Below, piece after piece: positions 1 through 64,000 of a stretch of DNA of 64,000 nucleotides. Position 1 is the stretch's first letter. Each line of letters begins with the position of its first letter. Origin of the DNA: Sipunculus nudus (lineage: Eukaryota > Annelida > Sipuncula > Golfingiida > Sipunculidae). The notes beneath the pieces were generated by a model. It was not told where the DNA came from. It did no database searches and saw only the letters and a list, made by a program, of their open reading frames with translations. The DNA is taken from positions 75,314,426 to 75,378,425 of the forward strand of contig CM049309.1 in NCBI GenBank assembly GCA_026874595.1, written 5' to 3'. The translations under genes were made by a program, and so were the position numbers.

Positions 1-1640
1 GGAACCAGAGACTAATCACAATCAGCCTATTCTAAGGTTCTGAGGAGATTTCCTCAGAGCCTCTCTTGATGTCAGGTTTGAAGTTCCTATATATACGTCT
101 GACAAAGCTTGATTGCTATAACTCGGATGACTTGTATGATACGACTTACTACTTCATAATATTGACTGAAGTACGCAAAATCTGAATAAAGTCTGACATT
201 GATGGTACCGTATTTGGGCCACCGAAGATATGGCACATGTGTATGTTAGTTACATACCAAAGATAAATAAATGCCACATACCTGAAATTTTGGACGTAAC
301 TATGATGCTGTAAAAGATTAGAACCCTGGATCAAGTAATAGAGAAAATAACCTCCTGTCAAATAGGAACAATTTGGTATTTTATTAAGAGACACCTCGGT
401 TTGCGAGGGCCCTCCAACTCTACAGTTCAATGATTTTCCTACAGAGGGCGCTACATACAAAAAGGTGCAATACAACGCGCGCTGATCCGGTCGGAACATT
501 TTATCACAGAAAACATGAGTAATGTTATGTACATGTTCAAATAATGTTCAGCTTAGGAAGAGTCGCTGTGTTTAAGTGATAGGTATTTTTACGAATTAAT
601 GATTATTTGTACCGTACTAGCGTGTGGGTATAGTAGACAACTGTGATGGTACTTACATATCATATTTAGGTAGAATTTGGTGGAACCAGTAGTGTTTTGT
701 AACCATGAATAAGGAATGAAATGGATCATATAACACTTCTGCTTTTTATTTTATGTTTTTTTTTTAATGAGACAGCCTTGGCCAGTACCAGCTAGCTGCC
801 TCCAGACTCCCATGACTTAAGACGAGTCGACTGTCGCCTTACCTTATATTGAGTTAATCGGCATTATAACGCGATGCAATAGGTTGCTCTTTAAAGACGA
901 GCTTTGCCATAATTCTTCCGATATTGTGGCATTATAACTTTTTCACCATGGTGTAAGTATCTTATTCAGAACTATCTGTAACACACTGACAGCAGGAGTG
1001 GCTTTTTCCTCATTTATTTTGTGTTTTAGTCCAAGAAGACCCCCCTCCCTGACCAAATGATGAAAGCTGTCATAACATTAGCAGAGGAACGTATAAATAG
1101 GCGATATGGCTTTGTATACTGTACTGGTATTATTAAAGGTTTACCCGTGTTTACACTGAGTATGCGTATAAGCTTAGAAAAAATGGACTTTTGAGAGACA
1201 ATGTGGGGGGGGGGGGGGGGGGATTTGTAATTGCATATACTTAACAAGACCAAATCAGTCTGGAGAGTGGTTGGATGGAACATCCCAGGTAAAGGACAGT
1301 TTAATTTTTGGCGGCGAAAACGGCATTTGCAAGCAGTTGGTAACTGAAATGAATGAGAACAAACGTTATGTGACCACAGCGCAAGTATGGTAGGATTTGC
1401 ACTTGGGCTATGCTGTCCATCACAACAAAGATGTGTAATTGTAATGTAAATTTGAATTAATATGAATTAAGGCCTTGAGATTTGAGGATGAAGGGGCAAA
1501 TAAAACGGCAAAAGTCAACACCCAAGCACGCTTTACAGATTGAAATTATAATAAATAAGAGGTAATAAATAATTATAAAAGTTCTGCAATGATAAAGTTT
1601 TCAAGACAAAATTGCAATTAAAAACAATACACAATTTTAT
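1..1640. other. Unrecognised sequence left of the galaxin-like gene
   Basis: I recognise no gene here. A 116-codon minus-strand open frame at 149-499 has no family motif I can name and no clear splice context. The stretch contains an 18-base G run at 1205-1222 and otherwise AT-rich, non-repetitive sequence. It lies downstream of the minus-strand gene that ends near 1.65 kb, so it is probably intergenic. Confidence 0.5.
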
Positions 1641-1652
1641 CATTACTCAATT

Positions 1653-1658
1653 TTTATT
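1653..1658 (-). promoter_or_regulatory. Candidate polyadenylation signal for the galaxin-like gene
   Basis: TTTATT on the plus strand reads AATAAA on the minus strand. It lies about 290 bases downstream of the TGA stop at 1951-1953, a plausible 3'UTR length. The surroundings are AT-rich, so a chance match is possible. Confidence 0.3.
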
Positions 1659-1950
1659 TAAATTAATTTCCTTAATTGATATTAGAGCAGTAATTAAGTA
1701 TGAGCTAAATAGGTTTGATCAAAGGAAAAAATGTTGGACAGGCCTGCACATTAATTATTTATATTTCAAAACAATGTTTACACAAAAATATCAAGCTAAT
1801 TTATCTTTAATATTTTTTTTAGTAATATTTGAAAATTAGTGCGCACTAGGTGCATGATATGTCCATTTTCAGTGCGGTGGTTATGTAGGTCACTTTGTTT
1901 TCACATAGTTGGATTGGACGGTAAGGTCAGGTGATATTTTGTTCTGTATA

Positions 1951-2210
1951 TCAGCCAAGCCAGCACGCCCAGCCACAGCACTGCCTTTTCGGGATCAAAC
2001 GTCCGTAGCAACACCTCTTGACACTTATGTCGTAAGGCGAAAAGTTACAACATGCGGTGAGACCGAACCTTCTGTGGAGTGTCCCGAGACAGCACACGTG
2101 GGTAAAAGCATCGTAAGCCGTAAAACGACAGCAGCGGGGCTGACGCATCCCGACCTTACTGGTGACGCGTCCATTGCAGCACATCTGCGTTCTATAATTG
2201 TAACGCCCAC
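1951..2210 (-). CDS. Galaxin-like secreted protein, terminal coding exon
   Basis: The exon reads 85 residues to a TGA stop. Together with the 64-nt signal exon upstream, the total is 324 nt, or 107 residues plus stop. In that spliced numbering the doublet cysteines are at 32-33, 48-49, 61-62, 75-76, 88-89 and 99-100, with single cysteines at 22 and 104. The pattern CC-x4-YD-x5-CC-x-G occurs twice (Y54, Y81), which is the hallmark of galaxin repeats. Galaxins are secreted, disulfide-rich proteins known from coral skeleton, with galaxin-like relatives in molluscs. The acceptor is GTGTTGCAG, with its AG at plus positions 2211-2212. The exon starts in phase 1, matching the TAT-T ends of all three upstream signal exons, so splicing makes residue 22 a Cys. 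The overlapping plus-strand frame at 1909-2226 is a shadow. The exact role is unknown: matrix, mucus or defence are all possible. Confidence 0.65.
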
Positions 2211-2253
2211 CTGCAACACGAAATAACGTAGCTGTGAAATGACTTATAATCAT

Positions 2254-2831
2254 ACATTTGAATTGTGTTTATTACGTAAATACATACATTTTATCCGCAA
2301 ACCAGACCGCATGGAAAGAATCGGACTTGTCTCAACTGCGGCAGCAAATGCGTAGTAGAAATCGTAGCTTTAGCTTAATAGTGCTAACGGATAAAAAATG
2401 GTCCAGGGAATAAACATCGAACGGTGGTGCAGATCCGGATGAGCAATTTTACTTCCCGGAGGTATGCGCTCTGCTGAGATCATTCTGATTAAACCCCACA
2501 TGTATATGAATCGGATAAATCATATCTTTTTAATTTAATATATATACATATACATATATATATATATATATATATTTATATGAATATATTACATTATTTT
2601 CCATCACGCTGCATTTATTTCCATCAAAAGCCAATTTTGTGTAAATTAAAGACATTTTACTCTTATATAAATAAAAATTAAGAAATGTATTCCACCATGC
2701 CCTGATTAACTGATCACAGTGACATATTCTCACTTTATTGCAGGATGTATATAATTGTTAAGGATCCCTATAACAACAAACTTTATGTGTGTGCTCGATG
2801 GACCGACTGGGAGGGACTTTATGGTTCACCT
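2254..2831. other. Intronic sequence with a TA-rich microsatellite
   Basis: This lies inside the proposed intron of the galaxin-like gene, between the terminal exon and the start of segmental duplication copy A. It contains a TA/CATA-rich tract around 2538-2575. I see no gene in it. Confidence 0.5.
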
Positions 2832-4019
2832 TTAGTTCACCTTTTTAGTTAACTCCTTTAAATCTTCGGATATCAACGAATCGGCTTGATCATTTGTTAA
2901 GACTTCATGAAGGTATTATGGGTAAAAGAGACAGAAACCTAAATCAAAATAAATATTAAATTGTCTAGTATTATATATCAATTTGCATTTTATTGCATCA
3001 AAGGCCGGTATAACAGTGAGGTGACGACTTGTATATACTTGGTCTGGGTTTATAGCTTTTTTTAGGTGAGGTTGGTTTTTCTGTGTTTGTAGGCGCTTTA
3101 TTCCTAACAAAATATATATTCCCTTCATGGCTTACGCTCTTTACACAACGCTTTACCTATACGCCTACTATCATCAGCTAATCACCCCGGCAACCATTTG
3201 AATAGGCCACAGTCTGAACGTGGCACAGGCTAAGAGAGAATGGCTCTCGACACGTGGTTTGCACTGGTCCTAGAATGTGCACGGCCGATGAGCTGTAATT
3301 CAAACGAAATGTAACTACATTCGCTCCGTGCACACCTCTCTGGCTGGTTTCCATGTTGCTGGCAAACGGATACATGGCTACGCTAACTTAGTCGTAATGT
3401 TATAATCGATTCGGTCGATGATGCGAGAACGCAGAGGGAGCAATTAAAATTTGACTAGTTTTTAGTAAAAGTTACCACTTGGTTGCACTTGAAGCACAGG
3501 TATGGGCGGAGCCATGATGCCTGTCGAGTGTTTGTTAACTGGTATTTAGTTGGCTACCAAGCACCACCTGGTGTCTAAGTGTATCATAAACGATCAAACA
3601 AGGCAGCGGGAAAATCAGTAGCCTTGGGAGCCTAACCATGGCTTAAAATCACCTTCTTTCCTGGTAAAGGCATTTTTATAATCTATATGAGGGGAGACAC
3701 TCATTTTTGTAAGTTTTTAAAAGCTATTTCTTTTTCAGGTTTACTCGAACGTCATGTGTCACGTGCCACATAAATCAGTAAAGTAAAGGGTAAGCGTCCT
3801 GATTGCCTCCGCCTATATCTCCGTTCGTGTGTGTGTTTGTGTCTTATTTTCAGCTTTATTTATCTCTTGTATAACCTGTATATACCAGTCATGACCGGAT
3901 TCAGACTTCTCAGATATGAAACCCATAACTTAAGGTATATAAAAGTATACCTTTTGAAGAGTATTGCTGCCACCTTGTAAAAGAAAAATAAATTATTTAT
4001 TATTATTTATTATATCAAA

Positions 4020-4130
4020 TACTTTCGCGTACGTACGACATACTATCTCGTGCGTATGACAAAATATCTCGTACGTACGACATACAATTCGTACGTGCGA
4101 CATACTAACTCGTACGTACGACATAATAAA
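4020..4130 (+). repeat. CGTACGTACG minisatellite, left arm of copy A
   Basis: Four to five degenerate units of about 20-21 bp with the palindromic core CGTACGTACG, in the orientation TCTCGTACGTACGACAT. The same minisatellite appears inverted at 5672-5840. Confidence 0.85.
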
Positions 4131-4184
4131 TCTTACGGATCTGAATTAGAGATAACACAACAGGCCAACTGATATATGTATAAG

Positions 4185-4187
<3 letters not shown>

Positions 4188-4234
<47 letters not shown>
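4188..4234. repeat. TA microsatellite
   Basis: A (TA)n run inside the left foldback arm of copy A. Confidence 0.95.
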
Positions 4235-5388
4235 CCCCAATATTGTATGTTCTCAGCCTCCTTGCAAATAGCTGGTTCACCGTTGAAAAGAACACACACA
4301 CATATATTTACACATATATGTATAAAGCCTATTGTCACTTGCGGGGGATTCCTATGCTTATATAATAAATGGATAACTAAAATTTAGAAACGATACAATG
4401 CACAAATGCCAGTGTTTCTGTTTCAAATGTGATGAAACAACTGTTCTTTATCTGATAGTGACATTTCACATACCAGGTATATTAAGTATACATGAAATAC
4501 AGTTAAGTCTCCCCTTAAAATATAACGATATCTGTCAATATTTCGTTCTTAAACCGATTCCTTAATCCGTTACACAAGTGGAAAAAAAGCTTGCCCCGGG
4601 CGCGATCAAAGACGAAAAAACAAACACAGCACTCACGCAACCTGATGTTGGTACAGCCTAATTTCACAAATCAAGGTTTTCAAGCTTATTTGGATGTTTA
4701 TTCTTTCATGTTGCTTCTCTTTTTTTTATAATTGACGCGTGTGCGCGACCAAAATCTTTCCTCTGGTCACGAGATCTTGTAATGGTAAACAGGCCCTCCT
4801 GGACTGTATTTGTAACTCGCACACAAAACCATGGCAACGTATTAAAAAGGTGAACAGGAAATATAAAGCCCTAAATATTTTTCTGTCACAGATTGATCGC
4901 ACGTCCATGCGTGATCGTTTTTAAATTTTATTTTTATTATTTAGTTCAAACTGAAAATTATACTTACTCCAAAAAAATGGATTGTGGACTGTTCTGCTAC
5001 CCACATATGAATCAATGGCTGTATATGTATTAAATATTTTTAACGATCCACTACACTGTGTGTAATATCATAAATCTAATTTTTAGATCAATTATGAATA
5101 TTAGAAACCTGTCCCATTCTCATACACTTAAAATTAGGCTATTTTGTATCTGTTTCTCTTGTTTGGAATTTGCAAAGGCAATATTGTTTTTTCTTATTAA
5201 CATTATGACGGGTTCACTGTTATAACATCATTCGCTGCCAACAGAATTTAAGCGCCTATGTAAATATGAAAGTTCTAAATATGACAACGACTTGATATAT
5301 TTCGCTTCCTTGAAATATTTCAGAGACCTAAAAAGAGAAAAAGGATATAATCGAAAAGCATTTAAATATATAGTAAATATAAATAAAG

Positions 5389-5409
5389 ATATATATATAT
5401 ATATATATT
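5389..5409. repeat. TA microsatellite
   Basis: A short (TA)n run in the unique interior of the foldback element of copy A. A second short TA-rich tract follows at about 5539-5565. Confidence 0.9.
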
Positions 5410-5671
5410 CTTACCACATTCACCTGACGATCGAGTCGCATCCCGTGAAATTTACAGTGTTGTTTTTCTTCAGCGTTATACCGCTCTCGCCTAGTCTTTA
5501 AGCCATAGAGCACTTTACAACGGAGGGGAACTCTACCTTATATATATATATATAATATATATAATACATATAAGGAAGTGCAGAACATACATTATTAAAC
5601 AGATATATATTGCTTATGCATATATCAGTTGGCCTGTTGTGTAGTCTGTGAATCAGATCCGTAAGATTTAT

Positions 5672-5840
5672 TATGTCGTACTTACGAGATAAAATGTCGT
5701 ACGTCGAGATAATATTTCGTACGTTCGAAATAATTGTCGTACGTACGAAATAAAATGTCGTATGTACGAGATAATATGTCGTACGTATACGAGATAATAT
5801 GTCGCACGTACGAGATAGTATGTCGTACGTACGAGATGAA
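5672..5840 (-). repeat. CGTACGTACG minisatellite, right arm of copy A
   Basis: About eight units of roughly 21 bp, inverted relative to 4020-4130. Units vary by small substitutions and indels. The peptide-like repeats that appear in translated frames here are a by-product of the 21-bp period. Confidence 0.85.
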
Positions 5841-6160
5841 TAATTTATTTTTCTTTCCCAGGTTACAGCAATACGCTTCCGTACTTTTCCATATATCTCT
5901 TAGTTCGGGCATAAAAACACCAACGATGTTTATATTGATTGACGATTTTAAAATATTAGATGTACCGACCTTTTATCACGTGATAAATAAGTTTTTTGTC
6001 TAATCCGAAAATTTTTATATTTATATACGTCACCATAGTTTGCAAACACCTGCACGAAATTTTGTGTTTTATCACAGGAAAAAATAAAAGTTTATAAAAT
6101 GAACGATATTTTTATCCAAATAGTTTAATTAAATGACAGAGTCGGTAAATATTTACTCAC

Positions 6161-6224
6161 AATACGCGTCAGTCAGGGCAACCAGGCAGACACACGCAAC
6201 CAAACTTACGAGCGTCGTCTTCAT
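6161..6224 (-). CDS. Signal-peptide first exon (a) of galaxin-like gene
   Basis: ATG at 6224-6222 opens 21 codons plus one nt, ending GCG-TAT-T before a strong donor, GTGAGT (plus ACTCAC, 6155-6160). The peptide is MKTTLVSLVACVCLVAL followed by TDAY, a classic secretory signal with a hydrophobic core and a small-residue cleavage zone near T-D-A. The exon ends in phase 1, which fits the galaxin exon at 1951-2210 and makes a Cys codon at the join. The intron would be 3,950 bp and would hold the foldback element. The peptide differs from exons b and c at residues 4 (T vs V) and 7 (S vs G). It is too short to be noticed as an ORF. Its link to the galaxin exon is inferred from strand, phase and distance. 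Confidence 0.65.
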
Positions 6225-6333
6225 TTTAGTGAATATTTACGGTCTTAAATTGGAGAACTCTCTGGAACTGGAGAAATGCAGCAAAATGGATCATCAGCAC
6301 ACTGACTCGCCTTCTGCAGGCAGATAAATGAGA

Positions 6334-6343
6334 CCTTTATATT
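6334..6343 (-). promoter_or_regulatory. TATA-like box upstream of first exon a
   Basis: Plus CCTTTATATT reads AATATAAAGG on the minus strand, 110 bases upstream of the ATG at 6224. The upstream sequence here differs from that of copies b and c, so exon a, if active, has a different promoter. Confidence 0.35.
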
Positions 6344-6817
6344 GGAAATAAATTCAGTGGAATGCAGTCTGTGCCATAAATAGATATATGTGTATCAACC
6401 AGACCAGGAAGTGTATGATAATCTGACGAAGGAATTTTAAGTAGGAGTATATATTTGTTTGTGTAACATTTATTTTAAGTAGGAGTATGTTTGTGTAACA
6501 TTTGTTTAACCTACTCTGGCATTTCTTTTAAACCTGATATGAGTACAAATTCTGAAAGGACCTGTAAAGTGTTCCTCTGAATATACAGAAATACGATATG
6601 TCAAGCCCCCTAACTACTACATGTTTATACAGGTCGTGCTACCTAGGCGCACTGTTGGGGAGGGGGGGGGGGGGAACCTCAGGGAATTGAAGTGAAATCT
6701 GTCTAAATATTTGCATCAAGAATTTTAGCTGACAACATGTCCTCTGGGAGACGATTTCGAAGCGTTTATTAGCGCAAAGATTTCGTTAAGCGCTTGCCAA
6801 AAGTAAAAACAAAATCC
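6344..6817. other. Spacer between duplication copies A and B
   Basis: No gene seen. It contains a short local duplication of the words TTTAAGTAGGAGTAT and TTTGTGTAACATTT around 6435-6510, and an 18-base G run at 6657-6674 broken by one A. Confidence 0.5.
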
Positions 6818-7155
6818 TTAGTTCACCTTTTTAGTTAACTCATTTAAATCTTCTGATATCAACGAATCGGCTTGATCATTTGTTAAGACTTCATGAAGGT
6901 ATTATGGGTAAAAGAGACAGAAACCTAAATCAAAATAAATATTAAATTGTCTAGTATTATATATCAATTTGCATTTTATTGCATCAAAGGCCGGATTCAC
7001 AGTAAGGTGACGACTTTTATTCACTTGGTCTGGGTTTATAGCTTTTTTTAGGTGAGGTTGGTTTTTCCGTGTTTGTAAGCGCTTTATTCCTAACGAAATA
7101 TATATTCCCTTCATGGCTTACGCTCTTTACACAGCGCTTTACCTATAGGCCTACT

Positions 7156-7535
7156 ACCTATATCGTAAGCGCTATTGTTGCCTCGTATCCAAAATCGCTG
7201 CACTAGAAGGGAACACTGTATTTTGGTCCAATCAGATAAGACCCTTTGCTGGAAGACACGGCCTCTATGGTTGGCTGATATAGTCAAATGATAAATAAAT
7301 AACAAATATAAATGCTGTTGGCAATTTTTTAGGGGTTTGTGTATGAGCTAGATCACAAACTTATTCCATAAATAGTTGTTGTCCTCTTGACTGCGTACAG
7401 ACAATGTCCGATATGCGACACACAACTGATGCAATAAGGTATCTACATAGCTATAAGGCCTTGTTGCCAGCAAGACGATTTACCAGCGAAGCCAGGAATA
7501 CATGGAGCAACTGTTGTTACATTTGTTTTGAGTGA
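7156..7535. other. Indel segment present only in copy B
   Basis: Relative to copy A near 3170-3180, copy B has about 375 bp of extra sequence here, between CGCCTACTA-like and CATCGCCCCGG-like flanks. I see no clear terminal repeats, so it could be an insertion in B or a deletion in A. No gene is recognised in it. Confidence 0.6.
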
Positions 7536-8378
7536 CAGCTCATCGCCCCGGCAACCATTTGAATAGGCCACAGTCTGTACGTGGCACAGGCTCAGAGAGA
7601 ATGGCTCGACACGTGGTATGCACTGGTCCTGGAATGTGCACGGCCGTTGAGCTGTAGTTCAAACGAAATGTAACTACATTGGCTCCGTGCACACCTCTCT
7701 GGCTGGTTTCTATGTTGCTGGCAAACGGATCCATGGCTACGCTAACTTAGTCGTAATGTCATAATCGATTCGGTCGATGATGCGGGAACGCAGAGGGAGC
7801 AATTAAAATTTGACTAGTTTTTACTAAGAGTTACCACTTGGTTGTCCTTGAAGCACAGGTATGGGCGGAGCCATGATGCCTGTCGAGTGTTTGTTAACTG
7901 GCATTTAGTTGGCTACCAAGCACCACCTGGTGTCTAAGTGTATCATAATCGGTCAAACAAGGCAGCGGGAAAATCAGTAGCTCTTTAGAAGCGCAAGATT
8001 TCCGCTGCCTTGGGAGCCTAACCATGGCTTAAAATCACCCTCTTTCCTGGTAAAGGCATTTTTTATAATCTATATGAGGGGAGACACTCATTTTTGTAAG
8101 TTTTTTAAAAACTATTTCATTTTCAGGTTTACTCGAACGTCATGGGTCACGTGCTACATAAATCAGTAAAGGGTAAGCGTCTTGATTGCCTCCGCCTATA
8201 TCTCCGTTCGTGTGTGTGTTTGTGTCTTATTTTTAGCTTTATCTCTTGTACAAACTGTATATACCAGTCATGACCGGATTCAGACTTCTCAGATTTGAAA
8301 CCCATAACTTAAGGTATATAACAGTATACCTTTTGAAGAGTATTGCTGCCACCTTGTAAAAGAAAAATAAATTATTTA

Positions 8379-8460
8379 TCTCGTACATACGACATACTAT
8401 CTCGAATGTACGAAATATTATCTCGACGTACGACATTTTATCTCGTACGTATGACATAAT
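8379..8460 (+). repeat. CGTACGTACG minisatellite, left arm of copy B
   Basis: About four units of the 20-21 bp minisatellite. Unit order and variants, such as the shortened TCTCGACGTACGACAT unit, match the inverted right arm at 14676-14750. Confidence 0.85.
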
Positions 8461-9666
8461 AAATCTTACGGATGTGATTCAGAGACAACACAACAGGCCA
8501 ACTGATATATGTATAAGCAATGTATATATATATATATATGTCCAATAATGTATGTTCTCAGCCTCCTTGCAAATAGCTGGTTCACCGTTGAAAAGAACAC
8601 ACACACATATATTTACACATATATGTATAAAGCCTATTGTCACTTGCGGGGGATTCCTATGCTTATATATTAAATGGATAACTAAAATTTAGAAACGATA
8701 CAATGCACAAATGCCAGTGTTTCTGTTTCAAATGTGATGAATATCTGATAGTGACATTTCACATACCAGGTATATTAAGAATACATGAAATACAGTTAAG
8801 TCTCCCCTTAAAATATAACGGTATCTGTCAATATTTCGTTCTTAAACCGATTCCTTAATCCGTTACACAAGTGGAAAAAAGCTTGCCCCGGGCGCGATCA
8901 AAGACGAAAAAACAAACACAACACTCACACAATCGTGTGTTGGTACAGCCTAACTTTACAAATCAAGGTTTTCAAGCTTCTCTGGGTGTTTTTTCTTTCA
9001 TAATGCTTCTCTTTTTTTATAACTGACGCGTGTGCGCGACCAAGATCTTTCCTCTGGTCACGAGGTCTTGTTATGGTAAACAGACACACCTGGACTGTAT
9101 TTGTAACTCGCACACAAAACCTTGGCGAGGTATTGAAAAGGTAAACAGGAAATATAAAGCCCTAAATATTTTTCTGTCACAGATTGATCGCACGTCGTTG
9201 CGTGATAGTGTTTTAATTTTATTTTTATTATTTAGTTCAAACTGAAAATTATGCTTACTCCATAAAATGGATTGTGGCCTGTATTGCTACCCAAATATCA
9301 ATCAACGGTTGCATATGTATTAAATATTTTTAACGATCCACTACACTGTGCGTTATATCATAAATCTGATGTTTAGATCAATTATGAATATTCGACACCT
9401 GTCTCATTCTCAAACACTTAAAATTAGGCTATTTTGTACTTGTTCCTTTTGTTTGAAATTTGCAAAGGCAACATTGTTTTTTTTGCTTGCCGGAATCAAA
9501 GATTTCGGCAAGCATATTGGTCAGTTGCGTATGTCTGTTTGTTTGTTTGTTTGTTTATTTGTCACCACTCTCCTGGCCACAATTTTGCCACAATAACCTT
9601 GAAACTTACAGGGATGTTCGAAAACATAATTTTTAGGTGCCCTATTGTTTTTGGTCAACATTGCTC

Positions 9667-9688
9667 CAAGGTCAAGGGTCAAGGTCAC
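9667..9688 (+). promoter_or_regulatory. AGGTCA-type half-site cluster in the repeat
   Basis: AAGGTCAAGGGTCAAGGTCA contains three AGGTCA-like half-sites, the kind bound by nuclear receptors. The equivalent block is kept in other, diverged copies of the family. Binding is not shown by sequence alone. Confidence 0.4.
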
Positions 9689-9815
9689 GACAGGTATGGT
9701 TAACGGTTTTTGCACTATAACTTCGCCATAAATAGGCTTATCCACTTTTGCAATAGCTCATTTTTTTCGTCATCACCTGGCCTTTCTTTTGACATGTAGC
9801 TTACTTAAATTTGCC

Positions 9816-9829
9816 GTTACCATGGTTAC
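9816..9829. promoter_or_regulatory. X-box-like near-palindrome in the repeat
   Basis: GTTACCATGGTTAC differs by one base from the palindromic RFX X-box form GTTACCATGGTAAC. It is repeated at the same relative place in the other family copies. Confidence 0.35.
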
Positions 9830-9952
9830 ATTTTTTTGGGTAGAAATCATGGAATTTCATGATATTTTTCAAATTTGCAGCAATCGCCCTGATTCTGAGA
9901 TATTTTATGTAACATAAGAATATCTCGAAATTGTTTTTTCCGATTTTGGAAA

Positions 9953-9970
9953 TGGCCGCCAGGGGGCGTT
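9953..9970 (+). promoter_or_regulatory. CTCF-like motif 1 in the 9.5-14.2 kb element
   Basis: TGGCCGCCAGGGGGCGTT closely matches the vertebrate CTCF core TGGCCACCAGGGGGCGCTA. It sits after a TATCTCGAAA block, as in the satellite monomers. Confidence 0.45.
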
Positions 9971-10410
9971 GCAGATGAAAAAACATGAAAATTTGTTTTG
10001 GTGCTATACCTCCACAACTATTAAACATTGGGCCATTTCCATCACAGCACCTTAAACTAGAGTCCATGGGCTTATTTTTGCGCATAGGTGAAAAAGTGCG
10101 CTATTGCCAGATTTCTCTATTTTTGGGGTAAAACTTTTGAATTTTTAAAATATGCAGTTTTGAGCTTCTAACTCTGTCAGTTTTTATGCTAAGGAGGTCA
10201 ATTCTTTTGCAACTTGAAGCCCTTGGTGAGTTCTTGGTGATCCAATAAAAAATCTCGCCAAATCTCGCACCGTTTCTCGCCCAATGAGATTTTCGCGGTT
10301 TCAATGAAAGGTGCCCTAGGGGCCACAGAATTGCAGGAATCGTTTTGAAACTGATACCTCTTATGTCACGCATTAATATCTCGAAGGCAGTTTTTCACCT
10401 TTGGGAAAAT

Positions 10411-10428
10411 GACCGCTAGGGGGCGCTC
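10411..10428 (+). promoter_or_regulatory. CTCF-like motif 2 in the 9.5-14.2 kb element
   Basis: GACCGCTAGGGGGCGCTC keeps the CTAGGGGGCGCT core of the CTCF consensus. Confidence 0.45.
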
Positions 10429-10539
10429 CACTGCAACCCCATACCTAGTATAATTGTTTAGCCATATCTCCAAAACTAAACATTTAAGATACATACGCTG
10501 TACACCATATGAATGGGCATTTCATGGCCTTTCTGTCCA

Positions 10540-11392
10540 TGGCCTCTTTTGTTTAATTATGCACGGTCCCCACACGTTTTAGCAACTTTGTAAAAAATGG
10601 AAACCCGCATGCACGTATACATATGCCATCACGCATGCATACACGCGTTTTAGTATGAAAGACAGACACGCTTTCCCATGACTGCAAAAATTATAGCCTT
10701 CGCCGTATAAAATATGTAACTACAGACACTCTTTGCATGACATGCAAATAAAGCACACTGTGTCCCTTTCATAAGTAACATGCATTCAGTCCGGACCTGC
10801 TTTTTTTCAGTCCGCGCCTGTGAATTAGGCCCACACGGTTGCTATGGTGGTTGTCACGGAAGCTTTCGGGCTCTGTAACCTGCACGCGGGCCCGTTTGAC
10901 ATTTCTGTTAAGAGGAGGAGAAACGCAGGGATTGGACATCGCTTGATTTGACGCATCCATATATGAGTCCATATGGACATTTTATATGCCAGTTTCAGAA
11001 AGTCATAAGACACAGCCTATATGTCCCTGTACCCCCTCTTTTGTTAAACATTGGTAAACAGAGTAAAAAATGTTACATTTACCCTACATATGCGCGTCAC
11101 TCTTCACAGCAGCTCCTAATGAGTTTAAACAAAATGTAACAATCTTGGTCCTGTCGAAGCGCGTGTCCCAGTCAATGTATTGATGTGGTCATGTGCATGC
11201 GAAGATATGTTTTCTCCTGTGATTACTTATATACATGTACTAGGCATATATCTCTGGTGAAAAGGTTAGTAACTGTTTAATGACGAGGATACGAATTTAA
11301 TTGTATAGTTCTTTTTATATTGTACCCATGTTGAAAATGAACCAATGGACATTCACTTGCATTCAAAGATGCAAGATCGCTGTTATGGATGT
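10540..11392. other. Unrecognised sequence inside the insertion
   Basis: No gene or family-like repeat is recognised. It includes a stretch of alternating ACGCATGCATACACGCG-type purine-pyrimidine words near 10605-10650. It may be sequence carried by the element. Confidence 0.4.
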
Positions 11393-12018
11393 TATAATCC
11401 GTTCCAGCACCCCTGTCCACCTGTTTTTTCGCGATTATCTCTACATAAGACAAACTTGCAAAACAAAATTTGCACCAATGGCATAAAGAGGCAAAAGCGT
11501 AATTTTTGGTACCTTACCTAATCAAAATATATATATTATTCACTTTACGGCCTGGTTGACATATCTCATATATATCCGTGGTTCATGGCGTCCCTAATAA
11601 GTGGCCATTGTTTATCCTCCATGGATATGGAGATAAATTAATGTGACGTAACAGTGAAGCGCGTGCACGCGGAGAATACAATTCTCGCTGTAAACAGGGG
11701 TCGGCAGATCTTGATTATTGGTCCCATGAATATGGGCGCCTCTTTAGTACGTCACGTCTATTATGACGTCATCACTAATCCCTGTTATGCCCATTTCACA
11801 GATTAGTGGCAAGATGTCGCTAAAGAATAGACTAGTTACTCATAAAATGGTTTTAAATTGTTTATAGGAAAATAACATAAGGTAGGTTATTATTTCCATA
11901 TTAGTTAATTACGCTTTTTCCTCTTTCTTCCCCAAGGTCAAACAGTTCTGGCGTTCTTTGATTCACAGATAACTAATCGCGAAAAAACAGGTGGACAGGG
12001 GTACTGGAACGGACTATA
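11393..12018. mobile_element. MITE-like element with about 46-48-bp TIRs
   Basis: The left arm (11393-11440) and right arm (11973-12018) are inverted copies across about 46-48 bases. The core shared by both is CCTGTCCACCTGTTTTTTCG, with only a few mismatches elsewhere. TATA-like sequence flanks the termini, so a TA target is possible. The 530-bp interior has no transposase frame. Superfamily cannot be assigned from the termini by eye. Confidence 0.65.
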
Positions 12019-12891
12019 GTTACAGATTTGTTGTACTGACAAAGCGCGAGCTCGACTCAAATTTTGGTGATCGACATATATATTCTCATTATTCAAATGA
12101 AAAAGAATACCGAAAAACATCAAGAATCTACCGAAATACAATGAAAGGTAGGCCTACATTCTTGAATTATTAAGCTGTTCATTAAAGTAAAAGGGAAGAT
12201 GCATCTTTTGGTAATTATTAAAACAAATAAGAAAAATTCACTTGGAATCACACATGCATGAGATAGTATATGGGACTTGTATATTCTATGGTTAATGTGT
12301 GACTTAATGACCACCATGAATAAGTAATAATAAGAATACGATCATTACACTGTTTATTTCAACAATACACAAGATAAATAATATTCATTGACAATATATA
12401 ATAATATACGAAGTGTTAACTTTCAATAGTTATAGTTAAAGTAAAATTAATACTTACTTTATTACAGATTAAAGGATATTATTTTCATGTAAATAATATC
12501 TGGATGTATCGCATGCAGTGTCTTTTTTTTTACTAAAAACAAATACAACATTTATCAAACAAATTCACCATAAGATTTTATTGACAGTTCTCATTGTCAT
12601 ATATACAATATACTTAAATTATTACATACGGAACATGAAAGTTAAAAGGAAGATTTAAAAAAAGTATTGCCATAGGCCTATGAAACTTGAACTTGGAGAG
12701 CGGCACATTTTATTTTACCCTCCAAGAGAAGCCAAGAAAGGAATACTGGCAGAACAGTGGGATTTGGGCCGCTCATACAGGTCTTACCCACCAGTATATA
12801 GTATATGTCTTATACATGTACATAAATGACCTGTGTGGCGGTTTTGACCCCACCATACTTGGGTTTTGTTACTTAAATGATATTATTTTGT

Positions 12892-12897
<6 letters not shown>
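12019..12897. other. Unrecognised AT-rich sequence inside the insertion
   Basis: No gene, terminal repeats or family-like blocks seen. AT-rich with several direct-stop frames. Confidence 0.4.
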
Positions 12898-12944
<47 letters not shown>

Positions 12945-12976
12945 CATCTATAAACACACACATATATATATATATA

Positions 12977-13023
<47 letters not shown>
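12898..13023. repeat. TA microsatellite
   Basis: A compound (TA)n/CATA tract of about 125 bp within the 9.5-14.2 kb insertion. Confidence 0.95.
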
Positions 13024-13025
<2 letters not shown>

Positions 13026-13289
13026 ACTGGTCAAACCATATCTTTTAACAAAATAAAAAAGATTTAGGACTCTCATAGATAATATCCGTATCATACATGC
13101 ATTGAATTTTTTTTCTTCTTGTGTATAAACAGGGTGGTTCCTATTTAAAATATCAATATACATACAGACAATCTTTAAAAATGATTTCAATTTCTGTTAC
13201 ACGCCTGTTTTATTCAATAATTCACTCAGTATATTCAATTTAGTTAACATACTTGATATATATAATTAACCATTTTGTGATGTTCACAC

Positions 13290-14160
13290 GTCATCTGTGA
13301 TTTAAATGCCCATATTTACAGGAATTCTGTAAAATAAATGTCCCTCTGTGCCATGGTTTTGGCCATGATCTGTGAAAGGTCAAGGTCACAAAAACCCCAA
13401 AAATAGTTTTTTTCCCTCATATCATTGTTAATTTAAGTCGTATCTACTTCAACCCTAGCCCATTTTCATTGTCATTCCCAGGCCTTTCTTTTGGTGTGTA
13501 GATGCCTCAAATTTGCTGTAACCTTAATTACGCATTTTGGGGGGAAATTCATGATCGGGTCTTATTTTTCTAACTTTGGGAGTTTTAAAGCTAGAGAGGT
13601 CTAGTTTTTTTGCATCAGGTAACATACAAGAAGAGTTATTTGATTATATTACAAGTCATCATGTCAAACGAGATATTTCGAGATATCGCTTAGTAATAGC
13701 ATGAGTCCACAAGTAAGCAGGAATCATTTTGAAACTGATATATCTTATATCTTACAGTATTATCCCAAAGCAGTTTTCCATTTTCCGGATATGGCCGCTA
13801 GGGGGCGCTTGATGCGAACCTCCCCAACATATCATGTTTTAGCCATATCTCAGAAATAATCAGCCTCAATTACATAAACTATAGCTTATTTTCTTCGTCT
13901 GAGTATTCTCCATAACCAGGTAAAGTCCTCTGGTGTCAATCTTGTGTCACTTTGTCAGTATGTCTGTCTGTTTGTCAGTTAATGTAAGCTGTCTCTGCTT
14001 TCATGTTTTTATTTGAGATATATGTCGTTGAACAGGCCACAGAATTCGAGAAATCACTCTAAAAGTAAGTAAAAAATATAGAAAACCGACAGTTTGATCT
14101 TTCTGTCCGTCTGTCTATCATTTTAAAATTCCGGCAAGCGTTCGACCTATGGTCGTCTAG
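13290..14160 (+). repeat. 3' module of the Helentron-like element
   Basis: After unrecognised sequence at 13024-13290, family-like blocks resume: AAAGGTCAAGGTCAC near 13376-13389, a CTCF-like core at 13792-13810, and short TGTC runs near 13960 and 14105. The module ends with the diagnostic TTCCGGCAAG, hairpin and TCTAG. It gives a reference 3' end to compare with 26791-26821. Confidence 0.6.
13792..13810 (+). promoter_or_regulatory. CTCF-like motif 3 in the 9.5-14.2 kb element
   Basis: TGGCCGCTAGGGGGCGCTT is the closest match in the window to the CTCF core consensus, differing at only about two positions. Confidence 0.5.
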
Positions 14161-14494
14161 TTTCTTATTTACATTTTGACGGGTTCACTGTTATAACATC
14201 ATTCGCTGCCAACAGAATTTAAGCGCCTATGTAAATATGAAAGTTCTAAATATGACATGCAGACAACTACTTGATATATTTCGCTTCCTTGAAATATTTC
14301 AGAAACCTAGACAGAGAAAAACGATATAATCGAAAAGCATATATTTATATATAATCTTACCACATTCAGCTGATGATCGGGTCGCATCCCGTGAAACAGA
14401 CTGTTGTGAATTTACAGTGTTGTTTTTCTTCAGCGTTATATCGCTCTGGCCTAGTTTTTAAGGCCATAGAGCACTTTACAACGGAGGTTAACTC

Positions 14495-14496
<2 letters not shown>

Positions 14497-14544
<48 letters not shown>
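14497..14544. repeat. TA microsatellite
   Basis: A (TA)n run at the inner edge of the right foldback arm of copy B. Confidence 0.95.
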
Positions 14545-14546
<2 letters not shown>

Positions 14547-14990
14547 GTTTTAACGGTGTTCCTCAGTGCTGTTTGCAAGGAGGTGCAGAACATACATTAT
14601 TAAACAGATATATATTGATTATGCATATATCAGTTGGCCTGTTGTGTAGTCTGTGAATCAGATCCGTAAGATTTATTATGTCGTACGTACGAGTTAAAAT
14701 GTCGTACGTCGAGATAATATTTCGTACATTTGAGATAAAATGTTGTACGTACGAGATAATATGTCGTACTTACGAAATAACATGTCGTATGTACGAGATA
14801 GTATATCGTACGTACGAGACAATATGTCGTACGTACGAGATAATATGTCGTACGTACGAGATAATATGTCGCACGTACGAGATAGTATGTACGACATACT
14901 ATCTCGTACGTAAGAGATGATTAATATATTTTTTCTTTTTAGAGGTGGCAGCAATACGCTTCCGTACCTTTCCATATATCTCATAGTTCG
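14545..14990 (-). repeat. Right foldback arm of copy B
   Basis: Inverted relative to the left arm at about 8290-8600, from the AACGGTG/TTGCAAGGAGG blocks through the minisatellite to the AGAGGTGGCAGCAATACGC block. It is more complete on its inner side than the right arm of copy A. Confidence 0.7.
14676..14911 (-). repeat. CGTACGTACG minisatellite, right arm of copy B
   Basis: About eleven units of 21 bp (TGTCGTACGTACGAGATAATA type), the longest run of this minisatellite in the window. It ends in a perfect hairpin: 18-base arms at 14873-14890 and 14894-14911 around a 3-base loop, where unit orientation flips. Confidence 0.9.
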
Positions 14991-15231
14991 GGCATTAAAA
15001 CACCAACGATGTTTAATTTAATTGACGATGTTAAAATGTTAGATATACCGACCTTTTATCACGTGATAAATAAGTTTTTTGTCTGAACCAAAAATTTTTA
15101 TATTTATATACGTCACCATAGTTTATGTACACCTGCACGAAATTTTATGTTTTATCACAGGAAAAAATAAAAGTTAATAAAATTAACAATATATTTTTAT
15201 CCAATGACAGAGTCAGTAAATATTTACTCAC

Positions 15232-15295
15232 AATACGCGTCAGTCAGGGCAACCAGGCAGACACACGCAACCAAACCTACGAGCACCGTCTTCAT
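15232..15295 (-). CDS. Signal-peptide first exon (b) of galaxin-like gene
   Basis: ATG at 15295-15293 opens 21 codons plus one nt, then donor GTGAGT (plus 15226-15231). The peptide MKTVLVGLVACVCLVAL-TDAY is a clear secretory signal. It has the same phase as exon a, so it can join the galaxin exon at 1951-2210, though across about 13 kb that include the transposon insertion. No closer galaxin exon exists in copy B, because the duplicated block starts past that exon. It is therefore either an alternative first exon or an orphan. The 112-codon minus frame at 15240-15578 is a shadow in another phase. Confidence 0.6.
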
Positions 15296-15378
15296 TTTTG
15301 TGAATATTTACGGCCTCACTGGAGAACTCTCTTGCACTTGAGAACGCAGCAACTCTGGTCACATGTACAGTTACACGT

Positions 15379-15388
15379 CTTTTATATA
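15379..15388 (-). promoter_or_regulatory. TATA box of first exon b
   Basis: CTTTTATATA on plus is TATATAAAAG on minus, 84 bases upstream of the ATG. This leaves a 5'UTR of roughly 55 nt if transcription starts about 30 bases downstream. Confidence 0.55.
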
Positions 15389-16275
15389 CATAAAGAAGCA
15401 GGATGTTCCGTAATATTAATGAGACTTGCCTCGATCTGGCATTCATTTTTTTGTATGATTCATTGTAAACTGAATATAATAGATGTCCTCGAACGACCCG
15501 GATGCTTGATACGCTTGAAATCACTTTATGTCTACCATACAGGGTTCGATGGAATTTTCCACGATTCTTATCTGGCATGTAGAGCCCATATTTACAGCGA
15601 TTAATTAACTGAAAATGTACGCAAAATGTTGAAACTTTTGCCTTAAATTGACATATGTCTGGATATCAATAGTATATAAACATATGCTATATAAATGATG
15701 TCTTAGGGTCTCAGGGTTGACTCCTATTACAGGGTACCTATAACTATCACTATTGCTTCTTAATCCATATGTTGTAATTACTGTTAAAACATTTTTTTTA
15801 TCTATTACTGCAACTTTTTCTATTACTTAACTTCTGTTAGCATTATTTTTACTTGAATATCGAATGGTGGGATGTGCATACCAGTACCTGGTCCTCTATA
15901 TCTTACCCCATCCCACCCCCTCTGGTGAAACGTTTAACTTATTCATGTATTGACATTATAACCAAATGTTGTTCTTAACTAAAATGAAACTAAAAAATAG
16001 AAATCCTTCACTTAAAATCCTTTAAATAAATACGTTATTACTGTTGAGTGCTTGATTCTTTCTTTCCATTAAGTTCATGATCAGTACAATATAAACCTGT
16101 TCCGATATGTTAACATTCATCACAGTTTATCACATTTTCTTATATTTTCCATTAATTAAACATTTCACGAAATTTTATGTTTTATCACAGGAAAAAATAA
16201 AAGTTAATAAAATTAACAATATATTTTTATCCAAACAGTTTAATTAAATGACAGAGTCAGTAAATATTTACTCAC

Positions 16276-16339
16276 AATACGCGTCAGTCAGGGCAACCAG
16301 GCAGACACACGCAACCAAACCTACGAGCACCGTCTTCAT
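16276..16339 (-). CDS. Signal-peptide first exon (c) of galaxin-like gene
   Basis: Identical in coding sequence to exon b (ATG at 16339-16337, donor GTGAGT at plus 16270-16275). It is the furthest upstream of three candidate first exons of the same phase. No galaxin-type terminal exon lies between it and exon b. Confidence 0.6.
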
Positions 16340-16422
16340 TTTTGTGAATATTTACGGCCTCACTGGAGAACTCTCTTGCACTTGAGAACGCAGCAACTCT
16401 GGTCACATGTACAGTTACACGT

Positions 16423-16432
16423 CTTTTATATA
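16423..16432 (-). promoter_or_regulatory. TATA box of first exon c
   Basis: TATATAAAAG on the minus strand, 84 bases upstream of the ATG, duplicated with the exon. Confidence 0.55.
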
Positions 16433-17209
16433 CATAAAGAGGCAGGATGTTCCGTAATATTAATGAGACTTGCCTCGATCTGGCATTCATTTTTTTGTAT
16501 GATTCATTGTAAACTGAATATAATAGATGTCCTCGAACGACCCGGATGCTTGATACGCTTGAAATCACTTTATGTCTACCATACAGGGTTCGATGGAATT
16601 TTCCACGATTCTTATCTGGCATGTAGAGCCCATATTTACAGCGATTAATTAACTGAAAATGTACGCAAAATGTTGAAACTTTTGCCTTAAATTGACATAT
16701 GTCTGGATATCAATAGTATATAAACATATGCTATATAAATGATGTCTTAGGGTCTCAGGGTTGACTCCTATTACAGGGTACCTATAACTATCACTATTGC
16801 TTCTTAATCCATATGTTGTAATTACTGTTAAAACATTTTTTTTATCTATTACTGCAACTTTTTCTATTACTTAACTTCTGTTAGCATTATTTTTACTTGA
16901 ATATCGAATGGTGGGATGTGCATACCAGTACCTGGTCCTCTATATCTTACCCCATCCCACCCCCTCTGGTGAAACGTTTAACTTATTCATGTATTGACAT
17001 TATAACCAAATGTTGTTCTTAACTAAAATGAAACTAAAAAATAGAAATCCTTCACTTAAAATCCTTTAAATAAATACGTTATTACTGTTGAGTGCTTGAT
17101 TCTTTCTTTCCATTAAGTTCATGATCAGTACAATATAAACCTGTTCCGATATGTTAACATTCATCACAGTTTATCACATTTTCTTATATTTTCCATTAAT
17201 TAAACATTT

Positions 17210-19532
17210 CACAAAATGTTCGATAGTGAATTAAATAATCAATTTTATGTTAAGTACAGCTTTCAAATAAGAAGAGTAAGGTTTAAAATAATCCCGAAAT
17301 AAAAACTAAATTACTTCCCAATTAGTCCTGTTAGCTTCTCACGCAGAGGGTATTCATTGCAGTCATCCCACTCATCCGTCCGTCTAACCGCTGCTTTTAT
17401 GGCAAGGTTTTCTGAGCATGACTACCAGGGTGGACACCGAGCAAAACATTTTAATCAAACAGTGAGAGCGTGGTATTGAATTGTGCGTGCAGCCCAAATG
17501 ATACAAATGCGCAATCCCCTCTCGTTGGTTTAATTACGCCGAGACACAAGCTCTCGTTGGCTCTATTCTTGGCCCTATGCACGAACGGGTGTTAATTAGA
17601 CAAAAGACAGCGGGAGTCGAATGTAAAATGGTTAGCTGATTTCATAATCTGATACGAAGCTCTTATTGGTCTGATTGCAATATTTTGCTCTGTGCACACC
17701 CTGGTTTTCGAACCCAGGGAACCTTGCCATACAAAGCAGCGGTTACACGAAAACGTTAAAGATGTCTGGGATGACAGCTGTGTACATCGGCTGCGTGAGG
17801 AGCGTAGTAGCAATCAAATCCAACCTATTTCTGTTTGGCAAAACACAGAATTTGTTGATTTTGTGTACAACACCAATGTATTGCCTCTCGTTAGATCATT
17901 TAATTTATCTTCAGCAGATTTTTTAGCGTAGTGTGTCGTCGTCCTTCGTCTGTACATTAACCCATAATATCTCTAAAACGGTATGCGATAACATCATCAA
18001 ATGTTTTGCAAAAAAACAGTATTATAAAAAAAAAAGATTGAGCTATTTTTTCTATTTGCATTGACTTAAATTTTATAGGGAAAAGGCTAAAAATATTTTT
18101 AAAATCTTCTTCTCCAAAACTGGTAGCCAATTGAACAATATTCCAAAGAAATTATCCCAGTCTCAAGTTGGTTCAAATAGTTCCAGTTCGGTGATTTTTT
18201 GGCCGAGTTATAGGAAGCTGAACTTCGTCATTTAGCCAAAAAAGCATAAAAATTACAACTAAGAAACGGCTGGAGCTATCTTCGCAAAATTTTATGCAAA
18301 ATTATTCTTGAGTGGCCTTTATTCAAGTATACTTAAATTATATTTGGCTGAATTTTATTTAACAGTGCAAGGATTGGTAAACAAACCTAGTAGTAACAGA
18401 CAGAGCTGTGTGATATATAGGCGGAGCTGTACAGGTAACATAAATAATCGGTGTCCTTATCCAGCTTATATAGTACAAATCCCTGAAAAAAAAATTAGCT
18501 TTTTATAGGTCTCTGTTTTTATTCCAAACATTTTTTTTTACTTTAAATATTATGAATATGTAAATATGAAAAAAGCACTGTAGCCAAAGTCGTTAAGTAT
18601 GTGTAAACAGATTTGGCAACAGGCTAAAATTTTGTCTGTATTAATTTATCGCTTTGGCAGACTGTCAGCTGAATCAGATTAAATCAGTCAGTGCAGCCAG
18701 TTACATGTAATTTTTTATGGCTTTCTTGTACACAAGACGGGTTTCGCCACCTACAACAATGTTTGCACACGCAGTGTATGTCCCTGCTTATTTCTCAGGA
18801 GGGATTTGACATGTCAGCCTGAACTTGTGCATGTCCATACATCTCGAATAGTTTCGTTGTATAGAAGACTTGTGGCGCGATCTGCTATTGTCTTTGGGTT
18901 TCATGCATCTGTGTACATAGTTCAAGAGTGGACTGAAATATTTGCCAGAAACTTTGCATGTCCAAACATATTCGATGGATTCCTCATATCATTTCACCTC
19001 ACTTTTATCCCTGTTTATCTTGAAGAAACTGGACAACCATCTACTTTTATCATGTTGCTTAATACATCTGCCTTTTATTTCAGTAATTCAAAGTATTCTA
19101 TTAGCAAATTGTAAATGCATGTACTAAAGATTTGATCTACATTATCAAAGTATTTATATAGTCAGTCAAAAGAGATATCCATTTATTGTCAAGCTACATG
19201 AACCGAATAAGGAAAAAAAAAGATTTTGACCATATTTGTCCTATATATTTCTAAAGAACGAATGTTCGATATTCCCACATTCATTTAAGTATATTTCACT
19301 CGTGATTTTGTTGACACATTTTTTTTGCATCAATACAATGTTCGCATGAATGGGTATTTTTGCTCAGTAAGACAGTTAGCTTTTGTGTCCATGAAAGAGC
19401 ATTATAGTCAACATATCAATTTACTACTAATAATGACTGATCCGTTTTAGCTATAAGCTGACTGTACATGATCTGAGCTATAGTGATTAACCTTTCTCCG
19501 TCCGGTTGCTCGGCTGTATGTCTGTTAAAAGG
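17210..19532. other. Unrecognised sequence, no supported gene
   Basis: Short open frames here (for example 18806-19114 plus and 17592-17813 minus) show no family motif, no repeats and no convincing splice context. A perfect 7-bp-stem hairpin (ACCCTGG/CCAGGGT) lies near 17697-17720. Otherwise I see nothing. Confidence 0.45.
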
Positions 19533-19895
19533 GCCAAATCGTAACTGTTGGACCTAGAAACTTCTAAATGTACCTCAAGTGAGGTCCCAGGCAAATCTTC
19601 TGGGAAACATGAAATTAGGTCATGGTAACCTATATTCTGGGACCTGTGTCCCGAAAACATGGTTTTGAGCACCCAGAGGGTCAGACGGGCACAAATCGTA
19701 TCCATTAGGCCTAGAATCCAATTATCTAACAGAGCATTCAATTCAGGCAGGTCCTAGGCAAATGTTCTTGGAAAAATGAAATTAGGTCACTGTGACCTAT
19801 ATTCTGCGACCTGTATGAAATATGCCCTATGAGCGCCCTGAATGTCAGATGAGCACTAATTGTTTCGGTTAAACCCTAGAATCTTCTAACGCAAC
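19533..19895. repeat. Diverged tandem repeat, period about 167 bp
   Basis: GGTCCCAGGCAAATCTTC at 19583 and GGTCCTAGGCAAATGTTC at 19750 start matching blocks. Both continue with GAAATTAGGTCA, CCTATATTCTG and GAGC-CCC-GA-GTCAGA. About two copies plus a fragment. The 84-codon minus frame across it is explained by the repeat. Confidence 0.65.
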
Positions 19896-20729
19896 ATCCG
19901 GGAAGTTTAGAGCCCGGCGCCGCCGCTATTTTGCACCGCCGCCAGCCTAGTTAAGATTAAGCTGGGCCAGCCGAGTTTATCATGAGGCGCCGCCGATATT
20001 TTATTTGCCAAATTGAGCCATTTTTGTGCAGCTCAGATTGGCTTGAGAAAAAAATAATACAAAAAGATAAATCTTTTACAATTTAAAATGCACAAAACAA
20101 ATGATCAGAATTGTTTTGTTTTGCTTTGTTTCTAGTCGCTGAAAGGAAACGGTGTAATTGTTTAGATATGAAAATGTTGGCTAATGAAATCACCAGGGTA
20201 AACTATATTCGATATTTATGTTAAATGTAAAATGGATACAATATGTTACACGCAATAAAGATAACTTGTTTAAATAAAAGGGATTCTTTGAAACATAAAA
20301 TGTTACTTTGTATTATAATATCGCCAAAAGGCCTTCAGGTCAGTTTAACCCAGACAACATTTTGCAAGGCGAGTCAAGCCACGAAACTAAACTTACTACT
20401 AAAGTCATCCGTCTTTTTGTCCAAGCCAGTCGCATTTGTGTTGCTAACTCGTCTCCGGGCTCTAGGGGAGTTCCTAGCCCTTTTACAACATAGTAACATT
20501 AGCCATAGGCTATTTTCACAGAAGATATATAATATTAGTTAAAAAAATGAGCGCCCGGTCAAATTCAGCTGAACGTCAGGGACCATAGGCCACTTGTTTT
20601 AATACCACCTAAGACAAAGATACGGAAGTAGTCTTTCTCCTAATAATTCGTCAGGGTACTCCCATATAAGGGACGCGTGTATCGGAAAATCTTGTTACAT
20701 CAGCTGTATAATAATTCGGCATGCTAATA
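19896..20729. other. Unrecognised sequence
   Basis: It starts with a short GC-rich patch (GCGCCGCCGCTATTTTG and a similar GCGCCGCCGATATTTTA about 75 bp later). Small overlapping plus-strand frames around 20243-20542 carry no recognisable domain. No gene called. Confidence 0.4.
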
Positions 20730-20796
20730 GGGGGGGGGGGGGGGGGGAGGAGAGAATGCGGAAGGAGAGAAAGAGACAGAGAGGGGGAGAGAGAGT
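20730..20796 (+). repeat. Poly-G and purine-rich tract
   Basis: An 18-base G run followed by about 48 bases of almost pure A/G. Such tracts can form G-rich or triplex structures and are length-variable. Confidence 0.85.
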
Positions 20797-20849
20797 TATA
20801 TAGTTATATATAATATATATATATATATAATACTAGTATGGGGACTCGA

Positions 20850-20903
20850 ATGGGCTTAAATGGACAGATAAATCATGAATGAAGTATACTCTTTATAATC
20901 CAG

Positions 20904-20970
<67 letters not shown>

Positions 20971-21078
20971 ATAGGACTTACTAGCTAAATAACTACATAC
21001 GCAAATATTCACTTGAAGATAAAGAGTACTTCATTCATGATTTATCTGTTCATGATTTATCTGTCCATTTGAGCCAAC
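20850..21078. repeat. Inverted repeat around a long TA tract
   Basis: ATGGACAGATAAATCATGAA and what follows at about 20860-20911 is inverted at about 21008-21066, flanking a (TA)n run at 20908-20967. The right arm contains a 15-bp direct duplication (TTCATGATTTATCTG). It resembles a small hairpin MITE with an expanded TA centre. Confidence 0.6.
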
Positions 21079-21453
21079 ATATTATCCACGTTGATAAAAA
21101 CAATGAATAATTTACCCCCTCTGTTAAAATCATTCATGATTTACCCATGCTGTTAAAAACCATGCATGAATAATTTAGACTGTATGTTACGTCGATTCTG
21201 AAGATCAATCATCGAGCAGCCACCGGGAGCAGCCGACAAACACAGCACGAGACACCAGCTGTCCTTATGTATGGAAGCAGAGCAGACCAGAGCACACCGA
21301 GTAAGCGCGCGGTAGCTAGCATGACGCCGTTATATAGCAGAGTGTATCACATATGACTGAAAAATCACGGAGATTCCTGCGACGTGAAACAAACTTTTCA
21401 AAGTTTGAGGTAATTTGAGATTTAACGGATTGAATTTCACTTGTATGTGGCAG

Positions 21454-21504
21454 GAACAAGGAGCAACCTAGCCTGTACAGAAAAATCACTGCAGCTGTTA
21501 CAAG
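21454..21504 (+). other. Candidate 5'UTR exon of the receptor-like gene
   Basis: ACAAG|GTAAGG is a strong donor at 21504/21505. Upstream TGTATGTGGCAG could be an acceptor, making a 51-nt exon. Alternatively the exon starts at a transcription start somewhere in 21180-21450, a less AT-rich stretch. Non-coding either way. Confidence 0.35.
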
Positions 21505-21989
21505 GTAAGGAGGATCTAAATAATTGTAAACGTTAGACTCATTCGATTCAAGTTATTTGTAAACCAAAATATATCTCGAACTGTTTTTGTACTCTCTCTT
21601 GTGAATTAGAACGTTCGTTCCTACACAGCAGCTGCATAAAAATGATTGAAGCAACACAAAATTGCAAGGGGAAATATTTGTTTTATTTTGTCACCCATTC
21701 CCATTCACACAAGAAAACTATTCTGCTCTTTCCTCAATAAGTTGATTAGTTTACACTGTAGACTGGTCTAAAAATATTAAAGAAGCAAAGATCCACTGTC
21801 CTGATCAGCTATTTTATATTTGGGATTCTGAGTATCGTATTATATATAGTGCTACCGAACTATTATATCAATTCTCGACTTACAACAACAGTTTCACGTG
21901 TGCACTTTTGTCAGGTTATTATAGTTCTATAATTTAAATTTACTGACCGAATGTATACTTTAACCAATAAGTTTCTCGTTGCTCGGTGT

Positions 21990-22360
21990 CCTAATTATAT
22001 TATATATTATTACATATAATATTATATTTTATCGTATTATGTAATATTCTATTATATATGTTTTAATATCTTATATTATATTATGAAATATATACAATAT
22101 TATATTACATCATTTATTATTATGTTATATTATATTATATATTATGAATTACATTATATTATATCATGTAATATTATGTATTTTTTTTAAATCTTTTAAT
22201 ATTATATTTTATAATACTATATTATATTATATTTCATTATACATAATGTATCATGTTATATTTAATTTTATATTATGAATTACATTAAATTATATTATTT
22301 TATATCATATTATATTTTATCAATTATATTATATTATATCCTGTAATATTATATTATTTA
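21990..22360. repeat. AT-rich low-complexity tract
   Basis: About 370 bp made almost only of TATATTA/ATATTATAT words, within the proposed UTR intron, just before the acceptor at 22361-22362. Confidence 0.85.
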
Positions 22361-22362
22361 AG

Positions 22363-22448
22363 GAAAGGTATAAGCAAGATTGACCAGTAGGGACTGGCAT
22401 TGAAGCAGAACACACCACAGGGTCACTGACATACTGCCAACCGGTCAG
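22363..22448 (+). other. 5'UTR part of the leader exon
   Basis: It follows the acceptor TATTATTTAAG (AG at 22361-22362). An in-frame TGA at 22401 lies upstream of the ATG at 22449, so that ATG is the first possible start in frame. Confidence 0.4.
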
Positions 22449-22539
22449 ATGACGAAAAGTAGATGTTTGGCTTTCATCATCCCTTTGGCGGTGCTACTCA
22501 CCGGAAGTGTGGACGGTGTACCTTCCACTATCAAAATAG
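22449..22539 (+). CDS. Leader exon, possibly ionotropic glutamate receptor
   Basis: ATG at 22449 opens 30 codons plus one nt and ends at a donor, G|GTAAAT (GT at 22540). The peptide MTKSRCLAFIIPLAVLLTG, then SVDG, then VPSTIKI, is a signal peptide with a hydrophobic core at residues 6-18. The end VPSTIKI-G is what the first coding exon of AMPA/kainate-type receptors looks like, where the next exon opens with GLF or GIF and completes an IxIGGLF motif at the amino-terminal domain. The signal-peptide exon is fairly secure. The receptor assignment rests on about seven residues and on the splice position, so it is tentative. I did not find the next exon in the remaining 41 kb. Confidence 0.45.
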
Positions 22540-23125
22540 GTAAATGGGACGTATTTCAATTGGTGTTTCAGCTTTAGTGATCAAGCACATTACGGGCTTC
22601 TTATGATTGAATTACTGAGACTCAAAACCACTAATGCAATATATTGATTTTCAGAATAGGGTACTATTCCGGGAGGACCGTCGATACCATATAACTGTAT
22701 GATGTTCTGCTTGAACTAGATTTGTAGTAGTTCTATACCACATTGTCAATGGCATTTAGTGGAATGAGATTCATGCAGCTATAGGGTATCTGTTACTACA
22801 AGCACAGGCGGAGTGTTGCTTGATGTCTGTTTAACTGGCAAATAGGGCATTTTTATCATTAAAGTGGTATTCGATTAAGGCTACTTGACATGTGACCATG
22901 AAAATTAAAATTCAATCAAATTCATCTGTATTCCTTGGGTTAACTGCTGGTATTCGCATCATTTGCCAGCACTGCAGCATTCAATATTAAGCGTAGGATG
23001 AAATAGGGGCAATCGAATGCAAACCTGAGCTAATGTTTGACCAAGAATTTTGATAATACATCATCTTTCTAATTACCAGACGAAAACTTAAACATAGCTG
23101 GCAGCTGTACGATAACTATCATATT
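22540..23125 (+). other. Presumed intron, nothing recognised
   Basis: Non-repetitive sequence directly after the leader-exon donor. No gene or repeat identified. Confidence 0.4.
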
Positions 23126-23520
23126 TTTTAAGCGACCTATTCACACACCAAGTATGTTCAATATACTTAAAATATAGTTTTTTTCCATAAAATATGATGG
23201 TATTATGCTAACACCTGTAAAGAAGTTCCGTTTAACCCGCACCGGACAGGAACATTGGGCTAAAACATGAACATAGCCCTCACGCCATCTGGTGGCCGTA
23301 CCGCTCAATTTTTACAAATCAAGATTTTTCACTCTTCAAACTTCTGTTTCTTTCGTATTTGTTTCATTTAGGTTTATTCTCCTTGATGGAGATTTGTTGT
23401 TCATGCGCAAAATCGGACCATTAGCTTCACAGTCTTGTTATGTATAACAGACACACATTGAGGGTGTATACTCACACATAGAATCGTCACAACGTATACA
23501 TTGAATTGTAGAAAGGTTGT
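23126..23520 (+). repeat. Old diverged copy of the foldback-element interior
   Basis: Blocks such as TTTACAAATCAAG, TCTTGTTATG-TAACAGACACAC and ACTCACACA appear in the same order as at 8940-9120 and 4660-4830 but are heavily diverged. It also holds GCCATCTGGTGG at 23284-23295, a reverse-orientation CTCF-like core. Confidence 0.45.
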
Positions 23521-24259
23521 CCATGGTGTTGATAGGAATATTTTTATTCAGCCGAAATGACTTAATAGCGTGAGTTAATACATATATTATTGTAAATGAT
23601 AATAAACTTAGATAAATAGATAAATGTTGCTGTCGGTGTATGTTAAATATGAGTAAAGGAACCCTAATGATAAAAACACTGATATAATATAATATTCTTA
23701 TTATTAAGCCCTCTTTGATTACAGTCTTTTTATGTAAGGGGCCAGGAAAAAATCCAAACGTCATACCCTATTTTAATGGCATGATACAGAGTAAATCTCT
23801 TATATAGTAATATTAAGATTTCACTATTTGAGGTTACATCATTTTTTATCAAATTAATTATGTGAACTTGATATAGTAAGTCCGTGTGCCGGGATGGTTT
23901 GTTGGGAAAGTTTTGTATTAATTCATAAATGAACTAATAGCGTGGGGTAGTACACACATTATTTAAAATGATAGTTTTCCTTTAAAAGTGGCTCTCTTCA
24001 GTTTTCAGAGCGCTCAGTTTTCCTTTCCTTAGTGACTATTATTCCAGTTTTCGTTTATGGAAACGCTTCTGCAACTATTAGCGATTAACATGTATAAATG
24101 TAGATTTCTATGGGCACATTGATGGTACTTTTCATAAATAGGTCTAGGACACAAAGCTTATGATGACTTCCGTGTGCCGTGGAAAGATTAATATCGAGCT
24201 AAATACGCCTCAGCGAGTCTATAGAAACGCGGACTGGCAAATCATGACTTCGATTTATT
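23521..24259. other. Unrecognised sequence
   Basis: A 108-codon minus frame spans 23438-23764 with no recognisable domain. I see no other structure before the repeat element that starts at 24260. Confidence 0.4.
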
Positions 24260-24734
24260 GCTTGCCGGAATCAAAGATTTCGGCAAGCATATTGCTCAGT
24301 TGCGTATGTCTGTTTGTTACTTGCCGGAATCAAAGATTTCGGCAAGTATGTTGGTCAGTTCCGTATGTTTGTTTGTTTGTTACTTGCCGGAATCAAAGAT
24401 TCGGCAAGTATGTTGATCACTTGCGTATGTTTGTTTGTCTGTTTGTCTGTTTGTCTGTTTGTCTGTTTGTCTGTCTGTCTGTCTGTGCTCTACAGGCCAC
24501 AATTTTTCACCGATCGCTCTGAAACTTATAGATATAGTGTAAGATCGGTTCTCCTCGGAGCCTATTGTTTTTGGTCATGATCGGTGAAAGGTCAAGGTCA
24601 GTGTCACCAAAAGACCTAAAATTTTTATTTTCTTCATATCTTCGTCAATAATAATCGTAGCCGCATAATCTGTAGCTCATTTTACTCCTCTTTATGTTAG
24701 CTTTCCAATTGCTATCAAATTTTTCCGGTCAATT

Positions 24735-24748
24735 GTTACCATGGTAAC
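24735..24748. promoter_or_regulatory. Perfect X-box-like palindrome
   Basis: GTTACCATGGTAAC is a perfect palindrome matching the RFX X-box consensus GTTRCCATGGYAAC. A one-mismatch version lies at 25180-25193 in the same element. Confidence 0.45.
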
Positions 24749-25030
24749 GTATTTTTGGGGGAAAATCTGAAAATTCGAAAATTTGACTCCAAATTTCTCA
24801 TTTTTTAAGTTAGAGAGGTCTAGTTTTTTGCATTGTGTAGCATTTAATATGCTCTATGGAAAATTAATGCAAGTCTCGCAAAATCTCCTGCCATTTTTCG
24901 TCAAACGAGATTTTTCGAGATTTCATTAAATACGATTTTGAGGTGGCAGTTTTACAGCTAACGTTCTAAAAGTGACATATTTTCTGTTTTTCTGTATTAT
25001 CTCGAACTTGTTTTTTCATTTTTCGAAAAT

Positions 25031-25048
25031 AGCCACCAGGGGGCGTGG
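25031..25048 (+). promoter_or_regulatory. CTCF-like motif in the second element
   Basis: AGCCACCAGGGGGCGTGG has the CCACCAGGGGGCG core and is identical to the motif in every satellite monomer. A decayed relative (CCACCCAGATGCCGCTGC) occurs near 26347-26364. Confidence 0.45.
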
Positions 25049-25249
25049 TACCGGAAACACTACAACTTTTCATTTTTCCGCAATATCTAAAAAAATATTA
25101 AGCATATAACAATTTTCTTTGTCGCATCTAAAACTAGGATCATTGCCTTATTCCTTCCTATATATAGCCTTGTGCTGCCGTTACCATGGTTACCAAATTT
25201 TGGGGTTAAACTTGACGATCTGAAAATATGTAGTTTTTGGCTTCTATCT

Positions 25250-25820
25250 CGGTTGATATTTATGCTTTAAGGGTCTAGTTTTTAGCATAAGGCTGCTTTC
25301 TTTTGGGTTTAAGCTATTCCATTGCAATTCTCGTCAAATCTCGCTCGGTTTATTGCCAAACGAGAAATTACGAGATTTCACAGAAATGCTTATAACTTGA
25401 TCACGGTTAATGCTAAAATGGAGTAGTTTTCAGCATTTGGTAGTATTTCAGAAGCTGGACATGATAAAACTGCAAATCTCGCCACATCTCGTGTCATCTC
25501 CTGCCAAACGAGAATATTATAGATTTCAAACAAATGTCTTTATGTCGGTCATTTTCATGCTAGATATTTTATTTTTCTATTGTTTAAGAATCATTTGACT
25601 AGTTTTAAGTGATAAAAGTGAATATCTCGTCATATCTCGCACCATTTCTTGTCAAACGAGAACATGGGACCATTCAAGGAAACGCCTTTAATTGTGTTAT
25701 TTTTATGTGGAAGACTTATAGTTTTCAGCATTTGATAGCGTCTAACATTCTCGGTCACATTATATGATTATATTGTAAGTTTCTTCGAATCTTGCATCGT
25801 TTTTCTTCAAATAAAAAAAG
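25250..25820 (+). repeat. About 150-bp internal tandem repeats
   Basis: Four diverged units with landmarks at about 25330, 25475, 25624 and 25781. Each has an AATCTCGCnCC-like block followed, in most, by a small hairpin of CTCGT and ACGAG halves. The satellite monomer carries about three units of the same repeat. Central tandem repeats of this size are typical of bivalve and HINE-type non-autonomous elements. Confidence 0.55.
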
Positions 25821-26257
25821 TACATCCAATTGCCATGACCATAAGCGATGGCAGTATGTAATAGTAAATGTCGGCAGGGGCATTACATTTGACAGTTTAA
25901 GCTTTGTTCTATGGATGTGCGATGGTCCATGAAAAGTCACAATCCGGATTGATCCCACCTGTGCTTTTGGTGGTGGCCTCTTTTCATTCTTTGTATGGCC
26001 GCACTTTGAGGATTTCAATGCATTGAAAGCTTAATGACCTATTGTAAAGGATAATCCCTTAAAAAAAAAACAAAAAAAAAAAAAACAAAGAGAGAGGCTC
26101 CCCGAAATGTTACGGAATGCAGAGATAGTGTTGCTGGTAAGCACAATCACAACTATAATATCAGGGACGGATCCCCGATTTGCAGTTGGGTGTGTCAAAT
26201 CAGGGACGGATATCCGGATTGCAATTAGGGGTAGGGGTTAAATATAAATTATACATC

Positions 26258-26298
<41 letters not shown>

Positions 26299-26841
26299 TA
26301 CAAATTAAATTTCGCGAAGCTTACTTTTATCATTTTGGAAAATTACCACCCAGATGCCGCTGCAGTAATCATTATTGTACCATATCTCCAAAACTATAAA
26401 CTGTGTCACAACTTTGATTGTAGCATCTGAAACTAGATTTAATGCGTTTATCCTCTTGGTTACTCTTTCATATTCTTCCCTTACCATAGTGACCTTATGA
26501 AGGTTACAATTCACGAAATTCAAAGTATGAAGAATTATTCGAATAGACTGTGTTATTTTATTCATGCTTTCAATTTTGTATGGCATGAGTACACGACCTT
26601 CACCTGGAGTTTTTTTCTGTCTGTCTGTCTGTTTGTCTGTCTACTCGTCTGCGACTTTTGAAAATCAGTAAAACCACATAAAGATGTGCTTATGTTTTCC
26701 AAACAATAGGGGTTGGTCATTTGACCTGTTCCAAATGTTTTTTGCCTTTCTACTGTTTGTTGTCTGTTAGTTTGACTTTCTAATTTCTACTTCCGGCAAG
26801 TCCCGACCTATGGTCGTCTAGTTTGTTTGTTTGTTTGTTTG

Positions 26842-26900
26842 TTGCTTGCCGGAAATCTTCGATTTTCGCAAGCATGTTGATCACCCGCGTATGTTTGTTG
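26842..26900 (+). repeat. Truncated extra 5' module at the array edge
   Basis: A 56-bp piece with one 5' hairpin (CTTGCCGG at 26845) and a short TGTT tract precedes the first full monomer. It lies between the 3' end of the element at 26821 and the array. This repeats the stacked-5'-end pattern of 24261-24383. Confidence 0.7.
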
Positions 26901-26947
26901 CTTGCCGGAAATCTTCGATTTCCGCAAGCATATTGGTCAGTTGCGTA

Positions 26948-26998
<51 letters not shown>

Positions 26999-27111
26999 TT
27001 GTTTGTCACCACTCTCCTGGCCACAATTTTGCCACAATAACCTTGAAACTTACAGGGATGTTCGAAAACGTAATTTCTAGGTGCCCTATTGTTTTTGGTC
27101 AACATTGCTCC

Positions 27112-27132
27112 AGGGTCAAGGGTCAAGGTCAC
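27112..27132 (+). promoter_or_regulatory. AGGTCA-type cluster, first monomer (repeated in all)
   Basis: AGGGTCAAGGGTCAAGGTCA: GGGTCA-A-GGGTCA is a DR1 arrangement followed directly by another AGGTCA, and TCAAGGTCA is an extended half-site. Present once in each of the 29 monomers. Confidence 0.4.
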
Positions 27133-27259
27133 GACAGGTATGGTTAACGGTTTTTGCACTATAACTTCGCCATAAATAGGCTTATCCACTTCTGCAATAG
27201 CTCATTTTTTTCGTCATCACCTGGCCTTTCTTTTGACATGTAGCTTACTTAAATTTGCC

Positions 27260-27273
27260 GTTACCATGGTTAC
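27260..27273. promoter_or_regulatory. X-box-like site, first monomer (two per monomer)
   Basis: GTTACCATGGTTAC here and again at 27715-27728. Both are one base off the perfect palindrome found at 24735, and both recur in every monomer. Confidence 0.35.
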
Positions 27274-27565
27274 ATTTTTTGGGCAAAATTCATGGAAATT
27301 GGAAATAACACGACCATTTTTTGTAACTTTGTCAATTTTTAAGCTACAGACGTCTGGTTTTGGTCATTATGTACCTTATGGGCAGCTTGACATGATAAAA
27401 CTGAAAGTCTCACCAAATCTCGCACCATTTCTCGTCAAACGAGAGTCTTAGAGATTTCATTAAATATGACCTACAGGTTGCATTTTTTTAACAATGGCTT
27501 TGAAATTGATATATTTTGTGTTATTTATAAATATCTCGAAATCAGTTTTTCATTTTTTGGAAATA

Positions 27566-27582
27566 GCCACCAGGGGGCGTGG
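27566..27582 (+). promoter_or_regulatory. CTCF-like core, first monomer (one per monomer)
   Basis: GCCACCAGGGGGCGTGG, invariant in all 29 monomers and always on the plus strand, giving a same-orientation series at 1.28-kb spacing. Confidence 0.5.
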
Positions 27583-28052
27583 TACATGAAACACTGTAAC
27601 ATGTCATTTTTCTGCAATATCTCAAAAAATATTAAACGTGACACCATTTTTTTTGGTCGTATCTGAAACTAGGAACATTGGCTTATCTCTTCGCACATGT
27701 TGCTTTGTGCTGCCGTTACCATGGTTACCAAATTTTGGGGTAAAACTTGACAATCTGAAAATTCGGAGTTTTCCAGATTCTATCTCTGTTGATATTTGCG
27801 ATAGAAAGGTCTGGTTTTTGGCGTTACACAGCATCCCTCTAGTTCTAAGCCGTTCAATCGCAAGTCTCGTCATATCTCGCACCGTTTCTCGTGAAACGAG
27901 AACACGTGACCATTCAAAGAAATGCCTATAATTCTGTCATTTTTCACGCTACAGACACATGGTTTGCAGCGCTGGATAGCGGCTGACACTCGCAGTCACA
28001 TTCAGGGGTCACATTGTTAGTCTCGTCAAATCTCGCGCCGTTTTTCGCCAGA

Positions 28053-28184
28053 CCACGAAGACACTCGCCGTCGCCGCAAGTGGCGGCAGGGTCCTTACGG
28101 TGGGCGGCCGGCGTGTGCAGCGGTCCGTGACGGCCTCTCCGGGCCCCATCTATGATCATACATGGAGGCACAGTCCATACTTTA
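28053..28184 (+). repeat. GC-rich, CpG-dense monomer tail (first of many)
   Basis: About 130 bp with many CpGs (ACTCGCCGTCGCCGCAAG, GGGCGGCCGGCG and similar), unlike the AT-rich rest. It has no counterpart in the transposon copies at 9.5 or 24.3 kb, so it is probably flanking DNA captured when the monomer formed. It ends TACTTTATT just before the next 5' hairpin. Translated frames show no domain I recognise. Confidence 0.7.
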
Positions 28185-28187
28185 TTG

Positions 28188-28234
28188 CTTGCCGGAAATC
28201 TTCGATTTCCGCAAGCATATTGGTCAGTTGCGTA

Positions 28235-28273
<39 letters not shown>

Positions 28274-29475
28274 TGTTTGTTTGTCACCACTCTCCTGGCC
28301 ACAATTTTGCCACAATAACCTTGAAACTTACAGGGATGTTCGAAAACGTAATTTCTAGGTGCCCTATTGTTTTTGGTCAACATTGCTCCAGGGTCAAGGG
28401 TCAAGGTCACGACAGGTATGCGTTAACGGTTTTTGCACTATAACTTCGCCATAAATAGGCTTATCCACTTCTGCAATAGCTCATTTTTTTCGTCATCACC
28501 TGGCCCTTTCTTTTTGACATGTAGCTTACTTAAATTTGCCGTTACCATGGTTACATTTTTTTGGGCAAAATTCATGGAAAATTGGAAATAACACGACCAT
28601 TTTTTTGTAACTTTGTCAATTTTTAAGCTACAGACGTCTGGTTTTGGTCATTATGTACCTTATGGGCAGCTTGACATGATAAAACTGAAAGTCTCACCAA
28701 ATCTCGCACCATTTCTCGTCAAACGAGAGTCTTCGAGATTTCATTAAATATGACCTACAGGTTGCATTTTTTTAACAATGGCTTTGAAATTGATATATTT
28801 TGTGTTATTTATAAATATCTCGAAATCAGTTTTTCATTTTTTGGAAATAGCCACCAGGGGGCGTGGTACATGAAACACTGTAACATGTCATTTTTCTGCA
28901 ATATCTCAAAAAAATATTAAACGTGACACCATTTTTTTTGGTCGTATCTGAAACTAGGAACATTGGCTTATCTCTTCGCACATGTTGCTTTGTGCTGCCG
29001 TTACCATGGTTACCAAATTTTGGGGTAAAACTTGACAATCTGAAAATTCGGAGTTTTCCAGATTCTATCTCTGTTGATATTTGCGATAGAAAGGTCTGGT
29101 TTTTGGCGTTAGACAGCATCCCTCTAGTTCTAAGCCGTTCAATCGCAAGTCTCGTCATATCTCGCACCGTTTCTCGTGAAACGAGAACACGTGACCATTC
29201 AAAGAAATGCCTATAATTCTGTCATTTTTCACGCTACAGACACATGGTTTGCAGCGCTGGATAGCGGCTGACACTCGCAGTCACATTCAGGGGTCACATT
29301 GTTAGTCTCGTCAAATCTCGCGCCGTTTTTCACCATACCACGAAGACACTCGCCGTCGCCGCAAGTGGCGGCAGGGTCCTTACGGTGGGCGGCCGGCGTG
29401 TGCAGCGGTCCGTGACGGCCTCTCCGGGCCCCATCTATGATCATACATGTTGGAGGCACAGTCCATACTTTATTG
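28188..29475 (+). repeat. Monomer 2, with homopolymer indels
   Basis: 1288 bp. Relative to the interior units it has several single-base insertions in or near homopolymers (for example GGTATGCGTTAACG, GGCCCTTTC, TTTTTTGACATG-like, GGAAAATTGG), and a GTTTGTTGTTTG irregularity in the microsatellite. These could be sequencing or polishing errors at the array edge rather than real variants. Confidence 0.75.
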
Positions 29476-29522
29476 CTTGCCGGAAATCTTCGATTTCCGC
29501 AAGCATATTGGTCAGTTGCGTA

Positions 29523-29565
<43 letters not shown>

Positions 29566-30804
29566 TTGTTTGTCACCACTCTCCTGGCCACAATTTTGCC
29601 ACAATAACCTTGAAACTTACAGGGATGTTCGAAAACGTAATTTCTAGGTGCCCTATTGTTTTTGGTCAACATTGCTCCAGGGTCAAGGGTCAAGGTCACG
29701 ACAGGTATGGTTAACGGTTTTTGCACTATAACTTCGCCATAAATAGGCTTATCCACTTCTGCAATAGCTCATTTTTTTCGTCATCACCTGGCCTTTCTTT
29801 TGACATGTAGCTTACTTAAATTTGCCGTTACCATGGTTACATTTTTTGGGCAAAATTCATGGAAATTGGAAATAACACGACCATTTTTTGTAACTTTGTC
29901 AATTTTTAAGCTACAGACGTCTGGTTTTGGTCATTATGTACCTTATGGGCAGCTTGACATGATAAAACTGAAAGTCTCACCAAATCTCGCACCATTTCTC
30001 GTCAAACGAGAGTCTTCGAGATTTCATTAAATATGACCTACAGGTTGCATTTTTTTAACAATGGCTTTGAAATTGATATATTTTGTGTTATTTATAAATA
30101 TCTCGAAATCAGTTTTTCATTTTTTGGAAATAGCCACCAGGGGGCGTGGTACATGAAACACTGTAACATGTCATTTTTCTGCAATATCTCAAAAAATATT
30201 AAACGTGACACCATTTTTTTTGGTCGTATCTGAAACTAGGAACATTGGCTTATCTCTTCGCACATGTTGCTTTGTGCTGCCGTTACCATGGTTACCAAAT
30301 TTTGGGGTAAAACTTGACAATCTGAAAATTCGGAGTTTTCCAGATTCTATCTCTGTTGATATTTGCGATAGAAAGGTCTGGTTTTTGGCGTTAGACAGCA
30401 TCCCTCTAGTTCTAAGCCGTTCAATCGCAAGTCTCGTCATATCTCGCACCGTTTCTCGTGAAACGAGAACACGTGACCATTCAAAGAAATGCCTATAATT
30501 CTGTCATTTTTCACGCTACAGACACATGGTTTGCAGCGCTGGATAGCGGCTGACACTCGCAGTCACATTCAGGGGTCACATTGTTAGTCTCGTCAAATCT
30601 CGCGCCGTTTTTCACCATACCACGAAGACACTCGCCGTCGCCGCAAGTGGCGGCAGGGTCCTTACGGTGGGCGGCCGGCGTGTGCAGCGGTCCGTGACGG
30701 CCTCTCCGGGCCCCATCTATGATCATACATGTTGGAGGCACAGTCCATACTTTATTGCTTGCCGGAAATCTTCGATTTCCGCAAGCATATTGGTCAGTTG
30801 CGTA

Positions 30805-30847
<43 letters not shown>

Positions 30848-32086
30848 TTGTTTGTCACCACTCTCCTGGCCACAATTTTGCCACAATAACCTTGAAACTT
30901 ACAGGGATGTTCGAAAACGTAATTTCTAGGTGCCCTATTGTTTTTGGTCAACATTGCTCCAGGGTCAAGGGTCAAGGTCACGACAGGTATGGTTAACGGT
31001 TTTTGCACTATAACTTCGCCATAAATAGGCTTATCCACTTCTGCAATAGCTCATTTTTTTCGTCATCACCTGGCCTTTCTTTTGACATGTAGCTTACTTA
31101 AATTTGCCGTTACCATGGTTACATTTTTTGGGCAAAATTCATGGAAATTGGAAATAACACGACCATTTTTTGTAACTTTGTCAATTTTTAAGCTACAGAC
31201 GTCTGGTTTTGGTCATTATGTACCTTATGGGCAGCTTGACATGATAAAACTGAAAGTCTCACCAAATCTCGCACCATTTCTCGTCAAACGAGAGTCTTCG
31301 AGATTTCATTAAATATGACCTACAGGTTGCATTTTTTTAACAATGGCTTTGAAATTGATATATTTTGTGTTATTTATAAATATCTCGAAATCAGTTTTTC
31401 ATTTTTTGGAAATAGCCACCAGGGGGCGTGGTACATGAAACACTGTAACATGTCATTTTTCTGCAATATCTCAAAAAATATTAAACGTGACACCATTTTT
31501 TTTGGTCGTATCTGAAACTAGGAACATTGGCTTATCTCTTCGCACATGTTGCTTTGTGCTGCCGTTACCATGGTTACCAAATTTTGGGGTAAAACTTGAC
31601 AATCTGAAAATTCGGAGTTTTCCAGATTCTATCTCTGTTGATATTTGCGATAGAAAGGTCTGGTTTTTGGCGTTAGACAGCATCCCTCTAGTTCTAAGCC
31701 GTTCAATCGCAAGTCTCGTCATATCTCGCACCGTTTCTCGTGAAACGAGAACACGTGACCATTCAAAGAAATGCCTATAATTCTGTCATTTTTCACGCTA
31801 CAGACACATGGTTTGCAGCGCTGGATAGCGGCTGACACTCGCAGTCACATTCAGGGGTCACATTGTTAGTCTCGTCAAATCTCGCGCCGTTTTTCACCAT
31901 ACCACGAAGACACTCGCCGTCGCCGCAAGTGGCGGCAGGGTCCTTACGGTGGGCGGCCGGCGTGTGCAGCGGTCCGTGACGGCCTCTCCGGGCCCCATCT
32001 ATGATCATACATGTTGGAGGCACAGTCCATACTTTATTGCTTGCCGGAAATCTTCGATTTCCGCAAGCATATTGGTCAGTTGCGTA

Positions 32087-32129
<43 letters not shown>

Positions 32130-33368
32130 TTGTTTGTCACCACTCTCCTGGCCACAATTTTGCCACAATAACCTTGAAACTTACAGGGATGTTCGAAAAC
32201 GTAATTTCTAGGTGCCCTATTGTTTTTGGTCAACATTGCTCCAGGGTCAAGGGTCAAGGTCACGACAGGTATGGTTAACGGTTTTTGCACTATAACTTCG
32301 CCATAAATAGGCTTATCCACTTCTGCAATAGCTCATTTTTTTCGTCATCACCTGGCCTTTCTTTTGACATGTAGCTTACTTAAATTTGCCGTTACCATGG
32401 TTACATTTTTTGGGCAAAATTCATGGAAATTGGAAATAACACGACCATTTTTTGTAACTTTGTCAATTTTTAAGCTACAGACGTCTGGTTTTGGTCATTA
32501 TGTACCTTATGGGCAGCTTGACATGATAAAACTGAAAGTCTCACCAAATCTCGCACCATTTCTCGTCAAACGAGAGTCTTCGAGATTTCATTAAATATGA
32601 CCTACAGGTTGCATTTTTTTAACAATGGCTTTGAAATTGATATATTTTGTGTTATTTATAAATATCTCGAAATCAGTTTTTCATTTTTTGGAAATAGCCA
32701 CCAGGGGGCGTGGTACATGAAACACTGTAACATGTCATTTTTCTGCAATATCTCAAAAAATATTAAACGTGACACCATTTTTTTTGGTCGTATCTGAAAC
32801 TAGGAACATTGGCTTATCTCTTCGCACATGTTGCTTTGTGCTGCCGTTACCATGGTTACCAAATTTTGGGGTAAAACTTGACAATCTGAAAATTCGGAGT
32901 TTTCCAGATTCTATCTCTGTTGATATTTGCGATAGAAAGGTCTGGTTTTTGGCGTTAGACAGCATCCCTCTAGTTCTAAGCCGTTCAATCGCAAGTCTCG
33001 TCATATCTCGCACCGTTTCTCGTGAAACGAGAACACGTGACCATTCAAAGAAATGCCTATAATTCTGTCATTTTTCACGCTACAGACACATGGTTTGCAG
33101 CGCTGGATAGCGGCTGACACTCGCAGTCACATTCAGGGGTCACATTGTTAGTCTCGTCAAATCTCGCGCCGTTTTTCACCATACCACGAAGACACTCGCC
33201 GTCGCCGCAAGTGGCGGCAGGGTCCTTACGGTGGGCGGCCGGCGTGTGCAGCGGTCCGTGACGGCCTCTCCGGGCCCCATCTATGATCATACATGTTGGA
33301 GGCACAGTCCATACTTTATTGCTTGCCGGAAATCTTCGATTTCCGCAAGCATATTGGTCAGTTGCGTA

Positions 33369-33415
<47 letters not shown>

Positions 33416-34654
33416 TTGTTTGTCACCACTCTCCTGGCCACAATTTTGCCACAATAACCTTGAAACTTACAGGGATGTTCGAAAACGTAATTTCTAGGTG
33501 CCCTATTGTTTTTGGTCAACATTGCTCCAGGGTCAAGGGTCAAGGTCACGACAGGTATGGTTAACGGTTTTTGCACTATAACTTCGCCATAAATAGGCTT
33601 ATCCACTTCTGCAATAGCTCATTTTTTTCGTCATCACCTGGCCTTTCTTTTGACATGTAGCTTACTTAAATTTGCCGTTACCATGGTTACATTTTTTGGG
33701 CAAAATTCATGGAAATTGGAAATAACACGACCATTTTTTGTAACTTTGTCAATTTTTAAGCTACAGACGTCTGGTTTTGGTCATTATGTACCTTATGGGC
33801 AGCTTGACATGATAAAACTGAAAGTCTCACCAAATCTCGCACCATTTCTCGTCAAACGAGAGTCTTCGAGATTTCATTAAATATGACCTACAGGTTGCAT
33901 TTTTTTAACAATGGCTTTGAAATTGATATATTTTGTGTTATTTATAAATATCTCGAAATCAGTTTTTCATTTTTTGGAAATAGCCACCAGGGGGCGTGGT
34001 ACATGAAACACTGTAACATGTCATTTTTCTGCAATATCTCAAAAAATATTAAACGTGACACCATTTTTTTTGGTCGTATCTGAAACTAGGAACATTGGCT
34101 TATCTCTTCGCACATGTTGCTTTGTGCTGCCGTTACCATGGTTACCAAATTTTGGGGTAAAACTTGACAATCTGAAAATTCGGAGTTTTCCAGATTCTAT
34201 CTCTGTTGATATTTGCGATAGAAAGGTCTGGTTTTTGGCGTTAGACAGCATCCCTCTAGTTCTAAGCCGTTCAATCGCAAGTCTCGTCATATCTCGCACC
34301 GTTTCTCGTGAAACGAGAACACGTGACCATTCAAAGAAATGCCTATAATTCTGTCATTTTTCACGCTACAGACACATGGTTTGCAGCGCTGGATAGCGGC
34401 TGACACTCGCAGTCACATTCAGGGGTCACATTGTTAGTCTCGTCAAATCTCGCGCCGTTTTTCACCATACCACGAAGACACTCGCCGTCGCCGCAAGTGG
34501 CGGCAGGGTCCTTACGGTGGGCGGCCGGCGTGTGCAGCGGTCCGTGACGGCCTCTCCGGGCCCCATCTATGATCATACATGTTGGAGGCACAGTCCATAC
34601 TTTATTGCTTGCCGGAAATCTTCGATTTCCGCAAGCATATTGGTCAGTTGCGTA

Positions 34655-34701
<47 letters not shown>

Positions 34702-35940
34702 TTGTTTGTCACCACTCTCCTGGCCACAATTTTGCCACAATAACCTTGAAACTTACAGGGATGTTCGAAAACGTAATTTCTAGGTGCCCTATTGTTTTTG
34801 GTCAACATTGCTCCAGGGTCAAGGGTCAAGGTCACGACAGGTATGGTTAACGGTTTTTGCACTATAACTTCGCCATAAATAGGCTTATCCACTTCTGCAA
34901 TAGCTCATTTTTTTCGTCATCACCTGGCCTTTCTTTTGACATGTAGCTTACTTAAATTTGCCGTTACCATGGTTACATTTTTTGGGCAAAATTCATGGAA
35001 ATTGGAAATAACACGACCATTTTTTGTAACTTTGTCAATTTTTAAGCTACAGACGTCTGGTTTTGGTCATTATGTACCTTATGGGCAGCTTGACATGATA
35101 AAACTGAAAGTCTCACCAAATCTCGCACCATTTCTCGTCAAACGAGAGTCTTCGAGATTTCATTAAATATGACCTACAGGTTGCATTTTTTTAACAATGG
35201 CTTTGAAATTGATATATTTTGTGTTATTTATAAATATCTCGAAATCAGTTTTTCATTTTTTGGAAATAGCCACCAGGGGGCGTGGTACATGAAACACTGT
35301 AACATGTCATTTTTCTGCAATATCTCAAAAAATATTAAACGTGACACCATTTTTTTTGGTCGTATCTGAAACTAGGAACATTGGCTTATCTCTTCGCACA
35401 TGTTGCTTTGTGCTGCCGTTACCATGGTTACCAAATTTTGGGGTAAAACTTGACAATCTGAAAATTCGGAGTTTTCCAGATTCTATCTCTGTTGATATTT
35501 GCGATAGAAAGGTCTGGTTTTTGGCGTTAGACAGCATCCCTCTAGTTCTAAGCCGTTCAATCGCAAGTCTCGTCATATCTCGCACCGTTTCTCGTGAAAC
35601 GAGAACACGTGACCATTCAAAGAAATGCCTATAATTCTGTCATTTTTCACGCTACAGACACATGGTTTGCAGCGCTGGATAGCGGCTGACACTCGCAGTC
35701 ACATTCAGGGGTCACATTGTTAGTCTCGTCAAATCTCGCGCCGTTTTTCACCATACCACGAAGACACTCGCCGTCGCCGCAAGTGGCGGCAGGGTCCTTA
35801 CGGTGGGCGGCCGGCGTGTGCAGCGGTCCGTGACGGCCTCTCCGGGCCCCATCTATGATCATACATGTTGGAGGCACAGTCCATACTTTATTGCTTGCCG
35901 GAAATCTTCGATTTCCGCAAGCATATTGGTCAGTTGCGTA

Positions 35941-35983
<43 letters not shown>

Positions 35984-37222
35984 TTGTTTGTCACCACTCT
36001 CCTGGCCACAATTTTGCCACAATAACCTTGAAACTTACAGGGATGTTCGAAAACGTAATTTCTAGGTGCCCTATTGTTTTTGGTCAACATTGCTCCAGGG
36101 TCAAGGGTCAAGGTCACGACAGGTATGGTTAACGGTTTTTGCACTATAACTTCGCCATAAATAGGCTTATCCACTTCTGCAATAGCTCATTTTTTTCGTC
36201 ATCACCTGGCCTTTCTTTTGACATGTAGCTTACTTAAATTTGCCGTTACCATGGTTACATTTTTTGGGCAAAATTCATGGAAATTGGAAATAACACGACC
36301 ATTTTTTGTAACTTTGTCAATTTTTAAGCTACAGACGTCTGGTTTTGGTCATTATGTACCTTATGGGCAGCTTGACATGATAAAACTGAAAGTCTCACCA
36401 AATCTCGCACCATTTCTCGTCAAACGAGAGTCTTCGAGATTTCATTAAATATGACCTACAGGTTGCATTTTTTTAACAATGGCTTTGAAATTGATATATT
36501 TTGTGTTATTTATAAATATCTCGAAATCAGTTTTTCATTTTTTGGAAATAGCCACCAGGGGGCGTGGTACATGAAACACTGTAACATGTCATTTTTCTGC
36601 AATATCTCAAAAAATATTAAACGTGACACCATTTTTTTTGGTCGTATCTGAAACTAGGAACATTGGCTTATCTCTTCGCACATGTTGCTTTGTGCTGCCG
36701 TTACCATGGTTACCAAATTTTGGGGTAAAACTTGACAATCTGAAAATTCGGAGTTTTCCAGATTCTATCTCTGTTGATATTTGCGATAGAAAGGTCTGGT
36801 TTTTGGCGTTACACAGCATCCCTCTAGTTCTAAGCCGTTCAATCGCAAGTCTCGTCATATCTCGCACCGTTTCTCGTGAAACGAGAACACGTGACCATTC
36901 AAAGAAATGCCTATAATTCTGTCATTTTTCACGCTACAGACACATGGTTTGCAGCGCTGGATAGCGGCTGACACTCGCAGTCACATTCAGGGGTCACATT
37001 GTTAGTCTCGTCAAATCTCGCGCCGTTTTTCACCATACCACGAAGACACTCGCCGTCGCCGCAAGTGGCGGCAGGGTCCTTACGGTGGGCGGCCGGCGTG
37101 TGCAGCGGTCCGTGACGGCCTCTCCGGGCCCCATCTATGATCATACATGTTGGAGGCACAGTCCATACTTTATTGCTTGCCGGAAATCTTCGATTTCCGC
37201 AAGCATATTGGTCAGTTGCGTA

Positions 37223-37269
<47 letters not shown>

Positions 37270-38508
37270 TTGTTTGTCACCACTCTCCTGGCCACAATTT
37301 TGCCACAATAACCTTGAAACTTACAGGGATGTTCGAAAACGTAATTTCTAGGTGCCCTATTGTTTTTGGTCAACATTGCTCCAGGGTCAAGGGTCAAGGT
37401 CACGACAGGTATGGTTAACGGTTTTTGCACTATAACTTCGCCATAAATAGGCTTATCCACTTCTGCAATAGCTCATTTTTTTCGTCATCACCTGGCCTTT
37501 CTTTTGACATGTAGCTTACTTAAATTTGCCGTTACCATGGTTACATTTTTTGGGCAAAATTCATGGAAATTGGAAATAACACGACCATTTTTTGTAACTT
37601 TGTCAATTTTTAAGCTACAGACGTCTGGTTTTGGTCATTATGTACCTTATGGGCAGCTTGACATGATAAAACTGAAAGTCTCACCAAATCTCGCACCATT
37701 TCTCGTCAAACGAGAGTCTTCGAGATTTCATTAAATATGACCTACAGGTTGCATTTTTTTAACAATGGCTTTGAAATTGATATATTTTGTGTTATTTATA
37801 AATATCTCGAAATCAGTTTTTCATTTTTTGGAAATAGCCACCAGGGGGCGTGGTACATGAAACACTGTAACATGTCATTTTTCTGCAATATCTCAAAAAA
37901 TATTAAACGTGACACCATTTTTTTTGGTCGTATCTGAAACTAGGAACATTGGCTTATCTCTTCGCACATGTTGCTTTGTGCTGCCGTTACCATGGTTACC
38001 AAATTTTGGGGTAAAACTTGACAATCTGAAAATTCGGAGTTTTCCAGATTCTATCTCTGTTGATATTTGCGATAGAAAGGTCTGGTTTTTGGCGTTAGAC
38101 AGCATCCCTCTAGTTCTAAGCCGTTCAATCGCAAGTCTCGTCATATCTCGCACCGTTTCTCGTGAAACGAGAACACGTGACCATTCAAAGAAATGCCTAT
38201 AATTCTGTCATTTTTCACGCTACAGACACATGGTTTGCAGCGCTGGATAGCGGCTGACACTCGCAGTCACATTCAGGGGTCACATTGTTAGTCTCGTCAA
38301 ATCTCGCGCCGTTTTTCACCATACCACGAAGACACTCGCCGTCGCCGCAAGTGGCGGCAGGGTCCTTACGGTGGGCGGCCGGCGTGTGCAGCGGTCCGTG
38401 ACGGCCTCTCCGGGCCCCATCTATGATCATACATGTTGGAGGCACAGTCCATACTTTATTGCTTGCCGGAAATCTTCGATTTCCGCAAGCATATTGGTCA
38501 GTTGCGTA

Positions 38509-38559
<51 letters not shown>

Positions 38560-39806
38560 TTGTTTGTCACCACTCTCCTGGCCACAATTTTGCCACAATA
38601 ACCTTGAAACTTACAGGGATGTTCGAAAACGTAATTTCTAGGTGCCCTATTGTTTTTGGTCAACATTGCTCCAGGGTCAAGGGTCAAGGTCACGACAGGT
38701 ATGGTTAACGGTTTTTGCACTATAACTTCGCCATAAATAGGCTTATCCACTTCTGCAATAGCTCATTTTTTTCGTCATCACCTGGCCTTTCTTTTGACAT
38801 GTAGCTTACTTAAATTTGCCGTTACCATGGTTACATTTTTTGGGCAAAATTCATGGAAATTGGAAATAACACGACCATTTTTTGTAACTTTGTCAATTTT
38901 TAAGCTACAGACGTCTGGTTTTGGTCATTATGTACCTTATGGGCAGCTTGACATGATAAAACTGAAAGTCTCACCAAATCTCGCACCATTTCTCGTCAAA
39001 CGAGAGTCTTCGAGATTTCATTAAATATGACCTACAGGTTGCATTTTTTTAACAATGGCTTTGAAATTGATATATTTTGTGTTATTTATAAATATCTCGA
39101 AATCAGTTTTTCATTTTTTGGAAATAGCCACCAGGGGGCGTGGTACATGAAACACTGTAACATGTCATTTTTCTGCAATATCTCAAAAAATATTAAACGT
39201 GACACCATTTTTTTTGGTCGTATCTGAAACTAGGAACATTGGCTTATCTCTTCGCACATGTTGCTTTGTGCTGCCGTTACCATGGTTACCAAATTTTGGG
39301 GTAAAACTTGACAATCTGAAAATTCGGAGTTTTCCAGATTCTATCTCTGTTGATATTTGCGATAGAAAGGTCTGGTTTTTGGCGTTAGACAGCATCCCTC
39401 TAGTTCTAAGCCGTTCAATCGCAAGTCTCGTCATATCTCGCACCGTTTCTCGTGAAACGAGAACACGTGACCATTCAAAGAAATGCCTATAATTCTGTCA
39501 TTTTTCACGCTACAGACACATGGTTTGCAGCGCTGGATAGCGGCTGACACTCGCAGTCACATTCAGGGGTCACATTGTTAGTCTCGTCAAATCTCGCGCC
39601 GTTTTTCACCATACCACGAAGACACTCGCCGTCGCCGCAAGTGGCGGCAGGGTCCTTACGGTGGGCGGCCGGCGTGTGCAGCGGTCCGTGACGGCCTCTC
39701 CGGGCCCCATCTATGATCATACATGTTGGAGGCACAGTCCATACTTTATTGCTTGCCGGAAATCTTCGATTTCCGCAAGCATATTGGTCAGTTGCGTATG
39801 TCTGTT

Positions 39807-39845
<39 letters not shown>

Positions 39846-41084
39846 TTGTTTGTCACCACTCTCCTGGCCACAATTTTGCCACAATAACCTTGAAACTTAC
39901 AGGGATGTTCGAAAACGTAATTTCTAGGTGCCCTATTGTTTTTGGTCAACATTGCTCCAGGGTCAAGGGTCAAGGTCACGACAGGTATGGTTAACGGTTT
40001 TTGCACTATAACTTCGCCATAAATAGGCTTATCCACTTCTGCAATAGCTCATTTTTTTCGTCATCACCTGGCCTTTCTTTTGACATGTAGCTTACTTAAA
40101 TTTGCCGTTACCATGGTTACATTTTTTGGGCAAAATTCATGGAAATTGGAAATAACACGACCATTTTTTGTAACTTTGTCAATTTTTAAGCTACAGACGT
40201 CTGGTTTTGGTCATTATGTACCTTATGGGCAGCTTGACATGATAAAACTGAAAGTCTCACCAAATCTCGCACCATTTCTCGTCAAACGAGAGTCTTCGAG
40301 ATTTCATTAAATATGACCTACAGGTTGCATTTTTTTAACAATGGCTTTGAAATTGATATATTTTGTGTTATTTATAAATATCTCGAAATCAGTTTTTCAT
40401 TTTTTGGAAATAGCCACCAGGGGGCGTGGTACATGAAACACTGTAACATGTCATTTTTCTGCAATATCTCAAAAAATATTAAACGTGACACCATTTTTTT
40501 TGGTCGTATCTGAAACTAGGAACATTGGCTTATCTCTTCGCACATGTTGCTTTGTGCTGCCGTTACCATGGTTACCAAATTTTGGGGTAAAACTTGACAA
40601 TCTGAAAATTCGGAGTTTTCCAGATTCTATCTCTGTTGATATTTGCGATAGAAAGGTCTGGTTTTTGGCGTTAGACAGCATCCCTCTAGTTCTAAGCCGT
40701 TCAATCGCAAGTCTCGTCATATCTCGCACCGTTTCTCGTGAAACGAGAACACGTGACCATTCAAAGAAATGCCTATAATTCTGTCATTTTTCACGCTACA
40801 GACACATGGTTTGCAGCGCTGGATAGCGGCTGACACTCGCAGTCACATTCAGGGGTCACATTGTTAGTCTCGTCAAATCTCGCGCCGTTTTTCACCATAC
40901 CACGAAGACACTCGCCGTCGCCGCAAGTGGCGGCAGGGTCCTTACGGTGGGCGGCCGGCGTGTGCAGCGGTCCGTGACGGCCTCTCCGGGCCCCATCTAT
41001 GATCATACATGTTGGAGGCACAGTCCATACTTTATTGCTTGCCGGAAATCTTCGATTTCCGCAAGCATATTGGTCAGTTGCGTA

Positions 41085-41131
<47 letters not shown>

Positions 41132-42370
41132 TTGTTTGTCACCACTCTCCTGGCCACAATTTTGCCACAATAACCTTGAAACTTACAGGGATGTTCGAAA
41201 ACGTAATTTCTAGGTGCCCTATTGTTTTTGGTCAACATTGCTCCAGGGTCAAGGGTCAAGGTCACGACAGGTATGGTTAACGGTTTTTGCACTATAACTT
41301 CGCCATAAATAGGCTTATCCACTTCTGCAATAGCTCATTTTTTTCGTCATCACCTGGCCTTTCTTTTGACATGTAGCTTACTTAAATTTGCCGTTACCAT
41401 GGTTACATTTTTTGGGCAAAATTCATGGAAATTGGAAATAACACGACCATTTTTTGTAACTTTGTCAATTTTTAAGCTACAGACGTCTGGTTTTGGTCAT
41501 TATGTACCTTATGGGCAGCTTGACATGATAAAACTGAAAGTCTCACCAAATCTCGCACCATTTCTCGTCAAACGAGAGTCTTCGAGATTTCATTAAATAT
41601 GACCTACAGGTTGCATTTTTTTAACAATGGCTTTGAAATTGATATATTTTGTGTTATTTATAAATATCTCGAAATCAGTTTTTCATTTTTTGGAAATAGC
41701 CACCAGGGGGCGTGGTACATGAAACACTGTAACATGTCATTTTTCTGCAATATCTCAAAAAATATTAAACGTGACACCATTTTTTTTGGTCGTATCTGAA
41801 ACTAGGAACATTGGCTTATCTCTTCGCACATGTTGCTTTGTGCTGCCGTTACCATGGTTACCAAATTTTGGGGTAAAACTTGACAATCTGAAAATTCGGA
41901 GTTTTCCAGATTCTATCTCTGTTGATATTTGCGATAGAAAGGTCTGGTTTTTGGCGTTAGACAGCATCCCTCTAGTTCTAAGCCGTTCAATCGCAAGTCT
42001 CGTCATATCTCGCACCGTTTCTCGTGAAACGAGAACACGTGACCATTCAAAGAAATGCCTATAATTCTGTCATTTTTCACGCTACAGACACATGGTTTGC
42101 AGCGCTGGATAGCGGCTGACACTCGCAGTCACATTCAGGGGTCACATTGTTAGTCTCGTCAAATCTCGCGCCGTTTTTCACCATACCACGAAGACACTCG
42201 CCGTCGCCGCAAGTGGCGGCAGGGTCCTTACGGTGGGCGGCCGGCGTGTGCAGCGGTCCGTGACGGCCTCTCCGGGCCCCATCTATGATCATACATGTTG
42301 GAGGCACAGTCCATACTTTATTGCTTGCCGGAAATCTTCGATTTCCGCAAGCATATTGGTCAGTTGCGTA

Positions 42371-42417
<47 letters not shown>

Positions 42418-43656
42418 TTGTTTGTCACCACTCTCCTGGCCACAATTTTGCCACAATAACCTTGAAACTTACAGGGATGTTCGAAAACGTAATTTCTAGG
42501 TGCCCTATTGTTTTTGGTCAACATTGCTCCAGGGTCAAGGGTCAAGGTCACGACAGGTATGGTTAACGGTTTTTGCACTATAACTTCGCCATAAATAGGC
42601 TTATCCACTTCTGCAATAGCTCATTTTTTTCGTCATCACCTGGCCTTTCTTTTGACATGTAGCTTACTTAAATTTGCCGTTACCATGGTTACATTTTTTG
42701 GGCAAAATTCATGGAAATTGGAAATAACACGACCATTTTTTGTAACTTTGTCAATTTTTAAGCTACAGACGTCTGGTTTTGGTCATTATGTACCTTATGG
42801 GCAGCTTGACATGATAAAACTGAAAGTCTCACCAAATCTCGCACCATTTCTCGTCAAACGAGAGTCTTCGAGATTTCATTAAATATGACCTACAGGTTGC
42901 ATTTTTTTAACAATGGCTTTGAAATTGATATATTTTGTGTTATTTATAAATATCTCGAAATCAGTTTTTCATTTTTTGGAAATAGCCACCAGGGGGCGTG
43001 GTACATGAAACACTGTAACATGTCATTTTTCTGCAATATCTCAAAAAATATTAAACGTGACACCATTTTTTTTGGTCGTATCTGAAACTAGGAACATTGG
43101 CTTATCTCTTCGCACATGTTGCTTTGTGCTGCCGTTACCATGGTTACCAAATTTTGGGGTAAAACTTGACAATCTGAAAATTCGGAGTTTTCCAGATTCT
43201 ATCTCTGTTGATATTTGCGATAGAAAGGTCTGGTTTTTGGCGTTAGACAGCATCCCTCTAGTTCTAAGCCGTTCAATCGCAAGTCTCGTCATATCTCGCA
43301 CCGTTTCTCGTGAAACGAGAACACGTGACCATTCAAAGAAATGCCTATAATTCTGTCATTTTTCACGCTACAGACACATGGTTTGCAGCGCTGGATAGCG
43401 GCTGACACTCGCAGTCACATTCAGGGGTCACATTGTTAGTCTCGTCAAATCTCGCGCCGTTTTTCACCATACCACGAAGACACTCGCCGTCGCCGCAAGT
43501 GGCGGCAGGGTCCTTACGGTGGGCGGCCGGCGTGTGCAGCGGTCCGTGACGGCCTCTCCGGGCCCCATCTATGATCATACATGTTGGAGGCACAGTCCAT
43601 ACTTTATTGCTTGCCGGAAATCTTCGATTTCCGCAAGCATATTGGTCAGTTGCGTA

Positions 43657-43699
<43 letters not shown>

Positions 43700-44938
43700 T
43701 TGTTTGTCACCACTCTCCTGGCCACAATTTTGCCACAATAACCTTGAAACTTACAGGGATGTTCGAAAACGTAATTTCTAGGTGCCCTATTGTTTTTGGT
43801 CAACATTGCTCCAGGGTCAAGGGTCAAGGTCACGACAGGTATGGTTAACGGTTTTTGCACTATAACTTCGCCATAAATAGGCTTATCCACTTCTGCAATA
43901 GCTCATTTTTTTCGTCATCACCTGGCCTTTCTTTTGACATGTAGCTTACTTAAATTTGCCGTTACCATGGTTACATTTTTTGGGCAAAATTCATGGAAAT
44001 TGGAAATAACACGACCATTTTTTGTAACTTTGTCAATTTTTAAGCTACAGACGTCTGGTTTTGGTCATTATGTACCTTATGGGCAGCTTGACATGATAAA
44101 ACTGAAAGTCTCACCAAATCTCGCACCATTTCTCGTCAAACGAGAGTCTTCGAGATTTCATTAAATATGACCTACAGGTTGCATTTTTTTAACAATGGCT
44201 TTGAAATTGATATATTTTGTGTTATTTATAAATATCTCGAAATCAGTTTTTCATTTTTTGGAAATAGCCACCAGGGGGCGTGGTACATGAAACACTGTAA
44301 CATGTCATTTTTCTGCAATATCTCAAAAAATATTAAACGTGACACCATTTTTTTTGGTCGTATCTGAAACTAGGAACATTGGCTTATCTCTTCGCACATG
44401 TTGCTTTGTGCTGCCGTTACCATGGTTACCAAATTTTGGGGTAAAACTTGACAATCTGAAAATTCGGAGTTTTCCAGATTCTATCTCTGTTGATATTTGC
44501 GATAGAAAGGTCTGGTTTTTGGCGTTAGACAGCATCCCTCTAGTTCTAAGCCGTTCAATCGCAAGTCTCGTCATATCTCGCACCGTTTCTCGTGAAACGA
44601 GAACACGTGACCATTCAAAGAAATGCCTATAATTCTGTCATTTTTCACGCTACAGACACATGGTTTGCAGCGCTGGATAGCGGCTGACACTCGCAGTCAC
44701 ATTCAGGGGTCACATTGTTAGTCTCGTCAAATCTCGCGCCGTTTTTCACCATACCACGAAGACACTCGCCGTCGCCGCAAGTGGCGGCAGGGTCCTTACG
44801 GTGGGCGGCCGGCGTGTGCAGCGGTCCGTGACGGCCTCTCCGGGCCCCATCTATGATCATACATGTTGGAGGCACAGTCCATACTTTATTGCTTGCCGGA
44901 AATCTTCGATTTCCGCAAGCATATTGGTCAGTTGCGTA

Positions 44939-44981
<43 letters not shown>

Positions 44982-46220
44982 TTGTTTGTCACCACTCTCC
45001 TGGCCACAATTTTGCCACAATAACCTTGAAACTTACAGGGATGTTCGAAAACGTAATTTCTAGGTGCCCTATTGTTTTTGGTCAACATTGCTCCAGGGTC
45101 AAGGGTCAAGGTCACGACAGGTATGGTTAACGGTTTTTGCACTATAACTTCGCCATAAATAGGCTTATCCACTTCTGCAATAGCTCATTTTTTTCGTCAT
45201 CACCTGGCCTTTCTTTTGACATGTAGCTTACTTAAATTTGCCGTTACCATGGTTACATTTTTTGGGCAAAATTCATGGAAATTGGAAATAACACGACCAT
45301 TTTTTGTAACTTTGTCAATTTTTAAGCTACAGACGTCTGGTTTTGGTCATTATGTACCTTATGGGCAGCTTGACATGATAAAACTGAAAGTCTCACCAAA
45401 TCTCGCACCATTTCTCGTCAAACGAGAGTCTTCGAGATTTCATTAAATATGACCTACAGGTTGCATTTTTTTAACAATGGCTTTGAAATTGATATATTTT
45501 GTGTTATTTATAAATATCTCGAAATCAGTTTTTCATTTTTTGGAAATAGCCACCAGGGGGCGTGGTACATGAAACACTGTAACATGTCATTTTTCTGCAA
45601 TATCTCAAAAAATATTAAACGTGACACCATTTTTTTTGGTCGTATCTGAAACTAGGAACATTGGCTTATCTCTTCGCACATGTTGCTTTGTGCTGCCGTT
45701 ACCATGGTTACCAAATTTTGGGGTAAAACTTGACAATCTGAAAATTCGGAGTTTTCCAGATTCTATCTCTGTTGATATTTGCGATAGAAAGGTCTGGTTT
45801 TTGGCGTTACACAGCATCCCTCTAGTTCTAAGCCGTTCAATCGCAAGTCTCGTCATATCTCGCACCGTTTCTCGTGAAACGAGAACACGTGACCATTCAA
45901 AGAAATGCCTATAATTCTGTCATTTTTCACGCTACAGACACATGGTTTGCAGCGCTGGATAGCGGCTGACACTCGCAGTCACATTCAGGGGTCACATTGT
46001 TAGTCTCGTCAAATCTCGCGCCGTTTTTCACCATACCACGAAGACACTCGCCGTCGCCGCAAGTGGCGGCAGGGTCCTTACGGTGGGCGGCCGGCGTGTG
46101 CAGCGGTCCGTGACGGCCTCTCCGGGCCCCATCTATGATCATACATGTTGGAGGCACAGTCCATACTTTATTGCTTGCCGGAAATCTTCGATTTCCGCAA
46201 GCATATTGGTCAGTTGCGTA

Positions 46221-46259
<39 letters not shown>

Positions 46260-47497
46260 TTGTTTGTCACCACTCTCCTGGCCACAATTTTGCCACAATA
46301 ACCTTGAAACTTACAGGGATGTTCGAAAACGTAATTTCTAGGTGCCCTATTGTTTTTGGTCAACATTGCTCCAGGGTCAAGGGTCAAGGTCACGACAGGT
46401 ATGGTTAACGGTTTTTGCACTATAACTTCGCCATAAATAGGCTTATCCACTTCTGCAATAGCTCATTTTTTTCGTCATCACCTGGCCTTTCTTTTGACAT
46501 GTAGCTTACTTAAATTTGCCGTTACCATGGTTACATTTTTTGGGCAAAATTCATGGAAATTGGAAATAACACGACCATTTTTTGTAACTTTGTCAATTTT
46601 TAAGCTACAGACGTCTGGTTTTGGTCATTATGTACCTTATGGGCAGCTTGACATGATAAAACTGAAAGTCTCACCAAATCTCGCACCATTTCTCGTCAAA
46701 CGAGAGTCTTCGAGATTTCATTAAATATGACCTACAGGTTGCATTTTTTTAACAATGGCTTTGAAATTGATATATTTTGTGTTATTTATAAATATCTCGA
46801 AATCAGTTTTTCATTTTTTGGAAATAGCCACCAGGGGGCGTGGTACATGAAACACTGTAACATGTCATTTTTCTGCAATATCTCAAAAAATATTAAACGT
46901 GACACCATTTTTTTGGTCGTATCTGAAACTAGGAACATTGGCTTATCTCTTCGCACATGTTGCTTTGTGCTGCCGTTACCATGGTTACCAAATTTTGGGG
47001 TAAAACTTGACAATCTGAAAATTCGGAGTTTTCCAGATTCTATCTCTGTTGATATTTGCGATAGAAAGGTCTGGTTTTTGGCGTTACACAGCATCCCTCT
47101 AGTTCTAAGCCGTTCAATCGCAAGTCTCGTCATATCTCGCACCGTTTCTCGTGAAACGAGAACACGTGACCATTCAAAGAAATGCCTATAATTCTGTCAT
47201 TTTTCACGCTACAGACACATGGTTTGCAGCGCTGGATAGCGGCTGACACTCGCAGTCACATTCAGGGGTCACATTGTTAGTCTCGTCAAATCTCGCGCCG
47301 TTTTTCACCATACCACGAAGACACTCGCCGTCGCCGCAAGTGGCGGCAGGGTCCTTACGGTGGGCGGCCGGCGTGTGCAGCGGTCCGTGACGGCCTCTCC
47401 GGGCCCCATCTATGATCATACATGTTGGAGGCACAGTCCATACTTTATTGCTTGCCGGAAATCTTCGATTTCCGCAAGCATATTGGTCAGTTGCGTA

Positions 47498-47540
<43 letters not shown>

Positions 47541-48779
47541 TTGTTTGTCACCACTCTCCTGGCCACAATTTTGCCACAATAACCTTGAAACTTACAGGGA
47601 TGTTCGAAAACGTAATTTCTAGGTGCCCTATTGTTTTTGGTCAACATTGCTCCAGGGTCAAGGGTCAAGGTCACGACAGGTATGGTTAACGGTTTTTGCA
47701 CTATAACTTCGCCATAAATAGGCTTATCCACTTCTGCAATAGCTCATTTTTTTCGTCATCACCTGGCCTTTCTTTTGACATGTAGCTTACTTAAATTTGC
47801 CGTTACCATGGTTACATTTTTTGGGCAAAATTCATGGAAATTGGAAATAACACGACCATTTTTTGTAACTTTGTCAATTTTTAAGCTACAGACGTCTGGT
47901 TTTGGTCATTATGTACCTTATGGGCAGCTTGACATGATAAAACTGAAAGTCTCACCAAATCTCGCACCATTTCTCGTCAAACGAGAGTCTTCGAGATTTC
48001 ATTAAATATGACCTACAGGTTGCATTTTTTTAACAATGGCTTTGAAATTGATATATTTTGTGTTATTTATAAATATCTCGAAATCAGTTTTTCATTTTTT
48101 GGAAATAGCCACCAGGGGGCGTGGTACATGAAACACTGTAACATGTCATTTTTCTGCAATATCTCAAAAAATATTAAACGTGACACCATTTTTTTTGGTC
48201 GTATCTGAAACTAGGAACATTGGCTTATCTCTTCGCACATGTTGCTTTGTGCTGCCGTTACCATGGTTACCAAATTTTGGGGTAAAACTTGACAATCTGA
48301 AAATTCGGAGTTTTCCAGATTCTATCTCTGTTGATATTTGCGATAGAAAGGTCTGGTTTTTGGCGTTAGACAGCATCCCTCTAGTTCTAAGCCGTTCAAT
48401 CGCAAGTCTCGTCATATCTCGCACCGTTTCTCGTGAAACGAGAACACGTGACCATTCAAAGAAATGCCTATAATTCTGTCATTTTTCACGCTACAGACAC
48501 ATGGTTTGCAGCGCTGGATAGCGGCTGACACTCGCAGTCACATTCAGGGGTCACATTGTTAGTCTCGTCAAATCTCGCGCCGTTTTTCACCATACCACGA
48601 AGACACTCGCCGTCGCCGCAAGTGGCGGCAGGGTCCTTACGGTGGGCGGCCGGCGTGTGCAGCGGTCCGTGACGGCCTCTCCGGGCCCCATCTATGATCA
48701 TACATGTTGGAGGCACAGTCCATACTTTATTGCTTGCCGGAAATCTTCGATTTCCGCAAGCATATTGGTCAGTTGCGTA

Positions 48780-48822
<43 letters not shown>

Positions 48823-50061
48823 TTGTTTGTCACCACTCTCCTGGCCACAATTTTGCCACAATAACCTTGAAACTTACAGGGATGTTCGAAAACGTAATTT
48901 CTAGGTGCCCTATTGTTTTTGGTCAACATTGCTCCAGGGTCAAGGGTCAAGGTCACGACAGGTATGGTTAACGGTTTTTGCACTATAACTTCGCCATAAA
49001 TAGGCTTATCCACTTCTGCAATAGCTCATTTTTTTCGTCATCACCTGGCCTTTCTTTTGACATGTAGCTTACTTAAATTTGCCGTTACCATGGTTACATT
49101 TTTTGGGCAAAATTCATGGAAATTGGAAATAACACGACCATTTTTTGTAACTTTGTCAATTTTTAAGCTACAGACGTCTGGTTTTGGTCATTATGTACCT
49201 TATGGGCAGCTTGACATGATAAAACTGAAAGTCTCACCAAATCTCGCACCATTTCTCGTCAAACGAGAGTCTTCGAGATTTCATTAAATATGACCTACAG
49301 GTTGCATTTTTTTAACAATGGCTTTGAAATTGATATATTTTGTGTTATTTATAAATATCTCGAAATCAGTTTTTCATTTTTTGGAAATAGCCACCAGGGG
49401 GCGTGGTACATGAAACACTGTAACATGTCATTTTTCTGCAATATCTCAAAAAATATTAAACGTGACACCATTTTTTTTGGTCGTATCTGAAACTAGGAAC
49501 ATTGGCTTATCTCTTCGCACATGTTGCTTTGTGCTGCCGTTACCATGGTTACCAAATTTTGGGGTAAAACTTGACAATCTGAAAATTCGGAGTTTTCCAG
49601 ATTCTATCTCTGTTGATATTTGCGATAGAAAGGTCTGGTTTTTGGCGTTACACAGCATCCCTCTAGTTCTAAGCCGTTCAATCGCAAGTCTCGTCATATC
49701 TCGCACCGTTTCTCGTGAAACGAGAACACGTGACCATTCAAAGAAATGCCTATAATTCTGTCATTTTTCACGCTACAGACACATGGTTTGCAGCGCTGGA
49801 TAGCGGCTGACACTCGCAGTCACATTCAGGGGTCACATTGTTAGTCTCGTCAAATCTCGCGCCGTTTTTCACCATACCACGAAGACACTCGCCGTCGCCG
49901 CAAGTGGCGGCAGGGTCCTTACGGTGGGCGGCCGGCGTGTGCAGCGGTCCGTGACGGCCTCTCCGGGCCCCATCTATGATCATACATGTTGGAGGCACAG
50001 TCCATACTTTATTGCTTGCCGGAAATCTTCGATTTCCGCAAGCATATTGGTCAGTTGCGTA

Positions 50062-50104
<43 letters not shown>

Positions 50105-51343
50105 TTGTTTGTCACCACTCTCCTGGCCACAATTTTGCCACAATAACCTTGAAACTTACAGGGATGTTCGAAAACGTAATTTCTAGGTGCCCTATTGTTT
50201 TTGGTCAACATTGCTCCAGGGTCAAGGGTCAAGGTCACGACAGGTATGGTTAACGGTTTTTGCACTATAACTTCGCCATAAATAGGCTTATCCACTTCTG
50301 CAATAGCTCATTTTTTTCGTCATCACCTGGCCTTTCTTTTGACATGTAGCTTACTTAAATTTGCCGTTACCATGGTTACATTTTTTGGGCAAAATTCATG
50401 GAAATTGGAAATAACACGACCATTTTTTGTAACTTTGTCAATTTTTAAGCTACAGACGTCTGGTTTTGGTCATTATGTACCTTATGGGCAGCTTGACATG
50501 ATAAAACTGAAAGTCTCACCAAATCTCGCACCATTTCTCGTCAAACGAGAGTCTTCGAGATTTCATTAAATATGACCTACAGGTTGCATTTTTTTAACAA
50601 TGGCTTTGAAATTGATATATTTTGTGTTATTTATAAATATCTCGAAATCAGTTTTTCATTTTTTGGAAATAGCCACCAGGGGGCGTGGTACATGAAACAC
50701 TGTAACATGTCATTTTTCTGCAATATCTCAAAAAATATTAAACGTGACACCATTTTTTTTGGTCGTATCTGAAACTAGGAACATTGGCTTATCTCTTCGC
50801 ACATGTTGCTTTGTGCTGCCGTTACCATGGTTACCAAATTTTGGGGTAAAACTTGACAATCTGAAAATTCGGAGTTTTCCAGATTCTATCTCTGTTGATA
50901 TTTGCGATAGAAAGGTCTGGTTTTTGGCGTTAGACAGCATCCCTCTAGTTCTAAGCCGTTCAATCGCAAGTCTCGTCATATCTCGCACCGTTTCTCGTGA
51001 AACGAGAACACGTGACCATTCAAAGAAATGCCTATAATTCTGTCATTTTTCACGCTACAGACACATGGTTTGCAGCGCTGGATAGCGGCTGACACTCGCA
51101 GTCACATTCAGGGGTCACATTGTTAGTCTCGTCAAATCTCGCGCCGTTTTTCACCATACCACGAAGACACTCGCCGTCGCCGCAAGTGGCGGCAGGGTCC
51201 TTACGGTGGGCGGCCGGCGTGTGCAGCGGTCCGTGACGGCCTCTCCGGGCCCCATCTATGATCATACATGTTGGAGGCACAGTCCATACTTTATTGCTTG
51301 CCGGAAATCTTCGATTTCCGCAAGCATATTGGTCAGTTGCGTA

Positions 51344-51390
<47 letters not shown>

Positions 51391-52629
51391 TTGTTTGTCA
51401 CCACTCTCCTGGCCACAATTTTGCCACAATAACCTTGAAACTTACAGGGATGTTCGAAAACGTAATTTCTAGGTGCCCTATTGTTTTTGGTCAACATTGC
51501 TCCAGGGTCAAGGGTCAAGGTCACGACAGGTATGGTTAACGGTTTTTGCACTATAACTTCGCCATAAATAGGCTTATCCACTTCTGCAATAGCTCATTTT
51601 TTTCGTCATCACCTGGCCTTTCTTTTGACATGTAGCTTACTTAAATTTGCCGTTACCATGGTTACATTTTTTGGGCAAAATTCATGGAAATTGGAAATAA
51701 CACGACCATTTTTTGTAACTTTGTCAATTTTTAAGCTACAGACGTCTGGTTTTGGTCATTATGTACCTTATGGGCAGCTTGACATGATAAAACTGAAAGT
51801 CTCACCAAATCTCGCACCATTTCTCGTCAAACGAGAGTCTTCGAGATTTCATTAAATATGACCTACAGGTTGCATTTTTTTAACAATGGCTTTGAAATTG
51901 ATATATTTTGTGTTATTTATAAATATCTCGAAATCAGTTTTTCATTTTTTGGAAATAGCCACCAGGGGGCGTGGTACATGAAACACTGTAACATGTCATT
52001 TTTCTGCAATATCTCAAAAAATATTAAACGTGGCACCATTTTTTTTGGTCGTATCTGAAACTAGGAACATTGGCTTATCTCTTCGCACATGTTGCTTTGT
52101 GCTGCCGTTACCATGGTTACCAAATTTTGGGGTAAAACTTGACAATCTGAAAATTCGGAGTTTTCCAGATTCTATCTCTGTTGATATTTGCGATAGAAAG
52201 GTCTGGTTTTTGGCGTTACACAGCATCCCTCTAGTTCTAAGCCGTTCAATCGCAAGTCTCGTCATATCTCGCACCGTTTCTCGTGAAACGAGAACACGTG
52301 ACCATTCAAAGAAATGCCTATAATTCTGTCATTTTTCACGCTACAGACACATGGTTTGCAGCGCTGGATAGCGGCTGACACTCGCAGTCACATTCAGGGG
52401 TCACATTGTTAGTCTCGTCAAATCTCGCGCCGTTTTTCACCATACCACGAAGACACTCGCCGTCGCCGCAAGTGGCGGCAGGGTCCTTACGGTGGGCGGC
52501 CGGCGTGTGCAGCGGTCCGTGACGGCCTCTCCGGGCCCCATCTATGATCATACATGTTGGAGGCACAGTCCATACTTTATTGCTTGCCGGAAATCTTCGA
52601 TTTCCGCAAGCATATTGGTCAGTTGCGTA

Positions 52630-52672
<43 letters not shown>

Positions 52673-53911
52673 TTGTTTGTCACCACTCTCCTGGCCACAA
52701 TTTTGCCACAATAACCTTGAAACTTACAGGGATGTTCGAAAACGTAATTTCTAGGTGCCCTATTGTTTTTGGTCAACATTGCTCCAGGGTCAAGGGTCAA
52801 GGTCACGACAGGTATGGTTAACGGTTTTTGCACTATAACTTCGCCATAAATAGGCTTATCCACTTCTGCAATAGCTCATTTTTTTCGTCATCACCTGGCC
52901 TTTCTTTTGACATGTAGCTTACTTAAATTTGCCGTTACCATGGTTACATTTTTTGGGCAAAATTCATGGAAATTGGAAATAACACGACCATTTTTTGTAA
53001 CTTTGTCAATTTTTAAGCTACAGACGTCTGGTTTTGGTCATTATGTACCTTATGGGCAGCTTGACATGATAAAACTGAAAGTCTCACCAAATCTCGCACC
53101 ATTTCTCGTCAAACGAGAGTCTTCGAGATTTCATTAAATATGACCTACAGGTTGCATTTTTTTAACAATGGCTTTGAAATTGATATATTTTGTGTTATTT
53201 ATAAATATCTCGAAATCAGTTTTTCATTTTTTGGAAATAGCCACCAGGGGGCGTGGTACATGAAACACTGTAACATGTCATTTTTCTGCAATATCTCAAA
53301 AAATATTAAACGTGACACCATTTTTTTTGGTCGTATCTGAAACTAGGAACATTGGCTTATCTCTTCGCACATGTTGCTTTGTGCTGCCGTTACCATGGTT
53401 ACCAAATTTTGGGGTAAAACTTGACAATCTGAAAATTCGGAGTTTTCCAGATTCTATCTCTGTTGATATTTGCGATAGAAAGGTCTGGTTTTTGGCGTTA
53501 CACAGCATCCCTCTAGTTCTAAGCCGTTCAATCGCAAGTCTCGTCATATCTCGCACCGTTTCTCGTGAAACGAGAACACGTGACCATTCAAAGAAATGCC
53601 TATAATTCTGTCATTTTTCACGCTACAGACACATGGTTTGCAGCGCTGGATAGCGGCTGACACTCGCAGTCACATTCAGGGGTCACATTGTTAGTCTCGT
53701 CAAATCTCGCGCCGTTTTTCACCATACCACGAAGACACTCGCCGTCGCCGCAAGTGGCGGCAGGGTCCTTACGGTGGGCGGCCGGCGTGTGCAGCGGTCC
53801 GTGACGGCCTCTCCGGGCCCCATCTATGATCATACATGTTGGAGGCACAGTCCATACTTTATTGCTTGCCGGAAATCTTCGATTTCCGCAAGCATATTGG
53901 TCAGTTGCGTA

Positions 53912-53954
<43 letters not shown>

Positions 53955-55193
53955 TTGTTTGTCACCACTCTCCTGGCCACAATTTTGCCACAATAACCTT
54001 GAAACTTACAGGGATGTTCGAAAACGTAATTTCTAGGTGCCCTATTGTTTTTGGTCAACATTGCTCCAGGGTCAAGGGTCAAGGTCACGACAGGTATGGT
54101 TAACGGTTTTTGCACTATAACTTCGCCATAAATAGGCTTATCCACTTCTGCAATAGCTCATTTTTTTCGTCATCACCTGGCCTTTCTTTTGACATGTAGC
54201 TTACTTAAATTTGCCGTTACCATGGTTACATTTTTTGGGCAAAATTCATGGAAATTGGAAATAACACGACCATTTTTTGTAACTTTGTCAATTTTTAAGC
54301 TACAGACGTCTGGTTTTGGTCATTATGTACCTTATGGGCAGCTTGACATGATAAAACTGAAAGTCTCACCAAATCTCGCACCATTTCTCGTCAAACGAGA
54401 GTCTTCGAGATTTCATTAAATATGACCTACAGGTTGCATTTTTTTAACAATGGCTTTGAAATTGATATATTTTGTGTTATTTATAAATATCTCGAAATCA
54501 GTTTTTCATTTTTTGGAAATAGCCACCAGGGGGCGTGGTACATGAAACACTGTAACATGTCATTTTTCTGCAATATCTCAAAAAATATTAAACGTGACAC
54601 CATTTTTTTTGGTCGTATCTGAAACTAGGAACATTGGCTTATCTCTTCGCACATGTTGCTTTGTGCTGCCGTTACCATGGTTACCAAATTTTGGGGTAAA
54701 ACTTGACAATCTGAAAATTCGGAGTTTTCCAGATTCTATCTCTGTTGATATTTGCGATAGAAAGGTCTGGTTTTTGGCGTTACACAGCATCCCTCTAGTT
54801 CTAAGCCGTTCAATCGCAAGTCTCGTCATATCTCGCACCGTTTCTCGTGAAACGAGAACACGTGACCATTCAAAGAAATGCCTATAATTCTGTCATTTTT
54901 CACGCTACAGACACATGGTTTGCAGCGCTGGATAGCGGCTGACACTCGCAGTCACATTCAGGGGTCACATTGTTAGTCTCGTCAAATCTCGCGCCGTTTT
55001 TCACCATACCACGAAGACACTCGCCGTCGCCGCAAGTGGCGGCAGGGTCCTTACGGTGGGCGGCCGGCGTGTGCAGCGGTCCGTGACGGCCTCTCCGGGC
55101 CCCATCTATGATCATACATGTTGGAGGCACAGTCCATACTTTATTGCTTGCCGGAAATCTTCGATTTCCGCAAGCATATTGGTCAGTTGCGTA

Positions 55194-55240
<47 letters not shown>

Positions 55241-56479
55241 TTGTTTGTCACCACTCTCCTGGCCACAATTTTGCCACAATAACCTTGAAACTTACAGGGA
55301 TGTTCGAAAACGTAATTTCTAGGTGCCCTATTGTTTTTGGTCAACATTGCTCCAGGGTCAAGGGTCAAGGTCACGACAGGTATGGTTAACGGTTTTTGCA
55401 CTATAACTTCGCCATAAATAGGCTTATCCACTTCTGCAATAGCTCATTTTTTTCGTCATCACCTGGCCTTTCTTTTGACATGTAGCTTACTTAAATTTGC
55501 CGTTACCATGGTTACATTTTTTGGGCAAAATTCATGGAAATTGGAAATAACACGACCATTTTTTGTAACTTTGTCAATTTTTAAGCTACAGACGTCTGGT
55601 TTTGGTCATTATGTACCTTATGGGCAGCTTGACATGATAAAACTGAAAGTCTCACCAAATCTCGCACCATTTCTCGTCAAACGAGAGTCTTCGAGATTTC
55701 ATTAAATATGACCTACAGGTTGCATTTTTTTAACAATGGCTTTGAAATTGATATATTTTGTGTTATTTATAAATATCTCGAAATCAGTTTTTCATTTTTT
55801 GGAAATAGCCACCAGGGGGCGTGGTACATGAAACACTGTAACATGTCATTTTTCTGCAATATCTCAAAAAATATTAAACGTGACACCATTTTTTTTGGTC
55901 GTATCTGAAACTAGGAACATTGGCTTATCTCTTCGCACATGTTGCTTTGTGCTGCCGTTACCATGGTTACCAAATTTTGGGGTAAAACTTGACAATCTGA
56001 AAATTCGGAGTTTTCCAGATTCTATCTCTGTTGATATTTGCGATAGAAAGGTCTGGTTTTTGGCGTTAGACAGCATCCCTCTAGTTCTAAGCCGTTCAAT
56101 CGCAAGTCTCGTCATATCTCGCACCGTTTCTCGTGAAACGAGAACACGTGACCATTCAAAGAAATGCCTATAATTCTGTCATTTTTCACGCTACAGACAC
56201 ATGGTTTGCAGCGCTGGATAGCGGCTGACACTCGCAGTCACATTCAGGGGTCACATTGTTAGTCTCGTCAAATCTCGCGCCGTTTTTCACCATACCACGA
56301 AGACACTCGCCGTCGCCGCAAGTGGCGGCAGGGTCCTTACGGTGGGCGGCCGGCGTGTGCAGCGGTCCGTGACGGCCTCTCCGGGCCCCATCTATGATCA
56401 TACATGTTGGAGGCACAGTCCATACTTTATTGCTTGCCGGAAATCTTCGATTTCCGCAAGCATATTGGTCAGTTGCGTA

Positions 56480-56522
<43 letters not shown>

Positions 56523-57761
56523 TTGTTTGTCACCACTCTCCTGGCCACAATTTTGCCACAATAACCTTGAAACTTACAGGGATGTTCGAAAACGTAATTT
56601 CTAGGTGCCCTATTGTTTTTGGTCAACATTGCTCCAGGGTCAAGGGTCAAGGTCACGACAGGTATGGTTAACGGTTTTTGCACTATAACTTCGCCATAAA
56701 TAGGCTTATCCACTTCTGCAATAGCTCATTTTTTTCGTCATCACCTGGCCTTTCTTTTGACATGTAGCTTACTTAAATTTGCCGTTACCATGGTTACATT
56801 TTTTGGGCAAAATTCATGGAAATTGGAAATAACACGACCATTTTTTGTAACTTTGTCAATTTTTAAGCTACAGACGTCTGGTTTTGGTCATTATGTACCT
56901 TATGGGCAGCTTGACATGATAAAACTGAAAGTCTCACCAAATCTCGCACCATTTCTCGTCAAACGAGAGTCTTCGAGATTTCATTAAATATGACCTACAG
57001 GTTGCATTTTTTTAACAATGGCTTTGAAATTGATATATTTTGTGTTATTTATAAATATCTCGAAATCAGTTTTTCATTTTTTGGAAATAGCCACCAGGGG
57101 GCGTGGTACATGAAACACTGTAACATGTCATTTTTCTGCAATATCTCAAAAAATATTAAACGTGACACCATTTTTTTTGGTCGTATCTGAAACTAGGAAC
57201 ATTGGCTTATCTCTTCGCACATGTTGCTTTGTGCTGCCGTTACCATGGTTACCAAATTTTGGGGTAAAACTTGACAATCTGAAAATTCGGAGTTTTCCAG
57301 ATTCTATCTCTGTTGATATTTGCGATAGAAAGGTCTGGTTTTTGGCGTTAGACAGCATCCCTCTAGTTCTAAGCCGTTCAATCGCAAGTCTCGTCATATC
57401 TCGCACCGTTTCTCGTGAAACGAGAACACGTGACCATTCAAAGAAATGCCTATAATTCTGTCATTTTTCACGCTACAGACACATGGTTTGCAGCGCTGGA
57501 TAGCGGCTGACACTCGCAGTCACATTCAGGGGTCACATTGTTAGTCTCGTCAAATCTCGCGCCGTTTTTCACCATACCACGAAGACACTCGCCGTCGCCG
57601 CAAGTGGCGGCAGGGTCCTTACGGTGGGCGGCCGGCGTGTGCAGCGGTCCGTGACGGCCTCTCCGGGCCCCATCTATGATCATACATGTTGGAGGCACAG
57701 TCCATACTTTATTGCTTGCCGGAAATCTTCGATTTCCGCAAGCATATTGGTCAGTTGCGTA

Positions 57762-57808
<47 letters not shown>

Positions 57809-59047
57809 TTGTTTGTCACCACTCTCCTGGCCACAATTTTGCCACAATAACCTTGAAACTTACAGGGATGTTCGAAAACGTAATTTCTAGGTGCCCTATT
57901 GTTTTTGGTCAACATTGCTCCAGGGTCAAGGGTCAAGGTCACGACAGGTATGGTTAACGGTTTTTGCACTATAACTTCGCCATAAATAGGCTTATCCACT
58001 TCTGCAATAGCTCATTTTTTTCGTCATCACCTGGCCTTTCTTTTGACATGTAGCTTACTTAAATTTGCCGTTACCATGGTTACATTTTTTGGGCAAAATT
58101 CATGGAAATTGGAAATAACACGACCATTTTTTGTAACTTTGTCAATTTTTAAGCTACAGACGTCTGGTTTTGGTCATTATGTACCTTATGGGCAGCTTGA
58201 CATGATAAAACTGAAAGTCTCACCAAATCTCGCACCATTTCTCGTCAAACGAGAGTCTTCGAGATTTCATTAAATATGACCTACAGGTTGCATTTTTTTA
58301 ACAATGGCTTTGAAATTGATATATTTTGTGTTATTTATAAATATCTCGAAATCAGTTTTTCATTTTTTGGAAATAGCCACCAGGGGGCGTGGTACATGAA
58401 ACACTGTAACATGTCATTTTTCTGCAATATCTCAAAAAATATTAAACGTGACACCATTTTTTTTGGTCGTATCTGAAACTAGGAACATTGGCTTATCTCT
58501 TCGCACATGTTGCTTTGTGCTGCCGTTACCATGGTTACCAAATTTTGGGGTAAAACTTGACAATCTGAAAATTCGGAGTTTTCCAGATTCTATCTCTGTT
58601 GATATTTGCGATAGAAAGGTCTGGTTTTTGGCGTTACACAGCATCCCTCTAGTTCTAAGCCGTTCAATCGCAAGTCTCGTCATATCTCGCACCGTTTCTC
58701 GTGAAACGAGAACACGTGACCATTCAAAGAAATGCCTATAATTCTGTCATTTTTCACGCTACAGACACATGGTTTGCAGCGCTGGATAGCGGCTGACACT
58801 CGCAGTCACATTCAGGGGTCACATTGTTAGTCTCGTCAAATCTCGCGCCGTTTTTCACCATACCACGAAGACACTCGCCGTCGCCGCAAGTGGCGGCAGG
58901 GTCCTTACGGTGGGCGGCCGGCGTGTGCAGCGGTCCGTGACGGCCTCTCCGGGCCCCATCTATGATCATACATGTTGGAGGCACAGTCCATACTTTATTG
59001 CTTGCCGGAAATCTTCGATTTCCGCAAGCATATTGGTCAGTTGCGTA

Positions 59048-59090
<43 letters not shown>

Positions 59091-60329
59091 TTGTTTGTCA
59101 CCACTCTCCTGGCCACAATTTTGCCACAATAACCTTGAAACTTACAGGGATGTTCGAAAACGTAATTTCTAGGTGCCCTATTGTTTTTGGTCAACATTGC
59201 TCCAGGGTCAAGGGTCAAGGTCACGACAGGTATGGTTAACGGTTTTTGCACTATAACTTCGCCATAAATAGGCTTATCCACTTCTGCAATAGCTCATTTT
59301 TTTCGTCATCACCTGGCCTTTCTTTTGACATGTAGCTTACTTAAATTTGCCGTTACCATGGTTACATTTTTTGGGCAAAATTCATGGAAATTGGAAATAA
59401 CACGACCATTTTTTGTAACTTTGTCAATTTTTAAGCTACAGACGTCTGGTTTTGGTCATTATGTACCTTATGGGCAGCTTGACATGATAAAACTGAAAGT
59501 CTCACCAAATCTCGCACCATTTCTCGTCAAACGAGAGTCTTCGAGATTTCATTAAATATGACCTACAGGTTGCATTTTTTTAACAATGGCTTTGAAATTG
59601 ATATATTTTGTGTTATTTATAAATATCTCGAAATCAGTTTTTCATTTTTTGGAAATAGCCACCAGGGGGCGTGGTACATGAAACACTGTAACATGTCATT
59701 TTTCTGCAATATCTCAAAAAATATTAAACGTGACACCATTTTTTTTGGTCGTATCTGAAACTAGGAACATTGGCTTATCTCTTCGCACATGTTGCTTTGT
59801 GCTGCCGTTACCATGGTTACCAAATTTTGGGGTAAAACTTGACAATCTGAAAATTCGGAGTTTTCCAGATTCTATCTCTGTTGATATTTGCGATAGAAAG
59901 GTCTGGTTTTTGGCGTTACACAGCATCCCTCTAGTTCTAAGCCGTTCAATCGCAAGTCTCGTCATATCTCGCACCGTTTCTCGTGAAACGAGAACACGTG
60001 ACCATTCAAAGAAATGCCTATAATTCTGTCATTTTTCACGCTACAGACACATGGTTTGCAGCGCTGGATAGCGGCTGACACTCGCAGTCACATTCAGGGG
60101 TCACATTGTTAGTCTCGTCAAATCTCGCGCCGTTTTTCACCATACCACGAAGACACTCGCCGTCGCCGCAAGTGGCGGCAGGGTCCTTACGGTGGGCGGC
60201 CGGCGTGTGCAGCGGTCCGTGACGGCCTCTCCGGGCCCCATCTATGATCATACATGTTGGAGGCACAGTCCATACTTTATTGCTTGCCGGAAATCTTCGA
60301 TTTCCGCAAGCATATTGGTCAGTTGCGTA

Positions 60330-60376
<47 letters not shown>

Positions 60377-61615
60377 TTGTTTGTCACCACTCTCCTGGCC
60401 ACAATTTTGCCACAATAACCTTGAAACTTACAGGGATGTTCGAAAACGTAATTTCTAGGTGCCCTATTGTTTTTGGTCAACATTGCTCCAGGGTCAAGGG
60501 TCAAGGTCACGACAGGTATGGTTAACGGTTTTTGCACTATAACTTCGCCATAAATAGGCTTATCCACTTCTGCAATAGCTCATTTTTTTCGTCATCACCT
60601 GGCCTTTCTTTTGACATGTAGCTTACTTAAATTTGCCGTTACCATGGTTACATTTTTTGGGCAAAATTCATGGAAATTGGAAATAACACGACCATTTTTT
60701 GTAACTTTGTCAATTTTTAAGCTACAGACGTCTGGTTTTGGTCATTATGTACCTTATGGGCAGCTTGACATGATAAAACTGAAAGTCTCACCAAATCTCG
60801 CACCATTTCTCGTCAAACGAGAGTCTTCGAGATTTCATTAAATATGACCTACAGGTTGCATTTTTTTAACAATGGCTTTGAAATTGATATATTTTGTGTT
60901 ATTTATAAATATCTCGAAATCAGTTTTTCATTTTTTGGAAATAGCCACCAGGGGGCGTGGTACATGAAACACTGTAACATGTCATTTTTCTGCAATATCT
61001 CAAAAAATATTAAACGTGACACCATTTTTTTTGGTCGTATCTGAAACTAGGAACATTGGCTTATCTCTTCGCACATGTTGCTTTGTGCTGCCGTTACCAT
61101 GGTTACCAAATTTTGGGGTAAAACTTGACAATCTGAAAATTCGGAGTTTTCCAGATTCTATCTCTGTTGATATTTGCGATAGAAAGGTCTGGTTTTTGGC
61201 GTTAGACAGCATCCCTCTAGTTCTAAGCCGTTCAATCGCAAGTCTCGTCATATCTCGCACCGTTTCTCGTGAAACGAGAACACGTGACCATTCAAAGAAA
61301 TGCCTATAATTCTGTCATTTTTCACGCTACAGACACATGGTTTGCAGCGCTGGATAGCGGCTGACACTCGCAGTCACATTCAGGGGTCACATTGTTAGTC
61401 TCGTCAAATCTCGCGCCGTTTTTCACCATACCACGAAGACACTCGCCGTCGCCGCAAGTGGCGGCAGGGTCCTTACGGTGGGCGGCCGGCGTGTGCAGCG
61501 GTCCGTGACGGCCTCTCCGGGCCCCATCTATGATCATACATGTTGGAGGCACAGTCCATACTTTATTGCTTGCCGGAAATCTTCGATTTCCGCAAGCATA
61601 TTGGTCAGTTGCGTA

Positions 61616-61658
<43 letters not shown>

Positions 61659-62897
61659 TTGTTTGTCACCACTCTCCTGGCCACAATTTTGCCACAATAA
61701 CCTTGAAACTTACAGGGATGTTCGAAAACGTAATTTCTAGGTGCCCTATTGTTTTTGGTCAACATTGCTCCAGGGTCAAGGGTCAAGGTCACGACAGGTA
61801 TGGTTAACGGTTTTTGCACTATAACTTCGCCATAAATAGGCTTATCCACTTCTGCAATAGCTCATTTTTTTCGTCATCACCTGGCCTTTCTTTTGACATG
61901 TAGCTTACTTAAATTTGCCGTTACCATGGTTACATTTTTTGGGCAAAATTCATGGAAATTGGAAATAACACGACCATTTTTTGTAACTTTGTCAATTTTT
62001 AAGCTACAGACGTCTGGTTTTGGTCATTATGTACCTTATGGGCAGCTTGACATGATAAAACTGAAAGTCTCACCAAATCTCGCACCATTTCTCGTCAAAC
62101 GAGAGTCTTCGAGATTTCATTAAATATGACCTACAGGTTGCATTTTTTTAACAATGGCTTTGAAATTGATATATTTTGTGTTATTTATAAATATCTCGAA
62201 ATCAGTTTTTCATTTTTTGGAAATAGCCACCAGGGGGCGTGGTACATGAAACACTGTAACATGTCATTTTTCTGCAATATCTCAAAAAATATTAAACGTG
62301 ACACCATTTTTTTTGGTCGTATCTGAAACTAGGAACATTGGCTTATCTCTTCGCACATGTTGCTTTGTGCTGCCGTTACCATGGTTACCAAATTTTGGGG
62401 TAAAACTTGACAATCTGAAAATTCGGAGTTTTCCAGATTCTATCTCTGTTGATATTTGCGATAGAAAGGTCTGGTTTTTGGCGTTACACAGCATCCCTCT
62501 AGTTCTAAGCCGTTCAATCGCAAGTCTCGTCATATCTCGCACCGTTTCTCGTGAAACGAGAACACGTGACCATTCAAAGAAATGCCTATAATTCTGTCAT
62601 TTTTCACGCTACAGACACATGGTTTGCAGCGCTGGATAGCGGCTGACACTCGCAGTCACATTCAGGGGTCACATTGTTAGTCTCGTCAAATCTCGCGCCG
62701 TTTTTCACCATACCACGAAGACACTCGCCGTCGCCGCAAGTGGCGGCAGGGTCCTTACGGTGGGCGGCCGGCGTGTGCAGCGGTCCGTGACGGCCTCTCC
62801 GGGCCCCATCTATGATCATACATGTTGGAGGCACAGTCCATACTTTATTGCTTGCCGGAAATCTTCGATTTCCGCAAGCATATTGGTCAGTTGCGTA

Positions 62898-62944
<47 letters not shown>

Positions 62945-64000
62945 TTGTTTGTCACCACTCTCCTGGCCACAATTTTGCCACAATAACCTTGAAACTTACA
63001 GGGATGTTCGAAAACGTAATTTCTAGGTGCCCTATTGTTTTTGGTCAACATTGCTCCAGGGTCAAGGGTCAAGGTCACGACAGGTATGGTTAACGGTTTT
63101 TGCACTATAACTTCGCCATAAATAGGCTTATCCACTTCTGCAATAGCTCATTTTTTTCGTCATCACCTGGCCTTTCTTTTGACATGTAGCTTACTTAAAT
63201 TTGCCGTTACCATGGTTACATTTTTTGGGCAAAATTCATGGAAATTGGAAATAACACGACCATTTTTTGTAACTTTGTCAATTTTTAAGCTACAGACGTC
63301 TGGTTTTGGTCATTATGTACCTTATGGGCAGCTTGACATGATAAAACTGAAAGTCTCACCAAATCTCGCACCATTTCTCGTCAAACGAGAGTCTTCGAGA
63401 TTTCATTAAATATGACCTACAGGTTGCATTTTTTTAACAATGGCTTTGAAATTGATATATTTTGTGTTATTTATAAATATCTCGAAATCAGTTTTTCATT
63501 TTTTGGAAATAGCCACCAGGGGGCGTGGTACATGAAACACTGTAACATGTCATTTTTCTGCAATATCTCAAAAAATATTAAACGTGACACCATTTTTTTT
63601 GGTCGTATCTGAAACTAGGAACATTGGCTTATCTCTTCGCACATGTTGCTTTGTGCTGCCGTTACCATGGTTACCAAATTTTGGGGTAAAACTTGACAAT
63701 CTGAAAATTCGGAGTTTTCCAGATTCTATCTCTGTTGATATTTGCGATAGAAAGGTCTGGTTTTTGGCGTTAGACAGCATCCCTCTAGTTCTAAGCCGTT
63801 CAATCGCAAGTCTCGTCATATCTCGCACCGTTTCTCGTGAAACGAGAACACGTGACCATTCAAAGAAATGCCTATAATTCTGTCATTTTTCACGCTACAG
63901 ACACATGGTTTGCAGCGCTGGATAGCGGCTGACACTCGCAGTCACATTCAGGGGTCACATTGTTAGTCTCGTCAAATCTCGCGCCGTTTTTCACCATACC

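Follow-up and report, generated by a model that had tools for sequence, protein, structure and literature searches.

What is the long tandem array that runs through more than half of this 64,000-nucleotide stretch of Sipunculus nudus DNA (the window), and how could it have been formed? The first-pass annotation had described a transposon-derived macrosatellite built of head-to-tail monomers of about 1.28 kb and leaving the window. The array was borne out by two counts: the opening hairpin of the units occurs 29 times between 26900 and 62850, as does a 30-mer anchor with a spacing of 1278-1290 bp, giving 28 complete units and a partial one of 1151 bp that is cut by the window end. This copy number is that of the present assembly in the stretch analysed. 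The transposon origin also stood, and can now be specified. The repeating unit of this satellite is a non-autonomous Helentron (HINE) devoid of the 3′ terminator, as shown by shared termini, a related element with a paralogous empty site, and diverged members of the family in the flank. The features on which this assignment draws are collected in Table 1.

Table 1. Array, units, and related elements in the window
Feature	Positions	Strand	Remarks
Paralogous empty site of E1	5185..5193	+	Approximate position of T run; flank matches
E1, HINE-family element with both termini, 4.68 kb	9479..14160	+	First base inside T run; hairpin starts at 9485
3′ end of E1	14129..14160	+	Subterminal repeat, palindrome, CTAG
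E2, diverged HINE-family block	24254..26821	+	Opens with three 5′-end hairpins; 3′ signature with CTAG at 26791-26821
Left edge	26822..26899	+	TTTG tract and extra 5′-end hairpin (26844), between CTAG of E2 and unit 1
Tandem array	26900..64000	+	28 complete units, each of 1277-1290 bp, then a partial one; runs past window end
Unit 1	26900..28186	+	Edge unit; three private substitutions and a 3-bp deletion
Unit 2	28187..29474	+	Seven single-base insertions, six lengthening homopolymers; no substitutions outside tract
5′ subterminal repeat and inverted repeat (hairpin) of one unit	28187..28216	+	Fold z -4.80; 0 of 200 shuffles as good
Unit 3 (typical)	29475..30756	+	Hairpin, TGTY tract, body, G+C-rich tail; ends CATACTTTATT before next hairpin

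Differences between the units

When the TCTG tract is disregarded, 24 of the 26 complete interior units belong to one of two classes a single C/G site apart, a near-identity that agrees with the first-pass annotation and supports the very recent expansion or strong homogenization that it had proposed. Across all 28 complete units, this site is C in 11 and G in 17. The 4-bp steps in the tract and the C/G site were both found as described, as were the A-to-G change at 52033, which falls in unit 20, and the T deletion in unit 16, which we place at 46915 within a T run (near 46911 in the earlier account). The claim that the units differ almost only at these sites was not sustained, since units 1 and 2 hold further changes. 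Unit 1 carries A at 27450, G at both 28047 and 28051, and the deletion at 28165, all of which had been missed. Unit 2 is altered in its tract as well as by its insertions, and neither these changes nor a C-to-T change within the tract of unit 11 had been listed. A multiple alignment renders two of the unit 2 insertions as two insertions and two substitutions, but pairwise comparisons need insertions only. As seven single-base insertions without a substitution outside the tract point to a poor consensus, the insertions are probably consensus errors.

The C version appears clustered along the array (1 of 12 against 9 of 15 units; post hoc p = 0.014, change-point permutation p = 0.06), a pattern that is only suggestive. 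The order of haplotypes in units 3-29 had no excess repetition at lags 1-9. At lags 8 and 9, repetition was below chance in some measures.

Family termini and the absent 3′ end

The termini of the family could be defined from E1, which lies within a T run and for which the window also contains the paralogous empty site. At the 5′ side, the family has a T-rich start and a subterminal repeat within a hairpin; at the 3′ side, it has the complement of that repeat, a palindrome, and CTAG. In E1, the subterminal inverted repeats are CTTGCCGGAA at 9486 and its exact reverse complement TTCCGGCAAG at 14129, the match reaching 12 bp with one more base per side, and the published HINE descriptions that we drew on give 11-15 bp for these repeats. 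The empty site has six T, and E1 itself has eight on its left and three on its right, with no target duplication seen at this single paralogous site; T-rich insertion without target duplication is likewise described for HINEs in the relevant parts of PMC4067079 and PMC7492417. The hairpin sequence of E1 (9485-9513) is followed by a TGTY tract, corresponding to the 5′ inverted repeat and GTCY-type microsatellite of HINEs. This hairpin was judged from its sequence, and folding was done on those at 26843 (z -3.61) and 28187 (Table 1). The short 3′ palindrome of E1, CGACCTATGGTCG at 14143-14155, has a 5-bp stem (z -1.59) that was equalled by 16 of 200 shuffles and is thus not significant by energy alone, while the composite 3′ signature had two matches in the window, none of them in the array, and 0 in 100 shuffles. 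In keeping with a HINE, E1 shows no capacity to code for a Rep/helicase, its longest listed open stretch being 99 aa. Pfam was scanned with 10 of the 15 open stretches listed for E1 (at least 65 aa) and 5 of the 9 listed for the flank (at least 120 aa), and no match was above cut-off; the matches below it had E values of 0.19-0.22, and no Rep/helicase was found in the window by these scans. Because the termini are complementary, the 3′ signature is absent from shuffles, and the empty site lies in a T run, we assign E1 to the HINE (non-autonomous Helentron) family on the strength of its structure.

E1, E2, and the array are close neighbors in the same orientation. The 3′ end of E2 matches its own second and third hairpins (ACTTGCC..) over 11 bp, and we infer that both ends belong to one element, for which there is no empty site. 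At E2, the 5′ end alone has been tandemly multiplied (59 bp, 3.1 copies), and 5′-end multiplication recurs at the array edge with a 56-bp period (2.1 copies, 26836-26955).

Every complete unit of the array has the 5′ end of the family (T-rich start, subterminal repeat, and hairpin), followed by a TGTY microsatellite and a body, and most of the unit aligns with E2. The G+C-rich tail of about 95 bp has no recognizable HINE source in the window: its match to the continuation of E2 covers 21 bp (score 26) and was equalled by 12 of 500 shuffles. Folding of the tail gave a z of 0.37, a structure not above chance. A search of both strands of the window for the palindrome and CTAG (up to three mismatches) found two matches, and the 3′ subterminal repeat (up to one mismatch) had five on the + strand. 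Because all of these lie left of the array and none inside it, the unit, which lacks the subterminal repeat, palindrome, and terminus of a HINE 3′ end, is a truncated derivative rather than a full member of the family. With 29 head-to-tail 5′ ends and no internal 3′ end, the array has the form of a tandem array of 3′-truncated Helitrons.

The motif TTTNTT, which starts at 0.94% of positions, precedes the hairpin in all seven distinct 5′-end contexts (34 ends, 28 of which are the same unit junction); the contexts are partly non-independent, since TTTG tracts surround four of them and a T run one more. The left edge of the array and the unit junction are both within 6 bp of a HINE 5′ end. The motif before every hairpin context, together with the position of the left edge, leads us to suggest that the units were joined at the 5′ end.

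Origin of the array

We consider it somewhat better than an even chance that rolling-circle copying past a lost or bypassed terminator seeded the array and that exchange then homogenized it. A Rep/helicase supplied in trans by a Helentron would copy the HINE as a circle; with the terminator lost or bypassed, copying would pass from the body through the G+C-rich DNA into the 5′ end, and repeated rounds would generate a head-to-tail concatemer that may have inserted at the T-rich site beside E2. Later unequal exchange or conversion would account for the similarity of the interior units, the intermingled C and G versions, and the greater divergence of the edge unit; homogenization is included because of the two interior classes that differ at one site. 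A single 3′ end is predicted at the right end of the array, outside the window. Against this reading, the window holds no Rep/helicase in the stretches scanned, a single burst from one circle could yield two alleles at a site only if exchange followed, and the repeated 5′ ends at the left edge mean that ordinary recombination could give an identical junction. A HINE inserted beside or into the 3′ part of another, with the interval amplified by unequal exchange between 5′ hairpins and without a rolling-circle concatemer, is a serious though less probable origin. The proximity and shared orientation of E1, E2, and the array, the repeated 5′ hairpins at E2 and the array edge, and the array adjoining the CTAG of E2 all speak for it; recombination between neighboring HINE 5′ ends would yield the same left edge and junctions, and mixed alleles together with a divergent edge unit are what exchange normally produces. 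Alone, recombination leaves unexplained both the tail and the recurrent multiplication of 5′ ends at separate places, neither of which is decisive.

That the assembler multiplied or misjoined a few real copies is unlikely, even though the state of unit 2 indicates a poor consensus near the array edge: tract length and the C/G site vary independently among units, simple multiplication of one copy would not yield the private changes in units 1, 11, 16, and 20, and an artefact of this kind would touch the copy number more than the existence of the array. Very improbable is a satellite formed without transposition, by ordinary tandem duplication at arbitrary breakpoints of DNA that had taken in a HINE fragment. 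The tail without a recognizable source would suit such an origin, but arbitrary breakpoints are not expected to place both the junction and the left edge so close to a HINE 5′ end, and the alignment with E2 extends over most of the unit. Returning to rolling-circle copying, we tentatively extend it, at somewhat less than even confidence, to the proposal that a Helentron minus its terminator became a self-concatenating replicon. Its rolling-circle rounds, dependent on nothing but the 5′ hairpin, would in recent time have produced an animal macrosatellite with a unit made up of the transposon and a captured scrap of foreign DNA. If true, such a terminator-bypass replicon would offer a direct snapshot of satellite birth.

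Relation to known systems

A satellite with a known RNA motif was set aside, as Rfam, searched over 26780-29700 (a stretch that takes in units 1 and 2 with the beginning of unit 3), gave no match at E up to 1, and a tRNA search of the window found nothing. Exact scans of viral contigs for the 3′ motif and the older hairpin, and of prokaryotic contigs for the array hairpin, returned 0 matches from collections that are uninformative on animal relatives. Among the papers listed by a literature search with a 10-mer, none seemed related, judging by the title and the opening of the abstract.

Seeding of satellites by Helitron-type elements through rolling-circle copying past a lost terminator is proposed in the reviews consulted, and the transposon-to-satellite route that the array fits is recognized but seldom clearly shown. 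Here, 3′-ended relatives and an empty site lie beside the array, and the array is recent or uniform enough for its junctions to have been preserved, which makes the terminator-loss model testable at one locus. In plants, arrays of 3′-truncated Helitrons, of several to several hundred repeats, are described by Xiong, Dooner and Du 2016 (as summarized in PMC12628747, PMC8268682, and PMC5148889). The model of these authors, in the account of PMC12628747 and PMC8268682, is that 5′ ends repeated inside the element recombine, the terminator is lost, and such arrays result. As reported there, those copies are also head to tail, with the 5′ end kept and the 3′ end missing, whereas the present array derives from a HINE/Helentron with subterminal repeats and its units are nearly identical rather than partly decayed.

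Among animals, Cg_HINE of Crassostrea gigas, as described in PMC7492417, resembles this family in its 5′ subterminal and inverted repeats, GTCY-type microsatellite, central repeats, 3′ subterminal repeat and palindrome, and T-rich target without duplication. What is repeated in tandem there is a central repeat of 140-180 bp on average, whereas the present unit comprises most of the element's 5′ part. The Pearl elements, MgE, and DTC84 of bivalves share, by description (PMC7492417), a HINE-like architecture with short central repeats. Satellite DNA linked to Helitrons or Helentrons, with long monomers of up to several kb, is also reported from oysters (PMC8268682, PMC11136912), but the Helitron-like monomers inspected in PMC11136912 are central repeats and the unit here includes the 5′ terminus; the oyster cases covered by the sources consulted concern central repeats, and in the present array the satellite unit is most of the HINE 5′ part. 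The DINE-1/HINE elements of Drosophila, mites, and mosquitoes (PMC4067079) are similar in anatomy, TT or T-rich target, and variable boundary Ts but differ in sequence, and CTAG, which ends E1 and E2, belongs in that account to a proto-Helentron. Helitron-2 of Drosophila virilis, according to PMC3833285, likewise has abundant truncated copies, which retain mainly its 5′-most 928 bp, and internal tandem repeats, although what is tandemly arrayed in that case is a 154-bp internal repeat and not the truncated element.

Unit homogeneity and assembly quality

To the window end, the array contains 28 complete units of 1277–1290 bp each, followed by a 1151-bp partial unit that the window cuts off at 64000. 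The hairpin that opens each unit (the 5′ subterminal repeat with its inverted repeat) was found 29 times from 26900 to 62850, and a 30-mer anchor likewise 29 times. When the TCTG/TGTC-type microsatellite tract was excluded, the 26 complete interior units (3–28) fell into four sequences with 16, 8, 1, and 1 members. The two main sequences differ at a C/G site, and the singletons are unit 16, with the loss of a T, and unit 20, with an A-to-G change at 52033. With these two private changes in about 32,000 bases, the array must be recent or well homogenized.

The first-pass annotation had listed these three differences correctly but overlooked those of units 1 and 2. Unit 1, at the array edge, carries a 3-bp deletion and three private substitutions. 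Unit 2 (28187–29474) has seven single-base insertions, six of which lengthen homopolymers, and no substitutions outside the tract, which is itself altered. An insertion-only, one-sided pattern is typical of sequencing consensus error, the likely cause of these insertions. The pattern hints at a weak assembly stretch. The copy number as assembled should not be taken at face value unless reads support it.

HINE relatives in the left flank

Diverged relatives lie in the left flank, all on the forward strand: E1, an element of the HINE family (nonautonomous Helentrons) with both termini, and E2, a diverged HINE-family block adjoining the array. Just past the microsatellite, the identity of E1 to the unit reaches 97.5% (273/280 columns). 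The 3′ signature, TTCCGGCAAG, a 3–4-bp gap, CGACCTATGGTCG, and then TCTAG, occurs twice in the window and gave no match in 100 shuffles of the sequence. In E1, ATTCCGGCAAGC is complementary to the element's own GCTTGCCGGAAT; the E2 3′ repeat TTCCGGCAAGT is likewise complementary to ACTTGCCGGAA in the second and third E2 hairpins, which helps the reading that both E2 ends would belong to one element. Tandem copies of the 5′ end stand at the E2 start, three in number with a period of 59 bp (3.1 copies), and at the edge of the array, with 2.1 copies of 56 bp. Published passages on HINEs describe the features found at the E1 and E2 ends and at the E1 insertion site (PMC7492417; PMC4067079).

Coordinates of repeats and HINE-family features in the window
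Feature	Position	Strand	Remark
21-bp unit arrays	4019–4137, 5672–5842, 8376–8458, 14677–14918		around TCGTACGTACGA
E1	start at about 9479	+	start 90% identical to array unit over 394 columns
Inverted-repeat stretch in E1	11393–12018		626 bp
3′ part of E1	13354–13979	+	
3′ signature	14129–14160	+	
Tandem duplication	15136–16176, 16166–17220		about 1.05 kb, 98.4% identical
E2	24254–26821	+	about 72% identical to unit over some 1040 columns
Tandem 5′ ends of E2	24254–24443	+	
3′ signature	26791–26821	+	

An empty site for E1 is provided by a direct repeat of ~3.4 kb (2832–6284 and 6818–15352, 78–96% identical piecewise), whose second copy E1 splits. The segment 3175–5192 matches 7536–9482, which ends at the E1 start, and 5190–6284 matches 14161–15352, which begins directly after the E1 CTAG. 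When the two flanks of E1 were joined and aligned with the copy that lacks the element, the insertion fell in a T run and showed no target duplication. There are six Ts at the empty site, eight to the left of E1, and three to the right, and the extra Ts suggest that some are the element's own; some boundary Ts are described as part of the element in Helentrons (PMC4067079).

The stretch inside E1, flanked by 45-bp inverted repeats that are 95.6% identical, is possibly a nested inverted-repeat element. The flank repeats also contain the short 21-bp arrays. The tandem duplication has small open stretches; those of its first copy had no Pfam match above the cut-off.

Anatomy and origin of the array unit

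Each unit has a 5′ end, hairpin, microsatellite, and body, and its homology to E2 is detectable to about position 1183 of 1282. Within the body, 380–540 resembles 838–1000 and 220–380 resembles 700–850, both spaced about 455 bp, so the body contains old degenerate subrepeats. The tail is G+C-rich (0.59–0.62 versus 0.26–0.54 in the rest of the unit, 80-bp steps), with no source found within the window, and is followed by TTTATT and the next hairpin. Neither the 3′ repeat nor the palindrome is present in the array. With the 5′ features retained, the unit is thus a 3′-truncated HINE that runs on into the following 5′ end. TTTNTT precedes the hairpin in 7/7 distinct contexts (34 ends, 28 being the same unit junction). 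Four of these contexts fall within TTTG tracts and one within a run of Ts, so the pattern lends support but is no independent proof.

The element resembles the HINEs of bivalves. Oyster HINEs that carry central repeats in tandem are well known, and the oyster Helitron-like monomers inspected in one study are stated to match central repeats (PMC11136912), whereas the unit here comprises the 5′ terminus and most of the body, a satellite composition not described in the literature passages compared. Passages elsewhere report arrays of truncated Helitrons in plants (PMC12628747), tandem insertions in bat, Drosophila, rice, and maize (PMC5148889), and abundant 5′-only truncated copies in D. virilis (PMC3833285).

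Simple multiplication of one copy is at odds with the independent variation of tract lengths, the C/G polymorphism, and the private changes of units 1, 11, 16, and 20. A rolling-circle origin fits the many 5′ ends, the lack of an internal 3′ end, a unit phase that follows the 5′ end, and the multiplied 5′ ends at E2 and the array edge. We give it slightly better than even chances, because recombination between neighboring HINE 5′ ends would yield the identical junction and left edge.

Helitron replication is described as beginning at the 5′ end and halting at the 3′ hairpin; losing this terminator through recombination among internally repeated 5′ ends is reported to give arrays of 3′-truncated Helitrons (PMC12628747 and PMC8268682, both citing Xiong et al. 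2016). Replication that reads past the 3′ end and takes up flanking sequence has also been reported, as have joined-end products in fungal relatives (PMC5148889). Under a rolling-circle origin, a concatemer would form by such copying and then insert at the locus; bypass of the 3′ end would have captured flanking DNA, accounting for the unit tail. Later exchange among units is suggested by the divergent edge unit and by two alleles that are spread among the units with weak clustering: the C version stands in 1/12 versus 9/15, with a post hoc p of 0.014 and a p of 0.06 in a change-point permutation. The haplotype order of units showed no excess repetition at lags 1–9.
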